Shown here: positions 1 to 64,000 of the stretch, piece by piece
How positions within the stretch are numbered: the first letter of the stretch is position 1
Layout: each line of letters starts with the position of its first letter
Assembly (NCBI RefSeq): GCF_900102345.1
Contig: NZ_FNKB01000001.1
Span: 868,001-932,000 of the forward strand
Direction: 5' to 3'
DNA: 64,000 nucleotides
Source: Leucobacter chromiiresistens
GTDB taxonomy: Bacteria; Actinomycetota; Actinomycetes; Actinomycetales; Microbacteriaceae
Translations under genes and position numbers: made by a program
The notes under the pieces: generated by a model
What the model was told of the DNA's origin: nothing
Database searches by the model: none
The model's input: the letters and a program-made list of their open reading frames with translations, nothing else

Positions 1-785
1 GTGTACGACGCGACGCGCTCGGCGAGTGCGGGGGTGACGACCTGGTAGTCGATGCGCCACCCGGTGTCGTTGTCGAACGCCTGGCCGCGGTTCGACCACC
101 ACGTGTACGGGCCCTCGACCTCGCCGTGGAAGCGGCGGCCCACGTCGACCCAGCCGTAGCCGGGCCCCTCGGTGCCGTCGACGCCGACCACCGTCTCGCC
201 AGCCGGGCCGAAGAAGCGGTCGAAGTAGGCGCGCTCGCGCGGCAGGAAGCCGGCGCGCTTCACGTTGCCCTTCCAGTTCTTGATGTCGAGCTCGCGGTGC
301 CCGACGTTGAAGTCGCCCACGATGGCGACGAGGTCGCGCTCCTCGGCGAGCTCGCGCATGCGCTGGCCCATCGCGTCGAGGAAGGCCCACTTCGCCTCCT
401 GGCGCGGGGTCTCCACCTCGCCGGAGTGCGTGTAGTTGCTGACGACCGTGAGGGGGGTGCCCCCGAGATCGAAGTCGGCCTCGAGCCAGCGGCCCGACGA
501 CTGGATGCGCTCCTGCGCGTCGAGCGCGCCGAGCCCGACGCGGTGCCCGGTGGCGGGCACGCGGCTCGCGATCGCGACGCCCGCGCGACCCTTGATCTGG
601 CAGGGGTCGTGGATGAAGTGCCAGTCGTCGCCGAGCAGCTCGGTGAGGTGCGCGTCGTCGGCCCGCACCTCCTGCAGCGCGAGCACGTCGACGCCTCGCG
701 CGTCGAGCCACTCGCCCATGCCCTTCCGGAAGGCGGCCCGGATGCCGTTGACGTTGACGGATGCGACGCGCAGGGTTTCAGCCAT
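1..785 (-). CDS. Exonuclease III-family endonuclease/exonuclease, C-terminus outside window
   Basis: Endonuclease/exonuclease/phosphatase-fold protein that would cut DNA at abasic sites. About 261 codons are visible; the 3' end runs off the window. The N-terminus VASVNVNGIR matches the metal-binding Asn motif of the family, LALQEV carries the catalytic Glu, VGDFNVGH the Asp/Asn pair, and the visible part ends close to the usual C-terminal region (WRIDYQVVT). The start is ATG at 785. A second family member lies just upstream on the same strand with a 66-bp gap, so the two are probably co-transcribed paralogues. Family assignment is firm; which substrate each prefers cannot be read from sequence. 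Confidence 0.9.
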   Translation of the reverse strand, partial: MAETLRVASVNVNGIRAAFRKGMGEWLDARGVDVLALQEVRADDAHLTELLGDDWHFIHDPCQIKGRAGVAIASRVPATGHRVGLGALDAQERIQSSGRWLEADFDLGGTPLTVVSNYTHSGEVETPRQEAKWAFLDAMGQRMRELAEERDLVAIVGDFNVGHRELDIKNWKGNVKRAGFLPRERAYFDRFFGPAGETVVGVDGTEGPGYGWVDVGRRFHGEVEGPYTWWSNRGQAFDNDTGWRIDYQVVTPALAERVASY

Positions 786-851
786 GCCCGCCAGTCTACG
801 GCGACCGCAACGACGGCATCGAGCGGGCGGAGCTTTCGAGAACGCCGGGCG

Positions 852-1730
852 TCAGAACACCATCGGGCGGTCGTCGTCATCGTCGAAGGTGCCGCCGAGC
901 AGGTCGACGTCGATGTCGCAGACGACGGGAACGTGGTCGCTGGGCGCATCGCCCTTGCGCTCCTCGCGGTCGATGACGGCGCCCGTCACGGCGTCGGCGA
1001 AGGCGGGCGACCCCATGATGAAGTCGATGCGCATGCCCTGGTTCTTCGGGAACTTGCCCGCCTGGTAGTCCCAGAAGGTGTACCCCTCGGGAACGATGGG
1101 GCGCACGACGTCGGTGACGAGGGTCTCGAACGAGGCGAACATCGAGCGCTCCTCGGGCGAGACGTGCGTGGATGCGCCGGGGCGGAACGACGGGTCGGCC
1201 ATGTCGCCCTCGCGGGGGGCGATGTTCCAGTCGCCCATGAGGGCGAGGGGCAGCTGCGGGTCGGCGTCGAGCCAGGCCCGGGCGTCTTCGCGGAGCGCTG
1301 CGAGCCACTCCAGTTTGTATGCGAAGTGCGGGTCGTCGAGCGACCGGCCGTTGGGCACGTACAGGCTCCAGAGGCGGAGGTCGCCGACGGAGACGCCGAG
1401 CGCGCGGGCCTCGAGCGGCAGGCCGTTGGGGCCGACGCCCTGCACGGACTCCTGGCCCTTCACCGGCTTGCCGAATCCGGGCATTCCCGCGAAGCTGCGT
1501 GCGACGTCGGTCATCTCGTGGCGGCTGGCGATCGCGACGCCGTTCCACTGATTGAGGCCGTGGATCTCGACCGCGTACCCGGCCTGCTCGAACGCGGCGA
1601 TCGGAAACCGATCGGGCCGGCACTTGATCTCCTGCATCGCCAGCACGTCGATGTCTTCGCGCACGAGCCAGTCGACCACGCGGCCGAAACGAGTGCGGAT
1701 CGAGTTGACGTTCCAGGTGGCGATGCGCAT
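852..1730 (-). CDS. xth: Exodeoxyribonuclease III (Xth family)
   Basis: A 292-aa enzyme of base-excision repair (AP endonuclease, 3'-5' exonuclease). It starts MRIATWNVNSIR at ATG 1730; an open frame extends further upstream but lacks similarity. Visible motifs are AMQEIK (catalytic Glu), MGDWNIAP (Asp/Asn) and SDHVPVV with the catalytic Asp-His near the C-terminus. The tail is an acidic run of Asp residues. Family length is about 250-280, so it is complete. Together with the gene at 1-785 it forms a tandem pair of related nucleases. Confidence 0.93.
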   Translation of the reverse strand: MRIATWNVNSIRTRFGRVVDWLVREDIDVLAMQEIKCRPDRFPIAAFEQAGYAVEIHGLNQWNGVAIASRHEMTDVARSFAGMPGFGKPVKGQESVQGVGPNGLPLEARALGVSVGDLRLWSLYVPNGRSLDDPHFAYKLEWLAALREDARAWLDADPQLPLALMGDWNIAPREGDMADPSFRPGASTHVSPEERSMFASFETLVTDVVRPIVPEGYTFWDYQAGKFPKNQGMRIDFIMGSPAFADAVTGAVIDREERKGDAPSDHVPVVCDIDVDLLGGTFDDDDDRPMVF

Positions 1731-1827
1731 GGAATTCAGCCTACCGCCGGGTGCTTGCGCAACTCGGCCGGCCCCGTCAGAATCTGGGCAAGGCCCGCGA
1801 GGCTTTCGGGGGCCCGGAGGGAGCGTC

Positions 1828-4488
1828 ATGGCGGCGCGCGGATCGCAGGCGGGAGCGCGTGGAGACCGGATCGCGGTTCCGCGTCGCAGGCTGCACGACG
1901 TCGTCGAGGCGGCGCGCCCCGAGGGGTCGGTGACGGTGCTCATCGGCGAAGCCGGCAACGGCAAGGGGTACCTGGCGGAGCAGGCGGCGCTCGCGCTCGC
2001 CGCAGAGCTGCCGGGCGCCTGCGCGGTCGAGGTGCTGCCGCGGCCGTCGCGCCCGGCGAGCGGCATCCCGTCGGTGTTCCCGGGCGGCGCGGCGGCGGAG
2101 CGGTCCGGGGGCTCGGCCGACGATGCCGCCCGGCCGCCGCCCGAGGGCGCAGACGGCGACGTCGGTGCGACCCTCGGCGGCGTGGACGCGGGGGCGCCCG
2201 TGATCCTCGTCGCCCCCGACATCGACGAGTACCCGCCGCACGACCTGCGCGTTCTCGCCGAGCTGGCCCGCACGCGCACGGTGCGCATCATCGCGACGGC
2301 TCGGCAGCTCTCGAGCGCGATCGACCGCGTCGGCAGCGGCCCGCAGGTGCAGCGTCTCAGCATCGGGGCGCTCGACCTGGAGGAGAGCGCGGGCTTCCTC
2401 TGCTCCATGCTGGGCGTGGATCGCATCGACGCCGATACGCTGGCGCGCTGGCACGCGGTGTCGGGCGGAAACGCCTACGCGCTGGCCGTGCTCGCGCTCG
2501 CCGCAGACCGGGCCGGCGACCTGCGCCGCAGCCGCGGCACGGCGTGGGCGGCGCGGCGGGAGGACGTCGTGACGGGGGAGTACGCGCGACTGCTCGCCGC
2601 CTCGTGCACGGAGCCCGAATGGCAGGCGCTCGAATTCATCGCGCAGGCCGAGCCCATCTTCGAGACCGCGCTGCTGCGCAGCATCGACGCCGGGGTGCTG
2701 ACCGCCCTCTTCGAGCGGGGCCTCGTGGTCACGCAGACGCGTGCGGGGGCGCCGACGCTCACGCTCGGCCATCCGCTGCTCGCCGCCTCGGTGCGCGCCG
2801 CCATGTCGCCCGTGCGGCGCATCGAGCTCGACGACCGCATCTTCGGCGTGCTCGACGAGGATCGCGCGGGCGGCGACCCCGTGGCCGACACCGAACGGCT
2901 GATCCGGCTCGTCGTGTTCGGCACGGCGGCGGGGCGGCGCCTGCCGTTCCCGTGGGTCTGGCGCGCGTTCGAGTCGCTGGCGCGGGGCGGCGATCCGCGA
3001 CTGGTGCTGCGCCTGGCGCGCAGCACCGCCGAGCATCCCGACGCCGACGGGGCGCAGGCGGGGAGCGCTGCCCTGCGGGCGGTGCGCATCGGGCGCCTGC
3101 TCGGCGACGAGCCGGCCCGTCGGGCGGCGCTCGACCGCGTCGCGGAGCTGCTCGCCGATGCGGCACTGCGCGCCACAATGGCGGCGACGCTGGAGGTCGC
3201 GCTGATCACCACGGTGCTGCAGGAGCGGGTGCGCGACGGCGGCGACCTGGAGGCGGCGCTGGGCGAGCTCGACGCGCTGGAGGCCCGGACCGGTCATGCG
3301 GCGGCGCGCGCGATGGTCGGCAGCGCCCGCGTGCAGGTGCTCGCCGAGGCCGGGCGGCTGCGGGAGGCGGCCGAGGCGTGCCCGCCGCTCGAGGTGTCGG
3401 CGGACCTCGGCATCGAGTGGGCCCGCTCCCCGGGGCGGGCGATGGCCTCGCTCATCCTCGATCAGCGCGGCGCCGTGGAGCAGGCGGTGGCGAGCGCCGA
3501 GCACGCGCGGGCGCTGAGCCGGCTCGGGCCGCACTCCCGCAGCGACCTCGTCGACATCCAGGGCTTCTGCACGCTGCTCGGGTACTGGGTGAGCGGAAGC
3601 CGCGAGAGTGCGCGACGCGTGTACGAGGGGCTCGCCGGCGAGGCGTCGGCCGATGCGCACGCCGAGGCCCACTACTCGGGGCTGGTCGAGGTCGGAGCCG
3701 TGCTGCTCGCGGTGCAGGAGGGCCGGTGGATGGAGGCGGTGGGGAGCGGGGAGCGCCTGGCGGATCGGCTGGCGTCGAGCGATCCGTACGCGCTCGCCCC
3801 GCTCGTGCAGGCCGCCCTCGGGCTCGCTCTGGCGGTGCTCGGGGAGCGCGACGGCGCGATGCGCGCGATCGGCGCATCGGAGTCGCCGCAGCGGGGCGTC
3901 TCGATGGCCGTCGGCGGGCATCGGCGGGTACTCGCGCTGCGCGCCCGGCAGTGGCTGCGGGATCCGCGGGCCGCCGACGAAGCCGCGCGGATCGCCGACT
4001 GGGCGGCGCGCGAACGGCTGCCCTACATCGAGCTGCTCGCGCGGCACGCCCGCGCGTACGAGACGCGGGCCGTCGAAGCCGGTGAGCTGACGACCGCCGA
4101 GCGGCTGGCGGCGCAGATCGACGGCCCGCTCGGCGTCGCGCTCCTCGCGCACCTGTCGCGGATCGCTCGCGCGCCCGGGTCGGGGGCGCCGGCCGGCGTG
4201 CGGGCCGCGGCGGGCGAGGAGCCCGAGATCCGCCTGCTCGCCGATCTCGGCATCTGGCTGCCGATGCCGCCCGCGCCCGATCTCACGCCCCGGGAGCGGG
4301 AGATCGTGCTGCTCGCGGCGCTCGGGTACTCCAGCAGATTCATCGCCGAGCGCCTCACCATCTCCGCGCGCACCGTCGAGACGCATCTCTCCCACGCCTT
4401 CGCCAAGATCGGCGTCGAGAACCGCGACGAGCTGCGCGAGTGGGTGGCCCGGAATCGCACCGCGATGACCCCGCCGCGAAGTACGTAA
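1828..4488 (+). CDS. Large LuxR-family (LAL-like) transcriptional regulator
   Basis: An 886-aa regulator with an N-terminal ATPase-like region and a C-terminal LuxR helix-turn-helix. The HTH is clear at about residues 815-875 (LTPREREIVLLAALGYSSRFIAERL region, then SARTVETHLSHAFAKIGV). A P-loop-like GEAGNGKG sits near residue 40 and a Walker B-like hydrophobic strand ending in Asp near residue 135. The middle looks like helical repeats rich in Ala and Glu. The start ATG 1828 was chosen because the frame upstream lies antisense to xth. The P-loop lacks the usual Ser/Thr after Lys, so ATP hydrolysis is uncertain. The ligand and target genes are unknown; the downstream surface-protein gene is a possible target by position. 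Confidence 0.85.
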   Translation: MAARGSQAGARGDRIAVPRRRLHDVVEAARPEGSVTVLIGEAGNGKGYLAEQAALALAAELPGACAVEVLPRPSRPASGIPSVFPGGAAAERSGGSADDAARPPPEGADGDVGATLGGVDAGAPVILVAPDIDEYPPHDLRVLAELARTRTVRIIATARQLSSAIDRVGSGPQVQRLSIGALDLEESAGFLCSMLGVDRIDADTLARWHAVSGGNAYALAVLALAADRAGDLRRSRGTAWAARREDVVTGEYARLLAASCTEPEWQALEFIAQAEPIFETALLRSIDAGVLTALFERGLVVTQTRAGAPTLTLGHPLLAASVRAAMSPVRRIELDDRIFGVLDEDRAGGDPVADTERLIRLVVFGTAAGRRLPFPWVWRAFESLARGGDPRLVLRLARSTAEHPDADGAQAGSAALRAVRIGRLLGDEPARRAALDRVAELLADAALRATMAATLEVALITTVLQERVRDGGDLEAALGELDALEARTGHAAARAMVGSARVQVLAEAGRLREAAEACPPLEVSADLGIEWARSPGRAMASLILDQRGAVEQAVASAEHARALSRLGPHSRSDLVDIQGFCTLLGYWVSGSRESARRVYEGLAGEASADAHAEAHYSGLVEVGAVLLAVQEGRWMEAVGSGERLADRLASSDPYALAPLVQAALGLALAVLGERDGAMRAIGASESPQRGVSMAVGGHRRVLALRARQWLRDPRAADEAARIADWAARERLPYIELLARHARAYETRAVEAGELTTAERLAAQIDGPLGVALLAHLSRIARAPGSGAPAGVRAAAGEEPEIRLLADLGIWLPMPPAPDLTPREREIVLLAALGYSSRFIAERLTISARTVETHLSHAFAKIGVENRDELREWVARNRTAMTPPRST

Positions 4489-4602
4489 TTCCCCCGGATC
4501 CGCCGCCGCGAACCCGCACGTAGCCTGCGATCAGGTTGACCGAAGATGCGCGGCCCGGGGGGTTTCTCAAGTGCCGTGCGCACCTGAGAAGCGAGAAGGA
4601 TC

Positions 4603-6255
4603 ATGCACACATCGGTTCGGGGCGACGGCATCGGAGCCGCACCTCGATTGCAGCGCAGTCGCCTGACGATTGCCCTCATCGGCGCGCTCGCGCTGACGGT
4701 CGGACCCGGCATCGGAGCCGCGTCCGCAGACGAGTTGAACGGCACCGCGACGGAGACGTCGGAGGTGTCGGCCGCGTCGACCGCCTCGGCGCCGGAGGCC
4801 GCAGCGGCCACCGCACCGGAGCCCGAGCCCGCACTCGCGGCGCCGGAGGCGGCACCGCCCGCCGCAGAGCCCGTCGTCGAGCCCGCCGCCGAGCCCGTCG
4901 TCGAAGCCCCGGCCGCCCCGGCCCCGGTCGTCGATTCCCCGGCCGCGCCCCTGCCCGAGCCGCCCGCGGCGCCCGAGGCTCCCGCCTCCGAACCCCTGCC
5001 CGCGGTCGAACCGGCGGCGGAGCCCGTCGCCGACCCCGCGGTCGATGCCGCGGTCGAGTCGCCTGCGGCGCCCGAAGCGCGGGCCTCCGACGCCGCGCCG
5101 AAGACCGAGACGCGCACCGGCAGCGAGAACCCGCACAACAAGGTGACGCTCTGCCACGCCACCGGCTCCGAGAAGAACCCGTACGTGTCGATCACGGTGA
5201 ACGCCAACGGCACTGCGAACGGGCACATCGGCCATCAGGATGGCCGCGACATCATCCCTCCCTTCACCTACAACGATCACGGCGAGGAGGGGTCGTTCGG
5301 CGGCCAGAACTGGGATGCGGCGGGCCAGGCGATCTGGAACAACGGATGCGCACCGGTCGATCCCGATCCCGACCCCGACCCGGAAGCGCCGGTGCTCTCC
5401 ATCGCACCGCTCGCGTGCGTGCCGCTCGGCGACCCGCTGCCCGAGAGCATCGCGGTCACCGTCTCCGGTCTCACCGAATCCGGCGCGTGGACGCTGACCG
5501 CGACCGGCACCGGCGGCCGCAGCGCCTCGGTCGAGGTGCTCGGCAACGGCACCTACGCCGTGCCGGTCGACGGCGAGGGCTCGTACACGGTGACCATCGG
5601 CTCCGCCGACGGGGTCGCCGACACGGAGACGGTCGTCGTCGCCCGCTGCCCCGACCCCCACGTGCCGGAGCTGCCGGTGCTCGAGGTTCCCGAGCTGCCG
5701 TGCATCGCCGTGGACGCGGCACTGCCGACGTCCATCGCCGTGACCGTCAGCGGGTTCACTGATGACGAGGTCGCTGCGACCGCGCATGAGGCGGTCGCGT
5801 ACCTGCTGAGGATCAGCGGCGGGTCTGCGGGCGAGGCGACCGTCGCGGTCGACGGGAACGGCAGCTACACGCTGCCGCTGTCGGGCGCCGGCGTCTACAC
5901 CGTGGAGCTGATGGCGGGCGAGTCCGTCGCATCGGCCTCGGTGACCGTGCAGCGCTGCGAGTCGCCGACGCCGCCCGAGCCGCCCGAGCCGCCCGCGCCG
6001 CCGGCCGAGCCCGTGGAGCCGGTCGTGCCGGTCGTGCCGAAGGCCGCCGTGCCGCCGATGGTGGTCACGCCGGCCCCGGTGACGGTACGCGTCGAGTCCC
6101 CGGCTCCCGTGCGGGCCGCCGAGGAGCAGCCGCTGCTCGCGGTGACGGGAGCCGACGACGGCGGAGCGGACCTCGCCGTCGCGACGCTCGCGACGCTCAC
6201 GGCGCTCGTCGGAGGAGCGATGCTGCTGTCAGTGCGGCGCCAGCGCCGCTCTTAG
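4603..6255 (+). CDS. Secreted cell-wall protein with LAXTG sortase signal
   Basis: A 550-aa exported surface protein. It has an N-terminal signal peptide (hydrophobic stretch at about residues 22-45 ending GAASA). A long Pro/Ala/Glu-rich stalk follows (about 55-165). Next comes a Cys-containing domain (about 170-260, with VTLCHATGSEKNPYVSITV), then two repeated beta-type domains, each beginning with a short Cys-Pro element and containing SIAVTVSG. The C-terminus has LAVTG, a hydrophobic helix and the charged tail RRQRRS: a class E sortase (LAXTG) signal typical of high-GC actinobacteria. An AAGGATCATG-type ribosome site precedes ATG 4603. Function beyond the wall stalk is unknown. Confidence 0.8.
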   Translation: MHTSVRGDGIGAAPRLQRSRLTIALIGALALTVGPGIGAASADELNGTATETSEVSAASTASAPEAAAATAPEPEPALAAPEAAPPAAEPVVEPAAEPVVEAPAAPAPVVDSPAAPLPEPPAAPEAPASEPLPAVEPAAEPVADPAVDAAVESPAAPEARASDAAPKTETRTGSENPHNKVTLCHATGSEKNPYVSITVNANGTANGHIGHQDGRDIIPPFTYNDHGEEGSFGGQNWDAAGQAIWNNGCAPVDPDPDPDPEAPVLSIAPLACVPLGDPLPESIAVTVSGLTESGAWTLTATGTGGRSASVEVLGNGTYAVPVDGEGSYTVTIGSADGVADTETVVVARCPDPHVPELPVLEVPELPCIAVDAALPTSIAVTVSGFTDDEVAATAHEAVAYLLRISGGSAGEATVAVDGNGSYTLPLSGAGVYTVELMAGESVASASVTVQRCESPTPPEPPEPPAPPAEPVEPVVPVVPKAAVPPMVVTPAPVTVRVESPAPVRAAEEQPLLAVTGADDGGADLAVATLATLTALVGGAMLLSVRRQRRS

Positions 6256-6463
6256 GCGCACGACGCACGACGTACGACGCGAATGACGCGGCCGGTGGTG
6301 CTGGCGGGAAGACCCGCAGCGCCGCCGGCCGCACGTGCGCGTCGGGCCGCGCACCGATCGGAAGCGCCGCAGCACTCTCCAAGCGCACTTCCAGTACCAC
6401 GGGGTACATTGAGTCGTTATGTCGGGCGCGATCAGCGCTGCCCGCGCGATTCTGGGAAGCTGA
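6256..6463. other. Intergenic region between surface protein and LCP gene
   Basis: About 208 bp with no convincing gene. It presumably holds the terminator of the upstream gene and the promoter of the LCP gene; I see no strong hairpin. Confidence 0.4.
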
Positions 6464-7771
6464 ATGACACAGAAACCTGCTGGAGCACTCGAACGCCACT
6501 CGTTCGTGCGTCATGGCAAGCTCCGTCGTTCGAGCGCATGGGGAAACGCGCTTCGAGTGCTGCTCACCACCGCAATCGTCGTGGTGCTGAGCGGAGTGGC
6601 CACCGTCTCGTACGCCGTCTTCGGCCTCGTGGGAGACCTCGACACCGTCGAGCTCGGCAACGAGTCGACCGCCGTGGGGGTGGGCGACAGCACCATCGAC
6701 GGCGCGCTCACCGTGCTGCTCGTGGGATCCGACTCGCGCGCCGGGCAGGAGATCGACGACGGCGAGGAGGGCGAGCTCAACGACGTCACGATGATGCTGC
6801 ACGTCTCGGCCGACCACAAGAACGCCACGGTCGTGAGCTTCCCGCGAGACCTCATGCTGCCCATCCCGAGCTGCCCCGGGCCGAACGGCGAGCCCGACTA
6901 CTACTCGGCGATGAGCGAGCAGCAGCTGAACTCGACGCTCGCGAACGGCGGCCTGCCCTGCGTGGCCGAGACGATCTCCGAGCTCACCGGCATGGAGATC
7001 CCCAACGCCGCGCTCATCACGTTCGATGGGGTCATCGGCGTCTCGAACGCGATCGGAGGCGTCGAGGTCTGCCTCGCGCAGCCGATCGTCGACGAGCACA
7101 CCGATCTCGACCTCCCCGCCGGCGAGAACACGCTCGTGGGGCTCGAGGCGCTGCAGTTCCTGCGCACCCGCCACGGCGTCGGCAACGGCGGCGACACGAG
7201 CCGCATCAGCAACCAGCAGGTCTTCATGTCGGCCCTCGTGCAGAAGCTGAAGAGCGCCGACACCCTCTCCGACCCGATGAAGGTCTACGGCCTCGCGAAG
7301 GCCGCGGTCGAGAACATGACCCTCTCGAAGAACATGGCGAGCGTGCCGTTCATGCAGCAGGTCGCGAACACCGTCAAGGACATCGATCTCGAGAACATCA
7401 ACTTCGTGCAGTACCCGTCGTTCGACCACCCCTATCAGTCGGGGCGTCTGACCCCCGACTATGCGAGCGGCGACGCGCTCTTCGAGCTGATCAAGAGCGG
7501 CCAGCCGTTCGCGGTGGACTCCGTGGGCGAGGGCGTCGCGGTCGAGGGCGCCGATGAGGCGGCTCCCGAGACGGGCGCGGAGACTCCGGCCCCCGAGGAG
7601 ACCACCGCTCCCGAGGAGACCACCGCTCCCGAGGAGACGGCCCCGGCCGATCCGAACGCCACCGCGCCCCCGACGGAGGAGCCTGCGACGCAGGAGCCGT
7701 CGCTCCCCGAGAACGTCACGGGCGTGCAGGCCGACAAGTCGGTGTGCTCGATGGGCCGCACCGTGTATTGA
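6464..7771 (+). CDS. LytR-CpsA-Psr (LCP) family wall glycopolymer ligase
   Basis: A 435-aa membrane-anchored enzyme that attaches polyprenyl-linked glycopolymers to peptidoglycan outside the cell. It has one N-terminal transmembrane helix (about 28-50). The LCP domain follows from about residue 80 (TVLLVGSDSRAG, LNDVTMMLHV, VVSFPRDLMLPIP, and FLRTRHGVGNGGDTSRISNQQ), with the conserved Arg/Asp residues of the pyrophosphate-lipid pocket. The tail (about 365-415) is a Pro/Glu/Thr-rich repeat of PEETTA units encoded by an imperfect 18-bp tandem repeat (about 7588-7638). Last gene before the tRNA and probably core chromosome. Confidence 0.9.
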   Translation: MTQKPAGALERHSFVRHGKLRRSSAWGNALRVLLTTAIVVVLSGVATVSYAVFGLVGDLDTVELGNESTAVGVGDSTIDGALTVLLVGSDSRAGQEIDDGEEGELNDVTMMLHVSADHKNATVVSFPRDLMLPIPSCPGPNGEPDYYSAMSEQQLNSTLANGGLPCVAETISELTGMEIPNAALITFDGVIGVSNAIGGVEVCLAQPIVDEHTDLDLPAGENTLVGLEALQFLRTRHGVGNGGDTSRISNQQVFMSALVQKLKSADTLSDPMKVYGLAKAAVENMTLSKNMASVPFMQQVANTVKDIDLENINFVQYPSFDHPYQSGRLTPDYASGDALFELIKSGQPFAVDSVGEGVAVEGADEAAPETGAETPAPEETTAPEETTAPEETAPADPNATAPPTEEPATQEPSLPENVTGVQADKSVCSMGRTVY

Positions 7772-7833
7772 GGCCCGACCGATTTCCACCGCACCCGTTC
7801 GTTCGGGTAGAGTGGATGACGTTGTTCGTGTAT

Positions 7834-7924
7834 GGAGACGTGCCAGAGCGGCCGAATGGACTTCACTGCTAATGAAGGGTCGGGGTTAACTCGACCGGGG
7901 GTTCAAATCCCCCCGTCTCCGCCA
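7834..7924 (+). tRNA. serX: tRNA-Ser(GCU), island attachment site
   Basis: Acceptor stem GGAGACG pairs with CGTCTCC. The anticodon stem-loop CTTCA-CTGCTAA-TGAAG carries GCT, a long variable arm follows, then the T-loop GTTCAAATC, discriminator G and encoded CCA at 7922-7924. The 3' half is directly followed by an integrase reading toward it, as expected for an attL site of a genomic island. Confidence 0.95.
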
Positions 7925-7937
7925 ATTGAACAACACC

Positions 7938-7985
7938 GAGAACCCCTGAATATCGTTGAGAAATCAACGGAGTTCGGGGGTTCTC
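7938..7985. terminator. Nested hairpin at the island edge
   Basis: GAGAACCCC (7938-7946) pairs with GGGGTTCTC (7977-7985), followed by TTT on the + strand. Inside it is a second hairpin CGTTGA-GAAA-TCAACG (7954-7969). It probably ends tRNA transcription and perhaps the integrase transcript from the other side. The integrase stop codon lies inside it, so it may also be part of the att arm region. Confidence 0.55.
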
Positions 7986-9106
7986 GCTTTCTGCGTCCGA
8001 GGTTCTGGCAACAAATTGACAACACCCTGGGTGGCAATGGCCTGATCGAGGCGCTTGGTAAGCGCTTCGAGGTCGTCCTCGAAAAGGTCGGAATAGACGT
8101 CGAGGGTCATTGCTGCAGACGCGTGACCGAGCATCCGCTGCACCGCTTTCACATTCGCTCCGGCGCTCACCGCAAGCGAAGCTGCCGTATGACGAAGGTC
8201 GTGGAGCACCATTCGATCCACTCCTGCGTCGTCTAACGCGCTCTTCCACCACGATTTCGAACCTGTACTTGCTCGCACCCGCTTCATGTAGCCCCCGTAC
8301 CCATTATCGAAAACGAGGTCTGTTGGTTGTCTAGTCGTGGATCGAACCCTGAGGCGCTCGAGCACTTCCGCGGGAACGGGTACCGCGCGAGTCTCGTGAG
8401 ACTTGGGCGTGCCTTCGTGAAATTTCCCGTCTACCTCGACTACATTCCTCGCGACATTGATGCGGCTCTTGTTGAAGTCAATACTTGATACTTGGAGTCC
8501 GATGAGCTCACCCCACCGTAAGCCGCAATAGCCAAGTGTGAGCACGAGCACTTGGTGTTGTCCTGCCGCTGAAGCCACTTTCCAGAGCTCTCGATGCGTT
8601 AGATATCGCCGCGTTTTCTGAAGTGACTTTCGAGGGAGAGAGATGCCGCGGGACACGTTGTTCGCGACGCGTCGATCTCTCTCAGCCGAATCGAGAATGC
8701 CTGCGAGGATTCCATATGCTCTTGCGACGACCGTGGAACTCATGCCGATGTTAGACACCCAGGATTGCACCTCAGAATGACGGATGTCGGCGATCGCGCG
8801 ATTGCCCCACTTTGGTTCGACGTAGTTCTTCCAAGAAGCTTGTAGGGAAGAAAAGCTAGAGGGCTTCAAGACGCCTTCTTTAGAAGCAAGCCAGACAGCA
8901 CCGAGTTCGCGCACAGTGACTCTGCCCTCGGTGGCTGTTACGTATTCACCGCGGGCCTTTGTGATCTCGACTTCAGCGAGTCGCAGCTCGGCGTCTCGCT
9001 TCCGCTTGAACCCCCGTTCACTGGTTTGCTTATGATCGGGGCGCCGGTAGATGATGCGATACCGTTTCTCGCCCTTTGCTGTCCGATAGGCAGAGATGCT
9101 GCCCAT
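7964..9106 (-). CDS. int: Tyrosine-recombinase integrase of the tRNA-Ser island
   Basis: A 380-aa phage-type integrase. The N-terminal arm-binding part starts MGSISAYRTAKGEKRYRIIYR. A SAM-like core-binding domain lies at about 60-150 and the catalytic domain at about 165-350. Catalytic signatures visible are GLRWGELIGL (Arg I), HDLRHTAAS (His-x-x-Arg) and LGHASAAMTLDVYSDL (nucleophile Tyr). The gene reads toward tRNA-Ser, 40 bp away, which indicates the att site. GC content is lower than the chromosomal part. A small protein gene ends 3 bp before its start, suggesting one transcript. Confidence 0.95.
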   Translation of the reverse strand: MGSISAYRTAKGEKRYRIIYRRPDHKQTSERGFKRKRDAELRLAEVEITKARGEYVTATEGRVTVRELGAVWLASKEGVLKPSSFSSLQASWKNYVEPKWGNRAIADIRHSEVQSWVSNIGMSSTVVARAYGILAGILDSAERDRRVANNVSRGISLPRKSLQKTRRYLTHRELWKVASAAGQHQVLVLTLGYCGLRWGELIGLQVSSIDFNKSRINVARNVVEVDGKFHEGTPKSHETRAVPVPAEVLERLRVRSTTRQPTDLVFDNGYGGYMKRVRASTGSKSWWKSALDDAGVDRMVLHDLRHTAASLAVSAGANVKAVQRMLGHASAAMTLDVYSDLFEDDLEALTKRLDQAIATQGVVNLLPEPRTQKARTPELR

Positions 9107-9108
9107 GG

Positions 9109-9525
9109 TTAAACCTCGAGCACTGCAGCGGAGTGCAAGGCTTGTTGGTTGTGCTTGCCTGCTGCTAGAAGGAACGACAGGTCGGGCAGTGGAGCTTCAA
9201 TTTCTTCGTCACGCATCATCGCGGAAATGATGATGCCAGCATTCTCGCTTTGGAAAAGAGCAGAAGTCCATCGACCTACGCGAACATGCATAAAGCTCAC
9301 TTGTGTGGCTCTCTCCGACCTTTGGGGGTTTCGACTCGTGTCTTCCAGCCCGCGTAGCACTTCTGTTCCGAGAAGCGATATCGGGAACGCGGACTTCACA
9401 AACTCTTCGCCTCGCTCTACGTTTTCCGCCAGAATCGCAACGTCACCTTCAGCTTCGGACCCACCGGCACCTTCGGCCGTGGATGGTAGATCAAAGTCGA
9501 GATCATCCACGCCCTTCGGTTTCAT
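9109..9525 (-). CDS. Hypothetical protein upstream of integrase
   Basis: A 138-aa acidic protein (145 aa if it starts at 9546) with no family I recognise. It starts MKPKGVDDLDFDLP and contains a segment RATQVSFMHVRVGRWTSALF followed by an acidic C-terminal half. It ends 3 bp before the integrase start and is divergent from the excisionase gene, so it belongs to the integration/excision control region of the island. A role in regulation of int is inference from position only. Confidence 0.6.
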   Translation of the reverse strand: MKPKGVDDLDFDLPSTAEGAGGSEAEGDVAILAENVERGEEFVKSAFPISLLGTEVLRGLEDTSRNPQRSERATQVSFMHVRVGRWTSALFQSENAGIIISAMMRDEEIEAPLPDLSFLLAAGKHNQQALHSAAVLEV

Positions 9526-9550
9526 TCGAAAAGTGTATCGGAACAAAAAC

Positions 9551-9574
9551 TACATGTACACTTTTCATGTACAT
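9551..9574. promoter_or_regulatory. Direct-repeat operator between divergent int and xis operons
   Basis: Two copies of ATGTACA (9554-9560 and 9567-9573) lie 13 bp apart in an AT-rich stretch; the first is part of the palindrome TACATGTA. They sit midway between the two divergent starts, the usual place for a lysogeny-type or excisionase operator. Confidence 0.5.
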
Positions 9575-9590
9575 AATGCTGAAGGGGGAT

Positions 9591-9794
9591 ATGGTGGGCG
9601 AACGGTTGCTAACTCCACAATCGCTTACGGAGCTCGTTCCGGGCACGACAGTCAGTTACTGGGCAGGGCTGCGTTTCAAGGCTTCAGGGCCAAAGTACTT
9701 GAAGCCGAGTCCCCGAAAAGTTTTATACGTCGAGGCGGACGTGCTTGCATGGCTGCGAAGTACTGAGCGCGGTGGTACTGCGGAAGTCGCCTGA
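9591..9794 (+). CDS. xis: Excisionase / AlpA-like HTH protein
   Basis: A 67-aa MerR-fold DNA-binding protein: LLTPQSLTELVPGTTVSYW is the HTH, and VLYVEADVLAWLRS is the conserved wing and terminal helix of HTH_17 excisionases. ATG 9591 was chosen because GAAGGGGG lies at optimal distance; a longer upstream reading overlaps the divergent operator. It probably directs integrase toward excision or regulates the divergent int operon. Confidence 0.8.
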   Translation: MVGERLLTPQSLTELVPGTTVSYWAGLRFKASGPKYLKPSPRKVLYVEADVLAWLRSTERGGTAEVA

Positions 9795-10221
9795 AGAGCG
9801 CCTTACCGTTGTGTGTATCCGCCTGCGAACGAAGCGGGTCGCATGGGGAACCGGTTAGCATGCGACTCATGTATGCATCGGCCATGAGCGTATTGCTCTG
9901 GTTAAGCGGGGCCTGAACAGTAGCGTCGCGACACTTATCTTGAGCCCGATTCATTCGATGAATTTGACAGCCACTCCGACTCCTGTGCTCAAAAAAATGG
10001 GAATCGGAGGGTAGCGACCAGCGGGAAACGTTCAGGGAATACGGACCAGGGGCGCGGGCCGATTCTTGCTGGCAAGGGCGACCTCCGCAGAAGGCCCCAG
10101 GCTCTGCGGAATCGATTACGTTCTCGACACCGAAGACAGGCGCCTCAGAGCTCCCCTCAACTCCGATGAAGGAGGCCGTACCCAAAGCTGCTCTTAGTCC
10201 CACGTGACCTGAAACAGAATC
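9795..10221. other. About 430 bp with no supported gene
   Basis: An open frame on the minus strand crosses the region, but it overlaps the excisionase on the other strand, has no recognisable domain and odd composition. I see no RNA gene or repeat. It may be decayed DNA between the integration module and the umuDC block. Confidence 0.5.
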
Positions 10222-10224
10222 TGA

Positions 10225-10443
10225 CAAAAGGTACAGCTCGGTGTAAAAGTGAGCGAAGAGCTGAAAGGCCGAGCGCGGGCTGCGTATAAGGAAGCCTCGT
10301 ATCACGAAGATGTGTCCACCTTCCATCAATTCGTGTCGCAGGCGCTCGAAGCTGAAATCCACCGCATCGAACTTGCCTACAACAGCGGAGAACGCCTCCA
10401 GCCGCGTGCAGAGCACCTCCGCCGGGGCAGACCCGCACGCTAG
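10225..10443 (+). pseudogene. Remnant of a ParB-like ribbon-helix-helix centromere-binding protein
   Basis: The frame reads KVQLGVKVSEELKGRARAAY, then STFHQFVSQALEAEIHRIELAYNSG and a GRP ending. This is the C-terminal RHH signature of small actinobacterial plasmid ParB proteins. The frame is closed by TGA at 10222 and has no good start before GTG 10249, so the N-terminal half is missing. It suggests a plasmid ancestor for this block. No parA is visible. Confidence 0.6.
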
Positions 10444-10455
10444 CCGTCAGAGACG

Positions 10456-10665
10456 TCAGAACCCCTCGCTGCCAAGCCGGCGCGAGGGGTTCGTCGTTGC
10501 CTTCATGAACTGACGCACCAACGCGCGCTTCTTGAGGAAATACGCATGCCGTTCGAGCTCGCCCGCCGCATACTGTGCTTCGAGTTCCGCGAGGGTCTCA
10601 TCGGCTGCCGCCGCGTCAAACCGGGAACGGTCCTGCCCGAAATCATCACTCGATCTAATCTTCAT
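10456..10665 (-). CDS. Small protein encoded downstream of umuC
   Basis: A 69-aa protein, overlapping the end of umuC by 4 bp (ATGA), with helix LAELEAQYAAGELERHAYFLKKRALVRQFMKA, resembling short SHOCT-like oligomerisation helices. It is coupled to umuC and was probably the third gene of the SOS operon; with umuC broken, its translation is likely impaired. Function unknown. Confidence 0.6.
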   Translation of the reverse strand: MKIRSSDDFGQDRSRFDAAAADETLAELEAQYAAGELERHAYFLKKRALVRQFMKATTNPSRRLGSEGF

Positions 10666-11669
10666 GCTTTCGCCTCACACATCTCATCCCAATGCGTTGT
10701 GGCACGCCTGGACAGCATCTCTCGTTTCATCGTCCATACCGGAGCGCCCTGGAGCCCGCCACGGCCGATCCCAATCGCGCGCGGGCCGAGCTTCTGAGTG
10801 ATCGCATCGAGCGTTTCCCCGATCCGTCGACCCTCATACTCTGACTCGAACAAAGCCAGGGGAGTGACGTTCGTCTTGGTCTGCAACCCCGTGAGCACGA
10901 CCCCCGCTCGCACGTACTCAGAGCCGGGCCGAATCTTCGGGAGCACCGCGAACGCTGCCTTCGATATCCCGATCGGGCCATCTGTCTCGGTCGACATCCC
11001 AACTGCGACGTGCGCGGTGTGGAACTCTCTTTCCCGGAATCGGCTCGTCGACGCCCACGCGGACACGATGCCAGCTACCAGGCCTTTCTCTCGGAGACGC
11101 GTGCTCGCGCGCTGCGCGTATATCGAGAACACCTGCTGCATCCCCTCGCGCGTCGACACAGCCCGCGAGAACGAACGGGAGAAGATCAACTGATCCTTAT
11201 GGGGTGGCTGCTCCTCGAGCGGGATGCACGGGATGCCCCGCAGCTCGAGCACGGTGCGCTCCATCACGACGGAGAACTTCTTCCTGATCCACTTCGCGTC
11301 AGCATTGCGGAGATCTTTCGCGGTGAAGATGCTCATCGCAGCGAGGCGCTTCCCGGTGCGGCCGGCAATGCCCCAGAGGTCGGTCGTTTTCGTGCCCGCG
11401 AGAATACGTTCCAACCAGTCGGGGGAGTACGCCCCCAAATGGCACACACCGCCCAGTGAGAGGTCGGCCTTCGCGCCCCGCGAGGCGAGCTTCGCTTGTG
11501 TCTTTGACGGGGCGATGCCGACACGGACGGGGATCCCGGTGCAGCGCAGTACCTCGGCGCGGATCTCGTGCCCAATCGCGGTGAGCTCGGAGACCGTGCC
11601 GTGCATCCCGATGAAGGACTCGTCGATCGAATACACCTCCTGCCACGCGGAGTACCTGCCGATGATCTC
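10662..11669 (-). pseudogene. umuC: umuC, third (3') fragment: Y-family DNA polymerase
   Basis: 335 codons from EIIGRYSAWQEVYSIDES to the stop: catalytic Asp-Glu of the palm, thumb and little-finger domains of a translesion DNA polymerase. The N-terminal 85 codons lie at 27244-27053 and 18144-18082. The junction at 11669/11670 is where UmuC similarity stops. Joined, the three segments give a 420-residue UmuC in frame. This fragment alone lacks the first catalytic Asp and must be inactive. Confidence 0.92.
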
Positions 11670-11729
11670 TACTGGTAGCTACGATTGTTGCCGAGTCGCG
11701 TATTCGGGAGTCGGCGAACGTGGAGACTG

Positions 11730-11756
11730 TTCAGTCGTTACTGTATAGTTCATTGC
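11730..11756 (+). promoter_or_regulatory. CmtR-type promoter/operator, probably leaderless
   Basis: Contains TTCAGTC, then CTGTATAGTTCA directly before the start ATG 11757. Almost the same sequence sits at the same distance before the second cmtR gene (34828-34854). TATAGT as -10 would put transcription start at or next to the ATG, so translation would be leaderless. The conserved block is the likely CmtR operator. Confidence 0.65.
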
Positions 11757-12116
11757 ATGCTGACCATTGCTTCTCGCCTCGACGTCATGAACCGGCTGGG
11801 CCGCGCCATGGCCGACCCGTCCCGCTCCCGAATCCTGATGACCCTGCTGGACGGGCCGAGCTATCCGGCCGTGCTGTCGCGCGAGCTGGAGCTGACCCGC
11901 TCGAACGTGTCGAACCATCTGACGTGCCTGCGCGACTGCGGGATCGTGGTCGCCGAGCCGGAGGGTCGGCAGACCCGGTACGAGATCGCCGACCCGCACC
12001 TCGCTGCGGCGCTGACGACGCTGGTGGACGTGACGCTGGCGGTAGACGAGAGCGCGCCGTGCGTCGATCCCGGGTGCTCCGTGCCGGGCTGCTGCGGGAC
12101 GGAGGCGAAGGCATGA
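11757..12116 (+). CDS. cmtR: CmtR-like ArsR-family Cd/Pb sensor repressor
   Basis: A 119-aa winged-helix repressor that should release DNA on binding Cd or Pb. The HTH is TRSNVSNHLTCLRDCG (about residues 45-65), containing the CLRDC pair, and the C-terminus has several Cys (APCVDPGCSVPGCC). This matches the CmtR ligand set of recognition-helix Cys plus C-terminal Cys. No ribosome site precedes ATG 11757. Its stop overlaps the ATPase start (ATGA), so the two are coupled. Confidence 0.88.
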   Translation: MLTIASRLDVMNRLGRAMADPSRSRILMTLLDGPSYPAVLSRELELTRSNVSNHLTCLRDCGIVVAEPEGRQTRYEIADPHLAAALTTLVDVTLAVDESAPCVDPGCSVPGCCGTEAKA

Positions 12117-14083
12117 GCGCGGCATGCGGCTGCGACCACGACGCCCCCGTCGCCGTGGAGGAGAGCGAAGAAGTCGAACGCCCCTGGTGGCGCGATCCCG
12201 CGATCCTCGTGCCCGTCGCCTCGGGTGTCTTCTTCCTGGCCGGGCTGATCACCGAATGGACGGCCGGGGAGAGCGCCGCCGCCGGGATCACTGCACTGGC
12301 GCTGTTGTGGATCGGCCTGCTACTCGGCGCGTGGACGTTCGTCCCGGGCGCGCTGCGCGGCCTGTTCACCAAGGGCAAGCTGGGCATCTCGCTCCTGATG
12401 ACGATCAGCGCCGTCGGCGCGGTGATCCTCGGCTACGTCGAGGAAGCCGCCGCCCTGGCGTTCCTCTACTCCATCGCCGAGGCCCTGGAGGACAAGGCGA
12501 TGGACCGCGCCCGGTCGGGGCTTCGGGCACTGCTGAGGCTCGTCCCCGAGACGGCGACGGTCGTCCGGGGCGATACCGCGGTCGAGGTGCCCGCCCGCGA
12601 CGTCAAGGCCGGGGATGTCCTGCGGGTGAGGCCCGGCGAGCGGGTCGCCACCGACGGCACCGTGGCAGCGGGTCGCAGCAGCCTGGACACTTCGGCGATC
12701 ACCGGGGAGTCGATTCCCGTGGACGTCGGGGTCGGCGACGAGGTCGCCGCCGGGTCGATCAACGCCTCCGGCGCGCTGGAGATCACCGCCACCGCCGACG
12801 GCGCGGACAACTCGCTGACAACCCTGGTCGGCCTGGTCGAGCAGGCCCAGCAGGACCGCGGCCAGCGTGCTCGGCTCGCCGACCGGATCGCCCGACCCCT
12901 GGTGCCCGGCGTGATGGTCCTCGCCGTGCTGGTCGGGGTGCTCGGCTCCCTGCTCAGTGGCGACCCGCAGACCTGGATCACCCGCGCCCTGGTCGTGCTC
13001 GTGGCCGCCTCGCCATGCGCGCTGGCCATCGCTGTGCCCGTGACCGTGGTGTCGGCGATCGGAGCCGCAAGCAAGTTCGGCGTCATCATCAAGAGCGGGG
13101 CCGCGTTCGAGCGCCTCGGCTCCCTGCGCCGGATCGCCGTCGACAAGACCGGCACTCTGACGCGCAACGAGCCCGCGGTGACCGATGTCGCCACGATTCC
13201 CGGGGTCGCCCGCGACGACGTGCTGGGCTGGGCCGCGGCTCTGGAGGAGAACAGCACGCATCCGCTCGCGACGGCGATCACCAGCGCCGCTCCCGGCGCG
13301 CCTACGGCGTCCGAGGTGACCGAGCAGCCCGGGCATGGCGTGACCGGGCAGGTGGACGGCCACGAGATCGCGGTCGGAAGCCCGCGATGGATCGCCCCCG
13401 ACGGGCTGGCCGAGCAGGTCGCCGCTATGGAGGCCGACGGGCAGACCTGCGTCATGGTCGCTCGCGACGGGAGTGTGGTCGGTGTGATCGGTGTCCGCGA
13501 CGAGCTGCGCCCCGAGGCCCCCGAGGCCGTCGCCGCTCTTCAGGCGCAGGGCGTCGAGGTCGTCATGCTCACCGGCGACAACGCCCGCACCGCGGCCGCG
13601 CTCGCCCGGATCGCGGGCATTTCGGACGTCCGCGCCGAGCTGCGCCCGGAGGACAAGGCCGCCGAGGTCACCGCGTCGGTGGCGCAACGCCCGACCGGCA
13701 TGATCGGCGACGGTATCAACGACGCGCCCGCCCTGGCGTCCGCCACGGTCGGCATCGCGATGGGCGCGACCGGCTCCGACGCCGCGATCGAGTCCGCCGA
13801 CGTCGCCTTCACCGGCCACGACCTCAGGTTGATCCCGCAGGCGCTCGGGCACGCCCGCCGCGGACGGGCGATCATGAACCAGAACATCGTGCTGTCGCTG
13901 GCGATCATCGCCGTGCTCCTGCCGCTGGCCATCACCGGGATCCTGGGCCTGGCGGCCGTCGTGCTGGTCCACGAGGTCGCCGAGGTTGTCGTCATCGCCA
14001 ACGGCCTGCGTGCTGCCCGTGCGAAGAGGGTAGCGCTGACCGCGTCAGTCGACTCGCGCGCGGACTCCCCAGTAAGAGTCTGA
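12113..14083 (+). CDS. Heavy-metal P1B-type ATPase (SPC type), Cd/Zn/Co efflux
   Basis: A 656-aa efflux pump without an N-terminal HMA domain but with a short Cys/His N-terminus (CGCDHD). Motifs: TGES (about 197), metal site Ser-Pro-Cys (300-302), phosphorylation DKTGTLT (D344), STHPLA, and GDGINDAPAL (about 532). The SPC motif in place of CPC is typical of the P1B-4 group (Co/Zn/Cd). The cmtR-ATPase pair resembles cmtR-ctpG of mycobacteria. It is paralogous to the pump at 36243-38297. Exact metal is not certain; Cd is the best guess from CmtR. Confidence 0.9.
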   Translation: MSAACGCDHDAPVAVEESEEVERPWWRDPAILVPVASGVFFLAGLITEWTAGESAAAGITALALLWIGLLLGAWTFVPGALRGLFTKGKLGISLLMTISAVGAVILGYVEEAAALAFLYSIAEALEDKAMDRARSGLRALLRLVPETATVVRGDTAVEVPARDVKAGDVLRVRPGERVATDGTVAAGRSSLDTSAITGESIPVDVGVGDEVAAGSINASGALEITATADGADNSLTTLVGLVEQAQQDRGQRARLADRIARPLVPGVMVLAVLVGVLGSLLSGDPQTWITRALVVLVAASPCALAIAVPVTVVSAIGAASKFGVIIKSGAAFERLGSLRRIAVDKTGTLTRNEPAVTDVATIPGVARDDVLGWAAALEENSTHPLATAITSAAPGAPTASEVTEQPGHGVTGQVDGHEIAVGSPRWIAPDGLAEQVAAMEADGQTCVMVARDGSVVGVIGVRDELRPEAPEAVAALQAQGVEVVMLTGDNARTAAALARIAGISDVRAELRPEDKAAEVTASVAQRPTGMIGDGINDAPALASATVGIAMGATGSDAAIESADVAFTGHDLRLIPQALGHARRGRAIMNQNIVLSLAIIAVLLPLAITGILGLAAVVLVHEVAEVVVIANGLRAARAKRVALTASVDSRADSPVRV

Positions 14084-14124
14084 CCTTCGGACCAAGCCCA
14101 CGACGCTCTTGAGAGGAGCTCGAT

Positions 14125-14457
14125 ATGGAGATCACGATTCAGTCCTTCGACGGCTGCCCGAATCGTGACCTGCTGGAGCAGCGGCTTGCTCAGGCGCTCA
14201 ACAGTTGCGGCGGGGACGTGACGATCGCCCATCATTCGGTGGAAACGCCCGAGGACGCGGCACGGGTAGGCTTCCGGGGCTCCCCGACGGTCCTTATCGA
14301 TGGAGTTGACCCGTTCGCCGAGGGGCATGCTTTCGTCGGTCTCGCCTGCAGGGTCTATCGGACTGCCGATGGCCCGTCCGGGTCTCCGAGCGTCGCACAG
14401 CTCCGTGCTGCGATCAAGGACGCGACGACAGGGCAGGGTGAAGGCAGTGCGCTTTAA
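14125..14457 (+). CDS. Small thioredoxin-fold protein of metal-resistance cassettes
   Basis: A 110-aa protein with FDGCPN near the N-terminus, a single redox-type Cys, and VGFRGSPTVLIDGVDPF, the cis-Pro segment of thioredoxin-like folds. It continues with the LACRVYRT motif often seen in proteins next to mer and cad genes, sometimes labelled alkylmercury-lyase-like. GAGAGGAGCTCGAT precedes ATG 14125. Third gene of the cmtR operon; it probably handles metal thiolates, but activity is unproven. Confidence 0.7.
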   Translation: MEITIQSFDGCPNRDLLEQRLAQALNSCGGDVTIAHHSVETPEDAARVGFRGSPTVLIDGVDPFAEGHAFVGLACRVYRTADGPSGSPSVAQLRAAIKDATTGQGEGSAL

Positions 14458-14508
14458 GTGAGGTCTGCCTTCGTCGGCGGTGGAGGTCAGACTGGGCGCG
14501 GGGAGCGG

Positions 14509-16470
14509 TCAGTCTGCCTTGGAACGGAGATCTGGATACTCCGTCCAGTCCCCTCCGGCGAGGCGTCCCCAAGCGGCTGCCGCGGCGGGAGTGATGCCGA
14601 GCAGGTCGGAGACGATGCGGGGATGCATCTGACGGCTGAGCTCGATAAGCGCTGTCGTGCGGGCGCTCCCTGAGCGCAGGCCTTCGTCACGGAGCCGTCG
14701 GCTGATCGGTCCGGGTGTGAGGTGGTGGCCGGGATTGCGGCCGGGGAAGAGCCACGCCTCCGGGCGCTGCATGGTTCTCTCGACGAGCGCGACGATCGCT
14801 TCTCCGAGGATCTCTGGTAGCTCGATGGGTTCGGTCCCGATGGTGAGCTTCACGGGCCGTGAGGTCGCGTCGACCTGATCTCGGGTGAGCGTGACGATGC
14901 GGGTGAGATGGAGGCCGTAGAGCAGCACGAGCAGTCCAGCGGCTCGGGTACTCGGGTCCACTGATGGATCGGTGAGGAATCGCCGAGCCATCTGCCACCG
15001 GTGATCAGAGGCGTAGTCGCGGCCCTCCAGGCGACTGATTCGGAACTCGACCTTGAGGGTGCTCAGCCGGTGGCGTCGGAGCCAGCGAGTGAACGGCGCG
15101 AGCGCATCCCGTTGGCTTGGAGAATCGGTGACGTAGGCGTCGAGGGACCGTTGGGGGAACGTCGCGAGAGTCTCCTTCCGCGACCGGATCTCCTGGAGCA
15201 ACGCGGCGCAATACTTCATCGCTGCTCGCTGCTTCTGAAAGCCCGACGCAGATCGAGACCGGCTCCCGGGAGTTGACCGGAATGCTCGGGTGGACCGCAG
15301 AAGCTCCCAGGTGCAGTACCGGCGCAAGATCAGTCGATCCTCGACATCTTCGATTCCGGGAAGCCAGTGTTCAAGCCAATGATCGAAACGAGCGACCTCG
15401 ACATCCAGCTCGGGCAGCACGCCAGCGCGGACCAGAAGCGACAGCAAGAACGCGACTGACTGGCCGGATTGTGCTCTGGTGATGATCGCGTCGGCGGTGA
15501 GGGACACGGTTCCGTCCGCGAGTTCCCGGAGCACCGTCGCGCACTTGCTCTTGTGCAACCAGCGTTCGAGCGAAACCGCGCTGCCATGGTGCGTGATCAG
15601 GTACTCTGCGAGCGGCTGCAGCTCGGCACGAATCCCTCCCGCCTCATCCGCAAGGAGCTGCCGGATCGCGATCGGCCGGCGGCACTCGACGCAGAGGTGA
15701 TGCTTGCGGATCTCTTCGATCGAGCCGCATCCAGGACACGCCATCGTGATCGGCGAGCCCGCGCACTCGGCGCAGACCTTCTGACCGTTCATGAATCCAG
15801 TGAGGAACACCTTGCGTCCGCATTCAGGGCAGGGCTGCGGTGAACGCATCGCGTAGTAGCAGCGGGCGCAGACCCGCCGACCGTCAATGTGCGTGGCGAC
15901 GCGGCCAGGCTCTCCGCAGAGCCCGCAGGTCTTGATCGGCGCGGTGTAGCAGCCCAGGCAGATGAGCTCGGGGCGACGGACGACAATGGTCGCGCGTTGC
16001 CCGCACCGTGAGCAGTCGTCGAACGATCGAGGATCGGCACGCCAGCATTCACGGCAGTAACGCCGCCCGTCGATCGTGCGCTGCACCGGTCGGACGCGAC
16101 CGCATGTCGCGCAGGCGACGGACCGGGCGTTCCGTTCGCACCGGGAACAATGCCGACCGCCGGTCGGTGTCTTGTGGGGCATGCGCACCGCGCGTCCACA
16201 CGACTCGCAGGTTGGCAGCACGATTGTGTCTGTTCCTTCGTCGACAAGCGCGTGGGCCAGGTCTTGGACCGTCACCGGGACGTTCCGGTGCTTCCCTTCG
16301 AGGACCCCGGGCTGCTTGATGAGTGCGAGCTCGAGCAGCCGTTGTGTCAGCGGCACGGGTGCGACCGCCACCACGATCTCCGCTAGGCGTTCGGTCTGAA
16401 TCTGGGGGACGATCGGACGGACGAGAGCGACGATTTCTGCGATTCTCGGCTCCTGCGGGGGCTTTGCCAC
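14509..16470 (-). CDS. TnpB-like protein of transposon A: zinc-ribbon array plus recombinase-like C-terminus
   Basis: A 653-aa protein with about six CxxC...CxxC zinc ribbons between residues 85 and 280 (CESCG, CATCG, CSRCG, CGLCG, CPECG, CPGCG). A helical region follows, then a C-terminal segment resembling a tyrosine-recombinase catalytic fold (LLVLLYGLHLTRIVTLTRDQV; GHHLTPGPISRRL; LLGITPAAAAAWGR...YPD). The His-x-x-Arg box is not recognisable, so catalysis is doubtful. The homologue in transposon B has about ten ribbons. It follows the HTH gene with only 6 bp between. Likely a DNA-reading partner of the catalytic recombinase. Confidence 0.75.
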   Translation of the reverse strand: MAKPPQEPRIAEIVALVRPIVPQIQTERLAEIVVAVAPVPLTQRLLELALIKQPGVLEGKHRNVPVTVQDLAHALVDEGTDTIVLPTCESCGRAVRMPHKTPTGGRHCSRCERNARSVACATCGRVRPVQRTIDGRRYCRECWRADPRSFDDCSRCGQRATIVVRRPELICLGCYTAPIKTCGLCGEPGRVATHIDGRRVCARCYYAMRSPQPCPECGRKVFLTGFMNGQKVCAECAGSPITMACPGCGSIEEIRKHHLCVECRRPIAIRQLLADEAGGIRAELQPLAEYLITHHGSAVSLERWLHKSKCATVLRELADGTVSLTADAIITRAQSGQSVAFLLSLLVRAGVLPELDVEVARFDHWLEHWLPGIEDVEDRLILRRYCTWELLRSTRAFRSTPGSRSRSASGFQKQRAAMKYCAALLQEIRSRKETLATFPQRSLDAYVTDSPSQRDALAPFTRWLRRHRLSTLKVEFRISRLEGRDYASDHRWQMARRFLTDPSVDPSTRAAGLLVLLYGLHLTRIVTLTRDQVDATSRPVKLTIGTEPIELPEILGEAIVALVERTMQRPEAWLFPGRNPGHHLTPGPISRRLRDEGLRSGSARTTALIELSRQMHPRIVSDLLGITPAAAAAWGRLAGGDWTEYPDLRSKAD

Positions 16471-16476
16471 CGCGGA

Positions 16477-16812
16477 CTACTTCGTGCGCGGCCGGCGGAT
16501 GGTGGCGCGGACCGGACGCAGATCGCCGATCGACCCGCGCGTTGCTTCCTCGCCCACCGCGACCGGGACGGCCGCCTCGCGGCGCGTGATCGTCACGAGG
16601 TCATCGAGCGAGCACTCCAGCGCATCGCAGAGCGCCGCGAGGACGTCGAGGCGCACTCGCTGCGGCGGTTGCGTCACCAGCCGGTAGACCTGCTCACGCG
16701 AGAGGTCGACGCCGCGATCCTCGAGCAGCGGCTTCAGCTTGGAGGTCTGGAAGATCCCGCGCGATGCCATCACGCTTCGCAGGTTCCACCCGGTCTCGAG
16801 CTCAACGGTCAT
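16477..16812 (-). CDS. Xre/Cro-like HTH protein of transposon A
   Basis: A 111-aa protein: FQTSKLKPLLEDRGVDLS and VYRLVTQPPQRVRLDVLAALCDALECSLDDLV form a Cro/C1-type helix-turn-helix, followed by a basic tail. It overlaps the end of the recombinase gene by 11 bp and leads into the zinc-ribbon gene. The Tn554 protein TnpC has a similar size. Either an accessory DNA-binding subunit or an autoregulator. Confidence 0.8.
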   Translation of the reverse strand: MTVELETGWNLRSVMASRGIFQTSKLKPLLEDRGVDLSREQVYRLVTQPPQRVRLDVLAALCDALECSLDDLVTITRREAAVPVAVGEEATRGSIGDLRPVRATIRRPRTK

Positions 16813-17920
16813 CTGCTTCTCCTTCGATGAGGGCCCTCAGCGCCTCGGCGAGCACTCGGTTCTTGTAGTCGGAGCTGACGGATGCGTAGATCGACGTCGT
16901 TGACGCGTGCATATGCCCGACCTGTTCCTGGACGAAGCGGTCGGCATACCCGAACTCCAGAAGGTGCGTGACGTAGGAATGACGGAGGCTGTGCAGCGTC
17001 AGATCCTTCGACAGGCCGGCCTCGTCGCGCAGCTCCGCGAACCTCCGGTCGAGATAGCCAGCCGACAACCGAGTCCGCCGCTCGGTCACCCAGAGCGCAT
17101 CCAGACCGTCACCCGGAGCAAACCGGTCGCGGGCCTGCTCGAGCCATTGCTGCATGCCAGGCACCCACCAGTTGAACTCCGGCACCAGCAGCACCGTCCG
17201 CCGCCTCGGCGCGCCTCCGCCGGCCGCTTTCGCCCACCGCACGTGGATCGCGCCGTAACGCCCCCACTGCCGCATCTTCGCGTTGTGGTGCAGATCGACC
17301 GTGTCCAGCATCACGGCCTCGGTCCGGCGCAGACCGAACGCATAGACCGTCTTCAGCAACTGCGCATCCCGCAACGCGCCGAGCGCACCCTTCCGCCCCG
17401 ACGTCACAAGCATTTCCACCCGCGCATCCGCAGTGTCGAACAGCCGCTCGACCTCGTCGTACGTGAACGGGCGACGCTTCCCATCGCCCTCGAACTCGAA
17501 CCGATGCGCGACCGTGTTCCACGGGAGACACACCTGCGACGGCACCTCGCCGAACTCCCGATCGCAGATCGCCATCCAGTCGTACAACGGGTTCGTGAGG
17601 TAGTCGCAGAACCCGCGGATCGCTCCGTGGTGATGCCGCAGCGTCGACAACGCCCGAACGCTCGACGCGGCCTCGGCCGTGAACTCATCGACATCGGCGA
17701 CCGTCCACCGCCACGGCGGCTTGTCCGCGAAATCACGGAAGCGCGTCACCGTCGCCAAACGGTTCTTGATGGTCTGCTCACGCAGCCCGCGAGACAGCTG
17801 CTGATTCCGCCAGCCGTCCACCATCGCGCCGAAGACCTGCTGCTCCGGGTTCGCCAACGTCACGTTCGACGCCGATGTGATCAGCCGAAGCGCCGCAGGA
17901 GACCCGCCAAAATCTTGCAT
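16802..17920 (-). CDS. Tyrosine recombinase (TnpA-like) of transposon A
   Basis: A 372-aa catalytic recombinase with N-terminal core-binding domain (about 25-125) and catalytic domain. Signatures: FGLRRTEAVML (Arg I), LHSLRHSYVTHL (His-x-x-Arg), VQEQVGHMHASTTSIY (Gly-His and nucleophile Tyr). ATG 17920 was chosen over the upstream TTG codons because it gives 372 aa, the same length as the transposon B homologue. This ATG lies inside the TTGCA-N5-TGCAA palindrome, suggesting autorepression. Confidence 0.9.
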   Translation of the reverse strand: MQDFGGSPAALRLITSASNVTLANPEQQVFGAMVDGWRNQQLSRGLREQTIKNRLATVTRFRDFADKPPWRWTVADVDEFTAEAASSVRALSTLRHHHGAIRGFCDYLTNPLYDWMAICDREFGEVPSQVCLPWNTVAHRFEFEGDGKRRPFTYDEVERLFDTADARVEMLVTSGRKGALGALRDAQLLKTVYAFGLRRTEAVMLDTVDLHHNAKMRQWGRYGAIHVRWAKAAGGGAPRRRTVLLVPEFNWWVPGMQQWLEQARDRFAPGDGLDALWVTERRTRLSAGYLDRRFAELRDEAGLSKDLTLHSLRHSYVTHLLEFGYADRFVQEQVGHMHASTTSIYASVSSDYKNRVLAEALRALIEGEADDR

Positions 17921-17929
17921 TAGATGCAA
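17915..17929. promoter_or_regulatory. Palindrome TTGCA-N5-TGCAA at recombinase start (transposon A, internal copy)
   Basis: Reads TTGCATTAGATGCAA on the + strand, perfectly symmetrical except for the central bases, and overlaps the recombinase start codon. A matching site lies near the element end (18055-18069). Likely bound by a transposon protein. Confidence 0.6.
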
Positions 17930-18054
17930 CAAAGTATGGGGCAGTGCATCACCGTGTCAGGTCGATACCCCGCAACCGCACCATCTCGCTTGCTAAGGTC
18001 AGGGCAGTTCGGCACCGAGAGCGGCCAATAGTCGTCGTTTGCAAGCATGAACAG

Positions 18055-18069
18055 TTGCATCTCTTGCAA
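18055..18069. promoter_or_regulatory. Terminal TTGCA-N5-TGCAA site of transposon A
   Basis: Inverted repeat TTGCA-TCTCT-TGCAA, with one more matching base pair on each side, exactly 12 nt from the umuC junction at 18081/18082. It has the same geometry as the terminal site of transposon B, so it is the likely recombinase binding site at this end. Confidence 0.65.
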
Positions 18070-18081
18070 CATGCGATGGTT

Positions 18082-18144
18082 CATCACCCGTGCAGACAGC
18101 GAACCGTACAGCTCGTAATTGCTGGAGCGGGCGACGACGCCGGC
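18082..18144 (-). pseudogene. umuC: umuC, middle fragment (21 codons) between two transposons
   Basis: The 63-bp segment encodes GVVARSSNYELYG and flanking residues ending SARVM, the conserved fingers-domain block of UmuC. It is all that remains between the recombinase ends of transposons A and B. Its frame joins exactly with the fragments at 27053 and 11669. Confidence 0.93.
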
Positions 18145-18156
18145 TTCCCCGCGGTA

Positions 18157-18171
18157 TTGCATCAGATGCGA
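18157..18171. promoter_or_regulatory. Terminal TTGCA-N5-TGCGA site of transposon B
   Basis: TTGCA-TCAGA-TGCGA beginning 12 nt from the junction at 18144/18145; the counterpart of the site at 18055-18069. Confidence 0.6.
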
Positions 18172-18198
18172 GATCCGAACGGGCGTCTGCGTCAGAAA

Positions 18199-18221
18199 GG
18201 CTATCGGTCGTTTCGATAGCC
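18199..18221. repeat. Inverted repeat in the recombinase leader of transposon B
   Basis: GGCTATCG (18199-18206) and CGATAGCC (18214-18221) form an 8-bp stem with a 7-nt loop between the two TTGCA sites. It could be a recombinase or repressor site, or an RNA hairpin. I see no equivalent in transposon A. Confidence 0.45.
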
Positions 18222-18262
18222 CCGCGATTTTCCGCGCGACGAGGTCTGACGGGCTGATAGAT

Positions 18263-18277
18263 TCGCATCTAATGCAC
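18263..18277. promoter_or_regulatory. Internal TCGCA-N5-TGCAC site before transposon B recombinase
   Basis: TCGCA-TCTAA-TGCAC, nearly identical in its core GCATCTAATGCA to the site at 17915-17929, lies about 35 bp upstream of the recombinase ATG 18312. Probable operator or accessory recombination site. Confidence 0.55.
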
Positions 18278-18311
18278 GATTAGCGCGTTATGTGGATGGA
18301 TTGGGTGGTTG

Positions 18312-19430
18312 ATGGGACGAGTTCCACACGGTGCGTCGTCACTGTATCTTGCGGGCGGGGTGTCGTTCCTCAACGCTCATGAGGCCGTGTTTGAGGCGAT
18401 GATCGAGGGCTGGCGGATGCAGCAGATCGGTGGCCGACATCTCAAGGAGGATTCGGTGTCGCGCGCTTTGGGCGTGGTCCGGAGGTTCGAGTCGTACGCG
18501 GGCAAGAAGCCGTGGGAGTGGTCCGCGGGCGACTTTGACGAGTGGATGGCGCTGCTGGTGTCGCAACGGAAGGTCGAAGCGTCGACGATCCGGTCGTACC
18601 AGGGGGCGGTGCGCGCGTTCTGCGATTACATCTGCTCGCCGCACTACGGCTGGGTTGACGAGTGCATGGAGCGTTTCGGGACGCACCCGGTTCAGGTCTG
18701 CCATGAATGGAACACGCTCGCGCACCTGCAGGATTACGAGGGCAAGCCGGGGCGACGCCCGTTGACGCGGTCGGAGCTGCAGCGCTTGCTGGATCATGCT
18801 GACGCCGAGGTGACGCGGTTGCTGGACGAGCGCCGCAAGGGTGCTCTGCCTGCGTTCCGGGACGCGACGCTGTTCAAGGTCGTCTACGCATGGGGGATGC
18901 GGGCGAGCGAGGCGGTTGGGCTTGATGTGACCGACTTCTACAGGAATTCGAAGGCTCCACAGTTCGGGGAGTTCGGTGTGATGCAGATCCGGCACGGGAA
19001 GTCGTCGCGGGGCGGGCCGCCGAAACGGCGGGCGGTCGTGTCGTTGTTCGGCTGGGCGGTTGAGGCTCTTCAGGAGTATGTCGAGCAGGTGCGTCCGTTG
19101 ATGGTCCGGGACGGGTCGCCGGCGCTCTGGGTCTCGGAACGCGGGACGAGGCTGCGCACGCGGGAGCTGGCGTCGAGGTTCGCCGTCTACCGGACGGCGC
19201 TGGGGCTGGATGAGGTGTTGACGCCGCACGCGCTGCGTCATTCCTACGTGACCCACCTGATCGAGTCCGGGGTCGATCCCGCGTTCGTGCAACGTCAGGT
19301 CGGGCACCTGCACCAGTCGACGACGGCGATCTATACGGGCGTGAGCGCGGACTACATGAACACGATGATGAGTCAGGCGATCGAGAAGACGCGGCACAGG
19401 CCGCGCGATGAGGAAGAGAGCGGGCGATGA
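18312..19430 (+). CDS. Tyrosine recombinase (TnpA-like) of transposon B
   Basis: A 372-aa homologue of the protein at 16802-17920, alignable throughout (VFEAMIEGWRMQQ versus VFGAMVDGWRNQQ). Catalytic signatures: WGMRASEAVGLDV, PHALRHSYVTHLIESG, and VQRQVGHLHQSTTAIYTG with the Tyr. ATG 18312 follows a GGTGG-type site; a TTG one codon upstream is also possible. Its end overlaps the HTH gene by 4 bp. Confidence 0.9.
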   Translation: MGRVPHGASSLYLAGGVSFLNAHEAVFEAMIEGWRMQQIGGRHLKEDSVSRALGVVRRFESYAGKKPWEWSAGDFDEWMALLVSQRKVEASTIRSYQGAVRAFCDYICSPHYGWVDECMERFGTHPVQVCHEWNTLAHLQDYEGKPGRRPLTRSELQRLLDHADAEVTRLLDERRKGALPAFRDATLFKVVYAWGMRASEAVGLDVTDFYRNSKAPQFGEFGVMQIRHGKSSRGGPPKRRAVVSLFGWAVEALQEYVEQVRPLMVRDGSPALWVSERGTRLRTRELASRFAVYRTALGLDEVLTPHALRHSYVTHLIESGVDPAFVQRQVGHLHQSTTAIYTGVSADYMNTMMSQAIEKTRHRPRDEEESGR

Positions 19431-19783
19431 GACTGATCGGGTTTGAGTGGCGGCTTCGGGAGGTGATGGCGGCGGCGGGAATGTTCTCCACGACGAAGCT
19501 GGTCCCGCTGCTGGAAGAGCGGGGCGTCTACTTGTCGACGAGCCAGGTATATCGGCTCGCCGCGGAGAAGCCGGAGCGGATGAACATGCAGGCGCTGGTC
19601 GCGCTGCTGGACATCTTCGATTGCACGTTCGAGGAGCTCGCGCCGCGGGTGGTCCTCGGCAGCGCGGTCGCAGCGACCGGGACGACCGATCCTGGGCCGG
19701 AGCGGGGCGATTCGGCGACGAACCGACTCCGGGAGTCGGGCCTGAAGCCGCGTAGGGCGCAGATTCTCCCGCCGGATGCTTGA
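19427..19783 (+). CDS. Xre/Cro-like HTH protein of transposon B
   Basis: A 118-aa protein with REVMAAAGMFSTTKLVPLLEE and QVYRLAAEKPERMNMQALVALLDIFDCTFEELA, a Cro/C1-type HTH like that at 16477-16812, then a Pro/Arg-rich tail. It overlaps the recombinase gene upstream and the zinc-ribbon gene downstream, so the three are translated together. Confidence 0.8.
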   Translation: MRLIGFEWRLREVMAAAGMFSTTKLVPLLEERGVYLSTSQVYRLAAEKPERMNMQALVALLDIFDCTFEELAPRVVLGSAVAATGTTDPGPERGDSATNRLRESGLKPRRAQILPPDA

Positions 19784-22364
19784 CCCGGTCTTCGCCGCGC
19801 TGACCACGCAGATCGCCGCCGTCGAGCAGGCTCTTCCGCGTGAGCGGATCGCCGAGATCGTGAACGGCTCGTTCCGGCAGCTGCCGGTTGCCCGCCGGAC
19901 GCTCGACCTGGTCACGCAGGAACCCGGGCTGCTCACCGCGGCGGATCCGCAGACCACGCCGGCTCTGGCAAGTCTGTTGCTTCGCCTCCACGAGGCTGGA
20001 GCGCGGACTGTCCGACCGCCGCGTTGCGCACACTGCGGCGGGCTGCGGAAGCTGCTGCAGCGCACGCCGACCGGGCGGATCTGCGCTCCATGCGGTCGCC
20101 GTCTCGCTTCCAGGAGCGGACTCTGTGATCGTTGCGGGCACACCCGCCGCGTGCAGACAGGGCCCGGTGAGAGCGCGTACTGCAAACGATGCTGGGTCGA
20201 CATGAAACCCGAAGCGGCCGAGCGCATCGTCGAGCAAGTCCGCCGCCATCGCCGTGTCGCGACCGCGACCATCCTTCGAGCGGTGGAGCAGATGGCGGCG
20301 GACGGGAGGGACCGCCGAGTGCGGCTGATGCTCGAGCTGCAGGCCCACGGCGCGGAGTGGTTCTCCGACCCGGCCGCGGGCTCTGTGCTGTTCGGCACGT
20401 TCTACGACCTTCTCCACGCGGACGGCGCGCGTCTGCCCGAACGACGCTGCGGAGGCTGCGGCACCACGCGCACGCTCACCGAACGCGTCGAGGGACGAGT
20501 GAGCTGCCGACGCTGCTACCGGATCGCGCACCATGCCCCCTGCGATGGCTGCGACGACGTCACCAACCTGGAGCGGGTGCTCTCCGACGGGCGGCGACTC
20601 TGCCAACGCTGCACGAACAAGCTCCCCGACGAGAACGCCGTCTGCGTGAGCTGCGGCAACCATCGACTGATCGCCTACCGCAGCCCGGAGGGCCCGCTGT
20701 GTTCAACGTGTCGGAGCTCCTCCCGGCTGGACACCTGCACGGACTGCGGGGAGCTTGCGCCCTGTTTGTTCCACGGCAGCGAGAAAGCGATCTGCAAACC
20801 CTGCTCCGACAAGGCCAGCGTCGACACCTGCACGATCTGCGGGAACGAGCGGCAATGCCGCTGGCCGGGAACCGCGCGCGCCGCCTGCGAGCAGTGCTCC
20901 AACCCTCGCCAGCCCTGCGTGAGCTGCGGGGAGGTCCGGCTGCGCCACAAGCGCACCGAAGACGGCTCCGGCTATCTCTGCTGGGCCTGCGTTCCGCCGA
21001 TCATCGAGACCTGCACAAGCTGCGGAGACGCTCGGATAGTGAACGGCCGGATCGAGGGCCGGCCGTTCTGCCCGCTCTGCTATCCCCGCCAACCGGAGTC
21101 GTTCCGCCCCTGCACCAGCTGCGGGACCATCACACGGCTGATCGCGAAGCTCTGCCCCCGTTGCCGAGCCGATCAGATGATCCGGGAGATGGTGCCCGAC
21201 GAGCTCGCCGCCTCCGATGCACGCATCGCGCATCTGCGAGAGCGGTGGTTCCAGGGTGCTCCGTCGAAGATCGTCTACGCCTTCGAACGCGGCACCGTCG
21301 CCTGCACGCTGATCACCCGAGTGCTCACCGCCCCATCCCTGCGCACTCACGCCTACCTCGACCAGGCCGGCTCGGAGTATCAGACCCGAGCGGTTCGGTC
21401 CGTGCTCATCGACCACGGGCTGCTCCCACCGCGGGACGAGCTGCTCGCCCGGTTCGAGCTCTGGCTCGACAGCGCACTTGCCGAGATCCCCGACCCGGGT
21501 GAACAGCGCACCGTCACCCAATACGCGCGATGGCGACACCTGCGCGCACTGCGCCGCAACACGATGCCGTCCCGATCAGGCCAGCTGTCCTGGCGGCGGC
21601 TCGAGATCGCGGGGATCATCGAACTGCTGGAATGGATCCATACCCGCGGAGGTTCTCTCGTGTCCCTCACCCAGGCGGATGTCGATGAATGGCTCACCGG
21701 CGGCCGACGCCCGTTCCTGCACCACTTCCTGACCTGGACCGCACGGGCCGGCGCATCCCGACCGCTCACCGCTCCACGCCCGCCATCAGGAGCCTTGAGC
21801 CCGCAAGCCATGAGCGACGAGGAACGCTGGCGGCTGCTCGCCGATGTCACCTCCGACCCGTCCATCAACCCGCACACGAAGCTCGCCGCGGGGCTGATGC
21901 TCATGTTCGGCGTCCGGGCGGCGAAGATCGTCCAGTTGCGCGCGGAAGACGTCACCGTCACGGACCAGGCCGTGGTCGTCCGCCTCGGCCAGGAACCTCT
22001 CGTGCTCCCCGCCGAGCTCGCGCCGGCGGCCGCGGGAGCCGCCAGCAACCGCACCGCGCCTCGCATGTTCGTGGAGAGCATCGAACAGGAGTGGGTCTAT
22101 CCCGGAACCCGGGCCGGGCATCACATGGCCCCCGACACGCTGAATACCCGGCTCCGCGCTGCCGGCATCCCGCCGCGACTTGCCCGCACCGGCGCGCTGA
22201 TAGCGCTCGCGCAGGAACTCCCACCCGTCGTTCTCAGCCGGCTGACTGGCCTGGACATCTCCTCCGCGATCGCCTGGTCCAACGCGATCGGCGCGAACAG
22301 CACCGCCTACGCCGCCGCGGTCGTCGAGCGCGTCGGCATGCCCCTCCCAGTCGTCCTGCACTGA
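19776..22364 (+). CDS. TnpB-like protein of transposon B: ten-ribbon zinc array plus recombinase-like C-terminus
   Basis: An 862-aa protein. About ten zinc ribbons run from about residue 80 to 470 (CAHCG, CDRCG, CGGCG, CDGCD, CVSCG, CTDCG, CTICG, CVSCG, CTSCG, CTSCG), most closed by a second CxxC. The helical middle and C-terminal part align with the transposon A protein (LMLMFGVRAAKIVQLRAEDV; GHHMAPDTLNTRL; LARTGALIALA). Box I keeps an Arg, but the His-x-x-Arg box is missing. A larger array than transposon A explains the 200-aa size difference. Confidence 0.75.
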   Translation: MLDPVFAALTTQIAAVEQALPRERIAEIVNGSFRQLPVARRTLDLVTQEPGLLTAADPQTTPALASLLLRLHEAGARTVRPPRCAHCGGLRKLLQRTPTGRICAPCGRRLASRSGLCDRCGHTRRVQTGPGESAYCKRCWVDMKPEAAERIVEQVRRHRRVATATILRAVEQMAADGRDRRVRLMLELQAHGAEWFSDPAAGSVLFGTFYDLLHADGARLPERRCGGCGTTRTLTERVEGRVSCRRCYRIAHHAPCDGCDDVTNLERVLSDGRRLCQRCTNKLPDENAVCVSCGNHRLIAYRSPEGPLCSTCRSSSRLDTCTDCGELAPCLFHGSEKAICKPCSDKASVDTCTICGNERQCRWPGTARAACEQCSNPRQPCVSCGEVRLRHKRTEDGSGYLCWACVPPIIETCTSCGDARIVNGRIEGRPFCPLCYPRQPESFRPCTSCGTITRLIAKLCPRCRADQMIREMVPDELAASDARIAHLRERWFQGAPSKIVYAFERGTVACTLITRVLTAPSLRTHAYLDQAGSEYQTRAVRSVLIDHGLLPPRDELLARFELWLDSALAEIPDPGEQRTVTQYARWRHLRALRRNTMPSRSGQLSWRRLEIAGIIELLEWIHTRGGSLVSLTQADVDEWLTGGRRPFLHHFLTWTARAGASRPLTAPRPPSGALSPQAMSDEERWRLLADVTSDPSINPHTKLAAGLMLMFGVRAAKIVQLRAEDVTVTDQAVVVRLGQEPLVLPAELAPAAAGAASNRTAPRMFVESIEQEWVYPGTRAGHHMAPDTLNTRLRAAGIPPRLARTGALIALAQELPPVVLSRLTGLDISSAIAWSNAIGANSTAYAAAVVERVGMPLPVVLH

Positions 22365-22589
22365 AATCTGACGATGACGTTTCCAGGGATGTCACGTCGT
22401 GAGAATCGGGCGGCACCGATTCTGCTCGGCGGTCAACTCGTCCTGATCGTGGCCGCGCTCTCCTTCGACATAGGCCACGAACAACACCCACGCCGTGTCC
22501 GATGATCGGCGTCGGGTGGGAGGGCGTCTGGTGTCCGAGTTCGTCGTTCCGGTCAACCACGTCGTATGACCTTGACGTGCAGGAGCCGC
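22365..22589. other. Intergenic region between convergent trio and mer operon
   Basis: About 225 bp between convergent genes. No gene or strong hairpin is seen. It presumably contains the terminators of both operons. Confidence 0.4.
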
Positions 22590-23510
22590 TCAATGCCGCT
22601 CGGTCGGCACGCTCGGCCGGTCCCCGGGAGAGTGCGTCGACTGAGGGTCGCAGCAGTCCTCCTCGGTCCTCCGTCCGGAGTTCCGACGGCGTTGATGAAG
22701 GAATCCGCTTAGTAGCACGATGAGCACCACGGTGGTAGACAGGCCGGCGATGACGCCGGTGTTGCTTTGGAGCCAGTTCGATATCGTCGCCGAGACAGCG
22801 GCGACGTCGGTGCGCCCTGCGGAAGGGGCATCGCCGACGACAACTGGAAACCAGTACCAAGCCAGGTAGACGCCGGTGAGGATCAGGACGGCGGCGGTGA
22901 CCTTGGGAACGAATCGTGTCAGTGCGGCGATCCGCCTGGACAGCACAGAACCGGCTACGGCGGCGACCACGGCGACAAGCAGCAGGACGGTGGCGGAGCC
23001 GGCGGCATAGATGGCGAAGACGAGGAGCAGCCCGACGAAACTGGCTGTCGCCTGGGCCTGGGCGATGACCGCGAGGAGTACGCCGAAGGTGCACGACAGC
23101 GAGGCCGCGGCGTAGCCGACGCCGAAGACGACCATGCGCACGGCGCTGGGCAGCCGTTCGATTGCGCGGCCGGGTATGCCGGGAAGCCGGAGGGACATAG
23201 AGCGTCCGGCTAGCATCGCCCCGCCGAGCAGCACCAACAGGATCCCGACGGCGAGGCCGAGGGCTGGGGCGGCCTGGATCAGGCCCCGTGCGCCGGCGCT
23301 TACCGCGACGCCAGCCAAAGCGAGCGTGCCCGCAAACCCGATCGTCAGCGCGAGGCCAGCCCGTAGGGCGCGCAGCAGGCGCACCGGGGCTGAGGAAGAG
23401 GCGGCGTCGCCCAGCGCATGGGTGATCCAGGCCGGGAGCAGCGCGAAGCCGCAGGGATTGACGGGGGCGATCATCCCGGCGGCGAAGGCAAGGGCGAGGA
23501 GTCCGCCCAT
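22590..23510 (-). CDS. CcdA/DsbD-type membrane thiol transporter in mer operon
   Basis: A 306-aa membrane protein with about six to seven helices. The N-terminal helix contains AGMIAPVNPCGFALLPAW and a middle helix SLSCTFGVLLAVIAQ, the two Cys that pass electrons across the membrane in CcdA-like proteins. The C-terminal extension is polar and ends with Cys-Cys and His residues. It follows the lipoprotein thioredoxin gene by 3 bp. It probably keeps that thioredoxin reduced or moves Hg thiolates; it takes the place usually held by other transport genes in mer operons. Confidence 0.8.
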   Translation of the reverse strand: MGGLLALAFAAGMIAPVNPCGFALLPAWITHALGDAASSSAPVRLLRALRAGLALTIGFAGTLALAGVAVSAGARGLIQAAPALGLAVGILLVLLGGAMLAGRSMSLRLPGIPGRAIERLPSAVRMVVFGVGYAAASLSCTFGVLLAVIAQAQATASFVGLLLVFAIYAAGSATVLLLVAVVAAVAGSVLSRRIAALTRFVPKVTAAVLILTGVYLAWYWFPVVVGDAPSAGRTDVAAVSATISNWLQSNTGVIAGLSTTVVLIVLLSGFLHQRRRNSGRRTEEDCCDPQSTHSPGDRPSVPTERH

Positions 23511-23513
23511 CGC

Positions 23514-24032
23514 TCAGGCCCCGGCCTTGTGGAGCGCGGAGACGATCGTATCGGCGTCGGGGTCGGTGGCGCGGAAGGTCACCTGTCCGTCACTGTCGAC
23601 GATGATCAGTGTAGACAGCGCGGCGACCCCGAAGCGCTGGGACAGCGCCGCGCCCTCGTCGATGGCGGCGGGGACATGCACGGCGTCGACGTACTCCATG
23701 AACCTCTGAATGGTCTCGGTAGGTTCGCGCGGATCCATGTCGACGGCGAGGAACTGGGCATCGATGCCGGCCTCCTCGGCCGCGGCTGCCGCCTGACCGA
23801 GGGATCGGACTCCGCCGACGCATTCGCCGCAGCCGACGGAGAAGAAGAACACCGCGGTGGGCTTCCCGGCGGCGGGCAGGCTGATCCGCTGAGCGTCGAT
23901 GCTGGTCACCGTCGCGGCGGTGGCAGTCTCGGCAGAGACGGGATCCTTATCAACGGTGCCGCAGGCGGTCAGGATGAGCGAGCCTGCGAGCAGGAGGGTG
24001 GCGAGCGAACGACGGGCGCGGGAGCTGATCAT
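23514..24032 (-). CDS. Thioredoxin-like lipoprotein in mer operon
   Basis: A 172-aa exported lipoprotein: signal peptide with lipobox LTAC (about residue 24), then a thioredoxin fold with active site VGCGEC and the cis-Pro region replaced by VAALSTLIIVDSDG. It overlaps the gene upstream by 4 bp and is followed by the CcdA-like gene. The pair could reduce or bind Hg(II) outside the membrane, in the role of MerP. Confidence 0.75.
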   Translation of the reverse strand: MISSRARRSLATLLLAGSLILTACGTVDKDPVSAETATAATVTSIDAQRISLPAAGKPTAVFFFSVGCGECVGGVRSLGQAAAAAEEAGIDAQFLAVDMDPREPTETIQRFMEYVDAVHVPAAIDEGAALSQRFGVAALSTLIIVDSDGQVTFRATDPDADTIVSALHKAGA

Positions 24033-24328
24033 TGGTTCTGTTCGCCCTTCGGGTCGGTGCGGTGAGCGGATTCGGTGGGCGGGCAGCAGTCAGGTTCGAC
24101 ACGGCCGCGGCGGGTTCGGCGGCGGACGACGACGAGCAGCACGATCGCGAGGAGCGCAATGCCCACGCCGATCACCCACGGGTTGCCGAGAAGGAGCCCG
24201 CCGATGCCAGTAAGCATTCCGCCGGCGATGAGCACGGGCAGCGCGCAGCAGATCGTCATGAGGAGCACGGCACCGGCTCCCAGGAGTAGGCCACCGCCTC
24301 GCGTTCGGTCGTCGTGTTTGGAGGTCAT
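24029..24328 (-). CDS. Small MerT/MerF-like mercury transport membrane protein
   Basis: A 99-aa protein with two transmembrane helices. The first contains the vicinal pair ICCALP, as in MerT/MerF, and a C-terminal CCPP follows the second helix. ATG 24328 is preceded by AAGGA; a TTG at 24361 overlapping the merB stop is the alternative. It lies between merB and the thioredoxin lipoprotein. Transport of Hg(II) to MerA is the likely role. Confidence 0.7.
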   Translation of the reverse strand: MTSKHDDRTRGGGLLLGAGAVLLMTICCALPVLIAGGMLTGIGGLLLGNPWVIGVGIALLAIVLLVVVRRRTRRGRVEPDCCPPTESAHRTDPKGEQNQ

Positions 24329-24357
24329 AGCGTTCTCGAATCCTTCTGTGTCGCGGG

Positions 24358-25008
24358 TCAACAGCAGCGGGGACAGTCGTCGGCCACCGGGGTGTCGTCC
24401 TGAAGCAGGTCGAGCAGGCTCGTTGTGAGCTCGTTGCCGATCCGGTAGGCCTCGGCCACCGACACCACCTCGGCACCGGGATGCTCAGAGAGCCACCCGG
24501 TGGCGTCGTCGACGGAGGCGAAATAGTGCACCTGGTTGCAGAAGGCCGAGCGGATCGAGGTGATCTGCTCCAGGTTCACCAGCGACACCACGGCGCTCGG
24601 GGGTGTGACGCCGGTGACACCGGCAACCGGATCGATGGTGACGCGGATCGTCTCTCCGCTGGCCGGGGAGACGGACTCCACGCGCGCTGGGCGATCGAGG
24701 AGGGCCGGGAAGATGAGGGTGTCCAGGGCGCACCAGGTGTAGAGCTCCTCACCGTCGACGGTGAACCGGTGCGGTGTAGGGCGCAGCGTGAGGCCCTGGC
24801 CGACGATTCGGCCCTGGTCGTCGTACTCGGTGTCCTGCATCGCGGCCAGTCCGAGCCGTACCTCGTCGATCGTGCGGCCCGCAGCCACGGACAGCTGTTG
24901 GACGGTGACGGGGTCACCGTCGGCGAGCAGCCGCAGCAGCGGGATGAGCAGGCCGGTCTCTCCCAGTCGGCTGAGCCGCTCGGGCAGTTGCATGCTGAGG
25001 TCAGACAT
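24358..25008 (-). CDS. merB: Organomercurial lyase MerB
   Basis: A 216-aa enzyme splitting C-Hg bonds of organomercurials. Catalytic residues are in place: C93 and D96 in LYTWCALD and C157 in SAFCNQVHYF. The N-terminal winged-helix-like part is present. The C-terminus ends CPRCC, a possible Hg hand-over site to MerA. Start ATG 25008 has a GGA-rich site; merA ends 20 bp upstream. Confidence 0.93.
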   Translation of the reverse strand: MSDLSMQLPERLSRLGETGLLIPLLRLLADGDPVTVQQLSVAAGRTIDEVRLGLAAMQDTEYDDQGRIVGQGLTLRPTPHRFTVDGEELYTWCALDTLIFPALLDRPARVESVSPASGETIRVTIDPVAGVTGVTPPSAVVSLVNLEQITSIRSAFCNQVHYFASVDDATGWLSEHPGAEVVSVAEAYRIGNELTTSLLDLLQDDTPVADDCPRCC

Positions 25009-25028
25009 CGTGGGTTCCTCCAGTTCGT

Positions 25029-26453
25029 TCACGCGCAGCACGACAGGAGCGACGGGTCGGTGGTGAAGGCCTTGGCGGCGATCCGGATGCCCTCGGCCAT
25101 GGTCAGGTAGGGGGCCCAGGCGTCGGCGACCTCGGCGACCGTCTTGCCGAGCACGTGGACCCCGGCGGCGGCGAGCTCGCCGGCGTCCTTGGCGACGGCG
25201 GTGATGCCGAGGATCTTCCCGGTGTCGGCGTCCACGACGATCTTGACGAAGCCGCGGGTGTCGCGGTTGACCAGTGCGCGGGGCACGTGGTGCAGGGGCA
25301 GGACGCGGCAGTCGCAGCGGATCCCGGCGGCGACGACGTCCTTCTCGGTCATCCCGACCGCGCCGATCGCCGGGCCGGTGAACGTCACCCTCGGCAGTCG
25401 GGCGTAGTCCACGGCCCGATCGGCGTCGGCGAACGCGTTCTCGGCGACGAGGGTGCCGTGGTGGGCGGCGACGTAGACGAACTCGGGGTGGCCGGTCACG
25501 TCGCCCGCGGCCCAGATCCGCGGGTGGGAGGACTGCATCCGGTCGGAGACGACCACCTCGCCGAGGTCCCCGGTCTTGACCCCGACCCTGTCGAGGCCGA
25601 GCCCATCGGTGGCCGGTCGTCGTCCGAGGGCGACGAGCACCTGGTCGGCGCGGAACTCCTCCCGGCCGCCGGCGACGTCCGCGGTGACGACGGCCTGCCC
25701 GGTCGCGGCGTCGCGGGACACCCGCGTCGGCAGCGCGCGGCGGACCACCCGGATGCCCTCGTCGGCGAACACCTCCTGCAGCGTCCTGGACACCTCCGGC
25801 TCCTCCTTCGACGCGAGCCGGGACCGGACCAGCACGGTGACCTGGGAGCCGAGCCGGGCGAACAGCTGCGCCTGCTCCAGGGCGACGTAGCCGCCGCCGA
25901 GCACGAGCAGGGACTCAGGGAGTTCGGTCAGCTCCATCGCCGTGGTCGAGGTCAGGTACCCGGTCTGGTCCAGGCCGTCGATCGGCGGGGCCCACGGCCG
26001 AGAGCCGGTCGCGACCAGGTAGTGCCCGGCCTCGATCGTCTCGGTGCTCCCGTCGTCCCCGGCGACCTGGAGGACCGGTGCGTCGGGGGTGCCGGCGAAC
26101 GCGGCGTCGCCGCGGCGGACGGCCCAACCGTAGGAGTCGGCGACGTCGGCGTACTTCTCGCCCCGCAGCGACTCGACCAGCGCCTGCTTCCCGGCGATCA
26201 GGGCGGGCATGTCCACTGGCCCCGCCGTCGTCGCGATCCCCGGGAACCGGTCGGCGGCGTCGGCCGCGGAGTGCCGTGCGTCGGCCGCGGCGATCAGGGC
26301 CTTCGACGGCACGCAGCCGGTGTTCACGCAGGTGCCACCGAGCGTCCCGCGCTCGATCATCACCACCGACTTGCCGAGCGTGGTCGCGCGGATCGCGGCG
26401 GCGAACGCACCACCGCCCGATCCGATGATGGCGAGGTCGTACTTCGTGGGCAT
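25029..26453 (-). CDS. merA: Mercuric reductase MerA
   Basis: A 474-aa FAD/NADPH enzyme reducing Hg(II) to Hg(0). FAD site AIIGSGGGAFAAA at the N-terminus, redox pair C42/C47 in GGTCVNTGCVPSK, dimerisation domain at the C-terminus, and the catalytic vicinal C472-C473 in LLSCCA. There is no N-terminal HMA (NmerA) domain. First gene of the mer operon, divergent from merR. Confidence 0.95.
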   Translation of the reverse strand: MPTKYDLAIIGSGGGAFAAAIRATTLGKSVVMIERGTLGGTCVNTGCVPSKALIAAADARHSAADAADRFPGIATTAGPVDMPALIAGKQALVESLRGEKYADVADSYGWAVRRGDAAFAGTPDAPVLQVAGDDGSTETIEAGHYLVATGSRPWAPPIDGLDQTGYLTSTTAMELTELPESLLVLGGGYVALEQAQLFARLGSQVTVLVRSRLASKEEPEVSRTLQEVFADEGIRVVRRALPTRVSRDAATGQAVVTADVAGGREEFRADQVLVALGRRPATDGLGLDRVGVKTGDLGEVVVSDRMQSSHPRIWAAGDVTGHPEFVYVAAHHGTLVAENAFADADRAVDYARLPRVTFTGPAIGAVGMTEKDVVAAGIRCDCRVLPLHHVPRALVNRDTRGFVKIVVDADTGKILGITAVAKDAGELAAAGVHVLGKTVAEVADAWAPYLTMAEGIRIAAKAFTTDPSLLSCCA

Positions 26454-26492
26454 CGCAGCTCCCGTCACTTGGGTTTCTCTTCTTTCTCGGCC

Positions 26493-26524
26493 ATACTGGA
26501 CCTTCCAGTGCAGGGGAAGGTCAA
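26493..26524 (-). promoter_or_regulatory. mer operator-promoter
   Basis: On the minus strand TTGACC (-35) and CAGTAT (-10) are separated by about 20 bp containing the dyad CCTTCC...GGAAGG. The overlong spacer with a central dyad is the hallmark of MerR-activated promoters. It lies between divergent merA and merR. Confidence 0.8.
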
Positions 26525-26557
26525 GAAGGCTTCTGCCGAAAGAAAAGGGGGCCTGCG

Positions 26558-26947
26558 ATGCGCATCGGGGAACTCGCCGAGCGGGCGGGAACGACGGCGA
26601 AGACGCTGCGGTTCTACGAGGAGCAGGGCCTGCTGCCCCCGGCCGAGCGCACGCCGTCCGGATACCGCGACTACGCGCCCGAGACGGCCGCCCGGATCGA
26701 CTTCGTCCACCGCGGCCAGGCCGCGGGCCTCACCCTCGCCCAGATCCGCCAGATCCTCGACATCCGCGACGGCGGCGCTGCTCCCTGCGAGCACGTGCGC
26801 GATCTCCTCGACGCGCGCCTCGCCGAGATCGAGCAGCAGATCGCCCAGCTCACAGCGCTCCGAGACACCATCGCCGAGCTCAGGCACGACGCCGCGCAGC
26901 CCGACCCCGACTCGTGCAGCGCGGACCAGGTCTGCCGGTACCTGTAG
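26558..26947 (+). CDS. merR: MerR, Hg(II)-responsive regulator
   Basis: A 129-aa regulator. The HTH is MRIGELAERAGTTAKTLRFY, followed by the antiparallel dimerisation helix. The Hg ligands C77 (APCEHV), C120 and C126 match the three-Cys site of MerR. Divergent from merA with the operator in between; it is the last gene before the cargo end of transposon B. Confidence 0.92.
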   Translation: MRIGELAERAGTTAKTLRFYEEQGLLPPAERTPSGYRDYAPETAARIDFVHRGQAAGLTLAQIRQILDIRDGGAAPCEHVRDLLDARLAEIEQQIAQLTALRDTIAELRHDAAQPDPDSCSADQVCRYL

Positions 26948-27052
26948 CTCACGGAAAATCCTCTCGGCTCTCCCAAGCGACGAGAACGGAAAGTCGTGCA
27001 GAATCCCCCGTCCGCCAAATAGCGCCAAATCAAATAACGCGCACTACCAATA

Positions 27053-27244
27053 GCTTTCCGCCCAGTCCTTGATCTTGAACCAGGGAGCTCCCATCTCGAC
27101 CTGCAGCGCTTTTGCTTCGCGCGACATCGCCACCACGCAACCGTCGTTGTTCGAGAGCACCACAACGGGGCGGCCGTACAGGGAGGGGTCGAAGACCCGC
27201 TCGCAGCTCGCGTAGAACGACTCGCAGTCCACGAGCGCGATCAT
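27053..27244 (-). pseudogene. umuC: umuC, first (5') fragment
   Basis: 64 codons from [19 protein letters not shown] through [13 protein letters not shown]: the first catalytic Asp region and start of the fingers of a Y-family polymerase. ATG 27244 lies 4 bp after the umuD stop. In the sequence as it stands the frame runs into transposon B and stops after three foreign codons. Confidence 0.94.
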
Positions 27245-27248
27245 TCGC

Positions 27249-27686
27249 CTACGCTCGGAGGACACGATGCAGGCTCCTCGTCACAACACCCCAGATGTGG
27301 AGTTCCGACAGCTCCGCGACCTCGATATCAGGGTGACGGCTGTTCTCGGCCGAGAGCACCACGCCCGCCCGCGTCACGCGAAGGCGCTTCACCGTCATCT
27401 CGCCGTCGACGACGGCGACGACGACGTGGCCGTCCTCGGGGCGGATCGAGCGGTCCACGATTAGCTCGTCGCCGTCGTAGATCCCGGCACGGGTCATGCT
27501 GTTACCGCGTGCGCGGATCAGGAACGTGGACACCCGGTTCGGCATCAAGTGCTCATTCAGATCAATCTCGGTCGTCTCGTAGTCCTGCGCGGGGGAAGGG
27601 AAGCCGCACGCGGCCTCGACGTCCGCGAAGGGGACGGTGCCGATGGGCGCCTCAGAATCGAGTGCCCGGACCTTTTCCACCCACAT
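27249..27686 (-). CDS. umuD: UmuD, SOS mutagenesis subunit (S24 peptidase)
   Basis: A 145-aa self-cleaving partner of UmuC. The cleavage site AACGF is at C27-G28, catalytic S63 in RGNSM, and K100 in TVKRL. Start ATG 27686 is preferred to ATG 27704, which lies in the SOS box. The gene is intact although its partner umuC is broken. Confidence 0.92.
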
Positions 27687-27703
27687 AACCACCCCCGCGC
27701 TCA

Positions 27704-27719
27704 TCGAACATATGTTCGA
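27704..27719. promoter_or_regulatory. LexA SOS box of umuDC
   Basis: TCGAACATATGTTCGA, a perfect 16-bp palindrome matching the Gram-positive/actinobacterial LexA box (TCGAAC-N4-GTTCGA), 17 bp before the umuD ATG. Confidence 0.9.
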
Positions 27720-27822
27720 CTGCCTATTATGCGTCGCTCATCCGACAGGGCGCTAATCTGCTGGCGTGTTGAGAGGAGCGATGACGTGGAATCTGAGGGT
27801 GTAGGTGGATAGTATCCGAGCT

Positions 27823-28104
27823 ATGACCACTGATCGCGATAAGCCGGCGTTCGAACCTGTCCTGCTCGATCTCTCACATGATGACGATTACACCGTTCTC
27901 ATCCATGCTCTCGAAGAGTACGAGGGGGCGATGCAGAATGACGCCGATGACGAAAGGTATAGGGATGCGCAGGGGCAGACTGCCGTGATCCCAAGTCAGG
28001 AATCTGAGTATCAGGCGCTCGCAGACCGTGCTCGCGATCTTCGTCTGGAAATCGAGCGTCAGATCGACGCAAATGGCGACGCCCGCTCAGGGGCACGCGG
28101 ATAG
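27823..28104 (+). CDS. Hypothetical acidic protein
   Basis: A 93-aa protein, rich in Asp/Glu and predicted helical (VLLDLSHDDDYTVLIHALEEYEGAMQND; ALADRARDLRLEIERQI). No family recognised. It is divergent from umuD; the start ATG 27823 gives a compact protein. Possibly cargo of the ancestral umuDC-bearing element. Confidence 0.5.
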   Translation: MTTDRDKPAFEPVLLDLSHDDDYTVLIHALEEYEGAMQNDADDERYRDAQGQTAVIPSQESEYQALADRARDLRLEIERQIDANGDARSGARG

Positions 28105-28354
28105 GGGTAAGTGTGCTTGATCCAAGTGATGACAATCCGGGTGAAGGTAGCGTCCTAGGGACGAGGCGACCCGCGATGTTGCCCAGCGGATCGAAGATCT
28201 CGTAGCTATCCGTCGCGCACAGATTGACGGCGAACGGCGCACACGTTCAGTCCGGGATCGCGACGAAGAGTACGAGCGACGAAGCCGTGCAAACCGTACC
28301 TGCTGAAGGCGACGGTGCACAGCAAAATGTTCCGGTTGCATCTAAATTCCAAGC
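28105..28354. other. Gap with possible decayed coding sequence
   Basis: About 250 bp with no intact gene. Short stretches resemble the charged helix of the preceding protein (RIEDLVAIRRAQIDGERR-like reading), suggesting a broken paralogue, but I cannot establish a frame. Confidence 0.35.
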
Positions 28355-28823
28355 ATGACCAACACGACTTCCCCTGCTCCAGGGTGGTACTTGAATGAGA
28401 GAAACCAGCCGCAATGGTGGGATGGAGCGCGCTGGGGAGTGGTGGCGCGTCGGTCGGCGAACCTTCTCGAGGCCCAGAGATCAGAAATGATGCCGCGTGA
28501 GCATTTCAGCTTCGGTGGCTCTCAGCCCCAAAAAGGTAGGGGAGGCCATTGCGTTCCTCGTTTTGATGGGCACCATAGGTGGCCATCACTTTTACCTAGG
28601 CAACACGTGGCGAGCAGTGCTGTTGGCCTGCCTGACCGCGATCAATATAGGGATAGCCGTCTTCTTGCCAGCGCTTGCATTAGCAAATTGGGTTCTTTGT
28701 GGGGCAGTGCTATTGATTTTGATCGTGGACCTCTTCTTAATGAAGAAGGACGTTGCTCAGAGCAACGCGAGGCTTGGTCTCGATGGCGGCTTATTGCTAC
28801 CGTCAGAGCTTCCGCGTTCCTGA
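28355..28823 (+). pseudogene. DUF2510-TM2 membrane protein with apparent frameshift
   Basis: The first frame (from ATG 28355) encodes PAPGWYLNERNQPQWWDGARW, a DUF2510 motif. A different frame (from about 28488, GTG 28497) encodes a TM2 domain: KKVGEAIAFLVLMGTIGGHHFYLG, a second helix and VDLFLMKKDV. These domains normally sit in one protein, so a single indel between about 28480 and 28545 is likely. Alternatively two short coupled genes exist. A strong terminator follows directly. Confidence 0.6.
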
Positions 28824-28824
28824 A

Positions 28825-28863
28825 AGTAGAAAGTGCCCCACCCTTGGTGGGGCACTTTCTACT
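28825..28863. terminator. Strong intrinsic terminator
   Basis: A 16-bp perfect stem (AGTAGAAAGTGCCCCA with its complement) and a 7-nt loop, with A/T-rich arms giving U runs in both directions. It separates the + strand TM2 gene from the minus strand small gene and probably serves both. Confidence 0.85.
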
Positions 28864-28869
28864 TAAGCG

Positions 28870-29049
28870 CTACTTCGTCTTTGCCGCGGGCGGCGGCGGG
28901 GGTGGCGTAGCGTTCGACGGGCGTGCAATGGGGCGATATTGAATCTTTGCCGGTTGCTGGCCAAGTTCAATGTATTTACCTGTAGATGTAGACCGGACGT
29001 ATCGACCAGTCATGGTCTGCCTTGGTTTTCCGATTGGAATCTGTGCCAT
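28870..29049 (-). CDS. 59-aa basic Pro-rich small protein
   Basis: Starts ATG 29049 after a strong TAGGAGG site. It reads MAQIPIGKPRQTMTGRYVRS, then STGKYIELGQQPAKIQYRPI and a C-terminal run of prolines and AAKTK. Basic, soluble and of no family known to me. It is divergent from the DUF6338 gene, with 41 bp between starts, and ends at the shared terminator. The good ribosome site and clean termination argue that it is real. Confidence 0.65.
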   Translation of the reverse strand: MAQIPIGKPRQTMTGRYVRSTSTGKYIELGQQPAKIQYRPIARPSNATPPPPPPAAKTK

Positions 29050-29090
29050 GATCGACCTCCTACGGTCAATTGTGCCTCAGGAGGCTAAGA

Positions 29091-29795
29091 ATGCCCACGA
29101 CTTTATGGGGTATCACTCTCTATATCGCCGCTCTTTTTCCTGGGGTTGCTTACGCATTCGCTAGGGAGGGTCACCGCGCTGTCGCGAAAAGGACGGTGCT
29201 GCGGGAAACCGTCACCTTTGTGTTCGTCAGTTTCGTTTGCGATGCCATTGTCATCGTTGTCATTTTGTTTGCCGCTATTTGGTTTCGTCCTTTAGGAACG
29301 GTCATACTCCAGCTCGTCCAAGGAGATTTCTCTTGGGTGTCAGACAATCTACTTCTTGCGGCCCTGTTCGCATGCGGAATTATTGCGCTCACAACGTTGC
29401 TCGGCTTTGCGCTTGGCTCGAAGTGGATTTACGAAGGGGGTTTGAAGAAGTTGTGGGACGCCCCTACTCCACGAGATGAATCTGCATGGACGAAAGTATT
29501 CAAGCATGAGGATGGCGAAGTAGTCGACGTATCTCTGGTGCTCAAGTCTGGCGCTTGGGTAGGTGGAGTGCTTAACAGTTTCGATGATGACCCAGACCCA
29601 CATGTGAACCGGGAAATAACGATCATCAATCCGATGTACCGAGAAGCCGGCGGTGAGAAGGAAGCTCCAACCGAGACTCACTTCGCGGTTATCTCCGCTT
29701 CGGAGATAGAGCTATTGCAAGCAACGTTGAGGAAAGCTCCAGCAGATGACGTCGCGATGTTGGACCAGAACGAAGGAAGTACTGACCAAGATTAA
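29091..29795 (+). CDS. DUF6338-like membrane protein
   Basis: A 234-aa protein: MPTTLWGITLYIAALFPGVAY is the N-terminal helix with a conserved Pro-Gly. Two more transmembrane stretches follow at about 45-70 and 95-120, then a cytosolic domain of about 100 residues (VVDVSLVLKSGAWVGGVLNSF) resembling an Sm/SH3-like barrel. AGGAGGCTAAGA precedes the start. It resembles proteins annotated DUF6338, often near mobile-element cargo; function unknown. GC is clearly below the flanks. Confidence 0.65.
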   Translation: MPTTLWGITLYIAALFPGVAYAFAREGHRAVAKRTVLRETVTFVFVSFVCDAIVIVVILFAAIWFRPLGTVILQLVQGDFSWVSDNLLLAALFACGIIALTTLLGFALGSKWIYEGGLKKLWDAPTPRDESAWTKVFKHEDGEVVDVSLVLKSGAWVGGVLNSFDDDPDPHVNREITIINPMYREAGGEKEAPTETHFAVISASEIELLQATLRKAPADDVAMLDQNEGSTDQD

Positions 29796-30062
29796 CGGTC
29801 GTTTATGAGACATAAATAAAGCGCTATCAATTTGTGAATGACAGCGCTCCGTGGCGGCGTTCTGACGTCGCTATGTGACGTGTCTTCGCAGCTTGGTTCT
29901 CGCCAGGCTCAGGTCGGTGCCGGGCGGACTTGCTGCACGGATGCGCATCGGCGGGCACTCCTAAAAGTCTCGCGCGGGACATTTCGCTTTCGGACTGTCA
30001 GGCATGGCCAGGGGAGGCTTCGATACCGGCGCGTGCGGATGACGCGACAGGTGCTGGACTCA
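29796..30062. other. Intergenic region with weak hairpin
   Basis: AGCGCT occurs twice around 29820-29850, forming a hairpin with a 17-nt loop that may end the DUF6338 transcript. No gene is supported in the remainder. Confidence 0.4.
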
Positions 30063-30413
30063 TCACAGTCGCACGTAGGCAGCGCCTGCCCATTGTTGTC
30101 GCGCGAGGTAGCCCACGGCCGCAGCCACGGTTGACACCCCGTCGAGCAACGAATCGTCGTCGACGCCTTCTCGGCTCATGCTGTTCTGACACGCCAGCAC
30201 CTGTACGCCAGCACTGTGGATTGTCGCGACGAGATCGTCTCGGTAGGCACCGCCTGCAATGAGGCCGCGCACTGCACCGCCCTGGACGACGACTTGGACC
30301 ATCGCATCGGGATCCAGATCGTGGACTGCGTTTCGTGCAACGCGTAACGCGACGGTGAGGACTCCAGCGTCCTCGGCGAGGACGTGGATGACGAGTCCGT
30401 TCCGAGTGGTCAT
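30063..30413 (-). CDS. DsrE-family sulfur-relay protein
   Basis: A 116-aa protein with the DsrE/DsrF fold: GLVIHVLAEDAGVLTVALRVARN, VQVVVQGGAVRGLI, and a candidate persulfide-carrying Cys in GVQVLACQNSMSREG. It is coupled by a one-base overlap to the CstR-like repressor. It probably carries persulfide sulfur within this module. Confidence 0.8.
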   Translation of the reverse strand: MTTRNGLVIHVLAEDAGVLTVALRVARNAVHDLDPDAMVQVVVQGGAVRGLIAGGAYRDDLVATIHSAGVQVLACQNSMSREGVDDDSLLDGVSTVAAAVGYLARQQWAGAAYVRL

Positions 30414-30706
30414 CAGGCCAGGGAGAGGAAGAGCTTCTCCAGCTCGTCGGGATTGGTGGCGTTGTCTGCGTCCGGGGTGGTCATGCAGTCGCGAAGAGCG
30501 GTGGAAATGACGAGGAAACCGGCCCGATCCAGAGCTTTAGAGACTGCGGAGAGCTGCTGCACGACGTCGCGGCAGTGAGCGTCGTCTTCAACGGCGCCGA
30601 TCACCGCGGTGAGCTGTCCTTGCGCACGCTTCAGACGGTTGAGCACCTTCCGCTTCGCCTCCTGATCGTGCACCAGCGAATCGGGGCTTTCAGATGCACT
30701 GCTCAT
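30413..30706 (-). CDS. cstR: CstR-like persulfide-sensing repressor (CsoR family)
   Basis: A 97-aa all-helical repressor: KRKVLNRLKRAQGQLTAVIGAVEDDAHCRDVVQQL, then ALRDCM. Two conserved Cys are present, but the copper-ligand His of CsoR (normally HLxxC) is Ala, which points to the persulfide/polysulfide sensor CstR. The divergent genes are thiosulfate/persulfide functions, in agreement. ATG 30706 is chosen over 30736, which would enter the operator region. Confidence 0.85.
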   Translation of the reverse strand: MSSASESPDSLVHDQEAKRKVLNRLKRAQGQLTAVIGAVEDDAHCRDVVQQLSAVSKALDRAGFLVISTALRDCMTTPDADNATNPDELEKLFLSLA

Positions 30707-30738
30707 CAGTGTTTCCTTCCGTCGAGTTGACAACAACT

Positions 30739-30791
30739 ATACCCCCCGGGGTATGGTGTCCATAAGGTTTTAAAGATACCCCCGGGGGTAT
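30739..30791. promoter_or_regulatory. Pair of CstR operators
   Basis: ATACCCCCCGGGGTAT (30739-30754) and ATACCCCCGGGGGTAT (30776-30791), 37 bp apart, GC-rich dyads of the CsoR/CstR type in the divergent promoter region. Confidence 0.85.
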
Positions 30792-30810
30792 TGCCGGAAA
30801 GGGAGAAAAC

Positions 30811-30996
30811 ATGTGTCGAGCTACGAAGTGCCGAACCTGTGGAAAGACGACCTGGGCCGGCTGCGGCCAGCATGTGTCCTCGGTACGCGCGTCGGTGCCC
30901 GCGTCGCAGTGGTGCAATGGCAACCACACGCGCGGTGAGGTGCAGGCTGCACAGTCGAAGCAGGGCGGGTTCTTCTCGCGCCTGTTCGGGCGGTGA
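30811..30996 (+). CDS. Small Cys-rich protein of persulfide module
   Basis: A 61-aa protein starting MCRATKCRTCGKTTWAGCGQH with a CxxC...GCGQH motif and a later Cys-Asn-Gly-Asn-His. It is first in the operon downstream of the CstR operators; AAAGGGAGAAAAC precedes ATG. A homologue (31374-31493) follows in the same operon. It could bind zinc or persulfide; no activity is known to me. Confidence 0.75.
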   Translation: MCRATKCRTCGKTTWAGCGQHVSSVRASVPASQWCNGNHTRGEVQAAQSKQGGFFSRLFGR

Positions 30997-31002
30997 CCGA
31001 CG

Positions 31003-31371
31003 ATGGCGACCACTGAACTCACGAGCGACACCTTCGCCACGGCGACACAGGGAGACGGGATTGTTCTCGTCGACTTCTGGGCGGCCTGGTGCGGCCCGTG
31101 CCGCTCGTTCGCTCCGGTGTTCGAGGCGGCGTCGGAGAAGCACTCCGACATCGTGTTCGCGAAAGTGGACACCGAAGCTGAACCGGAGGTGTCCTCCGCT
31201 CACCGCATCACCTCGATCCCGACGCTGATGGTGATCCGCGACGGCGTGCTGGTGTTCAAGCAGCCTGGTGCTTTGCCTGCCCCGCAGCTCGAGCTGCTGA
31301 TCACCAAGGCCCGCGAGCTGGACATGGATGACGTCCGCCGCCAGATCGCCGCCTCCAAGACGGCTGCCTGA
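31003..31371 (+). CDS. trxA: Thioredoxin
   Basis: A 122-aa protein with active site FWAAWCGPCRSF, cis-Pro in SIPTLMVI and family length about 105-120. It sits inside the persulfide operon, so its likely job is to reduce protein persulfides or supply electrons to the sulfur transfer enzymes. Confidence 0.92.
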   Translation: MATTELTSDTFATATQGDGIVLVDFWAAWCGPCRSFAPVFEAASEKHSDIVFAKVDTEAEPEVSSAHRITSIPTLMVIRDGVLVFKQPGALPAPQLELLITKARELDMDDVRRQIAASKTAA

Positions 31372-31373
31372 TC

Positions 31374-31493
31374 GTGTGCGCTCAAATCACCTGCCCCTTC
31401 TGCGGCAAGCCCACGTGGGCCGGCTGCGGCCAGCACATCGACGATGCCCTCGCCGACGTCCCCGAAGACCAGCGCTGCACCTGCGCGCACTGA
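31374..31493 (+). CDS. 39-aa Cys-rich miniprotein
   Basis: GTG 31374 overlaps nothing and starts 2 bp after the thioredoxin stop. It encodes MCAQITCPFCGKPTWAGCGQ followed by HIDDALADVPEDQRCTCAH. It has the same CxxCGKxTWAGCGQH signature as the protein at 30811-30996, so the two are duplicates. Conservation of the motif in two copies supports translation. Confidence 0.75.
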   Translation: MCAQITCPFCGKPTWAGCGQHIDDALADVPEDQRCTCAH

Positions 31494-31514
31494 CCCCCGC
31501 GAAAGCAGATCCCC

Positions 31515-32933
31515 ATGCTCCTCGAACGCTTGTATGACGACGACCTCGCGCACGCCAGCTACCTGATCGGCTGCCAGCGGAACGGTGAAGCGATTGTGGT
31601 CGATCCCCGCCGCGACGTGCAGGTCTACCTCGACCTCGCCGCGAAGCACGGCATGACCATCACCGCCGTCACCGAAACCCACATCCACGCCGACTACCTC
31701 TCCGGCACCCGCGAACTCGCCGCACGCACCGAAGCGACGATGTACGTCTCCGCCGAAGGCGGGCCCGACTGGCAGTACGGTCCCGGATTCGATGACGCCA
31801 CCCGGATGACGCACGGTCAGCGCATCACCCTCGGCAACATCACCCTCGAAGCAGTGCACACCCCCGGCCACACCCCCGAGCACCTCTCTTTCCTCGTCAC
31901 CGATGGAGCCGCCACCTCCGACCCGGGCTACTTCCTCAGCGGCGACTTCGTCTTCGTCGGCGACATCGGCCGCCCCGACCTGCTTGATGAAGCCGCCGGC
32001 GGCACCGACACCCGCTTCCAGGGCGCACGCGACCTGTTCGCCAGCATCCGCGACCGCTTCCTCACCCTCCCGGACTACGTACAGGTCCTCCCCGCACACG
32101 GGTCCGGCTCGGCGTGCGGCAAGGCCCTCGGCGCCGTCCCCACCTCCACGGTGGGATACGAGCGACGCTTCGCCTGGTGGGCGCCGTACCTGTCCGCCGG
32201 TGACGAGCAGGGCTTCATCGACTCTCTCCTGGGTGATCAGCCTGACGCGCACGCCTACTTCGCCCGGATGAAGCGGCAGAACCGCACCGGTCCCGCTCTG
32301 CTGGGCGAGCTCGCACCGCTGCCGCAGATCGACGCCTCCGACCTGTCCGCCGCGCTGGAGGAAGACAGCGTCATCCTCATCGACACCCGCCACCACTCAC
32401 AGGTACACCAGGGCACCGTGCCCGGCGCGCTCAACGTTCCCGGCGAAGCGAAAGCCGCCAGCTACGCCGCCTGGGTCTACGACCCTGAAACCGAGACACG
32501 CCCCCTCGTCGTTTTGGCAGACTCGACCGATGCGGCCGGGCGGTTCCGCGACCACTTGCTGCGGGTGGGGATCGACACCGTCCACGGCTCCATCGCAACC
32601 CTCGACGGACTGCAGCTCATGCAGCCGAAGACCATCGCGCCCACGGACATCGACCAGGTGAAGCACGCCCTCCTGCTCGATGTGCGCAACCGCACCGAAT
32701 ACAACGCCGGACACATCCCCGGTGCCGCCCAACTCTCCGGCGGTCGTGCCCTCTGGCACACCGACGAGCTCCCCGCCTCGGGTGTCATCCTCACCTACTG
32801 CCAGAGCGGCGTCCGTAACAGCGTCATCGCCAGCGCGCTTCGCCGAGCCGGTCACGATGTCGTTGAGATCGAAGGCAGCTACCGCGCCTGGCTCGCCGCC
32901 ACAACGGCGCAGCCCGCCGCGAACGCCGCCTGA
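31515..32933 (+). CDS. Persulfide dioxygenase-rhodanese fusion (CstB-like)
   Basis: A 472-aa protein. N-terminal metallo-beta-lactamase fold of ETHE1 type (THIHADYLSG; VHTPGHTPEHLSF; SGDFVFVGDIGRPDL), about residues 1-240. Then two rhodanese domains: the first (about 270-360) lacks Cys, the second (about 385-465) has active C in YCQSGVRN. It oxidises persulfide to sulfite and transfers sulfane sulfur, giving thiosulfate. Central enzyme of the CstR regulon. Confidence 0.9.
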   Translation: MLLERLYDDDLAHASYLIGCQRNGEAIVVDPRRDVQVYLDLAAKHGMTITAVTETHIHADYLSGTRELAARTEATMYVSAEGGPDWQYGPGFDDATRMTHGQRITLGNITLEAVHTPGHTPEHLSFLVTDGAATSDPGYFLSGDFVFVGDIGRPDLLDEAAGGTDTRFQGARDLFASIRDRFLTLPDYVQVLPAHGSGSACGKALGAVPTSTVGYERRFAWWAPYLSAGDEQGFIDSLLGDQPDAHAYFARMKRQNRTGPALLGELAPLPQIDASDLSAALEEDSVILIDTRHHSQVHQGTVPGALNVPGEAKAASYAAWVYDPETETRPLVVLADSTDAAGRFRDHLLRVGIDTVHGSIATLDGLQLMQPKTIAPTDIDQVKHALLLDVRNRTEYNAGHIPGAAQLSGGRALWHTDELPASGVILTYCQSGVRNSVIASALRRAGHDVVEIEGSYRAWLAATTAQPAANAA

Positions 32934-32950
32934 CCCCTCGAGGAGCCCGA

Positions 32951-33727
32951 ATGACTCTGCCCGTGATCACCGCGATGATTCTCGCAACGGTGGTCGGCGT
33001 CTCACTCGGGCTCCTCGGCGGAGGCGGATCCATCCTCGCCGTCCCCGTCTTCACCCTGGTGTTAGGGATGGAAACGCGAGAGGCGATCGCGTCTTCCCTC
33101 TTCGTCGTCGCGGTGACCAGCACCATCGCCGTCCTGATGCGCACGAGTACGAGAACCGTGAAATGGGGAGTCGGTGCCGCGTTCGGGGTGACAGGGATGC
33201 TCGGCGGACTCGCCGGTGCATCCGTGGGGCGGTTCGTTCCCGACGTTCTCCTCTCCGTCCTTTTCGGCGGCGTCATGATCGTCACGGCACTCGCGATGAT
33301 CCGCGGTCGTCGTACGCCCGCCTCATCCGAGCGACCCCGAACGCGCAGCTCTCATGTCCTACGCGTCGTGATCATCGGGGTGTCGGTGGGGTTCCTCACC
33401 GGGCTGCTCGGGGCGGGTGGAGGTTTCCTCATCGTCCCTGCGCTGCTGATCTTCGGCCTCCCCATCGCCGCGGCCACCAGCACATCACTCCTCGTCATCG
33501 CATTGAACTCCACCGCAGGACTCGCCGCACAGGTGTTCACCACCGCGATCCCGTGGGAAACCGTTCTTCCTTTCACAGCCTTCGCCGTCGCCGGCTCCGT
33601 CGCCGGGATGCTGCTCGCCAGGAAGTTGTCCGCCCCAGTGCTCCGCAAAAGCTTCGGCTTCTTCGTCCTCGCCGTGGGCGTCGTCATGCTCACAACGACG
33701 ATCCTGCGCCTCGCACCTCTTCTTTGA
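32951..33727 (+). CDS. TauE/SafE-family sulfite/sulfonate exporter
   Basis: A 258-aa membrane protein with about eight helices. Each half begins with the family motif (VVGVSLGLLGGGGSILAVPVF; VGFLTGLLGAGGGFLIVPAL). It likely exports the sulfite formed by the persulfide dioxygenase upstream, 17 bp away. Confidence 0.88.
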   Translation: MTLPVITAMILATVVGVSLGLLGGGGSILAVPVFTLVLGMETREAIASSLFVVAVTSTIAVLMRTSTRTVKWGVGAAFGVTGMLGGLAGASVGRFVPDVLLSVLFGGVMIVTALAMIRGRRTPASSERPRTRSSHVLRVVIIGVSVGFLTGLLGAGGGFLIVPALLIFGLPIAAATSTSLLVIALNSTAGLAAQVFTTAIPWETVLPFTAFAVAGSVAGMLLARKLSAPVLRKSFGFFVLAVGVVMLTTTILRLAPLL

Positions 33728-33744
33728 CCCTCCAGGAATCACTC

Positions 33745-34266
33745 ATGGCCGTCACCCCCGCTGCCGTCCCCCCGCGGGTCGGCGCCCTCATCGAGGGCTA
33801 CCAGGGGCCTGTCATCGACGAACGTGCGGTCCGGGTCGCGGCCGGTCTTCTGCTGACGCTCGGACTTGTTGCCGCCACCGCCGCACTCGCGTTCGGGACC
33901 GCTCGCCCGCTGCAAATGTTCGGGATGTTCTTCTTGCTCGACGTGCTGACTCGCCTCCTCGTCAGTGATCGGTTGTCGATCACCCTGGCGTTGGGACGAC
34001 TCGCGAGTCGCTCCCACTCCCCGCGCTGGGTCGGCGCCCCACAAAAGGCCTTCGCGTGGTGGCTGGCCGTCGGCATCGCCACCACCTCGTGCATCGCACT
34101 GGGCTCCGGCGCCATCCCTCTCCAAGGGGCACTCGCCCTATGCGGTGTCTGCTTCACCCTCCTGGCTCTCGAAGCGATCTTCGGCTGGTGCGCGGGCTGC
34201 CACCTCCACCGCCGTCTCAGCCGACACCCCACACATCACTGCGCCGACCGCTCCTGCAACCTCTAA
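33745..34266 (+). CDS. DUF4395 membrane protein
   Basis: A 173-aa protein with four predicted helices; VIDERAVRVAAGLLLTLGLV at the start and CGVCFTLLALEAIFGWCAGC near the end are typical of DUF4395 proteins, which are often next to sulfur-transfer genes. C-terminal Cys/His cluster (HLHRR...HHC...C). Role in sulfur handling is inferred from neighbours. Confidence 0.8.
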   Translation: MAVTPAAVPPRVGALIEGYQGPVIDERAVRVAAGLLLTLGLVAATAALAFGTARPLQMFGMFFLLDVLTRLLVSDRLSITLALGRLASRSHSPRWVGAPQKAFAWWLAVGIATTSCIALGSGAIPLQGALALCGVCFTLLALEAIFGWCAGCHLHRRLSRHPTHHCADRSCNL

Positions 34267-34289
34267 CCCCAAACCCCCGAAAGGACCCC

Positions 34290-34661
34290 ATGCGTCGCTT
34301 CGCCCTCGTTACAGTCACCGCACTCGTCGCCGCCTTCGCGCTCACGAGTTGCACCGCGCCAACCACCGCCCAACCTGCGGTCAGCTCGGATGCGATCGTC
34401 ATCGACGTCCGCACACCCGCCGAACACGCCAAAGGGCATCTCGATGGGGCACTCCTGCTCGACGTCACCGCCGGCGAGCTGCAGGCGGCAATCCCTGACC
34501 TGGACCCCCATGCCGACTACGTCGTCTACTGCCGTTCAGGTCAACGCGCCGCCGCCGCCGTCGAGCTGATGGAAGAAGCGGGATTCACCCAGGTACGCAA
34601 CCTCGGCTCGCTCGCAGACGCCGCGGCCGCGACGGGGCTATCGGTCGTTCAGACTGATTGA
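34290..34661 (+). CDS. Rhodanese-domain lipoprotein
   Basis: A 123-aa protein: signal peptide with lipobox LTSC (about 20), then a single rhodanese domain (VIDVRTPAEHAKGHLDGALLLDV; active site YCRSGQRA). It is outside the membrane, last gene of the persulfide operon. Probable sulfane-sulfur carrier on the cell surface. Confidence 0.88.
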   Translation: MRRFALVTVTALVAAFALTSCTAPTTAQPAVSSDAIVIDVRTPAEHAKGHLDGALLLDVTAGELQAAIPDLDPHADYVVYCRSGQRAAAAVELMEEAGFTQVRNLGSLADAAAATGLSVVQTD

Positions 34662-34827
34662 CCATCCTCACCCACGCTCCAGAAGTGGAGGATTGGTGCG
34701 CGCCTCAAAAAGTAGTCCATTAATAAGACACGCGGAGCGACATTTGACCCATGGGAGGAGGGGATCAAGGATTTCCGTTCACTTGCACGGCGTCGCGCAG
34801 GTCAACTGCGGTGGACTTCCAGATCAG

Positions 34828-34854
34828 TTCAGTCATTGCTGTATAGTTCAGCGT
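34828..34854 (+). promoter_or_regulatory. Second CmtR-type leaderless promoter/operator
   Basis: TTCAGTC and CTGTATAGTTCA occur with the same spacing as before the first cmtR (11730-11756). TATAGT lies about 10 bp before ATG 34855, which implies leaderless translation. Confidence 0.65.
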
Positions 34855-35214
34855 ATGCTGACTATAGATTCTCGTTTGGATGTGATGAACCGGCTGGGGC
34901 GGGCGATGGCCGACCCCACCCGGTCGCGTATACTGCTGACCCTGCTTCAGCGCCCGGCCTACCCGGCCGAGCTGGCCCGATACCTGGAGCTGACGCGGCC
35001 GAACGTGTCGAACCACCTGGCGTGCCTGCGGGACTGTGGGCTCGCGGTCGCCGTGCCCCAGGGCCGCCAGACCCGGTATGAGATCGCGGATCCGCATCTG
35101 AGCCGGGCGCTGACCGCCCTGGTCGAAGTGACCCTCGCGGTCAACGAGAACGCGCCGTGCCTGGACCCGGCCTGCTCGGCGCCGGGATGCTGCAGCACGG
35201 GGGTGGAGGCATGA
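34855..35214 (+). CDS. cmtR: CmtR-like Cd/Pb sensor, second copy
   Basis: A 119-aa paralogue, about three-quarters identical by eye to the protein at 11757-12116 (MLTIDSRLDVMNRLGRAMAD; TRPNVSNHLACLRDCG; C-terminal CLDPACSAPGCC). Same Cys ligands. Its stop overlaps the cadD start (ATGA). Confidence 0.88.
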   Translation: MLTIDSRLDVMNRLGRAMADPTRSRILLTLLQRPAYPAELARYLELTRPNVSNHLACLRDCGLAVAVPQGRQTRYEIADPHLSRALTALVEVTLAVNENAPCLDPACSAPGCCSTGVEA

Positions 35215-35813
35215 TCCTGTCCTCGATCTTGCAGGCAATCGGCCTGTTCATCGCCACGAATATCGACGACATTATCGTGCTCTCGCTGTTCTTCGCCCGC
35301 GGCGCGGGCCAGCGCGAGACCACCGCCCGCATCCTGGTCGGCCAGTATCTGGGCTTCGTGGGCATCCTGGGCGCGGCCGTGCTGGTCTCCCTGGGGGCCG
35401 GGGCGTTCCTGCCCCCGGAGGTCATCCCGTACTTCGGACTCATCCCCCTGGGCCTGGGCCTGTGGGCCGCCTGGCAGGCCTGGCGTGGGGACGGCGACGA
35501 CGATGACGACGAGGCCAAGGTCGAAGGCAAGAACGTGGCGGTGTGGACCGTGGCCGGGGTGACCTTCGCCAACGGCGGGGACAACATCGGGGTCTACGTC
35601 CCGGTCTTCCTCAGCGTGGGCCCGGGCGCCGTGGTGGCTTACTGCATCGTGTTCCTGGCGCTGGTGGCGGTGCTGGTCGCCCTGGCCAAGTTCGTCGCCA
35701 CCCGCCGGCCGATCGCCGAGGTCCTGGAGCGCTGGGAACACATCCTGTTCCCCATCGTGCTGATCGGTCTGGGTGCCTTCATTCTGGTCAGCGGCAGGGC
35801 CTTCGGCTTCTAA
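35211..35813 (+). CDS. cadD: CadD-family cadmium resistance transporter
   Basis: A 200-aa membrane protein with five predicted helices. IATNIDDIIVLSLFFAR at residues 14-30 and VTFANGGDNIGVYVPVF carry the conserved Asp residues of the CadD/LysE-like fold, with an acidic loop (GDDDDDE) between. It is translated with cmtR and should export or tie up Cd(II). Confidence 0.85.
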   Translation: MILSSILQAIGLFIATNIDDIIVLSLFFARGAGQRETTARILVGQYLGFVGILGAAVLVSLGAGAFLPPEVIPYFGLIPLGLGLWAAWQAWRGDGDDDDDEAKVEGKNVAVWTVAGVTFANGGDNIGVYVPVFLSVGPGAVVAYCIVFLALVAVLVALAKFVATRRPIAEVLERWEHILFPIVLIGLGAFILVSGRAFGF

Positions 35814-35885
35814 CTGCGTCACCGGCCCCGCACGCGGCGCCGGTGACGCAGATCGGCAGCCTCGACCACAAGGAGGTCTCCGACC

Positions 35886-35927
35886 ATGGCCGATGCCGAC
35901 GTCCTGGTGATCGGCACCGGCCCCAAG
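35886..35927 (+). pseudogene. 5' stub of an FAD/NAD-dependent oxidoreductase
   Basis: ATG 35886 with a GGAGG site opens MADADVLVIGTGP, the start of a dinucleotide-binding fold. Similarity ends at Gly-Pro (about 35927) and unrelated sequence follows. Third gene of the cmtR-cadD operon, truncated by whatever created the adjacent scar. Confidence 0.65.
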
Positions 35928-36069
35928 TTGCGGACAGCTTCACTTCTGAGCGGACGCCCTGTGCCGCCATTTATCTCAGCAAGAATGCCGCCACATACCT
36001 GCAAAAGTCACACAGAAACCGTGTCGTAAACCCATGTATCGCAACGTACGTCTGTAATACACCGAGCAT

Positions 36070-36246
36070 ATGGCACTGATCGGTTACGCCCGTGTCTCTA
36101 CTCGCGAGCAGAACCCTGAAGGTCAGACTGATGTGTTGAGCTCGTCCGGGTGCGAGAAGCTGTTCGTCGATCGTGGCGACTGCACCACCTCCGGCTGCGG
36201 CGTCAAGGCCGAAGCCATGCCCATCACCGAGGGGATGGGCCGATGA
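36070..36246 (+). pseudogene. Chimeric ORF: serine resolvase N-terminus fused to CmtR C-terminus
   Basis: One 58-codon frame. Residues 1-36 are MALIGYARVSTREQNPEGQT...CEKLFVDRG, the N-terminus of a Tn3-type resolvase/invertase with the catalytic Ser. Residues 37-58 (DCTTSGCGVKAEAMPITEGMG) look like the Cys-containing tail of a CmtR-type repressor, and its stop overlaps the ATPase start as in the other cmtR operons. The junction at about 36177 marks a deletion or element boundary. The upstream 140 bp may hold resolvase res-site sequence. Probably non-functional. Confidence 0.7.
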
Positions 36247-38297
36247 GCGAGGAGTGCTGCGGTCCCGACGAGTCCAAAACGATCAGACCCAAGCCCGCCG
36301 CTCCAGTGCTCGACGGCGATGCGTGCTGCGGCCCCAAACTGCCCCCGGTATTCGCGAAGTCTCAGGAGGAAGAAGGCGAGCATGCGACGCGGCCCCCCTC
36401 GTGGCGCGACCCGGCACTGCTGCCCTCCGCCTTCTCCGGCACCGCCCTCGTGATCGGCTACCTCCTCGAGTCGAGCGGCGTAGAGATCCCCGCGCTCGTG
36501 CTGCAATGGGTCGCGCTGCTCTTCGGCGCCTACACCTTCGTCCCCAGCACCGTGCGACGCCTGATCCGTGGGCGCGTTGGCGTGGGCCTGCTCATGACGA
36601 TCGCCGCAATCGGCGCCGTCGCCCTCGGGCACGTCGGTGAAGCTGCGGCGCTCGCTTTCCTCTTCTCCCTTGCCGAGGCGCTCGAAGACCGGGCCATGGA
36701 TCGCGCCAAGGAAGGCCTGCGCGCCCTACTCTCGCTCATCCCCGACATCGCGCGCATCTCCCGACTGCACGGCGAAGAAACGATCCCCGTCGCGGAACTG
36801 CGCGAGCTCGACATCCTCATCATCGGGGCGGGGGAGCGGGTCGCTACCGATGGGATCGTCGTCGACGGCACCTCGAGCATCGACACCTCCGCCGTCACCG
36901 GCGAGTCCATCTCCGTCGCGGTGCGCCCGGGCGACGCAGTTCCGGCCGGAGCGATCAACGGTTCCGGCACCCTGCGGATCGAGGCAACCGCCGACGGCCG
37001 CGACAACTCGCTCACCCAGATCGTCGCTCTCGTCGAGCAGGCGCACGCCCGGAAGGGGGAGCGTGCCAGACTCGCCGATCGGATCGCCAGGCCGCTTGTA
37101 CCGACCGTGCTTATCGTCGCCGCGCTCGTGGTCGTCTTCGGTTTCATTGTGGGAGATCCGACCACCTGGATCGAGCGGGCCCTCGTCGTGCTCGTCGCAG
37201 CCTCCCCGTGCGCACTCGCGATCGCCGTCCCGGTGACGGTGATCAGTGCGATCGGCTCCGCGTCGAAGTACGGCGTCGTCATCAAGTCCGGGCAGGCCTT
37301 CGAACAGCTCGGCACGATCCGCACCGTCGCCCTCGACAAGACCGGTACCCTCACCCGCAATGAGCCGCAGGTCGTCGAGGTTGCCAGCTACGGTTACGCC
37401 GAACATGAGGTGCTCGACTTCGCCGCCGCGCTCGAAGTCTCAAGCACCCACCCGCTCGCTGCCGCCATCGTCGCCGCAGCTCCGAACGCGAAGCCCGGGC
37501 AAGACGTCGCAGAGGAAGCCGGCCACGGCATCACCGGTGTCGTCGACGGCCGCCGCATCCGCGTCGGCAACACCCGCTGGCTCGACCCGGGCGCGCACCG
37601 GGAGGCCGCCGCGCAGCTGGCCGAACGAGGCATGACGGTCGTGGTGGTCGAGGTCGATGGGCAACTCGCTGGGCTCATCGGGATCCGCGATGAGCTTCGC
37701 GCGGAGTCGGCCGAGACGATCCGCATGATGCGCGACATGGGCATCACCCCCATCATGCTCACCGGCGACAACGAACGCACCGCCCGCGCACTGGCGGCCG
37801 AGGCCGGCATCCAAGACGTCCGTGCCGAGCAGCTCCCCGCAGACAAGGCCGGCGCCATCGGCGCACTCGCGGCTGCGTCGCCGACGGCGATGGTCGGCGA
37901 CGGCATCAACGATGCCCCCGCGCTCGCGACGGCAACCGTCGGCATCGCGATGGGGGTTAAGGGCTCCGCCGCCGCCATCGAATCCGCCGACGTCGCCTTC
38001 ACCGGTCACGATCTGCGCTTCATCCCGCAAGCTCTCGCACATGCACGCCGCGGCCGACGCATCATGACGTGGAACATCGGACTCGCCCTGGCCATCATCA
38101 TCGTGCTCTTCCCCCTGGCGCTCTTCGGCGTGCTCGGCCTAGCCGGGGTCGTACTCGTGCACGAGCTGGCCGAGGTGCTCGTCATCCTCAACGGCATCCG
38201 GGCCGCGCGCCGGCCAACAGGTGCGAGGCCCCAGGCCCTGTCGCCGACCGCTACGCCGACGCCGGTCGACACGCCTGAGAACACGCTCGCAAAGTAG
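36243..38297 (+). CDS. Heavy-metal P1B-type ATPase, second copy (SPC type)
   Basis: A 684-aa efflux ATPase, paralogous to that at 12113-14083. Its N-terminus carries Cys pairs (EECCGPD; ACCGPK) in place of an HMA domain. Motifs: TGES, Ser-Pro-Cys (321-323), DKTGTLT (D365), STHPLA, GDGINDAPAL. The regulator upstream has been lost except for its last codons, so the pump may now be driven from another promoter or be silent. Confidence 0.9.
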   Translation: MSEECCGPDESKTIRPKPAAPVLDGDACCGPKLPPVFAKSQEEEGEHATRPPSWRDPALLPSAFSGTALVIGYLLESSGVEIPALVLQWVALLFGAYTFVPSTVRRLIRGRVGVGLLMTIAAIGAVALGHVGEAAALAFLFSLAEALEDRAMDRAKEGLRALLSLIPDIARISRLHGEETIPVAELRELDILIIGAGERVATDGIVVDGTSSIDTSAVTGESISVAVRPGDAVPAGAINGSGTLRIEATADGRDNSLTQIVALVEQAHARKGERARLADRIARPLVPTVLIVAALVVVFGFIVGDPTTWIERALVVLVAASPCALAIAVPVTVISAIGSASKYGVVIKSGQAFEQLGTIRTVALDKTGTLTRNEPQVVEVASYGYAEHEVLDFAAALEVSSTHPLAAAIVAAAPNAKPGQDVAEEAGHGITGVVDGRRIRVGNTRWLDPGAHREAAAQLAERGMTVVVVEVDGQLAGLIGIRDELRAESAETIRMMRDMGITPIMLTGDNERTARALAAEAGIQDVRAEQLPADKAGAIGALAAASPTAMVGDGINDAPALATATVGIAMGVKGSAAAIESADVAFTGHDLRFIPQALAHARRGRRIMTWNIGLALAIIIVLFPLALFGVLGLAGVVLVHELAEVLVILNGIRAARRPTGARPQALSPTATPTPVDTPENTLAK

Positions 38298-38358
38298 CAG
38301 TCCTATCTCCCCTTAGGGTTTCGATGCTAAATTGTTACATAACTATGGAGGTGACGAA

Positions 38359-38784
38359 GTGATGGGTGCACGCTCGGCGGCGCGACGACCGCTGTCTCGG
38401 CGTGCGCTCCTCACCCTCGTCTGGGTCGGTGCATTCGTCGTCCTCGGCCTGGCCGGGCTGCGGGCGCACAGCACCGAACTCGCCAGCGTCCCCGTCGTGG
38501 CCGAGGGTGCAGCAAGCAGCACCACCGCCTCGGCAGCCCCAGGCGACACGATCGTCGAAGGGGGCGAGCTCGCCGCCCACGGCAGTGTGCAAAGCTGGCA
38601 CCTCGATCTCCTCACGGTCTGCATGCTCAGCATGCTCGCCACCCTCATGCTGTTCGTCCTCTTCACCCGGCGACCCTGGCTGCAGCAGCGACTCGGCAGG
38701 ATCCGCGACTGGGCGGTCGCTCTGCCCCGCGCCCCCGCGCGCCCGCAGCCACTGCTGCTACTTCACTCGATCTCTCGCACCTGA
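38359..38784 (+). CDS. Small two-helix membrane protein (DUF6153-like)
   Basis: About 141 aa from GTG 38359 (ATG 38362 also possible) after GGAGGTG. N-terminal helix at about 20-40, a Ser/Ala-rich exposed segment, a second helix (HLDLLTVCMLSMLATLMLFVLF) and a basic tail. Similar in layout to the protein at 41416-41853. It resembles DUF6153-type proteins of actinobacterial copper islands, which I recall only loosely. First gene of the long operon that runs to 50780. Confidence 0.6.
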   Translation: MMGARSAARRPLSRRALLTLVWVGAFVVLGLAGLRAHSTELASVPVVAEGAASSTTASAAPGDTIVEGGELAAHGSVQSWHLDLLTVCMLSMLATLMLFVLFTRRPWLQQRLGRIRDWAVALPRAPARPQPLLLLHSISRT

Positions 38785-38969
38785 TCGGTACCGGGAACCC
38801 CACGCACGGGTAACCCGCGAAGCTCCGCGCGCCTCGACGAGGTGCCGCATTCTCGCTGAGAGCTTCCCTGGCCCCGTGTGAGCGCTGCCCTCGGCGTGAC
38901 GCCGTCCGGCACCGCGGATCCTCGAACCTCACGCGGGCGCAGGAGCGCCCCCGATCAGGAGAAAGCACT
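38785..38969. other. 185-bp gap inside operon
   Basis: No gene seen. It ends in the ribosome site (CAGGAGAAAGCAC) of the 38-aa gene. Confidence 0.35.
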
Positions 38970-39086
38970 TTGAACTCCACAGATTCACCGATCGAAGCCA
39001 AGCACTTCCTCTTCACCCTTGGCACCCTGGGCGCGAGCATCGTCTGCGCCATCGCCTCGTTCTTCGTCCTCGGAGTCGTCTTTTGA
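38970..39086 (+). CDS. 38-aa single-helix membrane miniprotein
   Basis: TTG 38970 preceded by AGGAG. It encodes NSTDSPIEAKHF followed by a 24-residue hydrophobic helix ending GVVF. Its stop overlaps the TTG start of the M23 gene (TTGA), so it is translationally coupled. A small subunit or anchor; function unknown. Confidence 0.55.
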   Translation: MNSTDSPIEAKHFLFTLGTLGASIVCAIASFFVLGVVF

Positions 39087-40000
39087 AGCGCCGCCGGTAC
39101 CCAGAGCAGTCCGCGGAGCCTAAGCGGAGCACTTGGGTCGAACCCGTCGTCTTCGACGACCGGCCGGCCGAAGCCTCGGCACAGCCCCGCCGATCCAAGC
39201 ATGCAGCCGCTGCTTCGCCATCGGCGCTGCGTCCCCTGATTCCGATGCCGCCCATCGCTAACCCCCTTACCGGAGGGGCGACTGCCCCAGGTGGCGGGGC
39301 AGTCGCCCAGGAGAGCCCGGAGCGGCGTCGTCCGAGGCTGCGCAGCTTCATCGTCGGCAGCTCGGCGCTCGCCAGCGTCGCCGTACTCGTCGCAGGCGCC
39401 GTCTTCCCGGCGACCACCGCCGCACTCGCCGACAGCCCCGTGCTCGCAAACCGACAACAGGCCTTCGTCACTGGGGACACCACCGACACCCCATCGCTCA
39501 TCGACGAGATCCAGATCTCCCCGGTCACCATCGCCGCTCCTGACCTCGGATTGAACGGCGGGTCGCTCACTGTCAGCGGTCTCGCCGACACGAAGCTGGA
39601 ATACCCCTTCGCCCAGGAAGTGCCCCTTACCGATGGCTTCGGGTACCGCCCCGCGCCGGTTGCAGGCTTCCACGACGCGCAGGATATGGGCGCCGCCGGC
39701 GGCACCCCGATCCGCATCGTCGGAGACGGTGTGATTACCGAGGCTGGTTGGGCCTCCGACGGGTGCGGCTTCTCGCTGCAAGTCCAGCACCAGGTCGCTG
39801 GGCAGAACGTGTTTAGCCGGTACTGCCACATGCAGGCGAACTCTCACTCCTGGCAGGTTGGGCAACCCGTTAAGGGCGGAGACCAAGCCGGGCTCGTGGG
39901 CACCACTGGCATGTCCTTCGGGAACCACCTGCACCTGGTGATGCGCGTCGAAGACGAACCTGTCGATCCGCTGCCGTTCATCGCCGCGAACTCGAAGTAG
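39083..40000 (+). CDS. M23-family peptidase (LytM domain), membrane-anchored
   Basis: A 305-aa protein: basic Pro-rich N-terminus, transmembrane helix at about 90-112, then a LytM domain (about 180-300). Zn ligands: GFHDAQDMGAAG (His and Asp) and GNHLHLVM (His-x-His); SRYCHMQ is the remaining His. The enzyme would cut peptidoglycan cross-links outside the cell. Confidence 0.85.
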   Translation: MKRRRYPEQSAEPKRSTWVEPVVFDDRPAEASAQPRRSKHAAAASPSALRPLIPMPPIANPLTGGATAPGGGAVAQESPERRRPRLRSFIVGSSALASVAVLVAGAVFPATTAALADSPVLANRQQAFVTGDTTDTPSLIDEIQISPVTIAAPDLGLNGGSLTVSGLADTKLEYPFAQEVPLTDGFGYRPAPVAGFHDAQDMGAAGGTPIRIVGDGVITEAGWASDGCGFSLQVQHQVAGQNVFSRYCHMQANSHSWQVGQPVKGGDQAGLVGTTGMSFGNHLHLVMRVEDEPVDPLPFIAANSK

Positions 40001-40049
40001 CCCCTCCCCGGCGAGCGATCGCCGGCCTCAGTAAGGACATCCCCTGCCC

Positions 40050-40970
40050 GTGTATCCCGCGAAGGCCAGCCTCGAGCTCGGCGACCTCTTCCAGTTCGAT
40101 CTGCTCAGCGTGTCGCCGCTCGCCTGGCTCGCCATCGTCTGCCTCGCCCTATACCTCGCGGGAGCGATCTCCCTATGGATGCGCCGCAAACGATGGGGTA
40201 TCAGTTCGACGCTTCTGTTCACGTTCGGATGCGTCATATGGTTTGCGGCAACCGGCCTGACCGCGAACGCCTACGCCGAGGAACTCGTCGCGGTGCTGCT
40301 CTTTCAGCAGATTACGCTTATGGTCGTCGTGCCCCCGTTCCTGCTCATGGGATCCCCGGGCCGGCTGTTGCTGCGCTCCACCCCGCGCCGCGGGGTCGGG
40401 CGCCCCGTGCTGCGCCTGGCCCTCTGCGCCTACCGCTCGCGCACCGCCCGGGTGCTCTTGCACCCGGCCACCGTGATCATCATCGCCGTTCTCGCCTTCC
40501 CCACCCTTTACTTCACCGACACGGTGAGCTGGTTCCTCGAGCTCCCGTCCGGGCATCTCATCCTGCTCACCCTGTTCCTTGCCTTCGGTATGATCGGTGC
40601 CGCCCCGCTGTGGTCACTCGACCCACTGCCGCGCGCCCCCTCATTCGTCGTGCGCATCGTCGACGTGCTCCTCGAAATCCAGATCCACGCGACCTTTGGA
40701 CTCATACTGCTGCGCAGCACCGAGCCCATGTTCCGCTGGTACGCCGCCGACCCTGACGCCTGGAAGATCAGCCGCGCCCTCGACCAGGCCATCGCCGGCG
40801 GCCTGATCTGGTCGTACGGAGAGCTGCCGCTGATCATCGTGCTCATCGTCACCATCTCCAAATGGCGCACCAGCGATCTGCGGCAAGCGAAACGCCGCGA
40901 AGCGCAGGAGGATGCCGAGCTGGACGCCTACAACGCCTACCTCGCTTCTAAGTTCGGAAAGGAGCAGTGA
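40050..40970 (+). CDS. ctaG: CtaG-type cytochrome c oxidase assembly protein
   Basis: A 306-aa membrane protein with about seven helices of the caa3_CtaG family, with family motifs such as TANAYAEELVAVLLFQQITLM and IHATFGLILL and a C-terminal polar region that resembles the tail of the CopD-CtaG fusion at 58159-60219 (YNAYLAS versus YNKMLE). Implicated in copper delivery to oxidase or periplasmic copper handling. GTG start. Confidence 0.88.
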   Translation: MYPAKASLELGDLFQFDLLSVSPLAWLAIVCLALYLAGAISLWMRRKRWGISSTLLFTFGCVIWFAATGLTANAYAEELVAVLLFQQITLMVVVPPFLLMGSPGRLLLRSTPRRGVGRPVLRLALCAYRSRTARVLLHPATVIIIAVLAFPTLYFTDTVSWFLELPSGHLILLTLFLAFGMIGAAPLWSLDPLPRAPSFVVRIVDVLLEIQIHATFGLILLRSTEPMFRWYAADPDAWKISRALDQAIAGGLIWSYGELPLIIVLIVTISKWRTSDLRQAKRREAQEDAELDAYNAYLASKFGKEQ

Positions 40971-41347
40971 TGGCGACCGTCCTCACCTTCGCGCTCACCG
41001 GGATGCTCGGCCTGCTCGCCATCTTCCAGATCGCTCTGGCCGCCGGCGCGCCGCTCGGCAAGTTCGCCTGGGGCGGAGAACACACCACCCTCCCGCTCAA
41101 CCTCCGCTTCGGCGCGATCTCCGCCGTGCTCCGCTACGCCTTCATCGTCTTCATCGCCCTCGATCGCAGCGGCACCATCGCTGTGCTCCCCGAGGAGTTC
41201 AGCTTCTGGGTGATGTGGCTCATCGTCGCCCACCTCGGGTTCAGCGTGATCCTCAGCCTGCTCTCCAAGAGCAAGTACGAGAAAATGACGCTCGCCCCCT
41301 ACACGTTCGCGATGGGTGTGCTCAGCCTGCTCATCGCCCTCCAATAG
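40970..41347 (+). CDS. Hypothetical four-helix membrane protein
   Basis: A 125-aa protein overlapping the ctaG stop (TGATG). Features: ALAAGAPLGKFAWGGEHTTLP and LRFGAISAVLRY, a pattern I have seen in uncharacterised actinobacterial membrane proteins. Four predicted helices. No function assigned. Confidence 0.65.
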   Translation: MATVLTFALTGMLGLLAIFQIALAAGAPLGKFAWGGEHTTLPLNLRFGAISAVLRYAFIVFIALDRSGTIAVLPEEFSFWVMWLIVAHLGFSVILSLLSKSKYEKMTLAPYTFAMGVLSLLIALQ

Positions 41348-41415
41348 GCCGCAGCATGGCGTGCGAGTCAGTCCATTCCCATGATCAGCGAGCACCCGCT
41401 CGTTACAATCGGGGT

Positions 41416-41853
41416 GTGTTCCCAGTTTCCCGCAGCGCCCGCACAACGCGGCGACGATTCACGATGAGAGCCGCAACGCTGCTCCTCGCCGCAATCGTCA
41501 CCGTCGTGGGCCTGTGGGGTGTCTCCCATGCCGATGACGTCGGCCTGTCCACGCCGGCGGCCGCCTCGAGCACGGTCGCTGCCGCCTCCGTCGACGTCGC
41601 CGTCGGGCACCTCGTCGACACAGCGGGGGAGGCCGCCGCCAGCGACGGCATCGTGATCGGCGTCGTCACCTGCCTGCTCGGGATCCTCTGCGGCTTCGCC
41701 TTGGCGACGCTGATCGTGTTCCTGCTCCGCTGCCGACAGCTGCGCTTCCAGCGCCAGCGACCCCAGCTCGCCCCGATCGCCGCAGCTGCCGCCTTCGACC
41801 ATCGCGGCCGGCATCGCTTCGGCCTGCACCACCTCAGTCTCCTGCGCATCTAA
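41416..41853 (+). CDS. Small two-helix membrane protein, second copy (DUF6153-like)
   Basis: 145 aa from GTG 41416; TACAAT lies 7 bp before it, suggesting a leaderless internal promoter. ATG 41464 is the alternative. Helix 1 at about 18-38, an Ala/Ser-rich segment with HLVDTAGEAAASDG, helix 2 (VIGVVTCLLGILCGFALATLIVFLL) and a basic His-containing tail. Same design as 38359-38784. Confidence 0.55.
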   Translation: MFPVSRSARTTRRRFTMRAATLLLAAIVTVVGLWGVSHADDVGLSTPAAASSTVAAASVDVAVGHLVDTAGEAAASDGIVIGVVTCLLGILCGFALATLIVFLLRCRQLRFQRQRPQLAPIAAAAAFDHRGRHRFGLHHLSLLRI

Positions 41854-41865
41854 GCGCTCCTCACG

Positions 41866-41881
41866 CTGCCCCTTGGGGCAG
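41866..41881 (+). terminator. Hairpin between small membrane protein and tlpA
   Basis: CTGCCCCTTGGGGCAG forms a tight GC stem without a following U run. It may attenuate transcription or mark an RNA processing site within the operon. Confidence 0.4.
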
Positions 41882-41926
41882 GAACGGGCCGGCACGTCCG
41901 CCGTGCCCGCGACCGCGCGTTGAGGA

Positions 41927-42556
41927 TTGAGGAGAACCGAGAACTTGAGGACGTCCAGAACGACGTACCTGCTGATGACCGCACTCGTGGCGACCGCCGC
42001 GATCAGCACCGGGCTGATCGGCTGCACCGCCGCCGAGCCGATGTCGGAACAGTACCAGCAGGGCAGCGTACGAAGCGGCACCTCCGACGGCCGCATCGTC
42101 GAGATCCCCGTCGACGAGCGCGGCGCCGCCGTGAGCTTCAGCGGCACCACCGAATACGGTGACCCCGTGTCAAGCGACGACTACGCCGGGCAGGTGTACG
42201 TCGTCAACTTCTGGTACGCCGCCTGCGGCCCCTGCATCATCGAAGCCCCCATGCTCGAAGAGGTCTGGCAGAACTACCAGGACGAGGGCGTCGGATTCCT
42301 CGGCATCAACATCTACGACCAGCCCGCAACCGCCGTCGCCTTCGCCGAAGAGAACGGCATCACCTACCCCAGCGTGATCGACGTGAACGACGGCCGCGTC
42401 AAGCAGGCCTTCGCCGGCGTCACTCCGATCCAAGCCACCCCCACCACGCTCGTGCTCGACCGTGAGGGGCGGGTCACGGCCCGCATCATCGGGCAACTCG
42501 AATCGGCCTCCATCCTCGACACGCTCGTCGCCGACGCACTCGCGGAGACCTCATGA
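41927..42556 (+). CDS. TlpA/ResA-like thiol-disulfide oxidoreductase lipoprotein
   Basis: 209 aa from TTG 41927 (TTG 41945 fits the GAGGAG site better). Lipobox LIGC at about 33, then a thioredoxin fold: FWYAACGPCIIEAP active site, IQATPTTLVLD cis-Pro. Member of the cytochrome c maturation set that follows; it would reduce apocytochrome c disulfides outside the membrane. Confidence 0.88.
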   Translation: MRRTENLRTSRTTYLLMTALVATAAISTGLIGCTAAEPMSEQYQQGSVRSGTSDGRIVEIPVDERGAAVSFSGTTEYGDPVSSDDYAGQVYVVNFWYAACGPCIIEAPMLEEVWQNYQDEGVGFLGINIYDQPATAVAFAEENGITYPSVIDVNDGRVKQAFAGVTPIQATPTTLVLDREGRVTARIIGQLESASILDTLVADALAETS

Positions 42557-43317
42557 GCCCGAGCGATCTCGTCTTCGACGGCGCACTCTGGGCCGGGGTG
42601 CTCATCGCCGCTCTCGCCGGCTTCGTCTCCTTCGCCTCCCCGTGCGTGCTCCCACTCGTGCCCGGCTACTTCGGCTACCTCGGCTCCGCCGTCGCCCCCG
42701 TCGAACAGAGCACCGCACCCGCAGGCAGCACCACGGCACAGCGCCGGCGCCTGCTCCTCGGCGTGCTCCTGTTCATCGTCGGGTTCTCCGTCGTGTTCGT
42801 CACCGTCACCGTGCTCGGCGGCGTCTTCGGCCAAGTCTTCCTCTCCTACGCCGACATCGCCACCCGCATCCTCGGCGTCGTGGTGATCGTCATGGGCCTC
42901 GCCTTCGTCGGCGTCTTCCGCAAGATGCAGCGCACCGTCCGCCCCCGCTTCCGAGCACGCCTGGGACTCGCCGGAGCCCCGCTACTCGGCCTCGCCCTCG
43001 GCATCGGCTGGACGCCGTGCATCGGGCCGACCCTCGCCGCGATCATCTCCGTCTCGTGGAACCTCGGCGATCCCATCCGTGCGGGGCTGCTCGGCGTCGC
43101 CTACTCGCTCGGCCTCGGCATCCCGTTCCTGCTGCTCGCCCTCGGGCTCGGCTGGGCGACCCGCTCGATGTCGTTCCTGCGCCGCCACATCCGCACCATC
43201 AACATCGCCGGCGGCGTCGTGCTCGTCCTGCTCGGCCTGCTCATGGTGAGCGGGCTCTGGACACGTCTCATGTCCTCCCTGCAGGGGGTGATGGCGAATG
43301 TCCAACTCCCGCTCTGA
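42553..43317 (+). CDS. ccdA: CcdA, thiol-reductant transporter of cytochrome c biogenesis
   Basis: A 254-aa, six-helix membrane protein. FVSFASPCVLPLVPGYFGYLG and LGIGWTPCIGPTLAAI contain the redox Cys in helices 1 and 4. Overlaps tlpA and resB on either side. Passes electrons from cytosolic thioredoxin to TlpA. Confidence 0.92.
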   Translation: MSPSDLVFDGALWAGVLIAALAGFVSFASPCVLPLVPGYFGYLGSAVAPVEQSTAPAGSTTAQRRRLLLGVLLFIVGFSVVFVTVTVLGGVFGQVFLSYADIATRILGVVVIVMGLAFVGVFRKMQRTVRPRFRARLGLAGAPLLGLALGIGWTPCIGPTLAAIISVSWNLGDPIRAGLLGVAYSLGLGIPFLLLALGLGWATRSMSFLRRHIRTINIAGGVVLVLLGLLMVSGLWTRLMSSLQGVMANVQLPL

Positions 43318-45019
43318 CAACGACACCCTCCCCGCACGCCCGAGCGATCACGTCGACTCCACCGAACGCGGCGGAGGCGAGGTCGGGCTCGGCTGGCGGG
43401 GCTGGCTGCGCTGGGCATGGCGGCAGCTCACGAGCATGCGCACCGCCCTCATCCTGCTCCTGCTCATGGCGATCGCCGCGATCCCCGGTTCGCTCTTCCC
43501 ACAGCGCCAGGCCGACCCCAACGGCGTCGTCAAGTACTTCGACGACAACCCCGAGCTCGCCCCCACCATCGACACGCTGCAGCTGTTCGACGTCTACAGC
43601 TCGGCCTGGTTCTCGGCCATCTACCTGCTGCTGTTCGTCTCCCTCATCGGCTGCATCATCCCGAGGATCAAGCATCATGCGAAAGCGCTCCGTGCGCCGG
43701 CGCCGAAGACCCCGGCGCGGCTGCAGCGCATGGTCGGCTATTCCTCGAGCGAACTGCAGATCGTCGCAGGCCGCACCTCCGAGGCCGACGTCGCCCATGC
43801 CGTCGCGATCGCCGAGAGCGAGCTGCGCCATCGCGGATACCGCACCGCACGCTACGACACCCCGAGCTCCTGGTCGGTCTCCGCTGAACGCGGCTACCTG
43901 CGCGAAACCGGCAACCTCGTCTTCCACTCCGCACTCGTCGGGATCCTCGTCACCGTGCTCCTGAGCACCGGCCTCAACTACACCGGCGACCGGGTCATCG
44001 TGCAAGGCACCACCTTCGTGAACAGCGAGAGCGCCTACTCCTCATTCTCGCCAGGCCGAAACTTCGACCGGAGCTCGCTCACCCCCTACGCGCTGAGCCT
44101 CGACGGATTCGACGTCGAGTACGTCGATCCGGGGCTGCCCGGCGCGGGGCAGGCGGGCAACTTCGCCGCACACCTCTCCATCCGCGAGCCCGGCGACGAC
44201 GACAGCCGGGCCGAGACAGTGCGGGTGAACTCACCGATCGAGGTGAACGGCGACCGCATCTACCTCCTCGGCAACGGCTACGCGCCGATGATCACGATCC
44301 GCAACGCCGCCGGCGACGTCGTCTACCAGGAGCCCCAGCCGTTCCTCCCGCAGGACTCCGCAATGACCTCGCTCGGCGTCATCAAAGTCCCCGACGGGCT
44401 CCCCGAGCAGGTGGGGCTCATAGGCTTCCTGTACCCGACGCAGAGCACGCTGGACACCGGCGCCTACTACTCGGTATTCCCCGATCTCTACAACCCGATG
44501 ATGACGTTCAACGTGTTCACGGGCGACCTCGGCATCGACGACGGCACCCCGCGCTCGGTGTACCAGCTCGACACCGAGTCGATGACCCAGATCACCGGCG
44601 GCGACACCGGCGTCGACTCGATCGAGCTCACCCCGGGCGACACCGCTGACCTCCCGAACGGGATGGGCACCATCACCTTCGAGGATCTCACCGTCACCGA
44701 AGGCGCTGAGGAGCCGATCAAGCGCTTCGTCTCCCTGCAGATCCAACGCGACACCGGCGCCACCTGGGTGCTCATCTTCTCCATCCTCGCCACCGTCGGC
44801 CTCATCACCGGCCTGCTCATACCGCGCCGCCGACTCTGGGTGAAGGCCACCCTCACCGACCCGGTCGTCGGCGAACGCAAGGTCAAGATCGAGTACGCAG
44901 GCCTCGCCCGTGGCGAGGATCCCGCCCTCGAACGCTCCATCGAGCAGTTCCGCACCAGCCACCTCTCGGCCATCGCCGAGCAACTACCGTCACCACACTT
45001 CAAGAAGGGAACCCCATGA
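43298..45019 (+). CDS. resB: ResB-like cytochrome c biogenesis protein (system II)
   Basis: A 573-aa protein. Three N-terminal helices (about 40-65, 95-115, 205-230), a large extracytoplasmic domain and a fourth helix at about 490-515. RTALILLLLMAIAAIPGSLFPQR is typical ResB. With CcsA it forms the heme delivery and ligation complex. Overlaps ccdA by 20 bp and the DsbA-like gene by 4 bp. Confidence 0.92.
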   Translation: MSNSRSDNDTLPARPSDHVDSTERGGGEVGLGWRGWLRWAWRQLTSMRTALILLLLMAIAAIPGSLFPQRQADPNGVVKYFDDNPELAPTIDTLQLFDVYSSAWFSAIYLLLFVSLIGCIIPRIKHHAKALRAPAPKTPARLQRMVGYSSSELQIVAGRTSEADVAHAVAIAESELRHRGYRTARYDTPSSWSVSAERGYLRETGNLVFHSALVGILVTVLLSTGLNYTGDRVIVQGTTFVNSESAYSSFSPGRNFDRSSLTPYALSLDGFDVEYVDPGLPGAGQAGNFAAHLSIREPGDDDSRAETVRVNSPIEVNGDRIYLLGNGYAPMITIRNAAGDVVYQEPQPFLPQDSAMTSLGVIKVPDGLPEQVGLIGFLYPTQSTLDTGAYYSVFPDLYNPMMTFNVFTGDLGIDDGTPRSVYQLDTESMTQITGGDTGVDSIELTPGDTADLPNGMGTITFEDLTVTEGAEEPIKRFVSLQIQRDTGATWVLIFSILATVGLITGLLIPRRRLWVKATLTDPVVGERKVKIEYAGLARGEDPALERSIEQFRTSHLSAIAEQLPSPHFKKGTP

Positions 45020-45756
45020 ACCGGCCCCCGCACACCGTGCAGAAACCGACCAAGAAACTGAGCACCTCGCAGAAAGCGGCGCTCATCGCGATCCCCGCCG
45101 TGCTGCTCATCGCGCTCATCCTGATCCTCATCTCGGTGCTCAACCGTCCCGAAGTCCAGGCACCCGGCGAGTCGTCGAACGGTAGCGGGACGGGCGGCGG
45201 AACCCCCACGCAGAGCGACGTGCCGCTCGTGCAGGAGAACTCGCACGTCCTCGACGACGCCGGCGAGGGCGCGCCGGTGCTCGTCGAGTTCCTCGACTTC
45301 GAATGCGAAGCCTGCGGCGCCGTCTACCCGGTGATCGAGGAAATCCGTAAGCAGTACGACGGCCAGATCACCTACGTCCCCCGCTACTTCATCACCAACC
45401 ACGCGAACTCGATGAACGCCGCCATCGCGGTCGAGGCCGCGTCACAGCAGGGCAAGTTCGAGGAGATGTACCAGAAGCTCTTCGAATCGCAGCCCGAATG
45501 GGCGGAGCAGCAGACCTCCCAGGCCGACAAGATCCGCAACTACGCCGAGGAGCTCGGGCTCGACATGGCCGCCTTCGATGCGGCCGTCGCCGATCCTGCG
45601 ACCCAGGCGAGGGTCGAAGAGGATCACAACGCGGGCATGGCACTCGGCGTGCGCGGCACCCCGACGTTCTTCCTGAACGGCGAGCTGCTGCAGCCGCAGT
45701 CCGTCACCGACATCACCGACGCCCTCGACGCGGCGATCGCGGAGAGCAAGGAGTAG
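45016..45756 (+). CDS. DsbA-like membrane-anchored thioredoxin-fold protein
   Basis: A 246-aa protein: N-terminal helix (about 20-42), then a DsbA-type domain with active site FECEACGAVYP, a helical insertion, and cis-Pro GVRGTPTFFLNG. It likely sets the disulfide state of exported Cys proteins, coupled in translation to resB. Confidence 0.88.
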   Translation: MNRPPHTVQKPTKKLSTSQKAALIAIPAVLLIALILILISVLNRPEVQAPGESSNGSGTGGGTPTQSDVPLVQENSHVLDDAGEGAPVLVEFLDFECEACGAVYPVIEEIRKQYDGQITYVPRYFITNHANSMNAAIAVEAASQQGKFEEMYQKLFESQPEWAEQQTSQADKIRNYAEELGLDMAAFDAAVADPATQARVEEDHNAGMALGVRGTPTFFLNGELLQPQSVTDITDALDAAIAESKE

Positions 45757-45758
45757 CC

Positions 45759-46766
45759 ATGGATCTGCAACTGCAGGCCGCACTCGACGAGTTCTCCGTG
45801 CTCGCCGTCTGGTCGGCGATCACAATCTACGTCCTCGCGTTCCTCGCCTTCGCCTACGACCTCTCGCAGCGCGCCTCAGCCGCACCGGTCAAGCAACGAG
45901 AGGCCGTGCTCGTCGGAGCCGCCGGCGGCCCCACGCCCGCAGCGGAGAACGGGGCAGGGGAGGGGAGCCTCCGCGTGCCCGGCGCCGAGCGGTCACGGCG
46001 CTACTTCGCACGACTGGGCATCGCGTTCACCGCGCTCGGCTTCGCCCTCCATCTGGCCGCCACCGTCACGCGCGGGATCGCGGCCGAACGGGTGCCGTGG
46101 GCGAACATGTACGAGTTCGCCCTCATCGGCACCCTGCTGATCGTCGCCGTCTACCTCGTCGCCCTGCGCTGGTACGACCTCCGATTCCTCGGCGTCTTCA
46201 TCGTCGGCATGGTGGTGTTCTTCCTCGGCGGCTCGACGATCTCCTTCTACGTCGAAGTGACCCCGCTGATGGATCCGCTCAAGAGCATCTGGCTCATCAT
46301 CCACGTCTTCGTCGCCTCACTCGCCACCGCGCTGCTCGCGATCGCGGCAGGCCTCTCCGTGATGCAACTGCTGCAGGCACGCCGCGAACGGATCAAGACC
46401 GCCGGCGGCGACGAGGTGGCCCCCGACCGCGGCTACCTGCGCACGCTCCCGAAGGCCGACGTGCTCGAGACGCTCGCCTACCGCTTCGCGATCCTCGGCT
46501 TCATCTTCTGGACGTTCACCCTCATCGCCGGGGCGATCTGGGCGAACGAGTCCTGGGGCCGCTACTGGGGCTTCGACGTGAAAGAGGTCTGGACGTTCGT
46601 GATCTGGGTGATCTACGCGGGCTACATCCACGCCCGCGCCACCCGAGGCTGGCGAGGGACGAAGTCGGCCTGGCTGTCGCTCATCGGCTTCGCCACGGTG
46701 ATCTTCAACTTCACCATCGTCAACCTCTACTTCCAGGGCCTGCACGCCTACTCCGGCGTCAGCTGA
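45759..46766 (+). CDS. ccsA: CcsA/ResC heme-handling protein (system II)
   Basis: A 335-aa membrane protein with about eight helices. RVPWANMYEFALIG and the tryptophan-rich WWD-type motif SWGRYWGFDVKEVWTFVIW hold external heme. Start ATG 45759 immediately follows the DsbA-like gene. Partner of ResB. Confidence 0.9.
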   Translation: MDLQLQAALDEFSVLAVWSAITIYVLAFLAFAYDLSQRASAAPVKQREAVLVGAAGGPTPAAENGAGEGSLRVPGAERSRRYFARLGIAFTALGFALHLAATVTRGIAAERVPWANMYEFALIGTLLIVAVYLVALRWYDLRFLGVFIVGMVVFFLGGSTISFYVEVTPLMDPLKSIWLIIHVFVASLATALLAIAAGLSVMQLLQARRERIKTAGGDEVAPDRGYLRTLPKADVLETLAYRFAILGFIFWTFTLIAGAIWANESWGRYWGFDVKEVWTFVIWVIYAGYIHARATRGWRGTKSAWLSLIGFATVIFNFTIVNLYFQGLHAYSGVS

Positions 46767-46815
46767 GCCGCCCCACGACCACGCCCGAGATACGAGCACC
46801 AGGAAGGAGGATGCG

Positions 46816-48474
46816 GTGACGACCACGGAGACACGACCGGCACAAGACGACCCCAATGCGCCCCACGCAGCGGCACCGCACGCGGCGCCGTCGTCGCGCA
46901 GCACTCCGGCCGCGCACGGCCTGCCGTGGGGCGCGGCGATCCCGGTCGCCGCCCTCTCGGGCCTGCTGCTCGACGTCGCGTTCCCGAGCGTCGGCTGGTG
47001 GCCGCTCGCCTTCTTGAGCATCGCCGGCGGCCTCTGGGCTCTCGTGGGCCGCAGCGTCGGGGGTGCGTTCCTCGTGGGCCTCGCCTACGGTGCCGCGTTC
47101 TACTTCACGCACCTCATGTGGGTCGTGCAGTTCCTCGGCCCGATCCCCTGGGTCGCGCTCGCCGGACTCGAGTCGCTGCTCTTCGCCCTCGGCGCGATCC
47201 CGATCGCGCTCGCCTACCGCTGGGGCGCGGCCCTCCGGCATCGCCTCGCCCGCACGCTGCTCCTCCCGGCGCTCATCGCGGCGCTCTGGGCCGCACGCGA
47301 ACTCCTCCTCGGCACCTGGCCCTACAGCGGATTCCCCTGGGGCAGAATCGGCATGTCCCAGGCGGGCGGCCCCTTCGCCGAAGCCGCCTCCTGGGTCGGC
47401 GTCACCGGCCTCACCTTCCTCATCGTCTGGCTCTGCGCCACCGTCGTCGACTGGGCCATCCGGCCCCGGACGCGCACCAGGCTGCTCCCCGCAGCGGTGA
47501 TCCTCGCTCTCCTGCTCATGCCGGCCTTCCCCACGAGCGAGGCGGGCAGCCTCCGCGTCGGCTGGGTGCAGGGCGACGGGCCCGCCGGCTACTTCGACCC
47601 GCGCAGCCCCGGCGATGTGCTCGCCGCCCAACGCGCAGCGAGCGACGCCATCCTCGGCGAAGCGATGGATCTGCTCGTCTGGCCCGAGGGCGGCGTCGAC
47701 TCCGATCCGCTGAACACCCCGGCCACCGCCCGCACCCTCGACGCTGTCGTCGCCGAAGCCGGGGCCCCGCTCCTCATGAACGCGGCCACCGTGCGAGGCG
47801 AGGACACCTACAACACCTCGATGCTCTGGGAAGGCGGTGATGCTGAGCAGCTGCACGACAAGGTGAACCCCGTGCCGTTCGGCGAATATGTGCCCGACCG
47901 GTGGTTCTACGAACGCATCGTGCCAGACCTCGTCGGCCTCATCCAACGCGAATATACCCCGGGCACGAACCCACCGCTCGTCTCCGTCGACGGCATTCAG
48001 GTTGGTCTCGCGATCTGCTTTGACGTCATCTACGACACGGTGATCTGGGACGGGGCGCGTGGCGGGGCGAAGTTTTACGTCTTTCAAACCAACAACGCCG
48101 ACTTTCGAGGCACCGATGAGAACCTGCAGCAGCTCGAGTTCGCACGCATGCGCGCCATCGAAACCGGTCGTGCCGTCGTGAACGTCTCGACCGTGGGCAC
48201 CAGCCAGGTCATCACCCCTGACGGCACCTTTATCGACGGCGCCCCCGCCGATACACCGGACGCCGCCATCACCACCGTGCCGCTGCGCACCGGGCTCACC
48301 CCGGCCGTCCTCGTCGGCTCGACCCTCACCCTACTCATCCCCATCGCCGCGCTAAGCGGGCTCCTCACACTGGGCCTGCTCAAGGGGCGACGGAGCCGCA
48401 CGACGCCCCACCCGACCGCGCCCGAATTGACCGAGAGCGGCGCATCGGCCAAACCCCCAACGAAAGCATCATGA
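46816..48474 (+). CDS. lnt: Apolipoprotein N-acyltransferase
   Basis: A 552-aa protein with GTG start after GGAAGGAGG. Six to seven N-terminal helices, then a nitrilase domain with catalytic Glu (LLVWPEGG), Lys (HDKVNPVPFGEYVP) and Cys (GLAICFDVIYD). C-terminal helix at about 495-520. It N-acylates lipoproteins. Adjacent lspA makes a lipoprotein-processing pair that accompanies the lipoproteins of this operon. Confidence 0.9.
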   Translation: MTTTETRPAQDDPNAPHAAAPHAAPSSRSTPAAHGLPWGAAIPVAALSGLLLDVAFPSVGWWPLAFLSIAGGLWALVGRSVGGAFLVGLAYGAAFYFTHLMWVVQFLGPIPWVALAGLESLLFALGAIPIALAYRWGAALRHRLARTLLLPALIAALWAARELLLGTWPYSGFPWGRIGMSQAGGPFAEAASWVGVTGLTFLIVWLCATVVDWAIRPRTRTRLLPAAVILALLLMPAFPTSEAGSLRVGWVQGDGPAGYFDPRSPGDVLAAQRAASDAILGEAMDLLVWPEGGVDSDPLNTPATARTLDAVVAEAGAPLLMNAATVRGEDTYNTSMLWEGGDAEQLHDKVNPVPFGEYVPDRWFYERIVPDLVGLIQREYTPGTNPPLVSVDGIQVGLAICFDVIYDTVIWDGARGGAKFYVFQTNNADFRGTDENLQQLEFARMRAIETGRAVVNVSTVGTSQVITPDGTFIDGAPADTPDAAITTVPLRTGLTPAVLVGSTLTLLIPIAALSGLLTLGLLKGRRSRTTPHPTAPELTESGASAKPPTKAS

Positions 48475-49112
48475 CCCACAAACCACAACACCACCCGCCC
48501 GCCGATGAGCGTACCGACCCTCCGATGCAGCCTAGGAACCGTCGCCCCTCCCGCCGACTGCTGTTCGTCTACAGCTGCGCCATTGCCGCTCTCACGATCG
48601 CGTTCGACGTGATCAGCAAGCAGCTCGCCCTGCACTTCCTCGACACAGAGAATCGCATCCCCCTGCTCGGTGATCATTTTGGGCTGCAGCTCGCCTTCAA
48701 CACCGGGGCCGCGTTCTCGATCGGTTCCCAGCTCACCCCGTTCATCACGTTGCTCGGGATCGTCGCCTCCGTGCTCCTTGTCCGGGCCGCACTCCGCACG
48801 GAGCACCGCATCTATGCCGCCTCGATCGGGTTGATCCTCGGTGGGGCTTTCGGTAATCTCACTGACCGCATCTTCGCCCCGCCGGGATTCGGCAGCGGCG
48901 CGGTCACTGATTTCCTCACCTATGGGCAGCTATTTATCGGCAACATCGCCGATGTCGCGATCGGTGCCGGCGTCGTGCTTTACGGCATCGGCGCCTTGCG
49001 TCTCCACGCGGTCTCCCGCACACGAGACACCGTCGATCCTGTCGAGAATCACGAAGCCGACCCACCGACCCCCAATTCCGTGGCGACGCGAACAGAGACG
49101 ACGCATCCATGA
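48471..49112 (+). CDS. lspA: Lipoprotein signal peptidase (signal peptidase II)
   Basis: A 213-aa protein with four helices. NTGAAFSIG, GGAFGNLTDRI and FIGNIADVAIGAG carry the conserved Asn and two catalytic Asp. N-terminal extension of about 30 residues is Pro/Arg-rich. Overlaps lnt by 4 bp. Confidence 0.92.
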   Translation: MTHKPQHHPPADERTDPPMQPRNRRPSRRLLFVYSCAIAALTIAFDVISKQLALHFLDTENRIPLLGDHFGLQLAFNTGAAFSIGSQLTPFITLLGIVASVLLVRAALRTEHRIYAASIGLILGGAFGNLTDRIFAPPGFGSGAVTDFLTYGQLFIGNIADVAIGAGVVLYGIGALRLHAVSRTRDTVDPVENHEADPPTPNSVATRTETTHP

Positions 49113-49456
49113 GTCAGAAACAGCAGACCCCGTCCTATCAGCGCAACGCGCTGCTCCCAGGATTTATTGCCCTCGCCACGCTCGTCGTCGGCGTCGCTTT
49201 CGTTGGCACCGAATGGTTCACCGTCTTTCGTTTTGTCATCGCGATCCTCGCGCTCATCGTCGTCTGGTTCGCGGTACAGGCCCGTCACTGGTGGTGGGTG
49301 CCCGTCTTCGTCGCGATCGCCGTGATCTGGAACCCTGTCTACCCGTTCGAGTTCAGCGGCATCTTCTGGATCCTCGCCCAGCCACTCGCCGGTAGTACTT
49401 TTCTGATCGCCGGTGCGCTCATCAAACGGTCCCGTGACACCGCACCCAAGAAGTAA
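49109..49456 (+). CDS. Small four-helix membrane protein (DUF6804-like)
   Basis: A 115-aa protein; HWWWVPVFVAIAVIWNPVYPF and the preceding helices resemble small proteins annotated DUF6804 next to lspA in actinobacteria. Overlaps lspA by 4 bp. Function unknown. Confidence 0.65.
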   Translation: MSQKQQTPSYQRNALLPGFIALATLVVGVAFVGTEWFTVFRFVIAILALIVVWFAVQARHWWWVPVFVAIAVIWNPVYPFEFSGIFWILAQPLAGSTFLIAGALIKRSRDTAPKK

Positions 49457-49493
49457 GCGCCCGCATGTCTAGCAGCAACCAAGGGGATGAGAA

Positions 49494-50780
49494 ATGAGCG
49501 CCACTACAACCGCTCGAACACGACGTATCATTGGCACCGTTTGTGTCGGCCTGATCGGGTTTGCCCTTTTCTACGGGGGCGGGGTGAGTCCCGCAAACGC
49601 TGTCGAGCTGCCCACCTGGGATGACGTGCAAACCGCGAAGCAGAATGAGGCCGACGCGGGTACGAAGGTGAAGGAAATCGAAGGGCTGATCGAGCAGAGC
49701 AAGGCCGAGCTCGAACTGCTCCGCGTCGCCACCGAGCAGGCGAACGCCCGCTGGCGGGACACCGAAACCGCAGCTGCCGAAGCCGCACTCAGATCAGAAA
49801 CCCTCCAAACGAAAGCCACGAAGAGTCGCGAAGAAGCAGATGCGGCCGCAAATCAGGCCGGAGCGCTCGTCGGACAAATGTATCGCTCCGGCGGTATCGA
49901 CCGCAGCGCGGACATGTTTTTCGAATCCGATGCGGACACCACCGACTTGCTTCTTAACCGCCTCGCGATGATGGAGCAGGCGAGCCGCCGCAACACCACG
50001 CTCGCCGAGAATGCCGAGAACGCCCTCAACACCGCGACCTCGCTGGGCGAGCAAGCCGAGGCCGCGAGCAAAGAACGCGACCAACTCAACACCGAGGCCG
50101 AACGACTTGCTCAGACCGCCGCCGAGAATCTCGACGCGCAGCGCACCGAGTTCCTCGAGCAAGAGGCACAGCTGCGCGAGCTCGAGGCGCAGCTCGCCGC
50201 CCTAAAAGACGCGACCACCGACACCGTAGCTGGCTACGAAGAGCGCCTGCGGGACGAGGAGGAGGAGCGTCGTAAGCAGCAGCAGAGCGGTGGCAATGGC
50301 GGTGGCAGCGGCAGTGGCGGTGGAAGTGGCGGTGGCGGTGGCAGTGGTGGTGGTGGTGGCGGTGGCAGTGGTGGTGGTGGTGGCGGTGGCAGTGGTGGTG
50401 GTGCACCGGGTGGCGCTGGCTGGTATCAACCGGTACCGATCTCCTGGATCTCCACCTACTTTCGGCAGCCACCAAGTCACACTGGACTCGATCTGCCCGC
50501 CGGCTGTGGCACTCCGATCGTAGCCCCGTCGTCAGGCACTGTGGTCGTTGCCGGATGGGTTGACAACTTCGGCGGGTACATGACCTATCTGGATCAGGAC
50601 AACGGCTATCAGACTCGCTTCGCCCATCAAATTGGTACACCCCCGGTGTCCTACGGACAGTGGGTGCCCGCAGGTGCCGTCATTGGATACGTAGGCAACA
50701 CCGGGATGAGCTTCGGCTGCCATCTCCACTATGAAGTGCTTTCAGACGGTAATTACGTTGATCCGACCCCGTTCATCTAG
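49494..50780 (+). CDS. Secreted coiled-coil M23 peptidoglycan hydrolase
   Basis: A 428-aa protein. Signal peptide (about 1-40), a long coiled coil (about 45-255), then a Gly/Ser-rich linker of about 45 residues encoded by repetitive GGTGGC units, then a LytM domain (about 310-428). Zn ligands: HTGLDLPAGCG and GCHLHYEV; RFAHQ is the remaining His. EnvC/RipC-like architecture, with the coiled coil as autoregulatory part. Ends the long operon. Confidence 0.88.
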   Translation: MSATTTARTRRIIGTVCVGLIGFALFYGGGVSPANAVELPTWDDVQTAKQNEADAGTKVKEIEGLIEQSKAELELLRVATEQANARWRDTETAAAEAALRSETLQTKATKSREEADAAANQAGALVGQMYRSGGIDRSADMFFESDADTTDLLLNRLAMMEQASRRNTTLAENAENALNTATSLGEQAEAASKERDQLNTEAERLAQTAAENLDAQRTEFLEQEAQLRELEAQLAALKDATTDTVAGYEERLRDEEEERRKQQQSGGNGGGSGSGGGSGGGGGSGGGGGGGSGGGGGGGSGGGAPGGAGWYQPVPISWISTYFRQPPSHTGLDLPAGCGTPIVAPSSGTVVVAGWVDNFGGYMTYLDQDNGYQTRFAHQIGTPPVSYGQWVPAGAVIGYVGNTGMSFGCHLHYEVLSDGNYVDPTPFI

Positions 50781-50829
50781 CCCGATGACACCACTCGGAA
50801 CTCAACTACTCAGAAAGAAAAGAAGGGGC

Positions 50830-51858
50830 GTGAAAGCCGTCGGATATACCCGCGCTGGCACCATCGACGAGGAGGGCACACTCGTCGACGTCGACCTGCC
50901 CCAGCCGCAACCCGGAGGGCACGATCTGCTCGTCAATGTGCATGCTGTCTCCGTGAACCCGGTGGACTGCACGATCCGCGCCACCCCGTACTGGTACCGG
51001 TCACCTCGCGTCCTCGGGTACGACGCAGTAGGCACGATCGTCAAGTTCGGCGACTTCCGTGGAGGACGAACCGCTCCTCGAGCACTTCGCTATCGGCGAC
51101 CGCGTCTTCTGTGCGGGAGCGATCGACCGGTCAGGCAGCAACGTCGAATATCAGCTCGTCGATGCCCATCTCGCCGCCCATGCACCCGCCTCGCTGAGCG
51201 ATGCGGAAGCGGCCGTGCTGCCGCTGGCGGCAACTCACCGCGTTGGGACTACTTTTCGACTGGCTCGAAGTGACGCGGCCCGTCCCGGGCGCGGCATCCG
51301 TCGTTGTCTTCATCGGTGGTGGCGGCGGTGTCGGCTCGATGGCCTTCCAGTTGCCGCGCGCCTTCACCAAGGCCACCGTGATCGCCACTGGTTCGCGCCC
51401 CATCACGAAGGCGTGGTGCGTGAACCTCGGTGCCCACATGTCCTCGACCACCGCGGACCGCTCGTCCCACAGGTGGCAGAATTTAACCTCGAAGCCCCCG
51501 GCTTCGTGCGCTCCACCGCAGAGTCGGTGGAGCGGCAGGAGGACATCGTCGAGCTGCTCGCCCCGCAGGGCCGCTTCGGATACACCGACCACCCCGAGCT
51601 CGACGTTCAGGCGTTCCAGGCCAAGTGCGACTCACTGCACCCCGAAGACGTGTCCAGGTGCTCCCGCCTGCACTGGCCGAGCAGGGCGAGATCCTACGGC
51701 AGGTCGGCGAGCCCGTCGCCGCCGAGAAGATCCGCAGCACGCTGACCAGCACGATCGGTGCGATCAACGCCGTCGCCCTCGCTCAAGCCCGTGGCCTCAT
51801 CGAGAGCGGTACGGCGGTCGGGAAGGTCGCACTCGTAGGCTTCACCTCGCAGCCATAG
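50830..51858 (+). pseudogene. Decayed zinc-binding/quinone oxidoreductase
   Basis: Segments of one medium-chain dehydrogenase lie in different frames. VKAVGYTRAGTIDEEGTLVDVDL starts at GTG 50830, AIGDRVFCAGAIDRSGSNVEY continues near 51090 in a second frame, SVVVFIGGGGGVGSMAFQL (cofactor site) near 51300 in a third, and EIRSTL-like EKIRSTLTSTIGAINAVALAQA near 51730. At least three frame changes are needed, so this is a pseudogene. Confidence 0.8.
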
Positions 51859-51866
51859 CAGCGAGG

Positions 51867-51884
51867 CCGCCCACCTCCGGGCGG
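51867..51884 (+). terminator. Short hairpin after the pseudogene
   Basis: CCGCCC-ACCTCC-GGGCGG just downstream of the decayed gene, followed by TT. A plausible weak terminator. Confidence 0.45.
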
Positions 51885-51895
51885 TTCAGGAAAGG

Positions 51896-51970
51896 ATGAC
51901 CGGCATGATGCTTGCCGCCCTCACGCTCCGCATCGACTGCGGCGCGCTGACCACGCCTCGCACGGCATGA
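51896..51970 (+). CDS. Possible 24-codon leader peptide before SURF1 gene
   Basis: ATG 51896 after AGGAAAGG, encoding MTGMMLAALTLRIDCGALTT and four more residues. Its stop overlaps the SURF1 start (ATGA). It could couple translation. Small size makes it uncertain. Confidence 0.35.
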   Translation: MTGMMLAALTLRIDCGALTTPRTA

Positions 51971-52896
51971 CCACACCGACCCCCACCACCGAGCAGCGCC
52001 CCGCTCCCGCCGGCTTCGAGCGCCCCCACGACTCGCTCCAACCGCACCCGGGCTGGTCGTTCCTGCGCTCGCGCCGCTGGTTCGGCTACTACGTCCTCCT
52101 CATCCTCTTCTGCGTCATCTGCGTCTGGCTCGCCGATTGGCAGTTCGACCGGCGAGCCGAGGCCCGAGCGGAGATCGCCCGCATCGACCAGAACTACGAC
52201 GCCCCGGCCATCGCGCTCGAGGAAGCCGTGCCCGACCCAGCGAGCTTCGACGAAGACACACTGAAATGGCAGACCGCCACCTTGCAGGGCGAGTACTTCG
52301 GCGCGCCTTTCCTCGCCCGCAACCGTCCAGGCCCCGAGGGGGTCGGTTCCCACCTTCTCCAAGCGCTGCGCACCGGTCAGGGGCTTGTCTTCATCGTCGA
52401 TCGCGGCTGGGTACCGGTGGACGGCAACGAGGCCAATACGGACACGGACTGGCTCGATCGCGTCCCGCTGGCCCCCACCGGGCCGGTCGGGGTCGATGTC
52501 CGGCTCCGTGCGAGCGAACCGCAGGTCGCCGGGCGCCTCTCCCAGGGCAGCACGGTCGCCAGCATCAATCTGCCCGAGCTCGCCCGAGTGGGCGGCTTCG
52601 ACGAGGCCTACACCGGGGCGTATGGCATGCTCATCCGCGAAACCCCCGACGCCGCAACCGGGGTGCTACCCGAGCCGCCCGAACGCGACGAAGGCCCCCA
52701 CCTCTCCTACGCGCTGCAGTGGTATGTGTTCATCCTCATCGCCGCCTTCGGTGTCGTCTACGCCGCCCGGCAGGAACATCGCGGATTGAACGCGGGCAGC
52801 GAAGCCGTCCTGCGGCAGCAGCGACGAGTCGCCGCACGCAAGGCTCAGCGCGGCACCACCGACGCCGAAGAGGAAGACGCCTTTCTTGATCAATAG
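51967..52896 (+). CDS. SURF1-family cytochrome oxidase assembly protein
   Basis: A 309-aa protein. Helix 1 at about 38-58 (WFGYYVLLILFCVICVWLADWQ), the SURF1 external domain with VFIVDRGWVPVDG, and helix 2 (YALQWYVFILIAAFGVVYAARQ). Aids heme/copper oxidase assembly, fitting the CtaG and copper genes around it. Confidence 0.9.
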   Translation: MTTPTPTTEQRPAPAGFERPHDSLQPHPGWSFLRSRRWFGYYVLLILFCVICVWLADWQFDRRAEARAEIARIDQNYDAPAIALEEAVPDPASFDEDTLKWQTATLQGEYFGAPFLARNRPGPEGVGSHLLQALRTGQGLVFIVDRGWVPVDGNEANTDTDWLDRVPLAPTGPVGVDVRLRASEPQVAGRLSQGSTVASINLPELARVGGFDEAYTGAYGMLIRETPDAATGVLPEPPERDEGPHLSYALQWYVFILIAAFGVVYAARQEHRGLNAGSEAVLRQQRRVAARKAQRGTTDAEEEDAFLDQ

Positions 52897-52958
52897 TGGT
52901 CGCGATCGGTCGCATACGCCGGAACATTGTCCCATTCCGGCCATCGAAAGGAGCAGGC

Positions 52959-53174
52959 GTGGAGATCGCCGTCTGGATCACGCAGCTGCTCATCATGTCC
53001 GCCCTGATCGCCGTCATCGGCGTCGCCGGCGTACCCCCGTGCGACGGGCGCGAGGACCCGACCGTGCGCGAGGAGTTCGACGACTTCGTCTACCGCTCGC
53101 GCAGACTCGGCTCACGCCTCAAGCGCCGATGGCGGCAGCGCGGCAAGCGGGAGAAACGGCCACCGCGCCGCTGA
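52959..53174 (+). CDS. Small membrane protein with basic tail
   Basis: 71 aa from GTG 52959 (GAAAGGAGCAGGC before it). One N-terminal helix (VWITQLLIMSALIAVIGVAG), an acidic linker and a strongly basic C-terminus. No family recognised. Confidence 0.5.
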   Translation: MEIAVWITQLLIMSALIAVIGVAGVPPCDGREDPTVREEFDDFVYRSRRLGSRLKRRWRQRGKREKRPPRR

Positions 53175-53285
53175 CGAGAGCCTGTTCGCGACAGTGAGCC
53201 GCCCCAGTCTCGTGCTTCGGCTCCTGGGGTGGCCAGTCGCTCGACGACATCCGCGCATCCCCACTGGCGAATGGCCGCCTGCCGC

Positions 53286-53642
53286 TTACCCCCAGATCAC
53301 CATCATGCGGTAGACCATGACGGCGACGGCGAAGTTCACGACGACGAGCACGAGGTTCGCGGTGTGTTTGCGGTCGACGAGCGCCCAGAACGCCGCCCCG
53401 AACGGGATGAGCAACGCAACGATGAGATACATCCAGAACTCGAGCGGATCACCCTCGGCGGGATGGCCCGCGCCCGGCTGCACGATACCGACGACGAGCT
53501 GCGCGATGAGCAGTACCCCGACGAGCAGGGTCGCCCCGAGCGTGTAGTCGTTCGGCCCGCGCTTGCGGGCGTACTCGACGATGCACACGAGCATCGCGAG
53601 CAGGGCGACGACGATCTGGGCGATGCCGAACCAGACGATCAT
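53286..53642 (-). CDS. Hypothetical four-helix membrane protein
   Basis: 118 aa from ATG 53642. Four predicted helices, with EYARKRGPNDYTLG in the first loop and DRKHTAN before the last helix. Convergent with the preceding gene. No function assigned. Confidence 0.6.
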   Translation of the reverse strand: MIVWFGIAQIVVALLAMLVCIVEYARKRGPNDYTLGATLLVGVLLIAQLVVGIVQPGAGHPAEGDPLEFWMYLIVALLIPFGAAFWALVDRKHTANLVLVVVNFAVAVMVYRMMVIWG

Positions 53643-53667
53643 GCGGCGGCAAGGGCGGGGTCGACGG

Positions 53668-54822
53668 TCACGGCTCAAGACTATTCTGGCGCTGCTGCGC
53701 ATTTGCCCCAGAGGAGGCTGGCGGCCCGCCGAGCCGGGAAAGCCGACCGATCAACGCTTCCAGCGGCCCCTGCCCGACCAGCAGACTCCACGCCACGGAG
53801 AGCCCCACCGTCGCAAGCGTGATCGGCAGGAAGGGGTCGAGGTCGCGGAAGGCATGCTCGTGCGCGGAGCCGAGCAGCATCGTCGACGCGACCGCCCACA
53901 CCACGATCTGCAGCACATAGGCCGTCAACGGCATCGACCCCACCGCCCGAAGCGGGAAGGTCAGCCAGGGCAACCTGCCGCCTGCGCACAGCAGCAGGCC
54001 CAGGCCGATCGCCGCGATCGCGAAGCCGCCGCTCCCGATCGCCTCGAGCACCCCGCTCGAATGCGGATCCGCCGTCCACCAGGCCTCGAGGAACGAGCGA
54101 TCAGCCGACTCGTCCGACGACGCCGGGCCGGGGGAGAGGCTGTACCCGACGACCGCCAGCAGCGTGCCGATACCGAGCGTCGCCCACTGCACCCGACGAG
54201 ACCGGAGCCCCGCGCGCGCGAGCCCGAGGCCGGCGAGCGTGAATGCGACCCACAGCGGAAACGGGTAGTTCCACCCGATGTACAGGCCGAGGAGCCAGCC
54301 CTCATAGCTCTCCCACCACGGCGAGGCGTTCGCCCTCACGACCAGGGGCGAGGCCACGAACGCGACGATCGCGGCCGCGAAGAAGAGCCGCGAGGCGCGC
54401 TGTGCAAGCAGGGGGAGCGCCAGCACGAAGATGACCGCATACGTCGGCAGGATAATCGCCGCCGGCACGTCGAGGCTGATGAGCAGCACGCCGAGCAGCC
54501 AGATCAGCAGGGCTCGGATCACCACCCTGAGCCTCGCACGGCCGAGACCGGCGCCCTGCGGGGGCGTCGAGCCGCCCGTGGACAGTCCGAGCGAGACACC
54601 GGCGAGCGTGGCGAAGAGGATCGAGGAGCGGCCGTTCACGATGGAGCCCCACGTCGACGGCTCCGTCCACGAGAGCGAGCCGAGCCAGAGCAGATGCGCC
54701 GCCAGCATCCCCATCACTGCGAGACCGCGGGCGAGGTCGACCCCCGCGACCCGGCCAGGCCCGTTCAGCCGATACCAGTTCTGCGCGATGCGACAGCGCA
54801 GCGGAGCCGTGACGGTGCCCAT
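53668..54822 (-). CDS. Membrane acetyltransferase-like protein (DUF1624/heparan N-acetyltransferase type)
   Basis: A 384-aa protein with about ten helices. GRVAGVDLARGLAVMGMLAAHL at the N-terminus and SSILFATLAGVSLGLSTGG are typical of DUF1624/DUF418-type acyltransferases. Follows the CDF gene by 31 bp on the same strand. Possible envelope modification; substrate unknown. Confidence 0.7.
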   Translation of the reverse strand: MGTVTAPLRCRIAQNWYRLNGPGRVAGVDLARGLAVMGMLAAHLLWLGSLSWTEPSTWGSIVNGRSSILFATLAGVSLGLSTGGSTPPQGAGLGRARLRVVIRALLIWLLGVLLISLDVPAAIILPTYAVIFVLALPLLAQRASRLFFAAAIVAFVASPLVVRANASPWWESYEGWLLGLYIGWNYPFPLWVAFTLAGLGLARAGLRSRRVQWATLGIGTLLAVVGYSLSPGPASSDESADRSFLEAWWTADPHSSGVLEAIGSGGFAIAAIGLGLLLCAGGRLPWLTFPLRAVGSMPLTAYVLQIVVWAVASTMLLGSAHEHAFRDLDPFLPITLATVGLSVAWSLLVGQGPLEALIGRLSRLGGPPASSGANAQQRQNSLEP

Positions 54823-54853
54823 CACGCTCCGCCGTCGCTCCCGCGCCGTCTGC

Positions 54854-55795
54854 TCATGGGTGCGTAACGCCCACCGGTTCGTCCTCGCTGATGTGCGCCG
54901 TCTCGATCTGGAAGGTCGAGTGGTTGACCGACACCTCGAAGTGCTCGGCCACGCACGCCTTCACCGCATGGAGCATCTCGGCCGCATGCCCATCGGTGAA
55001 GCACTCGTCCTCGACGACGACGTGGGCGGTGATCGTCGGCAGGCCGGTCGCGACCGTCGAGGCGTGCAGATCGTGCACATCCTTGACGTGCTCGAGTTCG
55101 AGGATGTGCGCCCGCACCGCGTCGAGATCGAGGCCCTTGGGGGTGAACTCCATGAGCACGCTCGTCGTCTCGCGCATCAGCTTGAAGGCGCGGGGCACGA
55201 TGAGCGCCGCGATGAAGAGGCCGGCGAGGGCATCGGCGCGCTGGAAACCAGTCATTGCGATCACGATCGCGGCGACGATCACGCCCAGGGAGCCGAGCGC
55301 GTCGTTGAGCACCTCGAGGAACGCGGCCCGCATGTTGAAGTTCGCGCCGCGGCTCGAGGAGAGGATGAGGATGGCGGTGATGTTCGCGACGAGGCCGACG
55401 ATGCCGAAGACCAGCAGCTCGGTCGCGGGCACCTCCGGCGGCTCGAAGAGGCGCCGGATGCCCTCGATGGCCGTGTAGAAGCCGACCACGAGCAGCAGCG
55501 TCGCCTGCCCGAGTGCGGCGATCACCTCGATGCGGCGGAACCCCCAAGTGCGCGTCGACGTTGCCGGCCGCAGCATCAGCGTCGCAGCGATCAGCGCGAC
55601 CAGCAGCCCCGAGGCGTCGGTGATGGCATGCGCGGTGTCAGTGAGCAGGGCGAGACTGCCGGTGATGACGGAGCCGACAGCCTGCGCCACGACAATCGTC
55701 GCGGTGATGCCGAAGGCGATCCAGAGCTTGCGACGGTAGTCGCCGGGCTGCCCCACCTCGGCCGCGCTCGGCCCGTGATCATGTCCTGCACCCAT
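54854..55795 (-). CDS. czcD: Cation diffusion facilitator (CzcD-like Zn/Cd/Co exporter)
   Basis: A 313-aa protein. Six helices with His-x3-Asp metal site in helix 2 (TDTAHAITDASG) and Asn-Asp in helix 5 (VLNDALGSLGVI), and a C-terminal cytosolic domain (about 210-313). N-terminal GAGHDHG is a His-containing cap. Start ATG 55795. Divergent from its ArsR regulator. Confidence 0.92.
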   Translation of the reverse strand: MGAGHDHGPSAAEVGQPGDYRRKLWIAFGITATIVVAQAVGSVITGSLALLTDTAHAITDASGLLVALIAATLMLRPATSTRTWGFRRIEVIAALGQATLLLVVGFYTAIEGIRRLFEPPEVPATELLVFGIVGLVANITAILILSSSRGANFNMRAAFLEVLNDALGSLGVIVAAIVIAMTGFQRADALAGLFIAALIVPRAFKLMRETTSVLMEFTPKGLDLDAVRAHILELEHVKDVHDLHASTVATGLPTITAHVVVEDECFTDGHAAEMLHAVKACVAEHFEVSVNHSTFQIETAHISEDEPVGVTHP

Positions 55796-55844
55796 TCGGG
55801 ATCTCCGTTCGTGTTCGATACCGGCCAATGCACTTCATTATATT

Positions 55845-55872
55845 GATAACATCGCCGTTTGACGATGTTATC
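55845..55872. promoter_or_regulatory. ArsR operator 1
   Basis: GATAACATCG (55845-55854) and CGATGTTATC (55863-55872) form a perfect 10-bp inverted repeat with an 8-bp centre, in the divergent promoter region of the CDF gene and arsR. Confidence 0.8.
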
Positions 55873-55924
55873 TTTCGTGGGTGGACTGCGGGCATCGCTG
55901 GCCTAGAGTGATTGCCGAATCGGA

Positions 55925-55947
55925 GATAACATCGTCACATGACGATG
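55925..55947. promoter_or_regulatory. ArsR operator 2, over the arsR start
   Basis: GATAACATCG (55925-55934), an 8-bp centre and CGATG (55943-55947) repeat operator 1, with the second half shortened by coding sequence. The arsR ATG 55939 lies inside it, so autoregulation is expected. Confidence 0.7.
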
Positions 55948-56319
55948 CAAGCCGAACGATCGCACGAGCTCCCGACAATCGCCGAAGCCGAGGCGCTCAC
56001 CTCCGCAGCGGCTCTCTTCCACAGCCTCGGAGACCCGTCCCGCCTGGTGATCCTGCAGCACCTGCAGCTCGGCGAGCACCGCGTAGTCGACCTAGTGAAG
56101 CACCTCGGGCTCTCCCAGAGCACCGTCTCCAAGCACCTCGCCTGCTTGAAAGACACCGGCATGGTCGTTTCGCGAGCGGTGGGTCGGGCCTCAATGTACT
56201 CCCTCGCGCATCCCGACGCCGTCGTCGCGATCCTCGCCGCGGCCGAGAAGATGCTCGCACTCACCGGAGACGCGGTGCGTCTGTGCCCCATGCATCATGA
56301 CGGCATCGGAGCTCACTGA
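55939..56319 (+). CDS. ArsR-family metal-sensing repressor
   Basis: A 126-aa winged-helix protein. HTH is LGLSQSTVSKHLACLKDTG (about 60-78). Candidate ligands include Cys in the recognition helix and the C-terminal CPMHHD. Divergent from the CDF exporter, so probably a Zn/Co/Cd sensor of CzrA/NmtR/CmtR type. ATG 55945 is an alternative start. Confidence 0.85.
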   Translation: MTMQAERSHELPTIAEAEALTSAAALFHSLGDPSRLVILQHLQLGEHRVVDLVKHLGLSQSTVSKHLACLKDTGMVVSRAVGRASMYSLAHPDAVVAILAAAEKMLALTGDAVRLCPMHHDGIGAH

Positions 56320-56332
56320 TCGGCCAGCGCGC

Positions 56333-56554
56333 TCACTGCGGCGGCTCCTCGGCAGGACCCGTCTCGGCGACCGCCGACGGCTGCTGCTTCGGCGGGAGAC
56401 CCGCCTTCGCCCGCTCCTCGTCCTCGATCTGCTTATAGACCCGGCGCTCCGTGCGATCGGCCCGCGAGATCGCACGGATCACGAACCAGAAGAAGGCGCC
56501 GATGATCACCGATGGGGTGAGCGACCAGAGCGCATTCGCCCACCATTTCTCCAT
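56333..56554 (-). CDS. Small membrane protein
   Basis: A 73-aa protein: one helix (SLTPSVIIGAFFWFVIRAI), then a charged tail (RADRTERRVYKQIEDEERAK) and Pro-rich end. This design is common among uncharacterised actinobacterial proteins. Confidence 0.55.
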   Translation of the reverse strand: MEKWWANALWSLTPSVIIGAFFWFVIRAISRADRTERRVYKQIEDEERAKAGLPPKQQPSAVAETGPAEEPPQ

Positions 56555-56598
56555 GCGCAGAGGCTACTGTTGCATGCTGTGAGAACGATCCACTAACT

Positions 56599-56611
56599 CG
56601 ACGAGATGTAG
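56599..56611. promoter_or_regulatory. BlaI-type operator of the repressor gene (diverged)
   Basis: CGACGAGATGTAG; its right half ATGTAG matches the two perfect palindromes at 57880 and 63909, its left half is degenerate. 29 bp before the BlaI ATG. Confidence 0.55.
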
Positions 56612-56639
56612 AGTTAAAAACCTGACAAGGAGGGACGAC

Positions 56640-57017
56640 ATGGCAGGGGCGCGCAAACGCAAATGGGGCGGGCTCGAAGACGAGGTCATGCAACGCCTCC
56701 ACGCCCAGGAATGGGCTGTGAGCGCACGCGAGCTGCAAGCCATGTTCAGCGAACCCGTGCCGGCCTACACGACCCTCATGACCGCCCTCACCCGCTTGGA
56801 GGGGAAAGGCCGCGTCGAACGGATCGGCGACTCCCCGCGCAAGATCAGCTTCCGCCCGCTGCGCTCGAGCGAAGAAGAAGCGAGCGAGACGATGACCTCG
56901 GCACTCGACCAGGCCGCCGACCGTCGGGCCGCCCTGCTCGCCTTCGCCGGCAACCTCGCCGACGACGACGTTACCGCGCTCATGGACGCCTTCGGCGGGG
57001 CGAAGCACGAAGCGTAG
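56640..57017 (+). CDS. BlaI/MecI/CopY-family repressor
   Basis: A 125-aa winged-helix protein: LEDEVMQRLHAQEWAVSARELQAMF and TTLMTALTRLEGKGRV are the family HTH and wing. The C-terminal dimerisation helix carries no Cys pair, unlike enterococcal CopY, so derepression by proteolysis through the adjacent M56 peptidase is plausible. AAGGAGGGACGAC precedes ATG. Confidence 0.9.
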   Translation: MAGARKRKWGGLEDEVMQRLHAQEWAVSARELQAMFSEPVPAYTTLMTALTRLEGKGRVERIGDSPRKISFRPLRSSEEEASETMTSALDQAADRRAALLAFAGNLADDDVTALMDAFGGAKHEA

Positions 57018-57024
57018 CCCGACC

Positions 57025-57840
57025 GTGTTGCTCCTCGCTCTCGTTCTCCTGGGCACGGCCGTCGCTCTCGCCGTGCTCTGCCCGCGTGTGCTCACCGTGG
57101 GACGCTGGCACCTCTTTCACCCCAGAGCCGCACTGACGGTCTGGTTCGGGTCGTTCGGCGTGGGCATCGTGACCGCCCTCGCCGGCATCGCCCTCGGCGT
57201 CGTCGCCGTCGAGTCGCTGCGGCACGCCTTCCCGCACACCACCAGCGTGACCGTGTCGGCGGCGATCTGGGTCGCTGCCGGGATCGCCGGCGTCATCCTC
57301 GTCTTCGCCTGTACCTTCGCGGGCTCGCTGCAGTCCCTCCGTCCGGCCTCCCACTCCCACGCGATCGCCTACGCCAGGGACGAGCACATCGGCTTCACCC
57401 TCGTCCGCTTCCACTCGGAGACTCCCGAAGCATATGCCGTCCCCGGCAGGAGACCCGAGATCTTCGTCTCCTCCGCCATGGAGCAGCTCCTCACCCGGCC
57501 GCAGCTGCAAGCCGTGCTCGCACACGAGTTCGCCCACCTGCGCCACCAGCACGGGCTCGCCATCCGCATCGCCCAACTCAACGCGCTCTTCCTGCCGGGT
57601 ACCCGTGCCAGCCGAGCGCTCGAGCGCGCCACCCGTGTGCAGATCGAGCTCGCCGCCGACGACGCCGCCGCCCGGCAGGTCGGCGCCGCGCACCTCGCGA
57701 ATGCGCTCATCGTTCTCGCGGCCGCAACCCAGGACGTCGGCATGACCCTCCGCGCCCAGCGCCTCACCCGGAAGCGCTGGCCGACCCCGCGGCGTCGTCG
57801 CATCCCGCAGGGTATGCACGCCGCCGCCCAGCTGCGCTGA
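57025..57840 (+). CDS. M56-family membrane metallopeptidase (BlaR1/MecR1-like)
   Basis: A 271-aa protein with about four helices and zinc site VLAHEFAHLRHQHG (HExxH). It has no C-terminal penicillin sensor, so the input is unknown. Follows the BlaI gene by 7 bp and probably cleaves it or another factor. Context suggests copper or envelope stress as signal. Confidence 0.85.
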   Translation: MLLLALVLLGTAVALAVLCPRVLTVGRWHLFHPRAALTVWFGSFGVGIVTALAGIALGVVAVESLRHAFPHTTSVTVSAAIWVAAGIAGVILVFACTFAGSLQSLRPASHSHAIAYARDEHIGFTLVRFHSETPEAYAVPGRRPEIFVSSAMEQLLTRPQLQAVLAHEFAHLRHQHGLAIRIAQLNALFLPGTRASRALERATRVQIELAADDAAARQVGAAHLANALIVLAAATQDVGMTLRAQRLTRKRWPTPRRRRIPQGMHAAAQLR

Positions 57841-57879
57841 TCCCGGCGCGCCGGCCGCTCGCGCCAAGCTCCCATACGT

Positions 57880-57892
57880 CTACATCTTGTAG
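57880..57892. promoter_or_regulatory. BlaI-type operator before the copper operon
   Basis: CTACATCTTGTAG, palindromic CTACA-N3-TGTAG, in the gap between the peptidase gene and copZ. Confidence 0.7.
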
Positions 57893-57928
57893 TCTTATAC
57901 GAGTATTCCGAGGAGAGGACGACGGGCG

Positions 57929-58162
57929 ATGGACGCGACTAGCAAGCAGGAGCTCACCGTCAGCGGCATGACCTGCGACCACTGCGCCCAGACGCTGACC
58001 ACGGCAGTCAGCGCGCTCAGCGGCGTCGACACCGTCGAGGTCGACGTGACCTCCGGGCGGGCGATCCTGCACGCCGCGCACCCCCTCAGCACCGATGCCC
58101 TCGCCGCGGCCGTCAGCGAGGCAGGCTTCGAACTCACCGCCGTCCGCGAGCGAGCACGATGA
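57929..58162 (+). CDS. copZ: CopZ-like heavy-metal-associated copper chaperone
   Basis: A 77-aa HMA domain: VSGMTCDHCAQTL with the metal-binding CxxC, and family length. Overlaps the CopD-CtaG gene by 4 bp. Carries Cu(I) to the CopA pump downstream. Confidence 0.92.
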   Translation: MDATSKQELTVSGMTCDHCAQTLTTAVSALSGVDTVEVDVTSGRAILHAAHPLSTDALAAAVSEAGFELTAVRERAR

Positions 58163-60219
58163 GCAGCAGCGCGATCCCGATCGCGCCCGCCGGGACACCG
58201 GGGGAGCGCCCACCACGTCGCACCGCCCTCGCTCCGGCGATCGTGGCACTTGGGATCATCGCGATCATTGTCCCCCCGATCATCGCCACACTCCGCATCG
58301 GACCGACCGCCTACGAGCAGATCTACCTCACCTTCCCCGGCTTCGACGTCGCCGTGCCGACCGCGTTCGGCCAGGGCCTCGGCGATCTCGCCGCCATGCT
58401 CACCCTCGGCGCCCTGCTGTACCTCCTGTTCTTCCGCGACGCCCGCGGCAAACAAGCCAAGCGGATCGAGCCGTGCCTCGAGCTCACCGTGCTGCGCATC
58501 GCCTCCGTCTCCTGGGCGATGGTGTCGGCCGCCATGGTGGTCTTCGAAGCGCTCGACAGCAGCGGCATGCCCTTCGCGCGCCTCAGCGAGCCGGGCGCAT
58601 TCGCGTTCCTCTACGAGACGAGCGCCTTCCCGCGCGCCTGGACGGTGTCCTTGCTCGCAGCCGTCATCACCTCGCTCGTCTGCCAGTTCGTCACCCGCTG
58701 GACAGGGCTCCTCATCCCACTCTGGGCAACCTGCTTCGGCATCCTCGCCCCCGTCGTCGTCGGGCAGATCCTCGTCGGCCCGAACCACGACCTCGGCAGC
58801 GACGCCGGCACCTACCAGACCCTCGCCACCGGCGCGGTCTTCGGCGTCATCATCATCGCCGCCATCCGCGCCGCGCAGGGCCGCAGGTTCGACCCGGTCA
58901 TCGTTACCCGACTCACCAGGTTCGTGCTCGTCGGCATCCCGCTGATCGTCGCCACCGACGTACTCTTGACCTGGTTCAAGCTCGCCGGATCTGGCCTCCT
59001 CGACTCCGAGACCGGGTGGCAGATCCTCGCCCGCTGGACATGCCTGGCACTCCTCATCGTCGCTCTGCTCGGCTGGCGCGCGGCGCAGCGCGCGAACCCG
59101 GCCCAGCCAGCGCTCCTACCGCCCGCCATCGCGACCCTCGCGATCACCGGCTGGATCGGGATCACCGCAGCGATGACGAGGATCCCGCCGCCCCACTACT
59201 TCCAGCCCACGACGATCTCGCAGGTGTTCCTCGGCTTCAACGTCGATGAGCCGCCGTCGCTGCTCGTCTGGTTCACACACTGGCGGCCCAACGTCCTCTT
59301 CATCGTGCTCGCGATCGCCGCCGTCGCCGCTTACCTCTGGGCCGTGCGCGTCCTGCGCAGACGCGGCGACACCTGGCCGCTTGGCCGCACGATCTCGTGG
59401 ATCGGCGGCTGGTGCGTCATCGTGTTCGCAACGAGCTCCGGCTTCGGGAAGTACTCGGCTCCCGACTTCGGCACGCACATGATCGTGCACATGAGCCTGA
59501 ACATGCTCGCCCCGATCCTTCTGGTGATGGGCGGCATCATCACCCTGCTGCTGCGCGCGACCCGCGCCGACCCGACGAGGCCCGCAGGCCTGCACCACTG
59601 GATCACCTGGGTGCTGCACTGGAAGGTGCTCCGCTTCGTCTTCAACCCGCTGTTCGTGTTCGCGCTCTTCGTCGGCTCCTACTACGGGCTCTACTTCACC
59701 GGAATCTTCGAAGAGGGCATGCGCTTCCACTGGGCACACCAGCTCATGAACATCCACTTCATCATCGCCGGATACCTCTTCTACGGGCTCGTGATCGGCG
59801 TCGACCGGCCGCCTCGACCCCTCCCGCACATCGGCAAACTCGGCTTCGTACTTGCAGCGATGCCGTTCCACGCCTTCTTCGGCGTGATCCTGATGATGGC
59901 CGACGGCGAGTGGATCGCAGAGAACTTCTACCTCTACTTCGGGCTGCCCTGGACAGACCTCCAAGCCTCCCAGTACCTCGGCGGCGGCGTCGCCTGGGCC
60001 GGCGGCGAGCTGCCGCTGCTGCTCGTCATCATTGCACTCGGCATCCAATGGTCGCGGCAGGACGCGAAGGAGGCCCGCCGCAAGGATCGGCACATGGACT
60101 CCGGCCGCGACGAGGAGTTCGACGACTACAACAAGATGCTCGAAACCCTCTCCAACCGACGCCAGGCCACCGGCCCCAGACGGCCCGCGCCCCAGAGCGA
60201 CGAGGAGCCCCAGCCGTGA
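58159..60219 (+). CDS. CopD-CtaG fusion membrane protein
   Basis: A 686-aa protein with two parts. The N-terminal about 380 residues are CopD-like (eight or so helices with MTRIPPPHYFQPT near the junction). The C-terminal part is a caa3_CtaG domain (GKYSAPDFGTHMIVHMSLNMLAP; HWAHQLMNIHFIIAGYLFY; QYLGGGVAWAGGELP). Typical actinobacterial copper resistance protein for copper transport across the membrane and handling outside. Confidence 0.92.
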   Translation: MSSSAIPIAPAGTPGERPPRRTALAPAIVALGIIAIIVPPIIATLRIGPTAYEQIYLTFPGFDVAVPTAFGQGLGDLAAMLTLGALLYLLFFRDARGKQAKRIEPCLELTVLRIASVSWAMVSAAMVVFEALDSSGMPFARLSEPGAFAFLYETSAFPRAWTVSLLAAVITSLVCQFVTRWTGLLIPLWATCFGILAPVVVGQILVGPNHDLGSDAGTYQTLATGAVFGVIIIAAIRAAQGRRFDPVIVTRLTRFVLVGIPLIVATDVLLTWFKLAGSGLLDSETGWQILARWTCLALLIVALLGWRAAQRANPAQPALLPPAIATLAITGWIGITAAMTRIPPPHYFQPTTISQVFLGFNVDEPPSLLVWFTHWRPNVLFIVLAIAAVAAYLWAVRVLRRRGDTWPLGRTISWIGGWCVIVFATSSGFGKYSAPDFGTHMIVHMSLNMLAPILLVMGGIITLLLRATRADPTRPAGLHHWITWVLHWKVLRFVFNPLFVFALFVGSYYGLYFTGIFEEGMRFHWAHQLMNIHFIIAGYLFYGLVIGVDRPPRPLPHIGKLGFVLAAMPFHAFFGVILMMADGEWIAENFYLYFGLPWTDLQASQYLGGGVAWAGGELPLLLVIIALGIQWSRQDAKEARRKDRHMDSGRDEEFDDYNKMLETLSNRRQATGPRRPAPQSDEEPQP

Positions 60220-62456
60220 ACACGGCCACGGACATCGCCGAGCCACTGCAGCTCGACGTCTCAGGCATGACCTGCGCCGCATGCGCGGGCCGCGTCGAGC
60301 GTGCCCTGAACAAGGTCGACGGCGTCACCGCGAGCGTGAACTACGCGACCGAGCGCGCCATCGTTTCCGGCCTCGGCACCGCGCGAGCGAGCGAGGCCCT
60401 CGAGCGCGTCGAGAAAGCCGGCTACGGCGCCCGCATCCACGACGACGCCGACGACGCCTGGTCGAAGCGCGCCACCGAGGTACGCATCACCTCGCTACGC
60501 AGACGGCTCATCCTCGCCGCCGTGCTCACCGTGCCGCTCATGGATCTCACGATTGTGCTCGCCCTCGTCCCCGAGTGGCGCTTCCCCGGCTGGGAGTGGC
60601 TCTGCGTCGCCCTCGCCGTCCCGATCGTCACCTGGGCGGCCTGGCCGTTCCACAAGGCCACCCTCAGAAACCTCCGCCATGGCGACGTCAGCATGGACAC
60701 CCTCGTCTCCCTCGGCATCACCGCCTCCTTCGGCTGGTCGGTCGTGACGCTGCTGTTCGGCATCGAAGGGAGCGGGGCCGGGTACTGGCTCGGCATCGGC
60801 GCCACCCCAGAGGGGGCGAACGCCATCTACCTCGACGTCGCAGCCGGCATGACGACCTTCCAGCTCGCGGGCCGCTACTTCGAAACCCGCTCCCGCCGTA
60901 AAGCGGGCGACGTGCTCGGCGCCCTGAGCGAGCTCGCCGCCACGCACGTCCGCATCCAACGCGACGGCACCGAGGAGATTGTGCCCGCCTCGGCACTCCG
61001 CGTCGACGACGTGTTCGTCGTGCTCCCCGGCGAAACCCTCCCCGCCGACGGCATCGTGATCGCGGGCCTCTCCGACATCGACGCCAGTATGCTCACCGGC
61101 GAACCGCTCCCCGTCGCAGCCGGCAGCGGTGACACCGTGATCGGCGGCACAATCAGCATCAACGGTCGCCTCGAGGTGCGCACGAGTTCCGTGGGTGCGC
61201 ACACCCAGCTCGCGCAGATGGCCGCCCTCGCCGAGCAAGCCCAGGCACGCAAAGCGCGCGTGCAGACCCTCGTGGATCGCGTCACCCGCTACTTCGTGCC
61301 CGGCGTGATCGTCCTCGCCATCCTCGTCACCGCCGGGTGGATGCTCGCCGGCCGCTCCTTCGAGGAAGCCTTCGGGATCGGCATCTCCACCCTCATCATC
61401 GCCTGCCCCTGCGCCTTGGGGCTCGCCACCCCAACCGCGCTCATGGTCGGCATCGGCCGCGGCGCCAGCCTCGGGATCCTCGTCAAGGGGCAGGACGCGC
61501 TCGAGGCGAGCGGCACGATCAGCACCGTGGTGCTCGACAAGACCGGCACCCTCACCACCGGCGAGATGAGCGTGCGCAGCATCGCCACCGTCCCTGGCGT
61601 CGCAGAGCACGAGCTATTGCGCCTCGCCGCCTCAGTCGAGCAAGGGTCTGAGCACCTCATCGCCCGAGCCATCGTCGCGGCCGCGAATCAGCAGATCACC
61701 GACCTCGACCCCGTCAGAGACTTCGTCGCCGTACCCGGCCGGGGCGCTTCTGGCACCGTCGCCGGCGACACCGTCATGATCGGCAGCCTCGCTTACCTAA
61801 ACGAGCAGGGCGTGTCCACCGGTGCCGCCCGCGTCTACCTCAGCGAAGCCGACCCCACGGAATCGGCCGTGTTCGTCGCCCAGGCGGGACGCCTCATCGG
61901 ACGCTTCGGCCTCGCCGACACCATCAAATTGAATGCCCGAGCTGCGATCCAGGCGCTCCGGCAGCAGGGTCTCACCACGGTGCTGCTCACCGGCGACTCC
62001 CGCGTCGTCGCCGAGGAGATCGCCGGCACCCTCGGCATCGACCGCGTCTGTGCCGAAGTGCTGCCCGCCGAGAAGGCCGATGCGATCCGCGAGCTGCAAG
62101 CCGCGGGGGAGCGTGTCGCCATGGTCGGCGACGGCATCAATGACGCCGTCGCCCTCGCCGCCGCCGACCTCGGCCTTGCCGTCGTTTCCGGCACCGACAT
62201 CGCCCTCAAGTCGGCCGATATTATCCTCGTGCGGGAAGATCTCGCCGTGATCCCCGAGGCGATCGAGCTGTCGCGGCGTACCCTGCGCACCATCCGAGTG
62301 AACCTGGGCTGGGCGTTTGGCTACAATCTCGCCGCGATCCCGATCGCCTCCGCCGGATTCCTGAACCCCCTGATCGCTGCCGGTGCGATGGCGCTCTCCT
62401 CGGTGCTCGTCGTGTTCAACAGCCTCCGGCTGCAGAACTACCGCCGCAGGGCCTAG
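60216..62456 (+). CDS. copA: Copper-exporting P1B-type ATPase CopA
   Basis: A 746-aa pump with N-terminal HMA (SGMTCAACAGRVE, residues 16-28), eight helices, CPC motif (C397-P-C399), TGEP, and DKTGTLT (D441). Two unusual changes: the His-Pro dipeptide of the ATP-binding loop reads H480-L481 (SEHLIARAIV), and the hinge reads GDGINDAVAL with V645 in place of Pro. GTG start overlaps the upstream stop. Confidence 0.93.
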   Translation: MNTATDIAEPLQLDVSGMTCAACAGRVERALNKVDGVTASVNYATERAIVSGLGTARASEALERVEKAGYGARIHDDADDAWSKRATEVRITSLRRRLILAAVLTVPLMDLTIVLALVPEWRFPGWEWLCVALAVPIVTWAAWPFHKATLRNLRHGDVSMDTLVSLGITASFGWSVVTLLFGIEGSGAGYWLGIGATPEGANAIYLDVAAGMTTFQLAGRYFETRSRRKAGDVLGALSELAATHVRIQRDGTEEIVPASALRVDDVFVVLPGETLPADGIVIAGLSDIDASMLTGEPLPVAAGSGDTVIGGTISINGRLEVRTSSVGAHTQLAQMAALAEQAQARKARVQTLVDRVTRYFVPGVIVLAILVTAGWMLAGRSFEEAFGIGISTLIIACPCALGLATPTALMVGIGRGASLGILVKGQDALEASGTISTVVLDKTGTLTTGEMSVRSIATVPGVAEHELLRLAASVEQGSEHLIARAIVAAANQQITDLDPVRDFVAVPGRGASGTVAGDTVMIGSLAYLNEQGVSTGAARVYLSEADPTESAVFVAQAGRLIGRFGLADTIKLNARAAIQALRQQGLTTVLLTGDSRVVAEEIAGTLGIDRVCAEVLPAEKADAIRELQAAGERVAMVGDGINDAVALAAADLGLAVVSGTDIALKSADIILVREDLAVIPEAIELSRRTLRTIRVNLGWAFGYNLAAIPIASAGFLNPLIAAGAMALSSVLVVFNSLRLQNYRRRA

Positions 62457-62461
62457 CCGGG

Positions 62462-63280
62462 GTGCCCCAGATGCGACCGCCCCAGTATGCGCGCTTCGAC
62501 GTCGCCCCGATCTCGAAGCGCCGACTGCGCTGGGAGCTCACGATCGTGCTCGCCCTGTCCTTCGGCTACGCGGGCGTGCAGTCGATCATCACGATCCTGC
62601 GCCGCCTCAGCCAAGAGACCGTGCTCGCCTCACAGACCGCCACGATCAACCGGCCGCTCGCCGAGCAGTCCCTTTTCGACCTCGCCTACCAGCTGCCCGG
62701 CTTCATCGGGGAACTCGCGCCCGTCGGACTCGTGGCGTACCTGCTCTGGCGCAGTGCCGCCCCGCGCCTCGGGAACCTCGGCCTCGGCCGGCTCCCCGGC
62801 AAGAGCGGCCAGTGGTGGCTGGCCGACGCCGGCTGGGGCGTCGTGCTCGCGGCTGCGATCGGCATCCCGGGACTCGTGTTCTATCTCTTCTCGCGCATCA
62901 TCAACGCGAACGTCGTGCCGACCGCTCTCGACGCCTACTGATGGATAGTGCCCGTGCTGATCCTCTCCGCTCTGCGCGCAGCCCTCGGCGAAGAGCTCAT
63001 CGTCGTCGCCTACTTCTTCGATCGCATGCGCCGGCTCGGGGTCGGCCCGCTCGCCACCATCGTCTCGAGCGCGCTGCTGCGCGGCAGCTACCCCTTCTAC
63101 CAGGGCATCGGCGCGTTCATCGGCAACATCGTGATGGGGCTCCTCTTCGGCTGGGTGTACCACCGCTGGGGGCGGTCGTTGCCGCTCATCATCGCGCACT
63201 GGCTGCTCAACATCGTCAGCTTCGTCGGCTGCCCGCTCGCACTGCTGCTCTGGCCCGCCCTCTTCGAAGTCGCGCCCTAG
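62462..63280 (+). pseudogene. CPBP-family intramembrane protease interrupted by in-frame TGA
   Basis: GTG 62462 opens a membrane protein that reads LDAY-stop-WIVPVLILSALRAALGEELIVVAYFF. TGA at 62939-62941 stands where Trp is expected (AYWWIVP), and the same frame continues to 63280 without other stops. Motif 1 (EE in ALGEELIVV) and later FIGNIVM and AHWLLNIV are the Abi/CPBP elements. The second half could restart at GTG 62948 but would lack the first helices. A single G-to-A change explains the stop. Confidence 0.85.
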
Positions 63281-63283
63281 CCG

Positions 63284-63898
63284 CTACCCGTTCATGAGCA
63301 GCAGCATCGCTGCCATACCCGCCGCCATCAGGCAGTGGCAGAGCGCATGCAGCCGCTCGCCGCGGATCGTCGCCGCACGGTACGTCCACCACAGCGCGAT
63401 CGCCGCACTGCCTGCGACAAAGACCCCGTTCAGCACGTCGACCCAGAGCGGGGTCGACATCGCCATCATTATCGCCCCGTCAGCGGCCTCACCGTGGCCG
63501 CCACCATGCTCCCCGCTGCTCATGTCCGCCATGAGCAGCGGCATCACCGCGATCATCCACACCATCGCGGCCGCGAGCCAGATGTGCCCGGCGAGATCCA
63601 CGCGACGGGCCAACAGCGCCGCCTTCCAGAGTCCCGGCATCAGCGCGAGCGCGAGCACGGTGAAGACCACGATCTGCGCCCAGTTCGATGCCGCCGGAAT
63701 CGACATCATCCAGCACATCGCGATCATCCCGGCGCTCATCACCAGGTGCATGAGGTGGATCGCCAGCGACTCGAGCACCGGGCCGCGCGGCGCCCCAGCC
63801 GACGGTCGATGCGCGATGAGGCGCACGAGGCAGTACACCCCGGTGAACGCGAAGACGACGGTGAGGATCAGATTCCACGGGGCAGTCAGCATACCCAC
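63284..63898 (-). CDS. DUF5134-like Met/His-rich membrane protein
   Basis: A 204-aa protein with about six helices and many Met residues (HLMHLVMSAGMIAMCWMMS; MADMSSGEHGGGHGE; LHALCHCLMAAGMAAMLLLM). Proteins annotated DUF5134 of this kind are common in actinobacterial copper clusters. Convergent with the CPBP gene, 3 bp away. Start ATG 63898 lies just before a BlaI-type operator. Copper binding is inferred from composition. Confidence 0.7.
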   Translation of the reverse strand: MGMLTAPWNLILTVVFAFTGVYCLVRLIAHRPSAGAPRGPVLESLAIHLMHLVMSAGMIAMCWMMSIPAASNWAQIVVFTVLALALMPGLWKAALLARRVDLAGHIWLAAAMVWMIAVMPLLMADMSSGEHGGGHGEAADGAIMMAMSTPLWVDVLNGVFVAGSAAIALWWTYRAATIRGERLHALCHCLMAAGMAAMLLLMNG

Positions 63899-63908
63899 GA
63901 GCTTACAA

Positions 63909-63921
63909 CTACATCATGTAG
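63909..63921. promoter_or_regulatory. BlaI-type operator, right end
   Basis: CTACATCATGTAG, a perfect CTACA-N3-TGTAG palindrome directly upstream of the DUF5134-like gene and probably also controlling a divergent gene beyond the window. The remaining 79 bp contain GGGGCAGGGGAGGA, which may be a ribosome site of that gene. Confidence 0.7.
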
Positions 63922-64000
63922 AGTACGGGCGAGGCCCGCACCCCTCACAGTTCCCCGAACCAGGGGCAGGGGAGGACACGCCCCGGGCGCCCGGCGCGGC

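Follow-up and report, generated by a model that had tools for sequence, protein, structure and literature searches.

Double insertion into one umuC gene of Leucobacter chromiiresistens by two mobile elements of a kind that is in print but little characterized

A umuC gene of Leucobacter chromiiresistens was found to be split into three pieces by two inserted elements, E1 and E2, within the window, by which the whole analysed stretch of 64,000 nucleotides is meant. The double split is confirmed as real and beyond chance, because the identical two joints recur in other genomes. E1 and E2 are read here, at a probability of about 0.87, as two lineages of one site-specific, non-duplicating transposon family of the kind published as 'XER modules', with degenerate targets in conserved genes. 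The double insertion is genuine and instructive, and it involves elements of a kind that has been published but only scantily described. The features concerned are collected in Table 1.

Table 1. Features of the split umuC gene and of elements E1 and E2, with positions in the window.
Feature	Position	Strand	Basis or remark
umuC piece 3, codons 86-420 + stop	10662..11669	-	IMS, IMS_C, DUF4113 domains
Element E1, 6412 bp	11670..18081	-	left end AACC.. at 18081, right end ..CTACCAGTA at 11670
E1 6-bp spacer CCAGTA, right end	11670..11675	-	end comparison
E1 cargo: ArsR-family regulator, Cd-type P-type ATPase, small ORF	11757..14457	+	ORFs, TIGR01512, Pfam
E1 long protein, 653 aa	14509..16470	-	zinc ribbons + C-terminal recombinase-like fold
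E1 HTH protein, 111 aa	16477..16812	-	HTH_26
E1 tnpA, tyrosine recombinase, 376 aa	16802..17932	-	PF00589 1.3e-19, XerD alignment
umuC piece 2, codons 65-85	18082..18144	-	63 bp remaining between E1 and E2
Element E2, 8908 bp	18145..27052	+	left end TTCCCCGCGG.. at 18145, right end ..CTACCAATA at 27052
E2 tnpA, tyrosine recombinase, 373 aa	18309..19430	+	PF00589 2.6e-24
E2 HTH protein, 118 aa	19427..19783	+	HTH_26
E2 long protein, 862 aa	19776..22364	+	20 CxxC, sub-threshold PF00589 match
E2 cargo, mer genes	22590..26947	merR +, rest -	Pfam (Redoxin, MerB, MerR), MerA/MerB profile matches
umuC piece 1, codons 1-64	27053..27244	-	in-frame join, intact homologues
umuD-like S24 peptidase gene, upstream of umuC	27249..27704	-	domain match

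Translation of the joined segments (192 + 63 + 1008 nt) gave a UmuC of 420 aa with no internal stops. The original prediction of one umuC gene cut into three segments that join in frame proved exact in its coordinates, and the insert lengths of 6412 and 8908 bp were upheld. Extra codons at the two joints, the junctions between codons 64 and 65 (64/65) and between codons 85 and 86 (85/86), were looked for in intact homologues, and none were present in the two intact umuC of G253 (same genus, one genome, 86% identical). Both joints are gapless in these copies, which read ..WAAT, AGVIARSSNYELYGSMSERVM, TLIG.. and ..WAAT, AGVVACSSNYELYGSMSARVM, EIIG.. across them. Several of nine further intact umuC differ by 1-3 codons before the SSNYELYG motif, so that umuC length at this place is variable in the wider family. 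UmuC function is most likely gone from the split gene, since no single frame holds the whole polymerase after the split. None of the four matches scored in the source genome (17 candidates) was an intact umuC. A tRNA-Ser gene (7834-7924) and, after it, a phage-type integrase gene on the - strand (7964-9106) lie near the broken umuDC, which because of this neighbourhood may belong to an island integrated at the tRNA gene.

The ends of E1 were set by comparison with L045, L053/L103, L101, L100, L107, L109, L117 and the tandem of L118, and those of E2 by comparison with plasmid pAP13 (L034) and L149. In the tandem of M. ihumii (L118 9853), ..CTACCAGTA is followed directly by AACCATCG.., and both E1-type ends are fixed by it because a right end there lies directly on a left end. 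Both elements carry a related trio: a tyrosine recombinase (TnpA; the two copies are 46% identical), an HTH protein of the Cro/C1 type and a long protein with zinc ribbons. The homologous 'recombinase trio' proposed at the outset therefore stands as a related trio in both inserts, but it comprises one canonical recombinase, one HTH protein and one long recombinase-like protein. The canonical motif occurs in TnpA alone among the three (GLR..E, H..RH and GH....TT..Y in E1; GMR..E, H..RH and GH....TT..Y in E2), and inspection of motifs found the canonical catalytic motif absent from the E1 long protein and the canonical catalytic Tyr motif absent from that of E2. The relatedness of the long protein to recombinases rests on a fold comparison and, for E2, also on the sub-threshold PF00589 match; when profiles of the long protein and TnpA were compared, no relation was found. 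An invariant Tyr645 follows Trp634 by 11 residues in the long protein, which makes its inactivity less certain. The trio also gave weak NCBIfam matches to a GmtYZ-type trio, on which a literature search found no paper. In the E2 cargo, a ccdA-like gene (label taken from annotated matches), a redoxin gene, a small membrane-protein-like ORF, merB and merA lie on the - strand and merR on the + strand. For E1 the start codon of the ArsR-family regulator was picked by eye, and its small cargo ORF had no Pfam match.

Recurrence at identical codons was found at both sites. E1-type ends lie at umuC 85/86 in 11 loci, with both ends at seven (the window, the second umuC of the source genome, L. salsicius, G014, A. 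ulcerisalmonis, a MAG contig filed as Verrucomicrobia, and M. nanhaiense) and the right end alone at four (M. oxydans, G047, G291 and G695), some umuC right ends having first been spotted by the end motif itself. The copy in G014 (L056) is a degraded umuC that was read by eye from its flanks. A scan of named genomes with the E1 TnpA gave 28 loci, and those at umuC 85/86 included Arthrobacter ulcerisalmonis, Microbacterium nanhaiense, L. salsicius M1-8 (G208, NZ_AOCN01000025.1), M. oxydans and the Verrucomicrobia-filed contig. No trio recombinase was found within 18-32 kb around the umuC right ends L100, L101 and L196, which are taken for that reason to mark decayed or replaced elements. E2-type elements lie at umuC 64/65 in three loci, namely the window, the Brevibacterium plasmid pAP13 (TnpA 86%, antisense as in the window) and the Arthrobacter plasmid pA8H1 (TnpA 65%, antisense, joint placed to +/-1 bp). 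Orientation is constant at each umuC site. These recurrent codons, together with the gapless joints, strongly support the site-preferring, conservative insertion that had been proposed from the window.

Cut umuC genes were also counted from the side of UmuC. Across 398 genomes of the source's family, the listing at 1e-50 contained 45 UmuC matches, spread over 40 genomes, and five of these 45 start at the 85/86 joint (two in the source genome itself, and G208, G047 and G291); 11 of the listed matches were called intact from the open frame alone, and the umuC of G383 has a frameshift that is not at this joint. Among 396 genomes of the source's order, 34 UmuC matches were listed at 1e-90 or better, of which that of G695 is cut at 85/86 besides the two from the source genome, a count that leaves out the partial match G601:C11. 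In the source genome there were five recombinase matches, three of them of the trio type and all three inside umuC. The third such element lies at codon 85/86 of the second umuC in the same orientation as E1.

Three observations on single loci were made in addition. L126 9854, from Arthrobacter sp. 9V, represents a third lineage, 59% identical to E1, and lies antisense at a third umuC site, near codon 140/141. In the M. oxydans locus L116 (3024-9852) the left end falls in a cpaF-like gene, the right end in umuC, and 29 bp beyond this right end, within umuC, another left end follows. The E1-type element in the umuC of L109 is 92% like actinobacterial ones, and the contig, filed under a Verrucomicrobia MAG, is probably mis-binned.

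The umuC pieces might instead be an ancestral scar, left by one insertion that was inherited or that spread together with umuC. The source genome's own pair could indeed be a single event followed by duplication, since its two umuC are 89% alike over the C part and both hold an E1-type element with a P-type ATPase. Between A. ulcerisalmonis and the window, however, TnpA is 92% identical and the umuC pieces only 65 and 43%, and these two insertions are on that account taken to be independent. Given that G253, a genome of the same genus, keeps two umuC genes intact and that near-identical elements occupy other genes, the scar is a very unlikely account of the whole pattern.

The geometry of the ends was examined by treating each element as a circle and comparing the 16 bases on each side as inverted arms. 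A 6-bp gap was best in 10 of the 11 elements first tested and in all six further ones (7-10 of 16 matches), these elements being mostly related and hence not independent; the fit for pA8H1 peaked at 8 with the first joint and at 6 after a 1-bp shift. Shuffling gave P <=0.012 for the 6-bp spacer in nine of the 11 elements, 0.06 for L053, and 0.35 for pA8H1 with the first joint. The E1-type spacer is CCAGTA in 10 of the 11 umuC right ends and CCGTTA in L100; right ends outside umuC say nothing on whether it is constant, since this motif was itself used to locate them. The spacer CCAATA is found in the E2 of the window, in pAP13 and in L149. The 6-mers of the left flank differ between sites, and the spacer is for this reason assigned to the element. 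The insertions show no target duplication and leave the number of target codons unchanged. A possible role of the 4 variable bases before TACCAGTA as a coupling sequence was rejected, because L045 and L046 share these 4 bp in different genes, as do pAP13 and L149.

Insertion sites were then tallied for the 20 E1-type loci whose TnpA was >=80% identical over the matched part and for which a left end was found, with L115 merged with L053 and L125 counted once. L055 and L119-L122 (no E1-like left end within 260 bp before TnpA), L054 (67%) and L126 (59%) as too distant, and L127-L134 (partial TnpA) were dropped. Seven left ends lie at umuC 85/86, five at a single place of a cpaF-like gene (T2SSE domain in the two tested), one in a DAGK-domain gene, one directly at another element's right end and one in the umuC remnant of L116, and five have no assigned target. 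L054 and L064 likewise lie in a cpaF-like gene. Among six E2-type elements (TnpA 65% or more), three lie at umuC 64/65, two at a single profile position of dprA (L149 and L035, the left end of L035 having been placed by eye) and one (L150) before an ORF that we presume to be lsr2-like. No target was assigned to L036, L108, L112, L113, L123 and L125. The ends of the elements in pAP13 (umuC) and in L149 of G729 (dprA) are identical over 45 bases. The idea that umuC is the target as such was thus not sustained, 13 of the 20 E1-type left ends lying elsewhere than at umuC 85/86.

A weak signal is shared between the different targets. A matrix built from the seven umuC sites with 20 bp on each side, the best of four widths for the cpaF sites, placed those sites at ranks 5, 12 and 28 of 1922, L108 at 43 and L113 at 151; other widths gave ranks of 10-89 of about 1950 for the cpaF sites, and across matrix runs L113 ranged over 26-801 and L108 over 11-173. 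The reciprocal cpaF matrix ranked the umuC sites 3 (of 1432), 23, 2, 13, 141, 142 and 182 (of 1922), those of L107, L109 and L117 reaching only 141-182 of 1922; the matrices are not independent tests, because the cpaF sites are mutually homologous. We read this signal as degenerate sequence targeting, in which umuC as such would not be recognized. A tblastn search with UmuC of 33 stretches around family TnpA relatives found umuC only in L045 and L053, besides the degraded L056, and the distant TnpA relatives are accordingly placed mostly elsewhere.

More distant relatives show other ends. A left end of roughly GATAnnnnnnTTATGTCA was found in L041, L044, L048-L051, L061-L063, L065 and L066. The four TnpA copies L048-L051 of G205 have equal score and identity and four different left flanks, CGATA-n6-TTATGTCA, and this type is perhaps a less choosy relative. 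L047 3664 and L052 3714 (52-54% relatives of E1) have the common left end CTGAGCATTATTCG and differing flanks, that of L047 containing what we take, by its motif, to be SRAP.

Homologous recombination or IS-like transposition into umuC as a merely neutral hot region of islands would be a further account of the insertions. The position of umuDC near a tRNA-Ser gene with an adjacent integrase gene and the linkage in L116 of a left end in a cpaF-like gene to a right end in umuC would fit it. It is barely credible beside base-precise sites with constant orientation and no duplication, recurring to the codon. In addition, neither the trio nor those cargo ORFs of E1 and E2 that were scanned matched a transposase family; for three of the small ORFs in the cargo there was no Pfam match of any kind.

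Comparison at the sequence level establishes the ends, the sites, the orientation and the unchanged number of target codons, and the site-specific family reading can be put as a mechanism. The element would recombine as a unit, its ends forming two imperfectly matching inverted arms of 16 bp that enclose a 6-bp spacer, and would be excised as a circular intermediate. TnpA most likely performs the strand exchange between the end junction and the target, and the HTH and zinc-ribbon proteins most likely bind the ends or the target and so fix site and orientation. The E1 type would be directed to degenerate DNA at umuC 85/86 and in the cpaF-like ATPase gene, through the sequence rather than some other mark, and the E2 type to degenerate DNA at umuC 64/65 and in dprA, likewise through the sequence. 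A single umuC would then have received two insertions 63 bp from each other, with each lineage using its recurrent site and its usual orientation there. Target choice is directly testable, because the two lineages use different sites in one gene and identical 45-base ends occur in different genes.

A bolder proposal, which we hold to be rather unlikely, is that these elements form a separate transposon class with a single catalytic tyrosine recombinase, which a dead zinc-ribbon partner of recombinase fold directs to its site, and with targets converging on DNA-damage and DNA-uptake genes. If so, changing the zinc-ribbon partner should change the target gene. The targets umuC (in four places) and dprA would then represent a convergence, to be compared with ssb for GInts, rulB for ILEs and radC for Tn554. 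The loss of such genes is perhaps tolerated, and they may lie exposed at the arrival of foreign single-stranded DNA.

The original prediction regarded the system as a candidate for an undescribed one, which is not supported: the trio and the disruption of umuCD are already in print as XER modules of the Antarctic Arthrobacter plasmids pA2H2, pA8H1 and pA40H2, which carry variable cargo, as described in PMC6305408. These modules have the same three genes as E1 and E2 and share with them variable cargo and insertion in the umuCD module; pA8H1 matched E2 at 59 and 65% (TnpA), 56 and 67% (HTH) and 35% (long protein). Plasmid pA8H1 has the E2-type element at 64/65 and a further module before umuC, that is, two hits in one umu module, whereas in pA2H2 and pA40H2, unlike the window, the module sits between umuD and a full-length umuC. 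Both the element kind (PMC6305408) and, in Pseudomonas, the role of a umuC-type gene as an insertion hotspot (PMC4542609) are thus already known, on what is available of both papers. The accessible text of PMC6305408 gives no ends, codon-precise site, other target genes or spacer. The exact ends, the codon-precise recurrent sites, the other targets and the fixed spacer are new, and no paper on codon-precise sites, cpaF-like or dprA targets or a fixed spacer was found among open-licence PubMed Central papers. A vaguely described module thereby becomes a family of transposons whose ends are exactly defined and whose target sites can be counted; these transposons carry mercury and cadmium-type resistance genes among actinobacteria.

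Other known systems were compared with E1 and E2 by description. ILEs, with three recombinase genes, insert actively into rulB (umuC family) of the Pseudomonas plasmid pWW0, according to the available text of PMC4542609; they resemble E1 and E2 in their row of recombinase genes with cargo, in one ILE-like structure a mer operon, and in a fixed umuC-type site, and differ in that they have three recombinases, occur in Pseudomonas and show a direct repeat, GAT, at the insertion site. GInts are likewise site-specific islands, some preferring ssb, with a partner, GinC, that lacks full catalytic residues, but they are described with four genes (ginABCD) and flanking direct imperfect repeats, in place of three genes before the cargo (PMC5385486, PMC10214605). 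The SE elements resemble E1 and E2 in a partner of recombinase fold without catalytic residues (Tfp), in imperfect inverted arms around a 6-bp spacer and in few targets, and they differ, as far as PMC10214605 describes them, in having four genes (intA, tfp, intB, srap), two RHRY recombinases and a donor footprint and in being reported from Gammaproteobacteria alone. RIT elements have three recombinases with the catalytic motif, which in E1 and E2 is present in TnpA only.

Tn554, which inserts in radC, had been named as a parallel from the outset. Its architecture is indeed similar, with a multi-gene recombinase module, target specificity and no target duplication (the last from a reference title in PMC10214605), and E1 and E2 are likewise site-specific and non-duplicating. 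Membership in the Tn554 family proper would accord with an ordinary recombinase, a long recombinase-like protein and a small protein, with site specificity, absence of duplication and a 6-bp spacer (PMC10214605; PMC3414803, where actinobacterial Tn554-related elements are defined). Tn554, as described there, nevertheless has two RHRY recombinases (TnpA and TnpB) with TnpC, whereas in E1 and E2 the long protein lacks the canonical motif, found only in the short recombinase, and the small protein is a Cro/C1-type HTH protein (HTH_26). Searches of six plasmids with listed Tn554-like elements gave only weak matches to the E2 TnpA in three of five (best 30%, 8.9e-20), none to the long protein in those five, all listed in PMC3414803 (a search without a positive control) and none to TnpA or the HTH protein in pNL1, although pA8H1 and pAP13 were matched in the same searches. 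The 6 bp of Tn554 and SE elements derive from the donor's left flank (PMC10214605), while at E1-type sites CCAGTA stands in 10 of the 11 umuC right ends and the left-flank 6-mers vary, so that on this comparison no donor-derived footprint is seen. The parallel with Tn554 stands for architecture, with weak or no sequence matches in the six plasmids and no donor-derived footprint seen, and we consider membership in the Tn554 family proper unlikely, E1 and E2 being closest among the systems compared to the XER modules.
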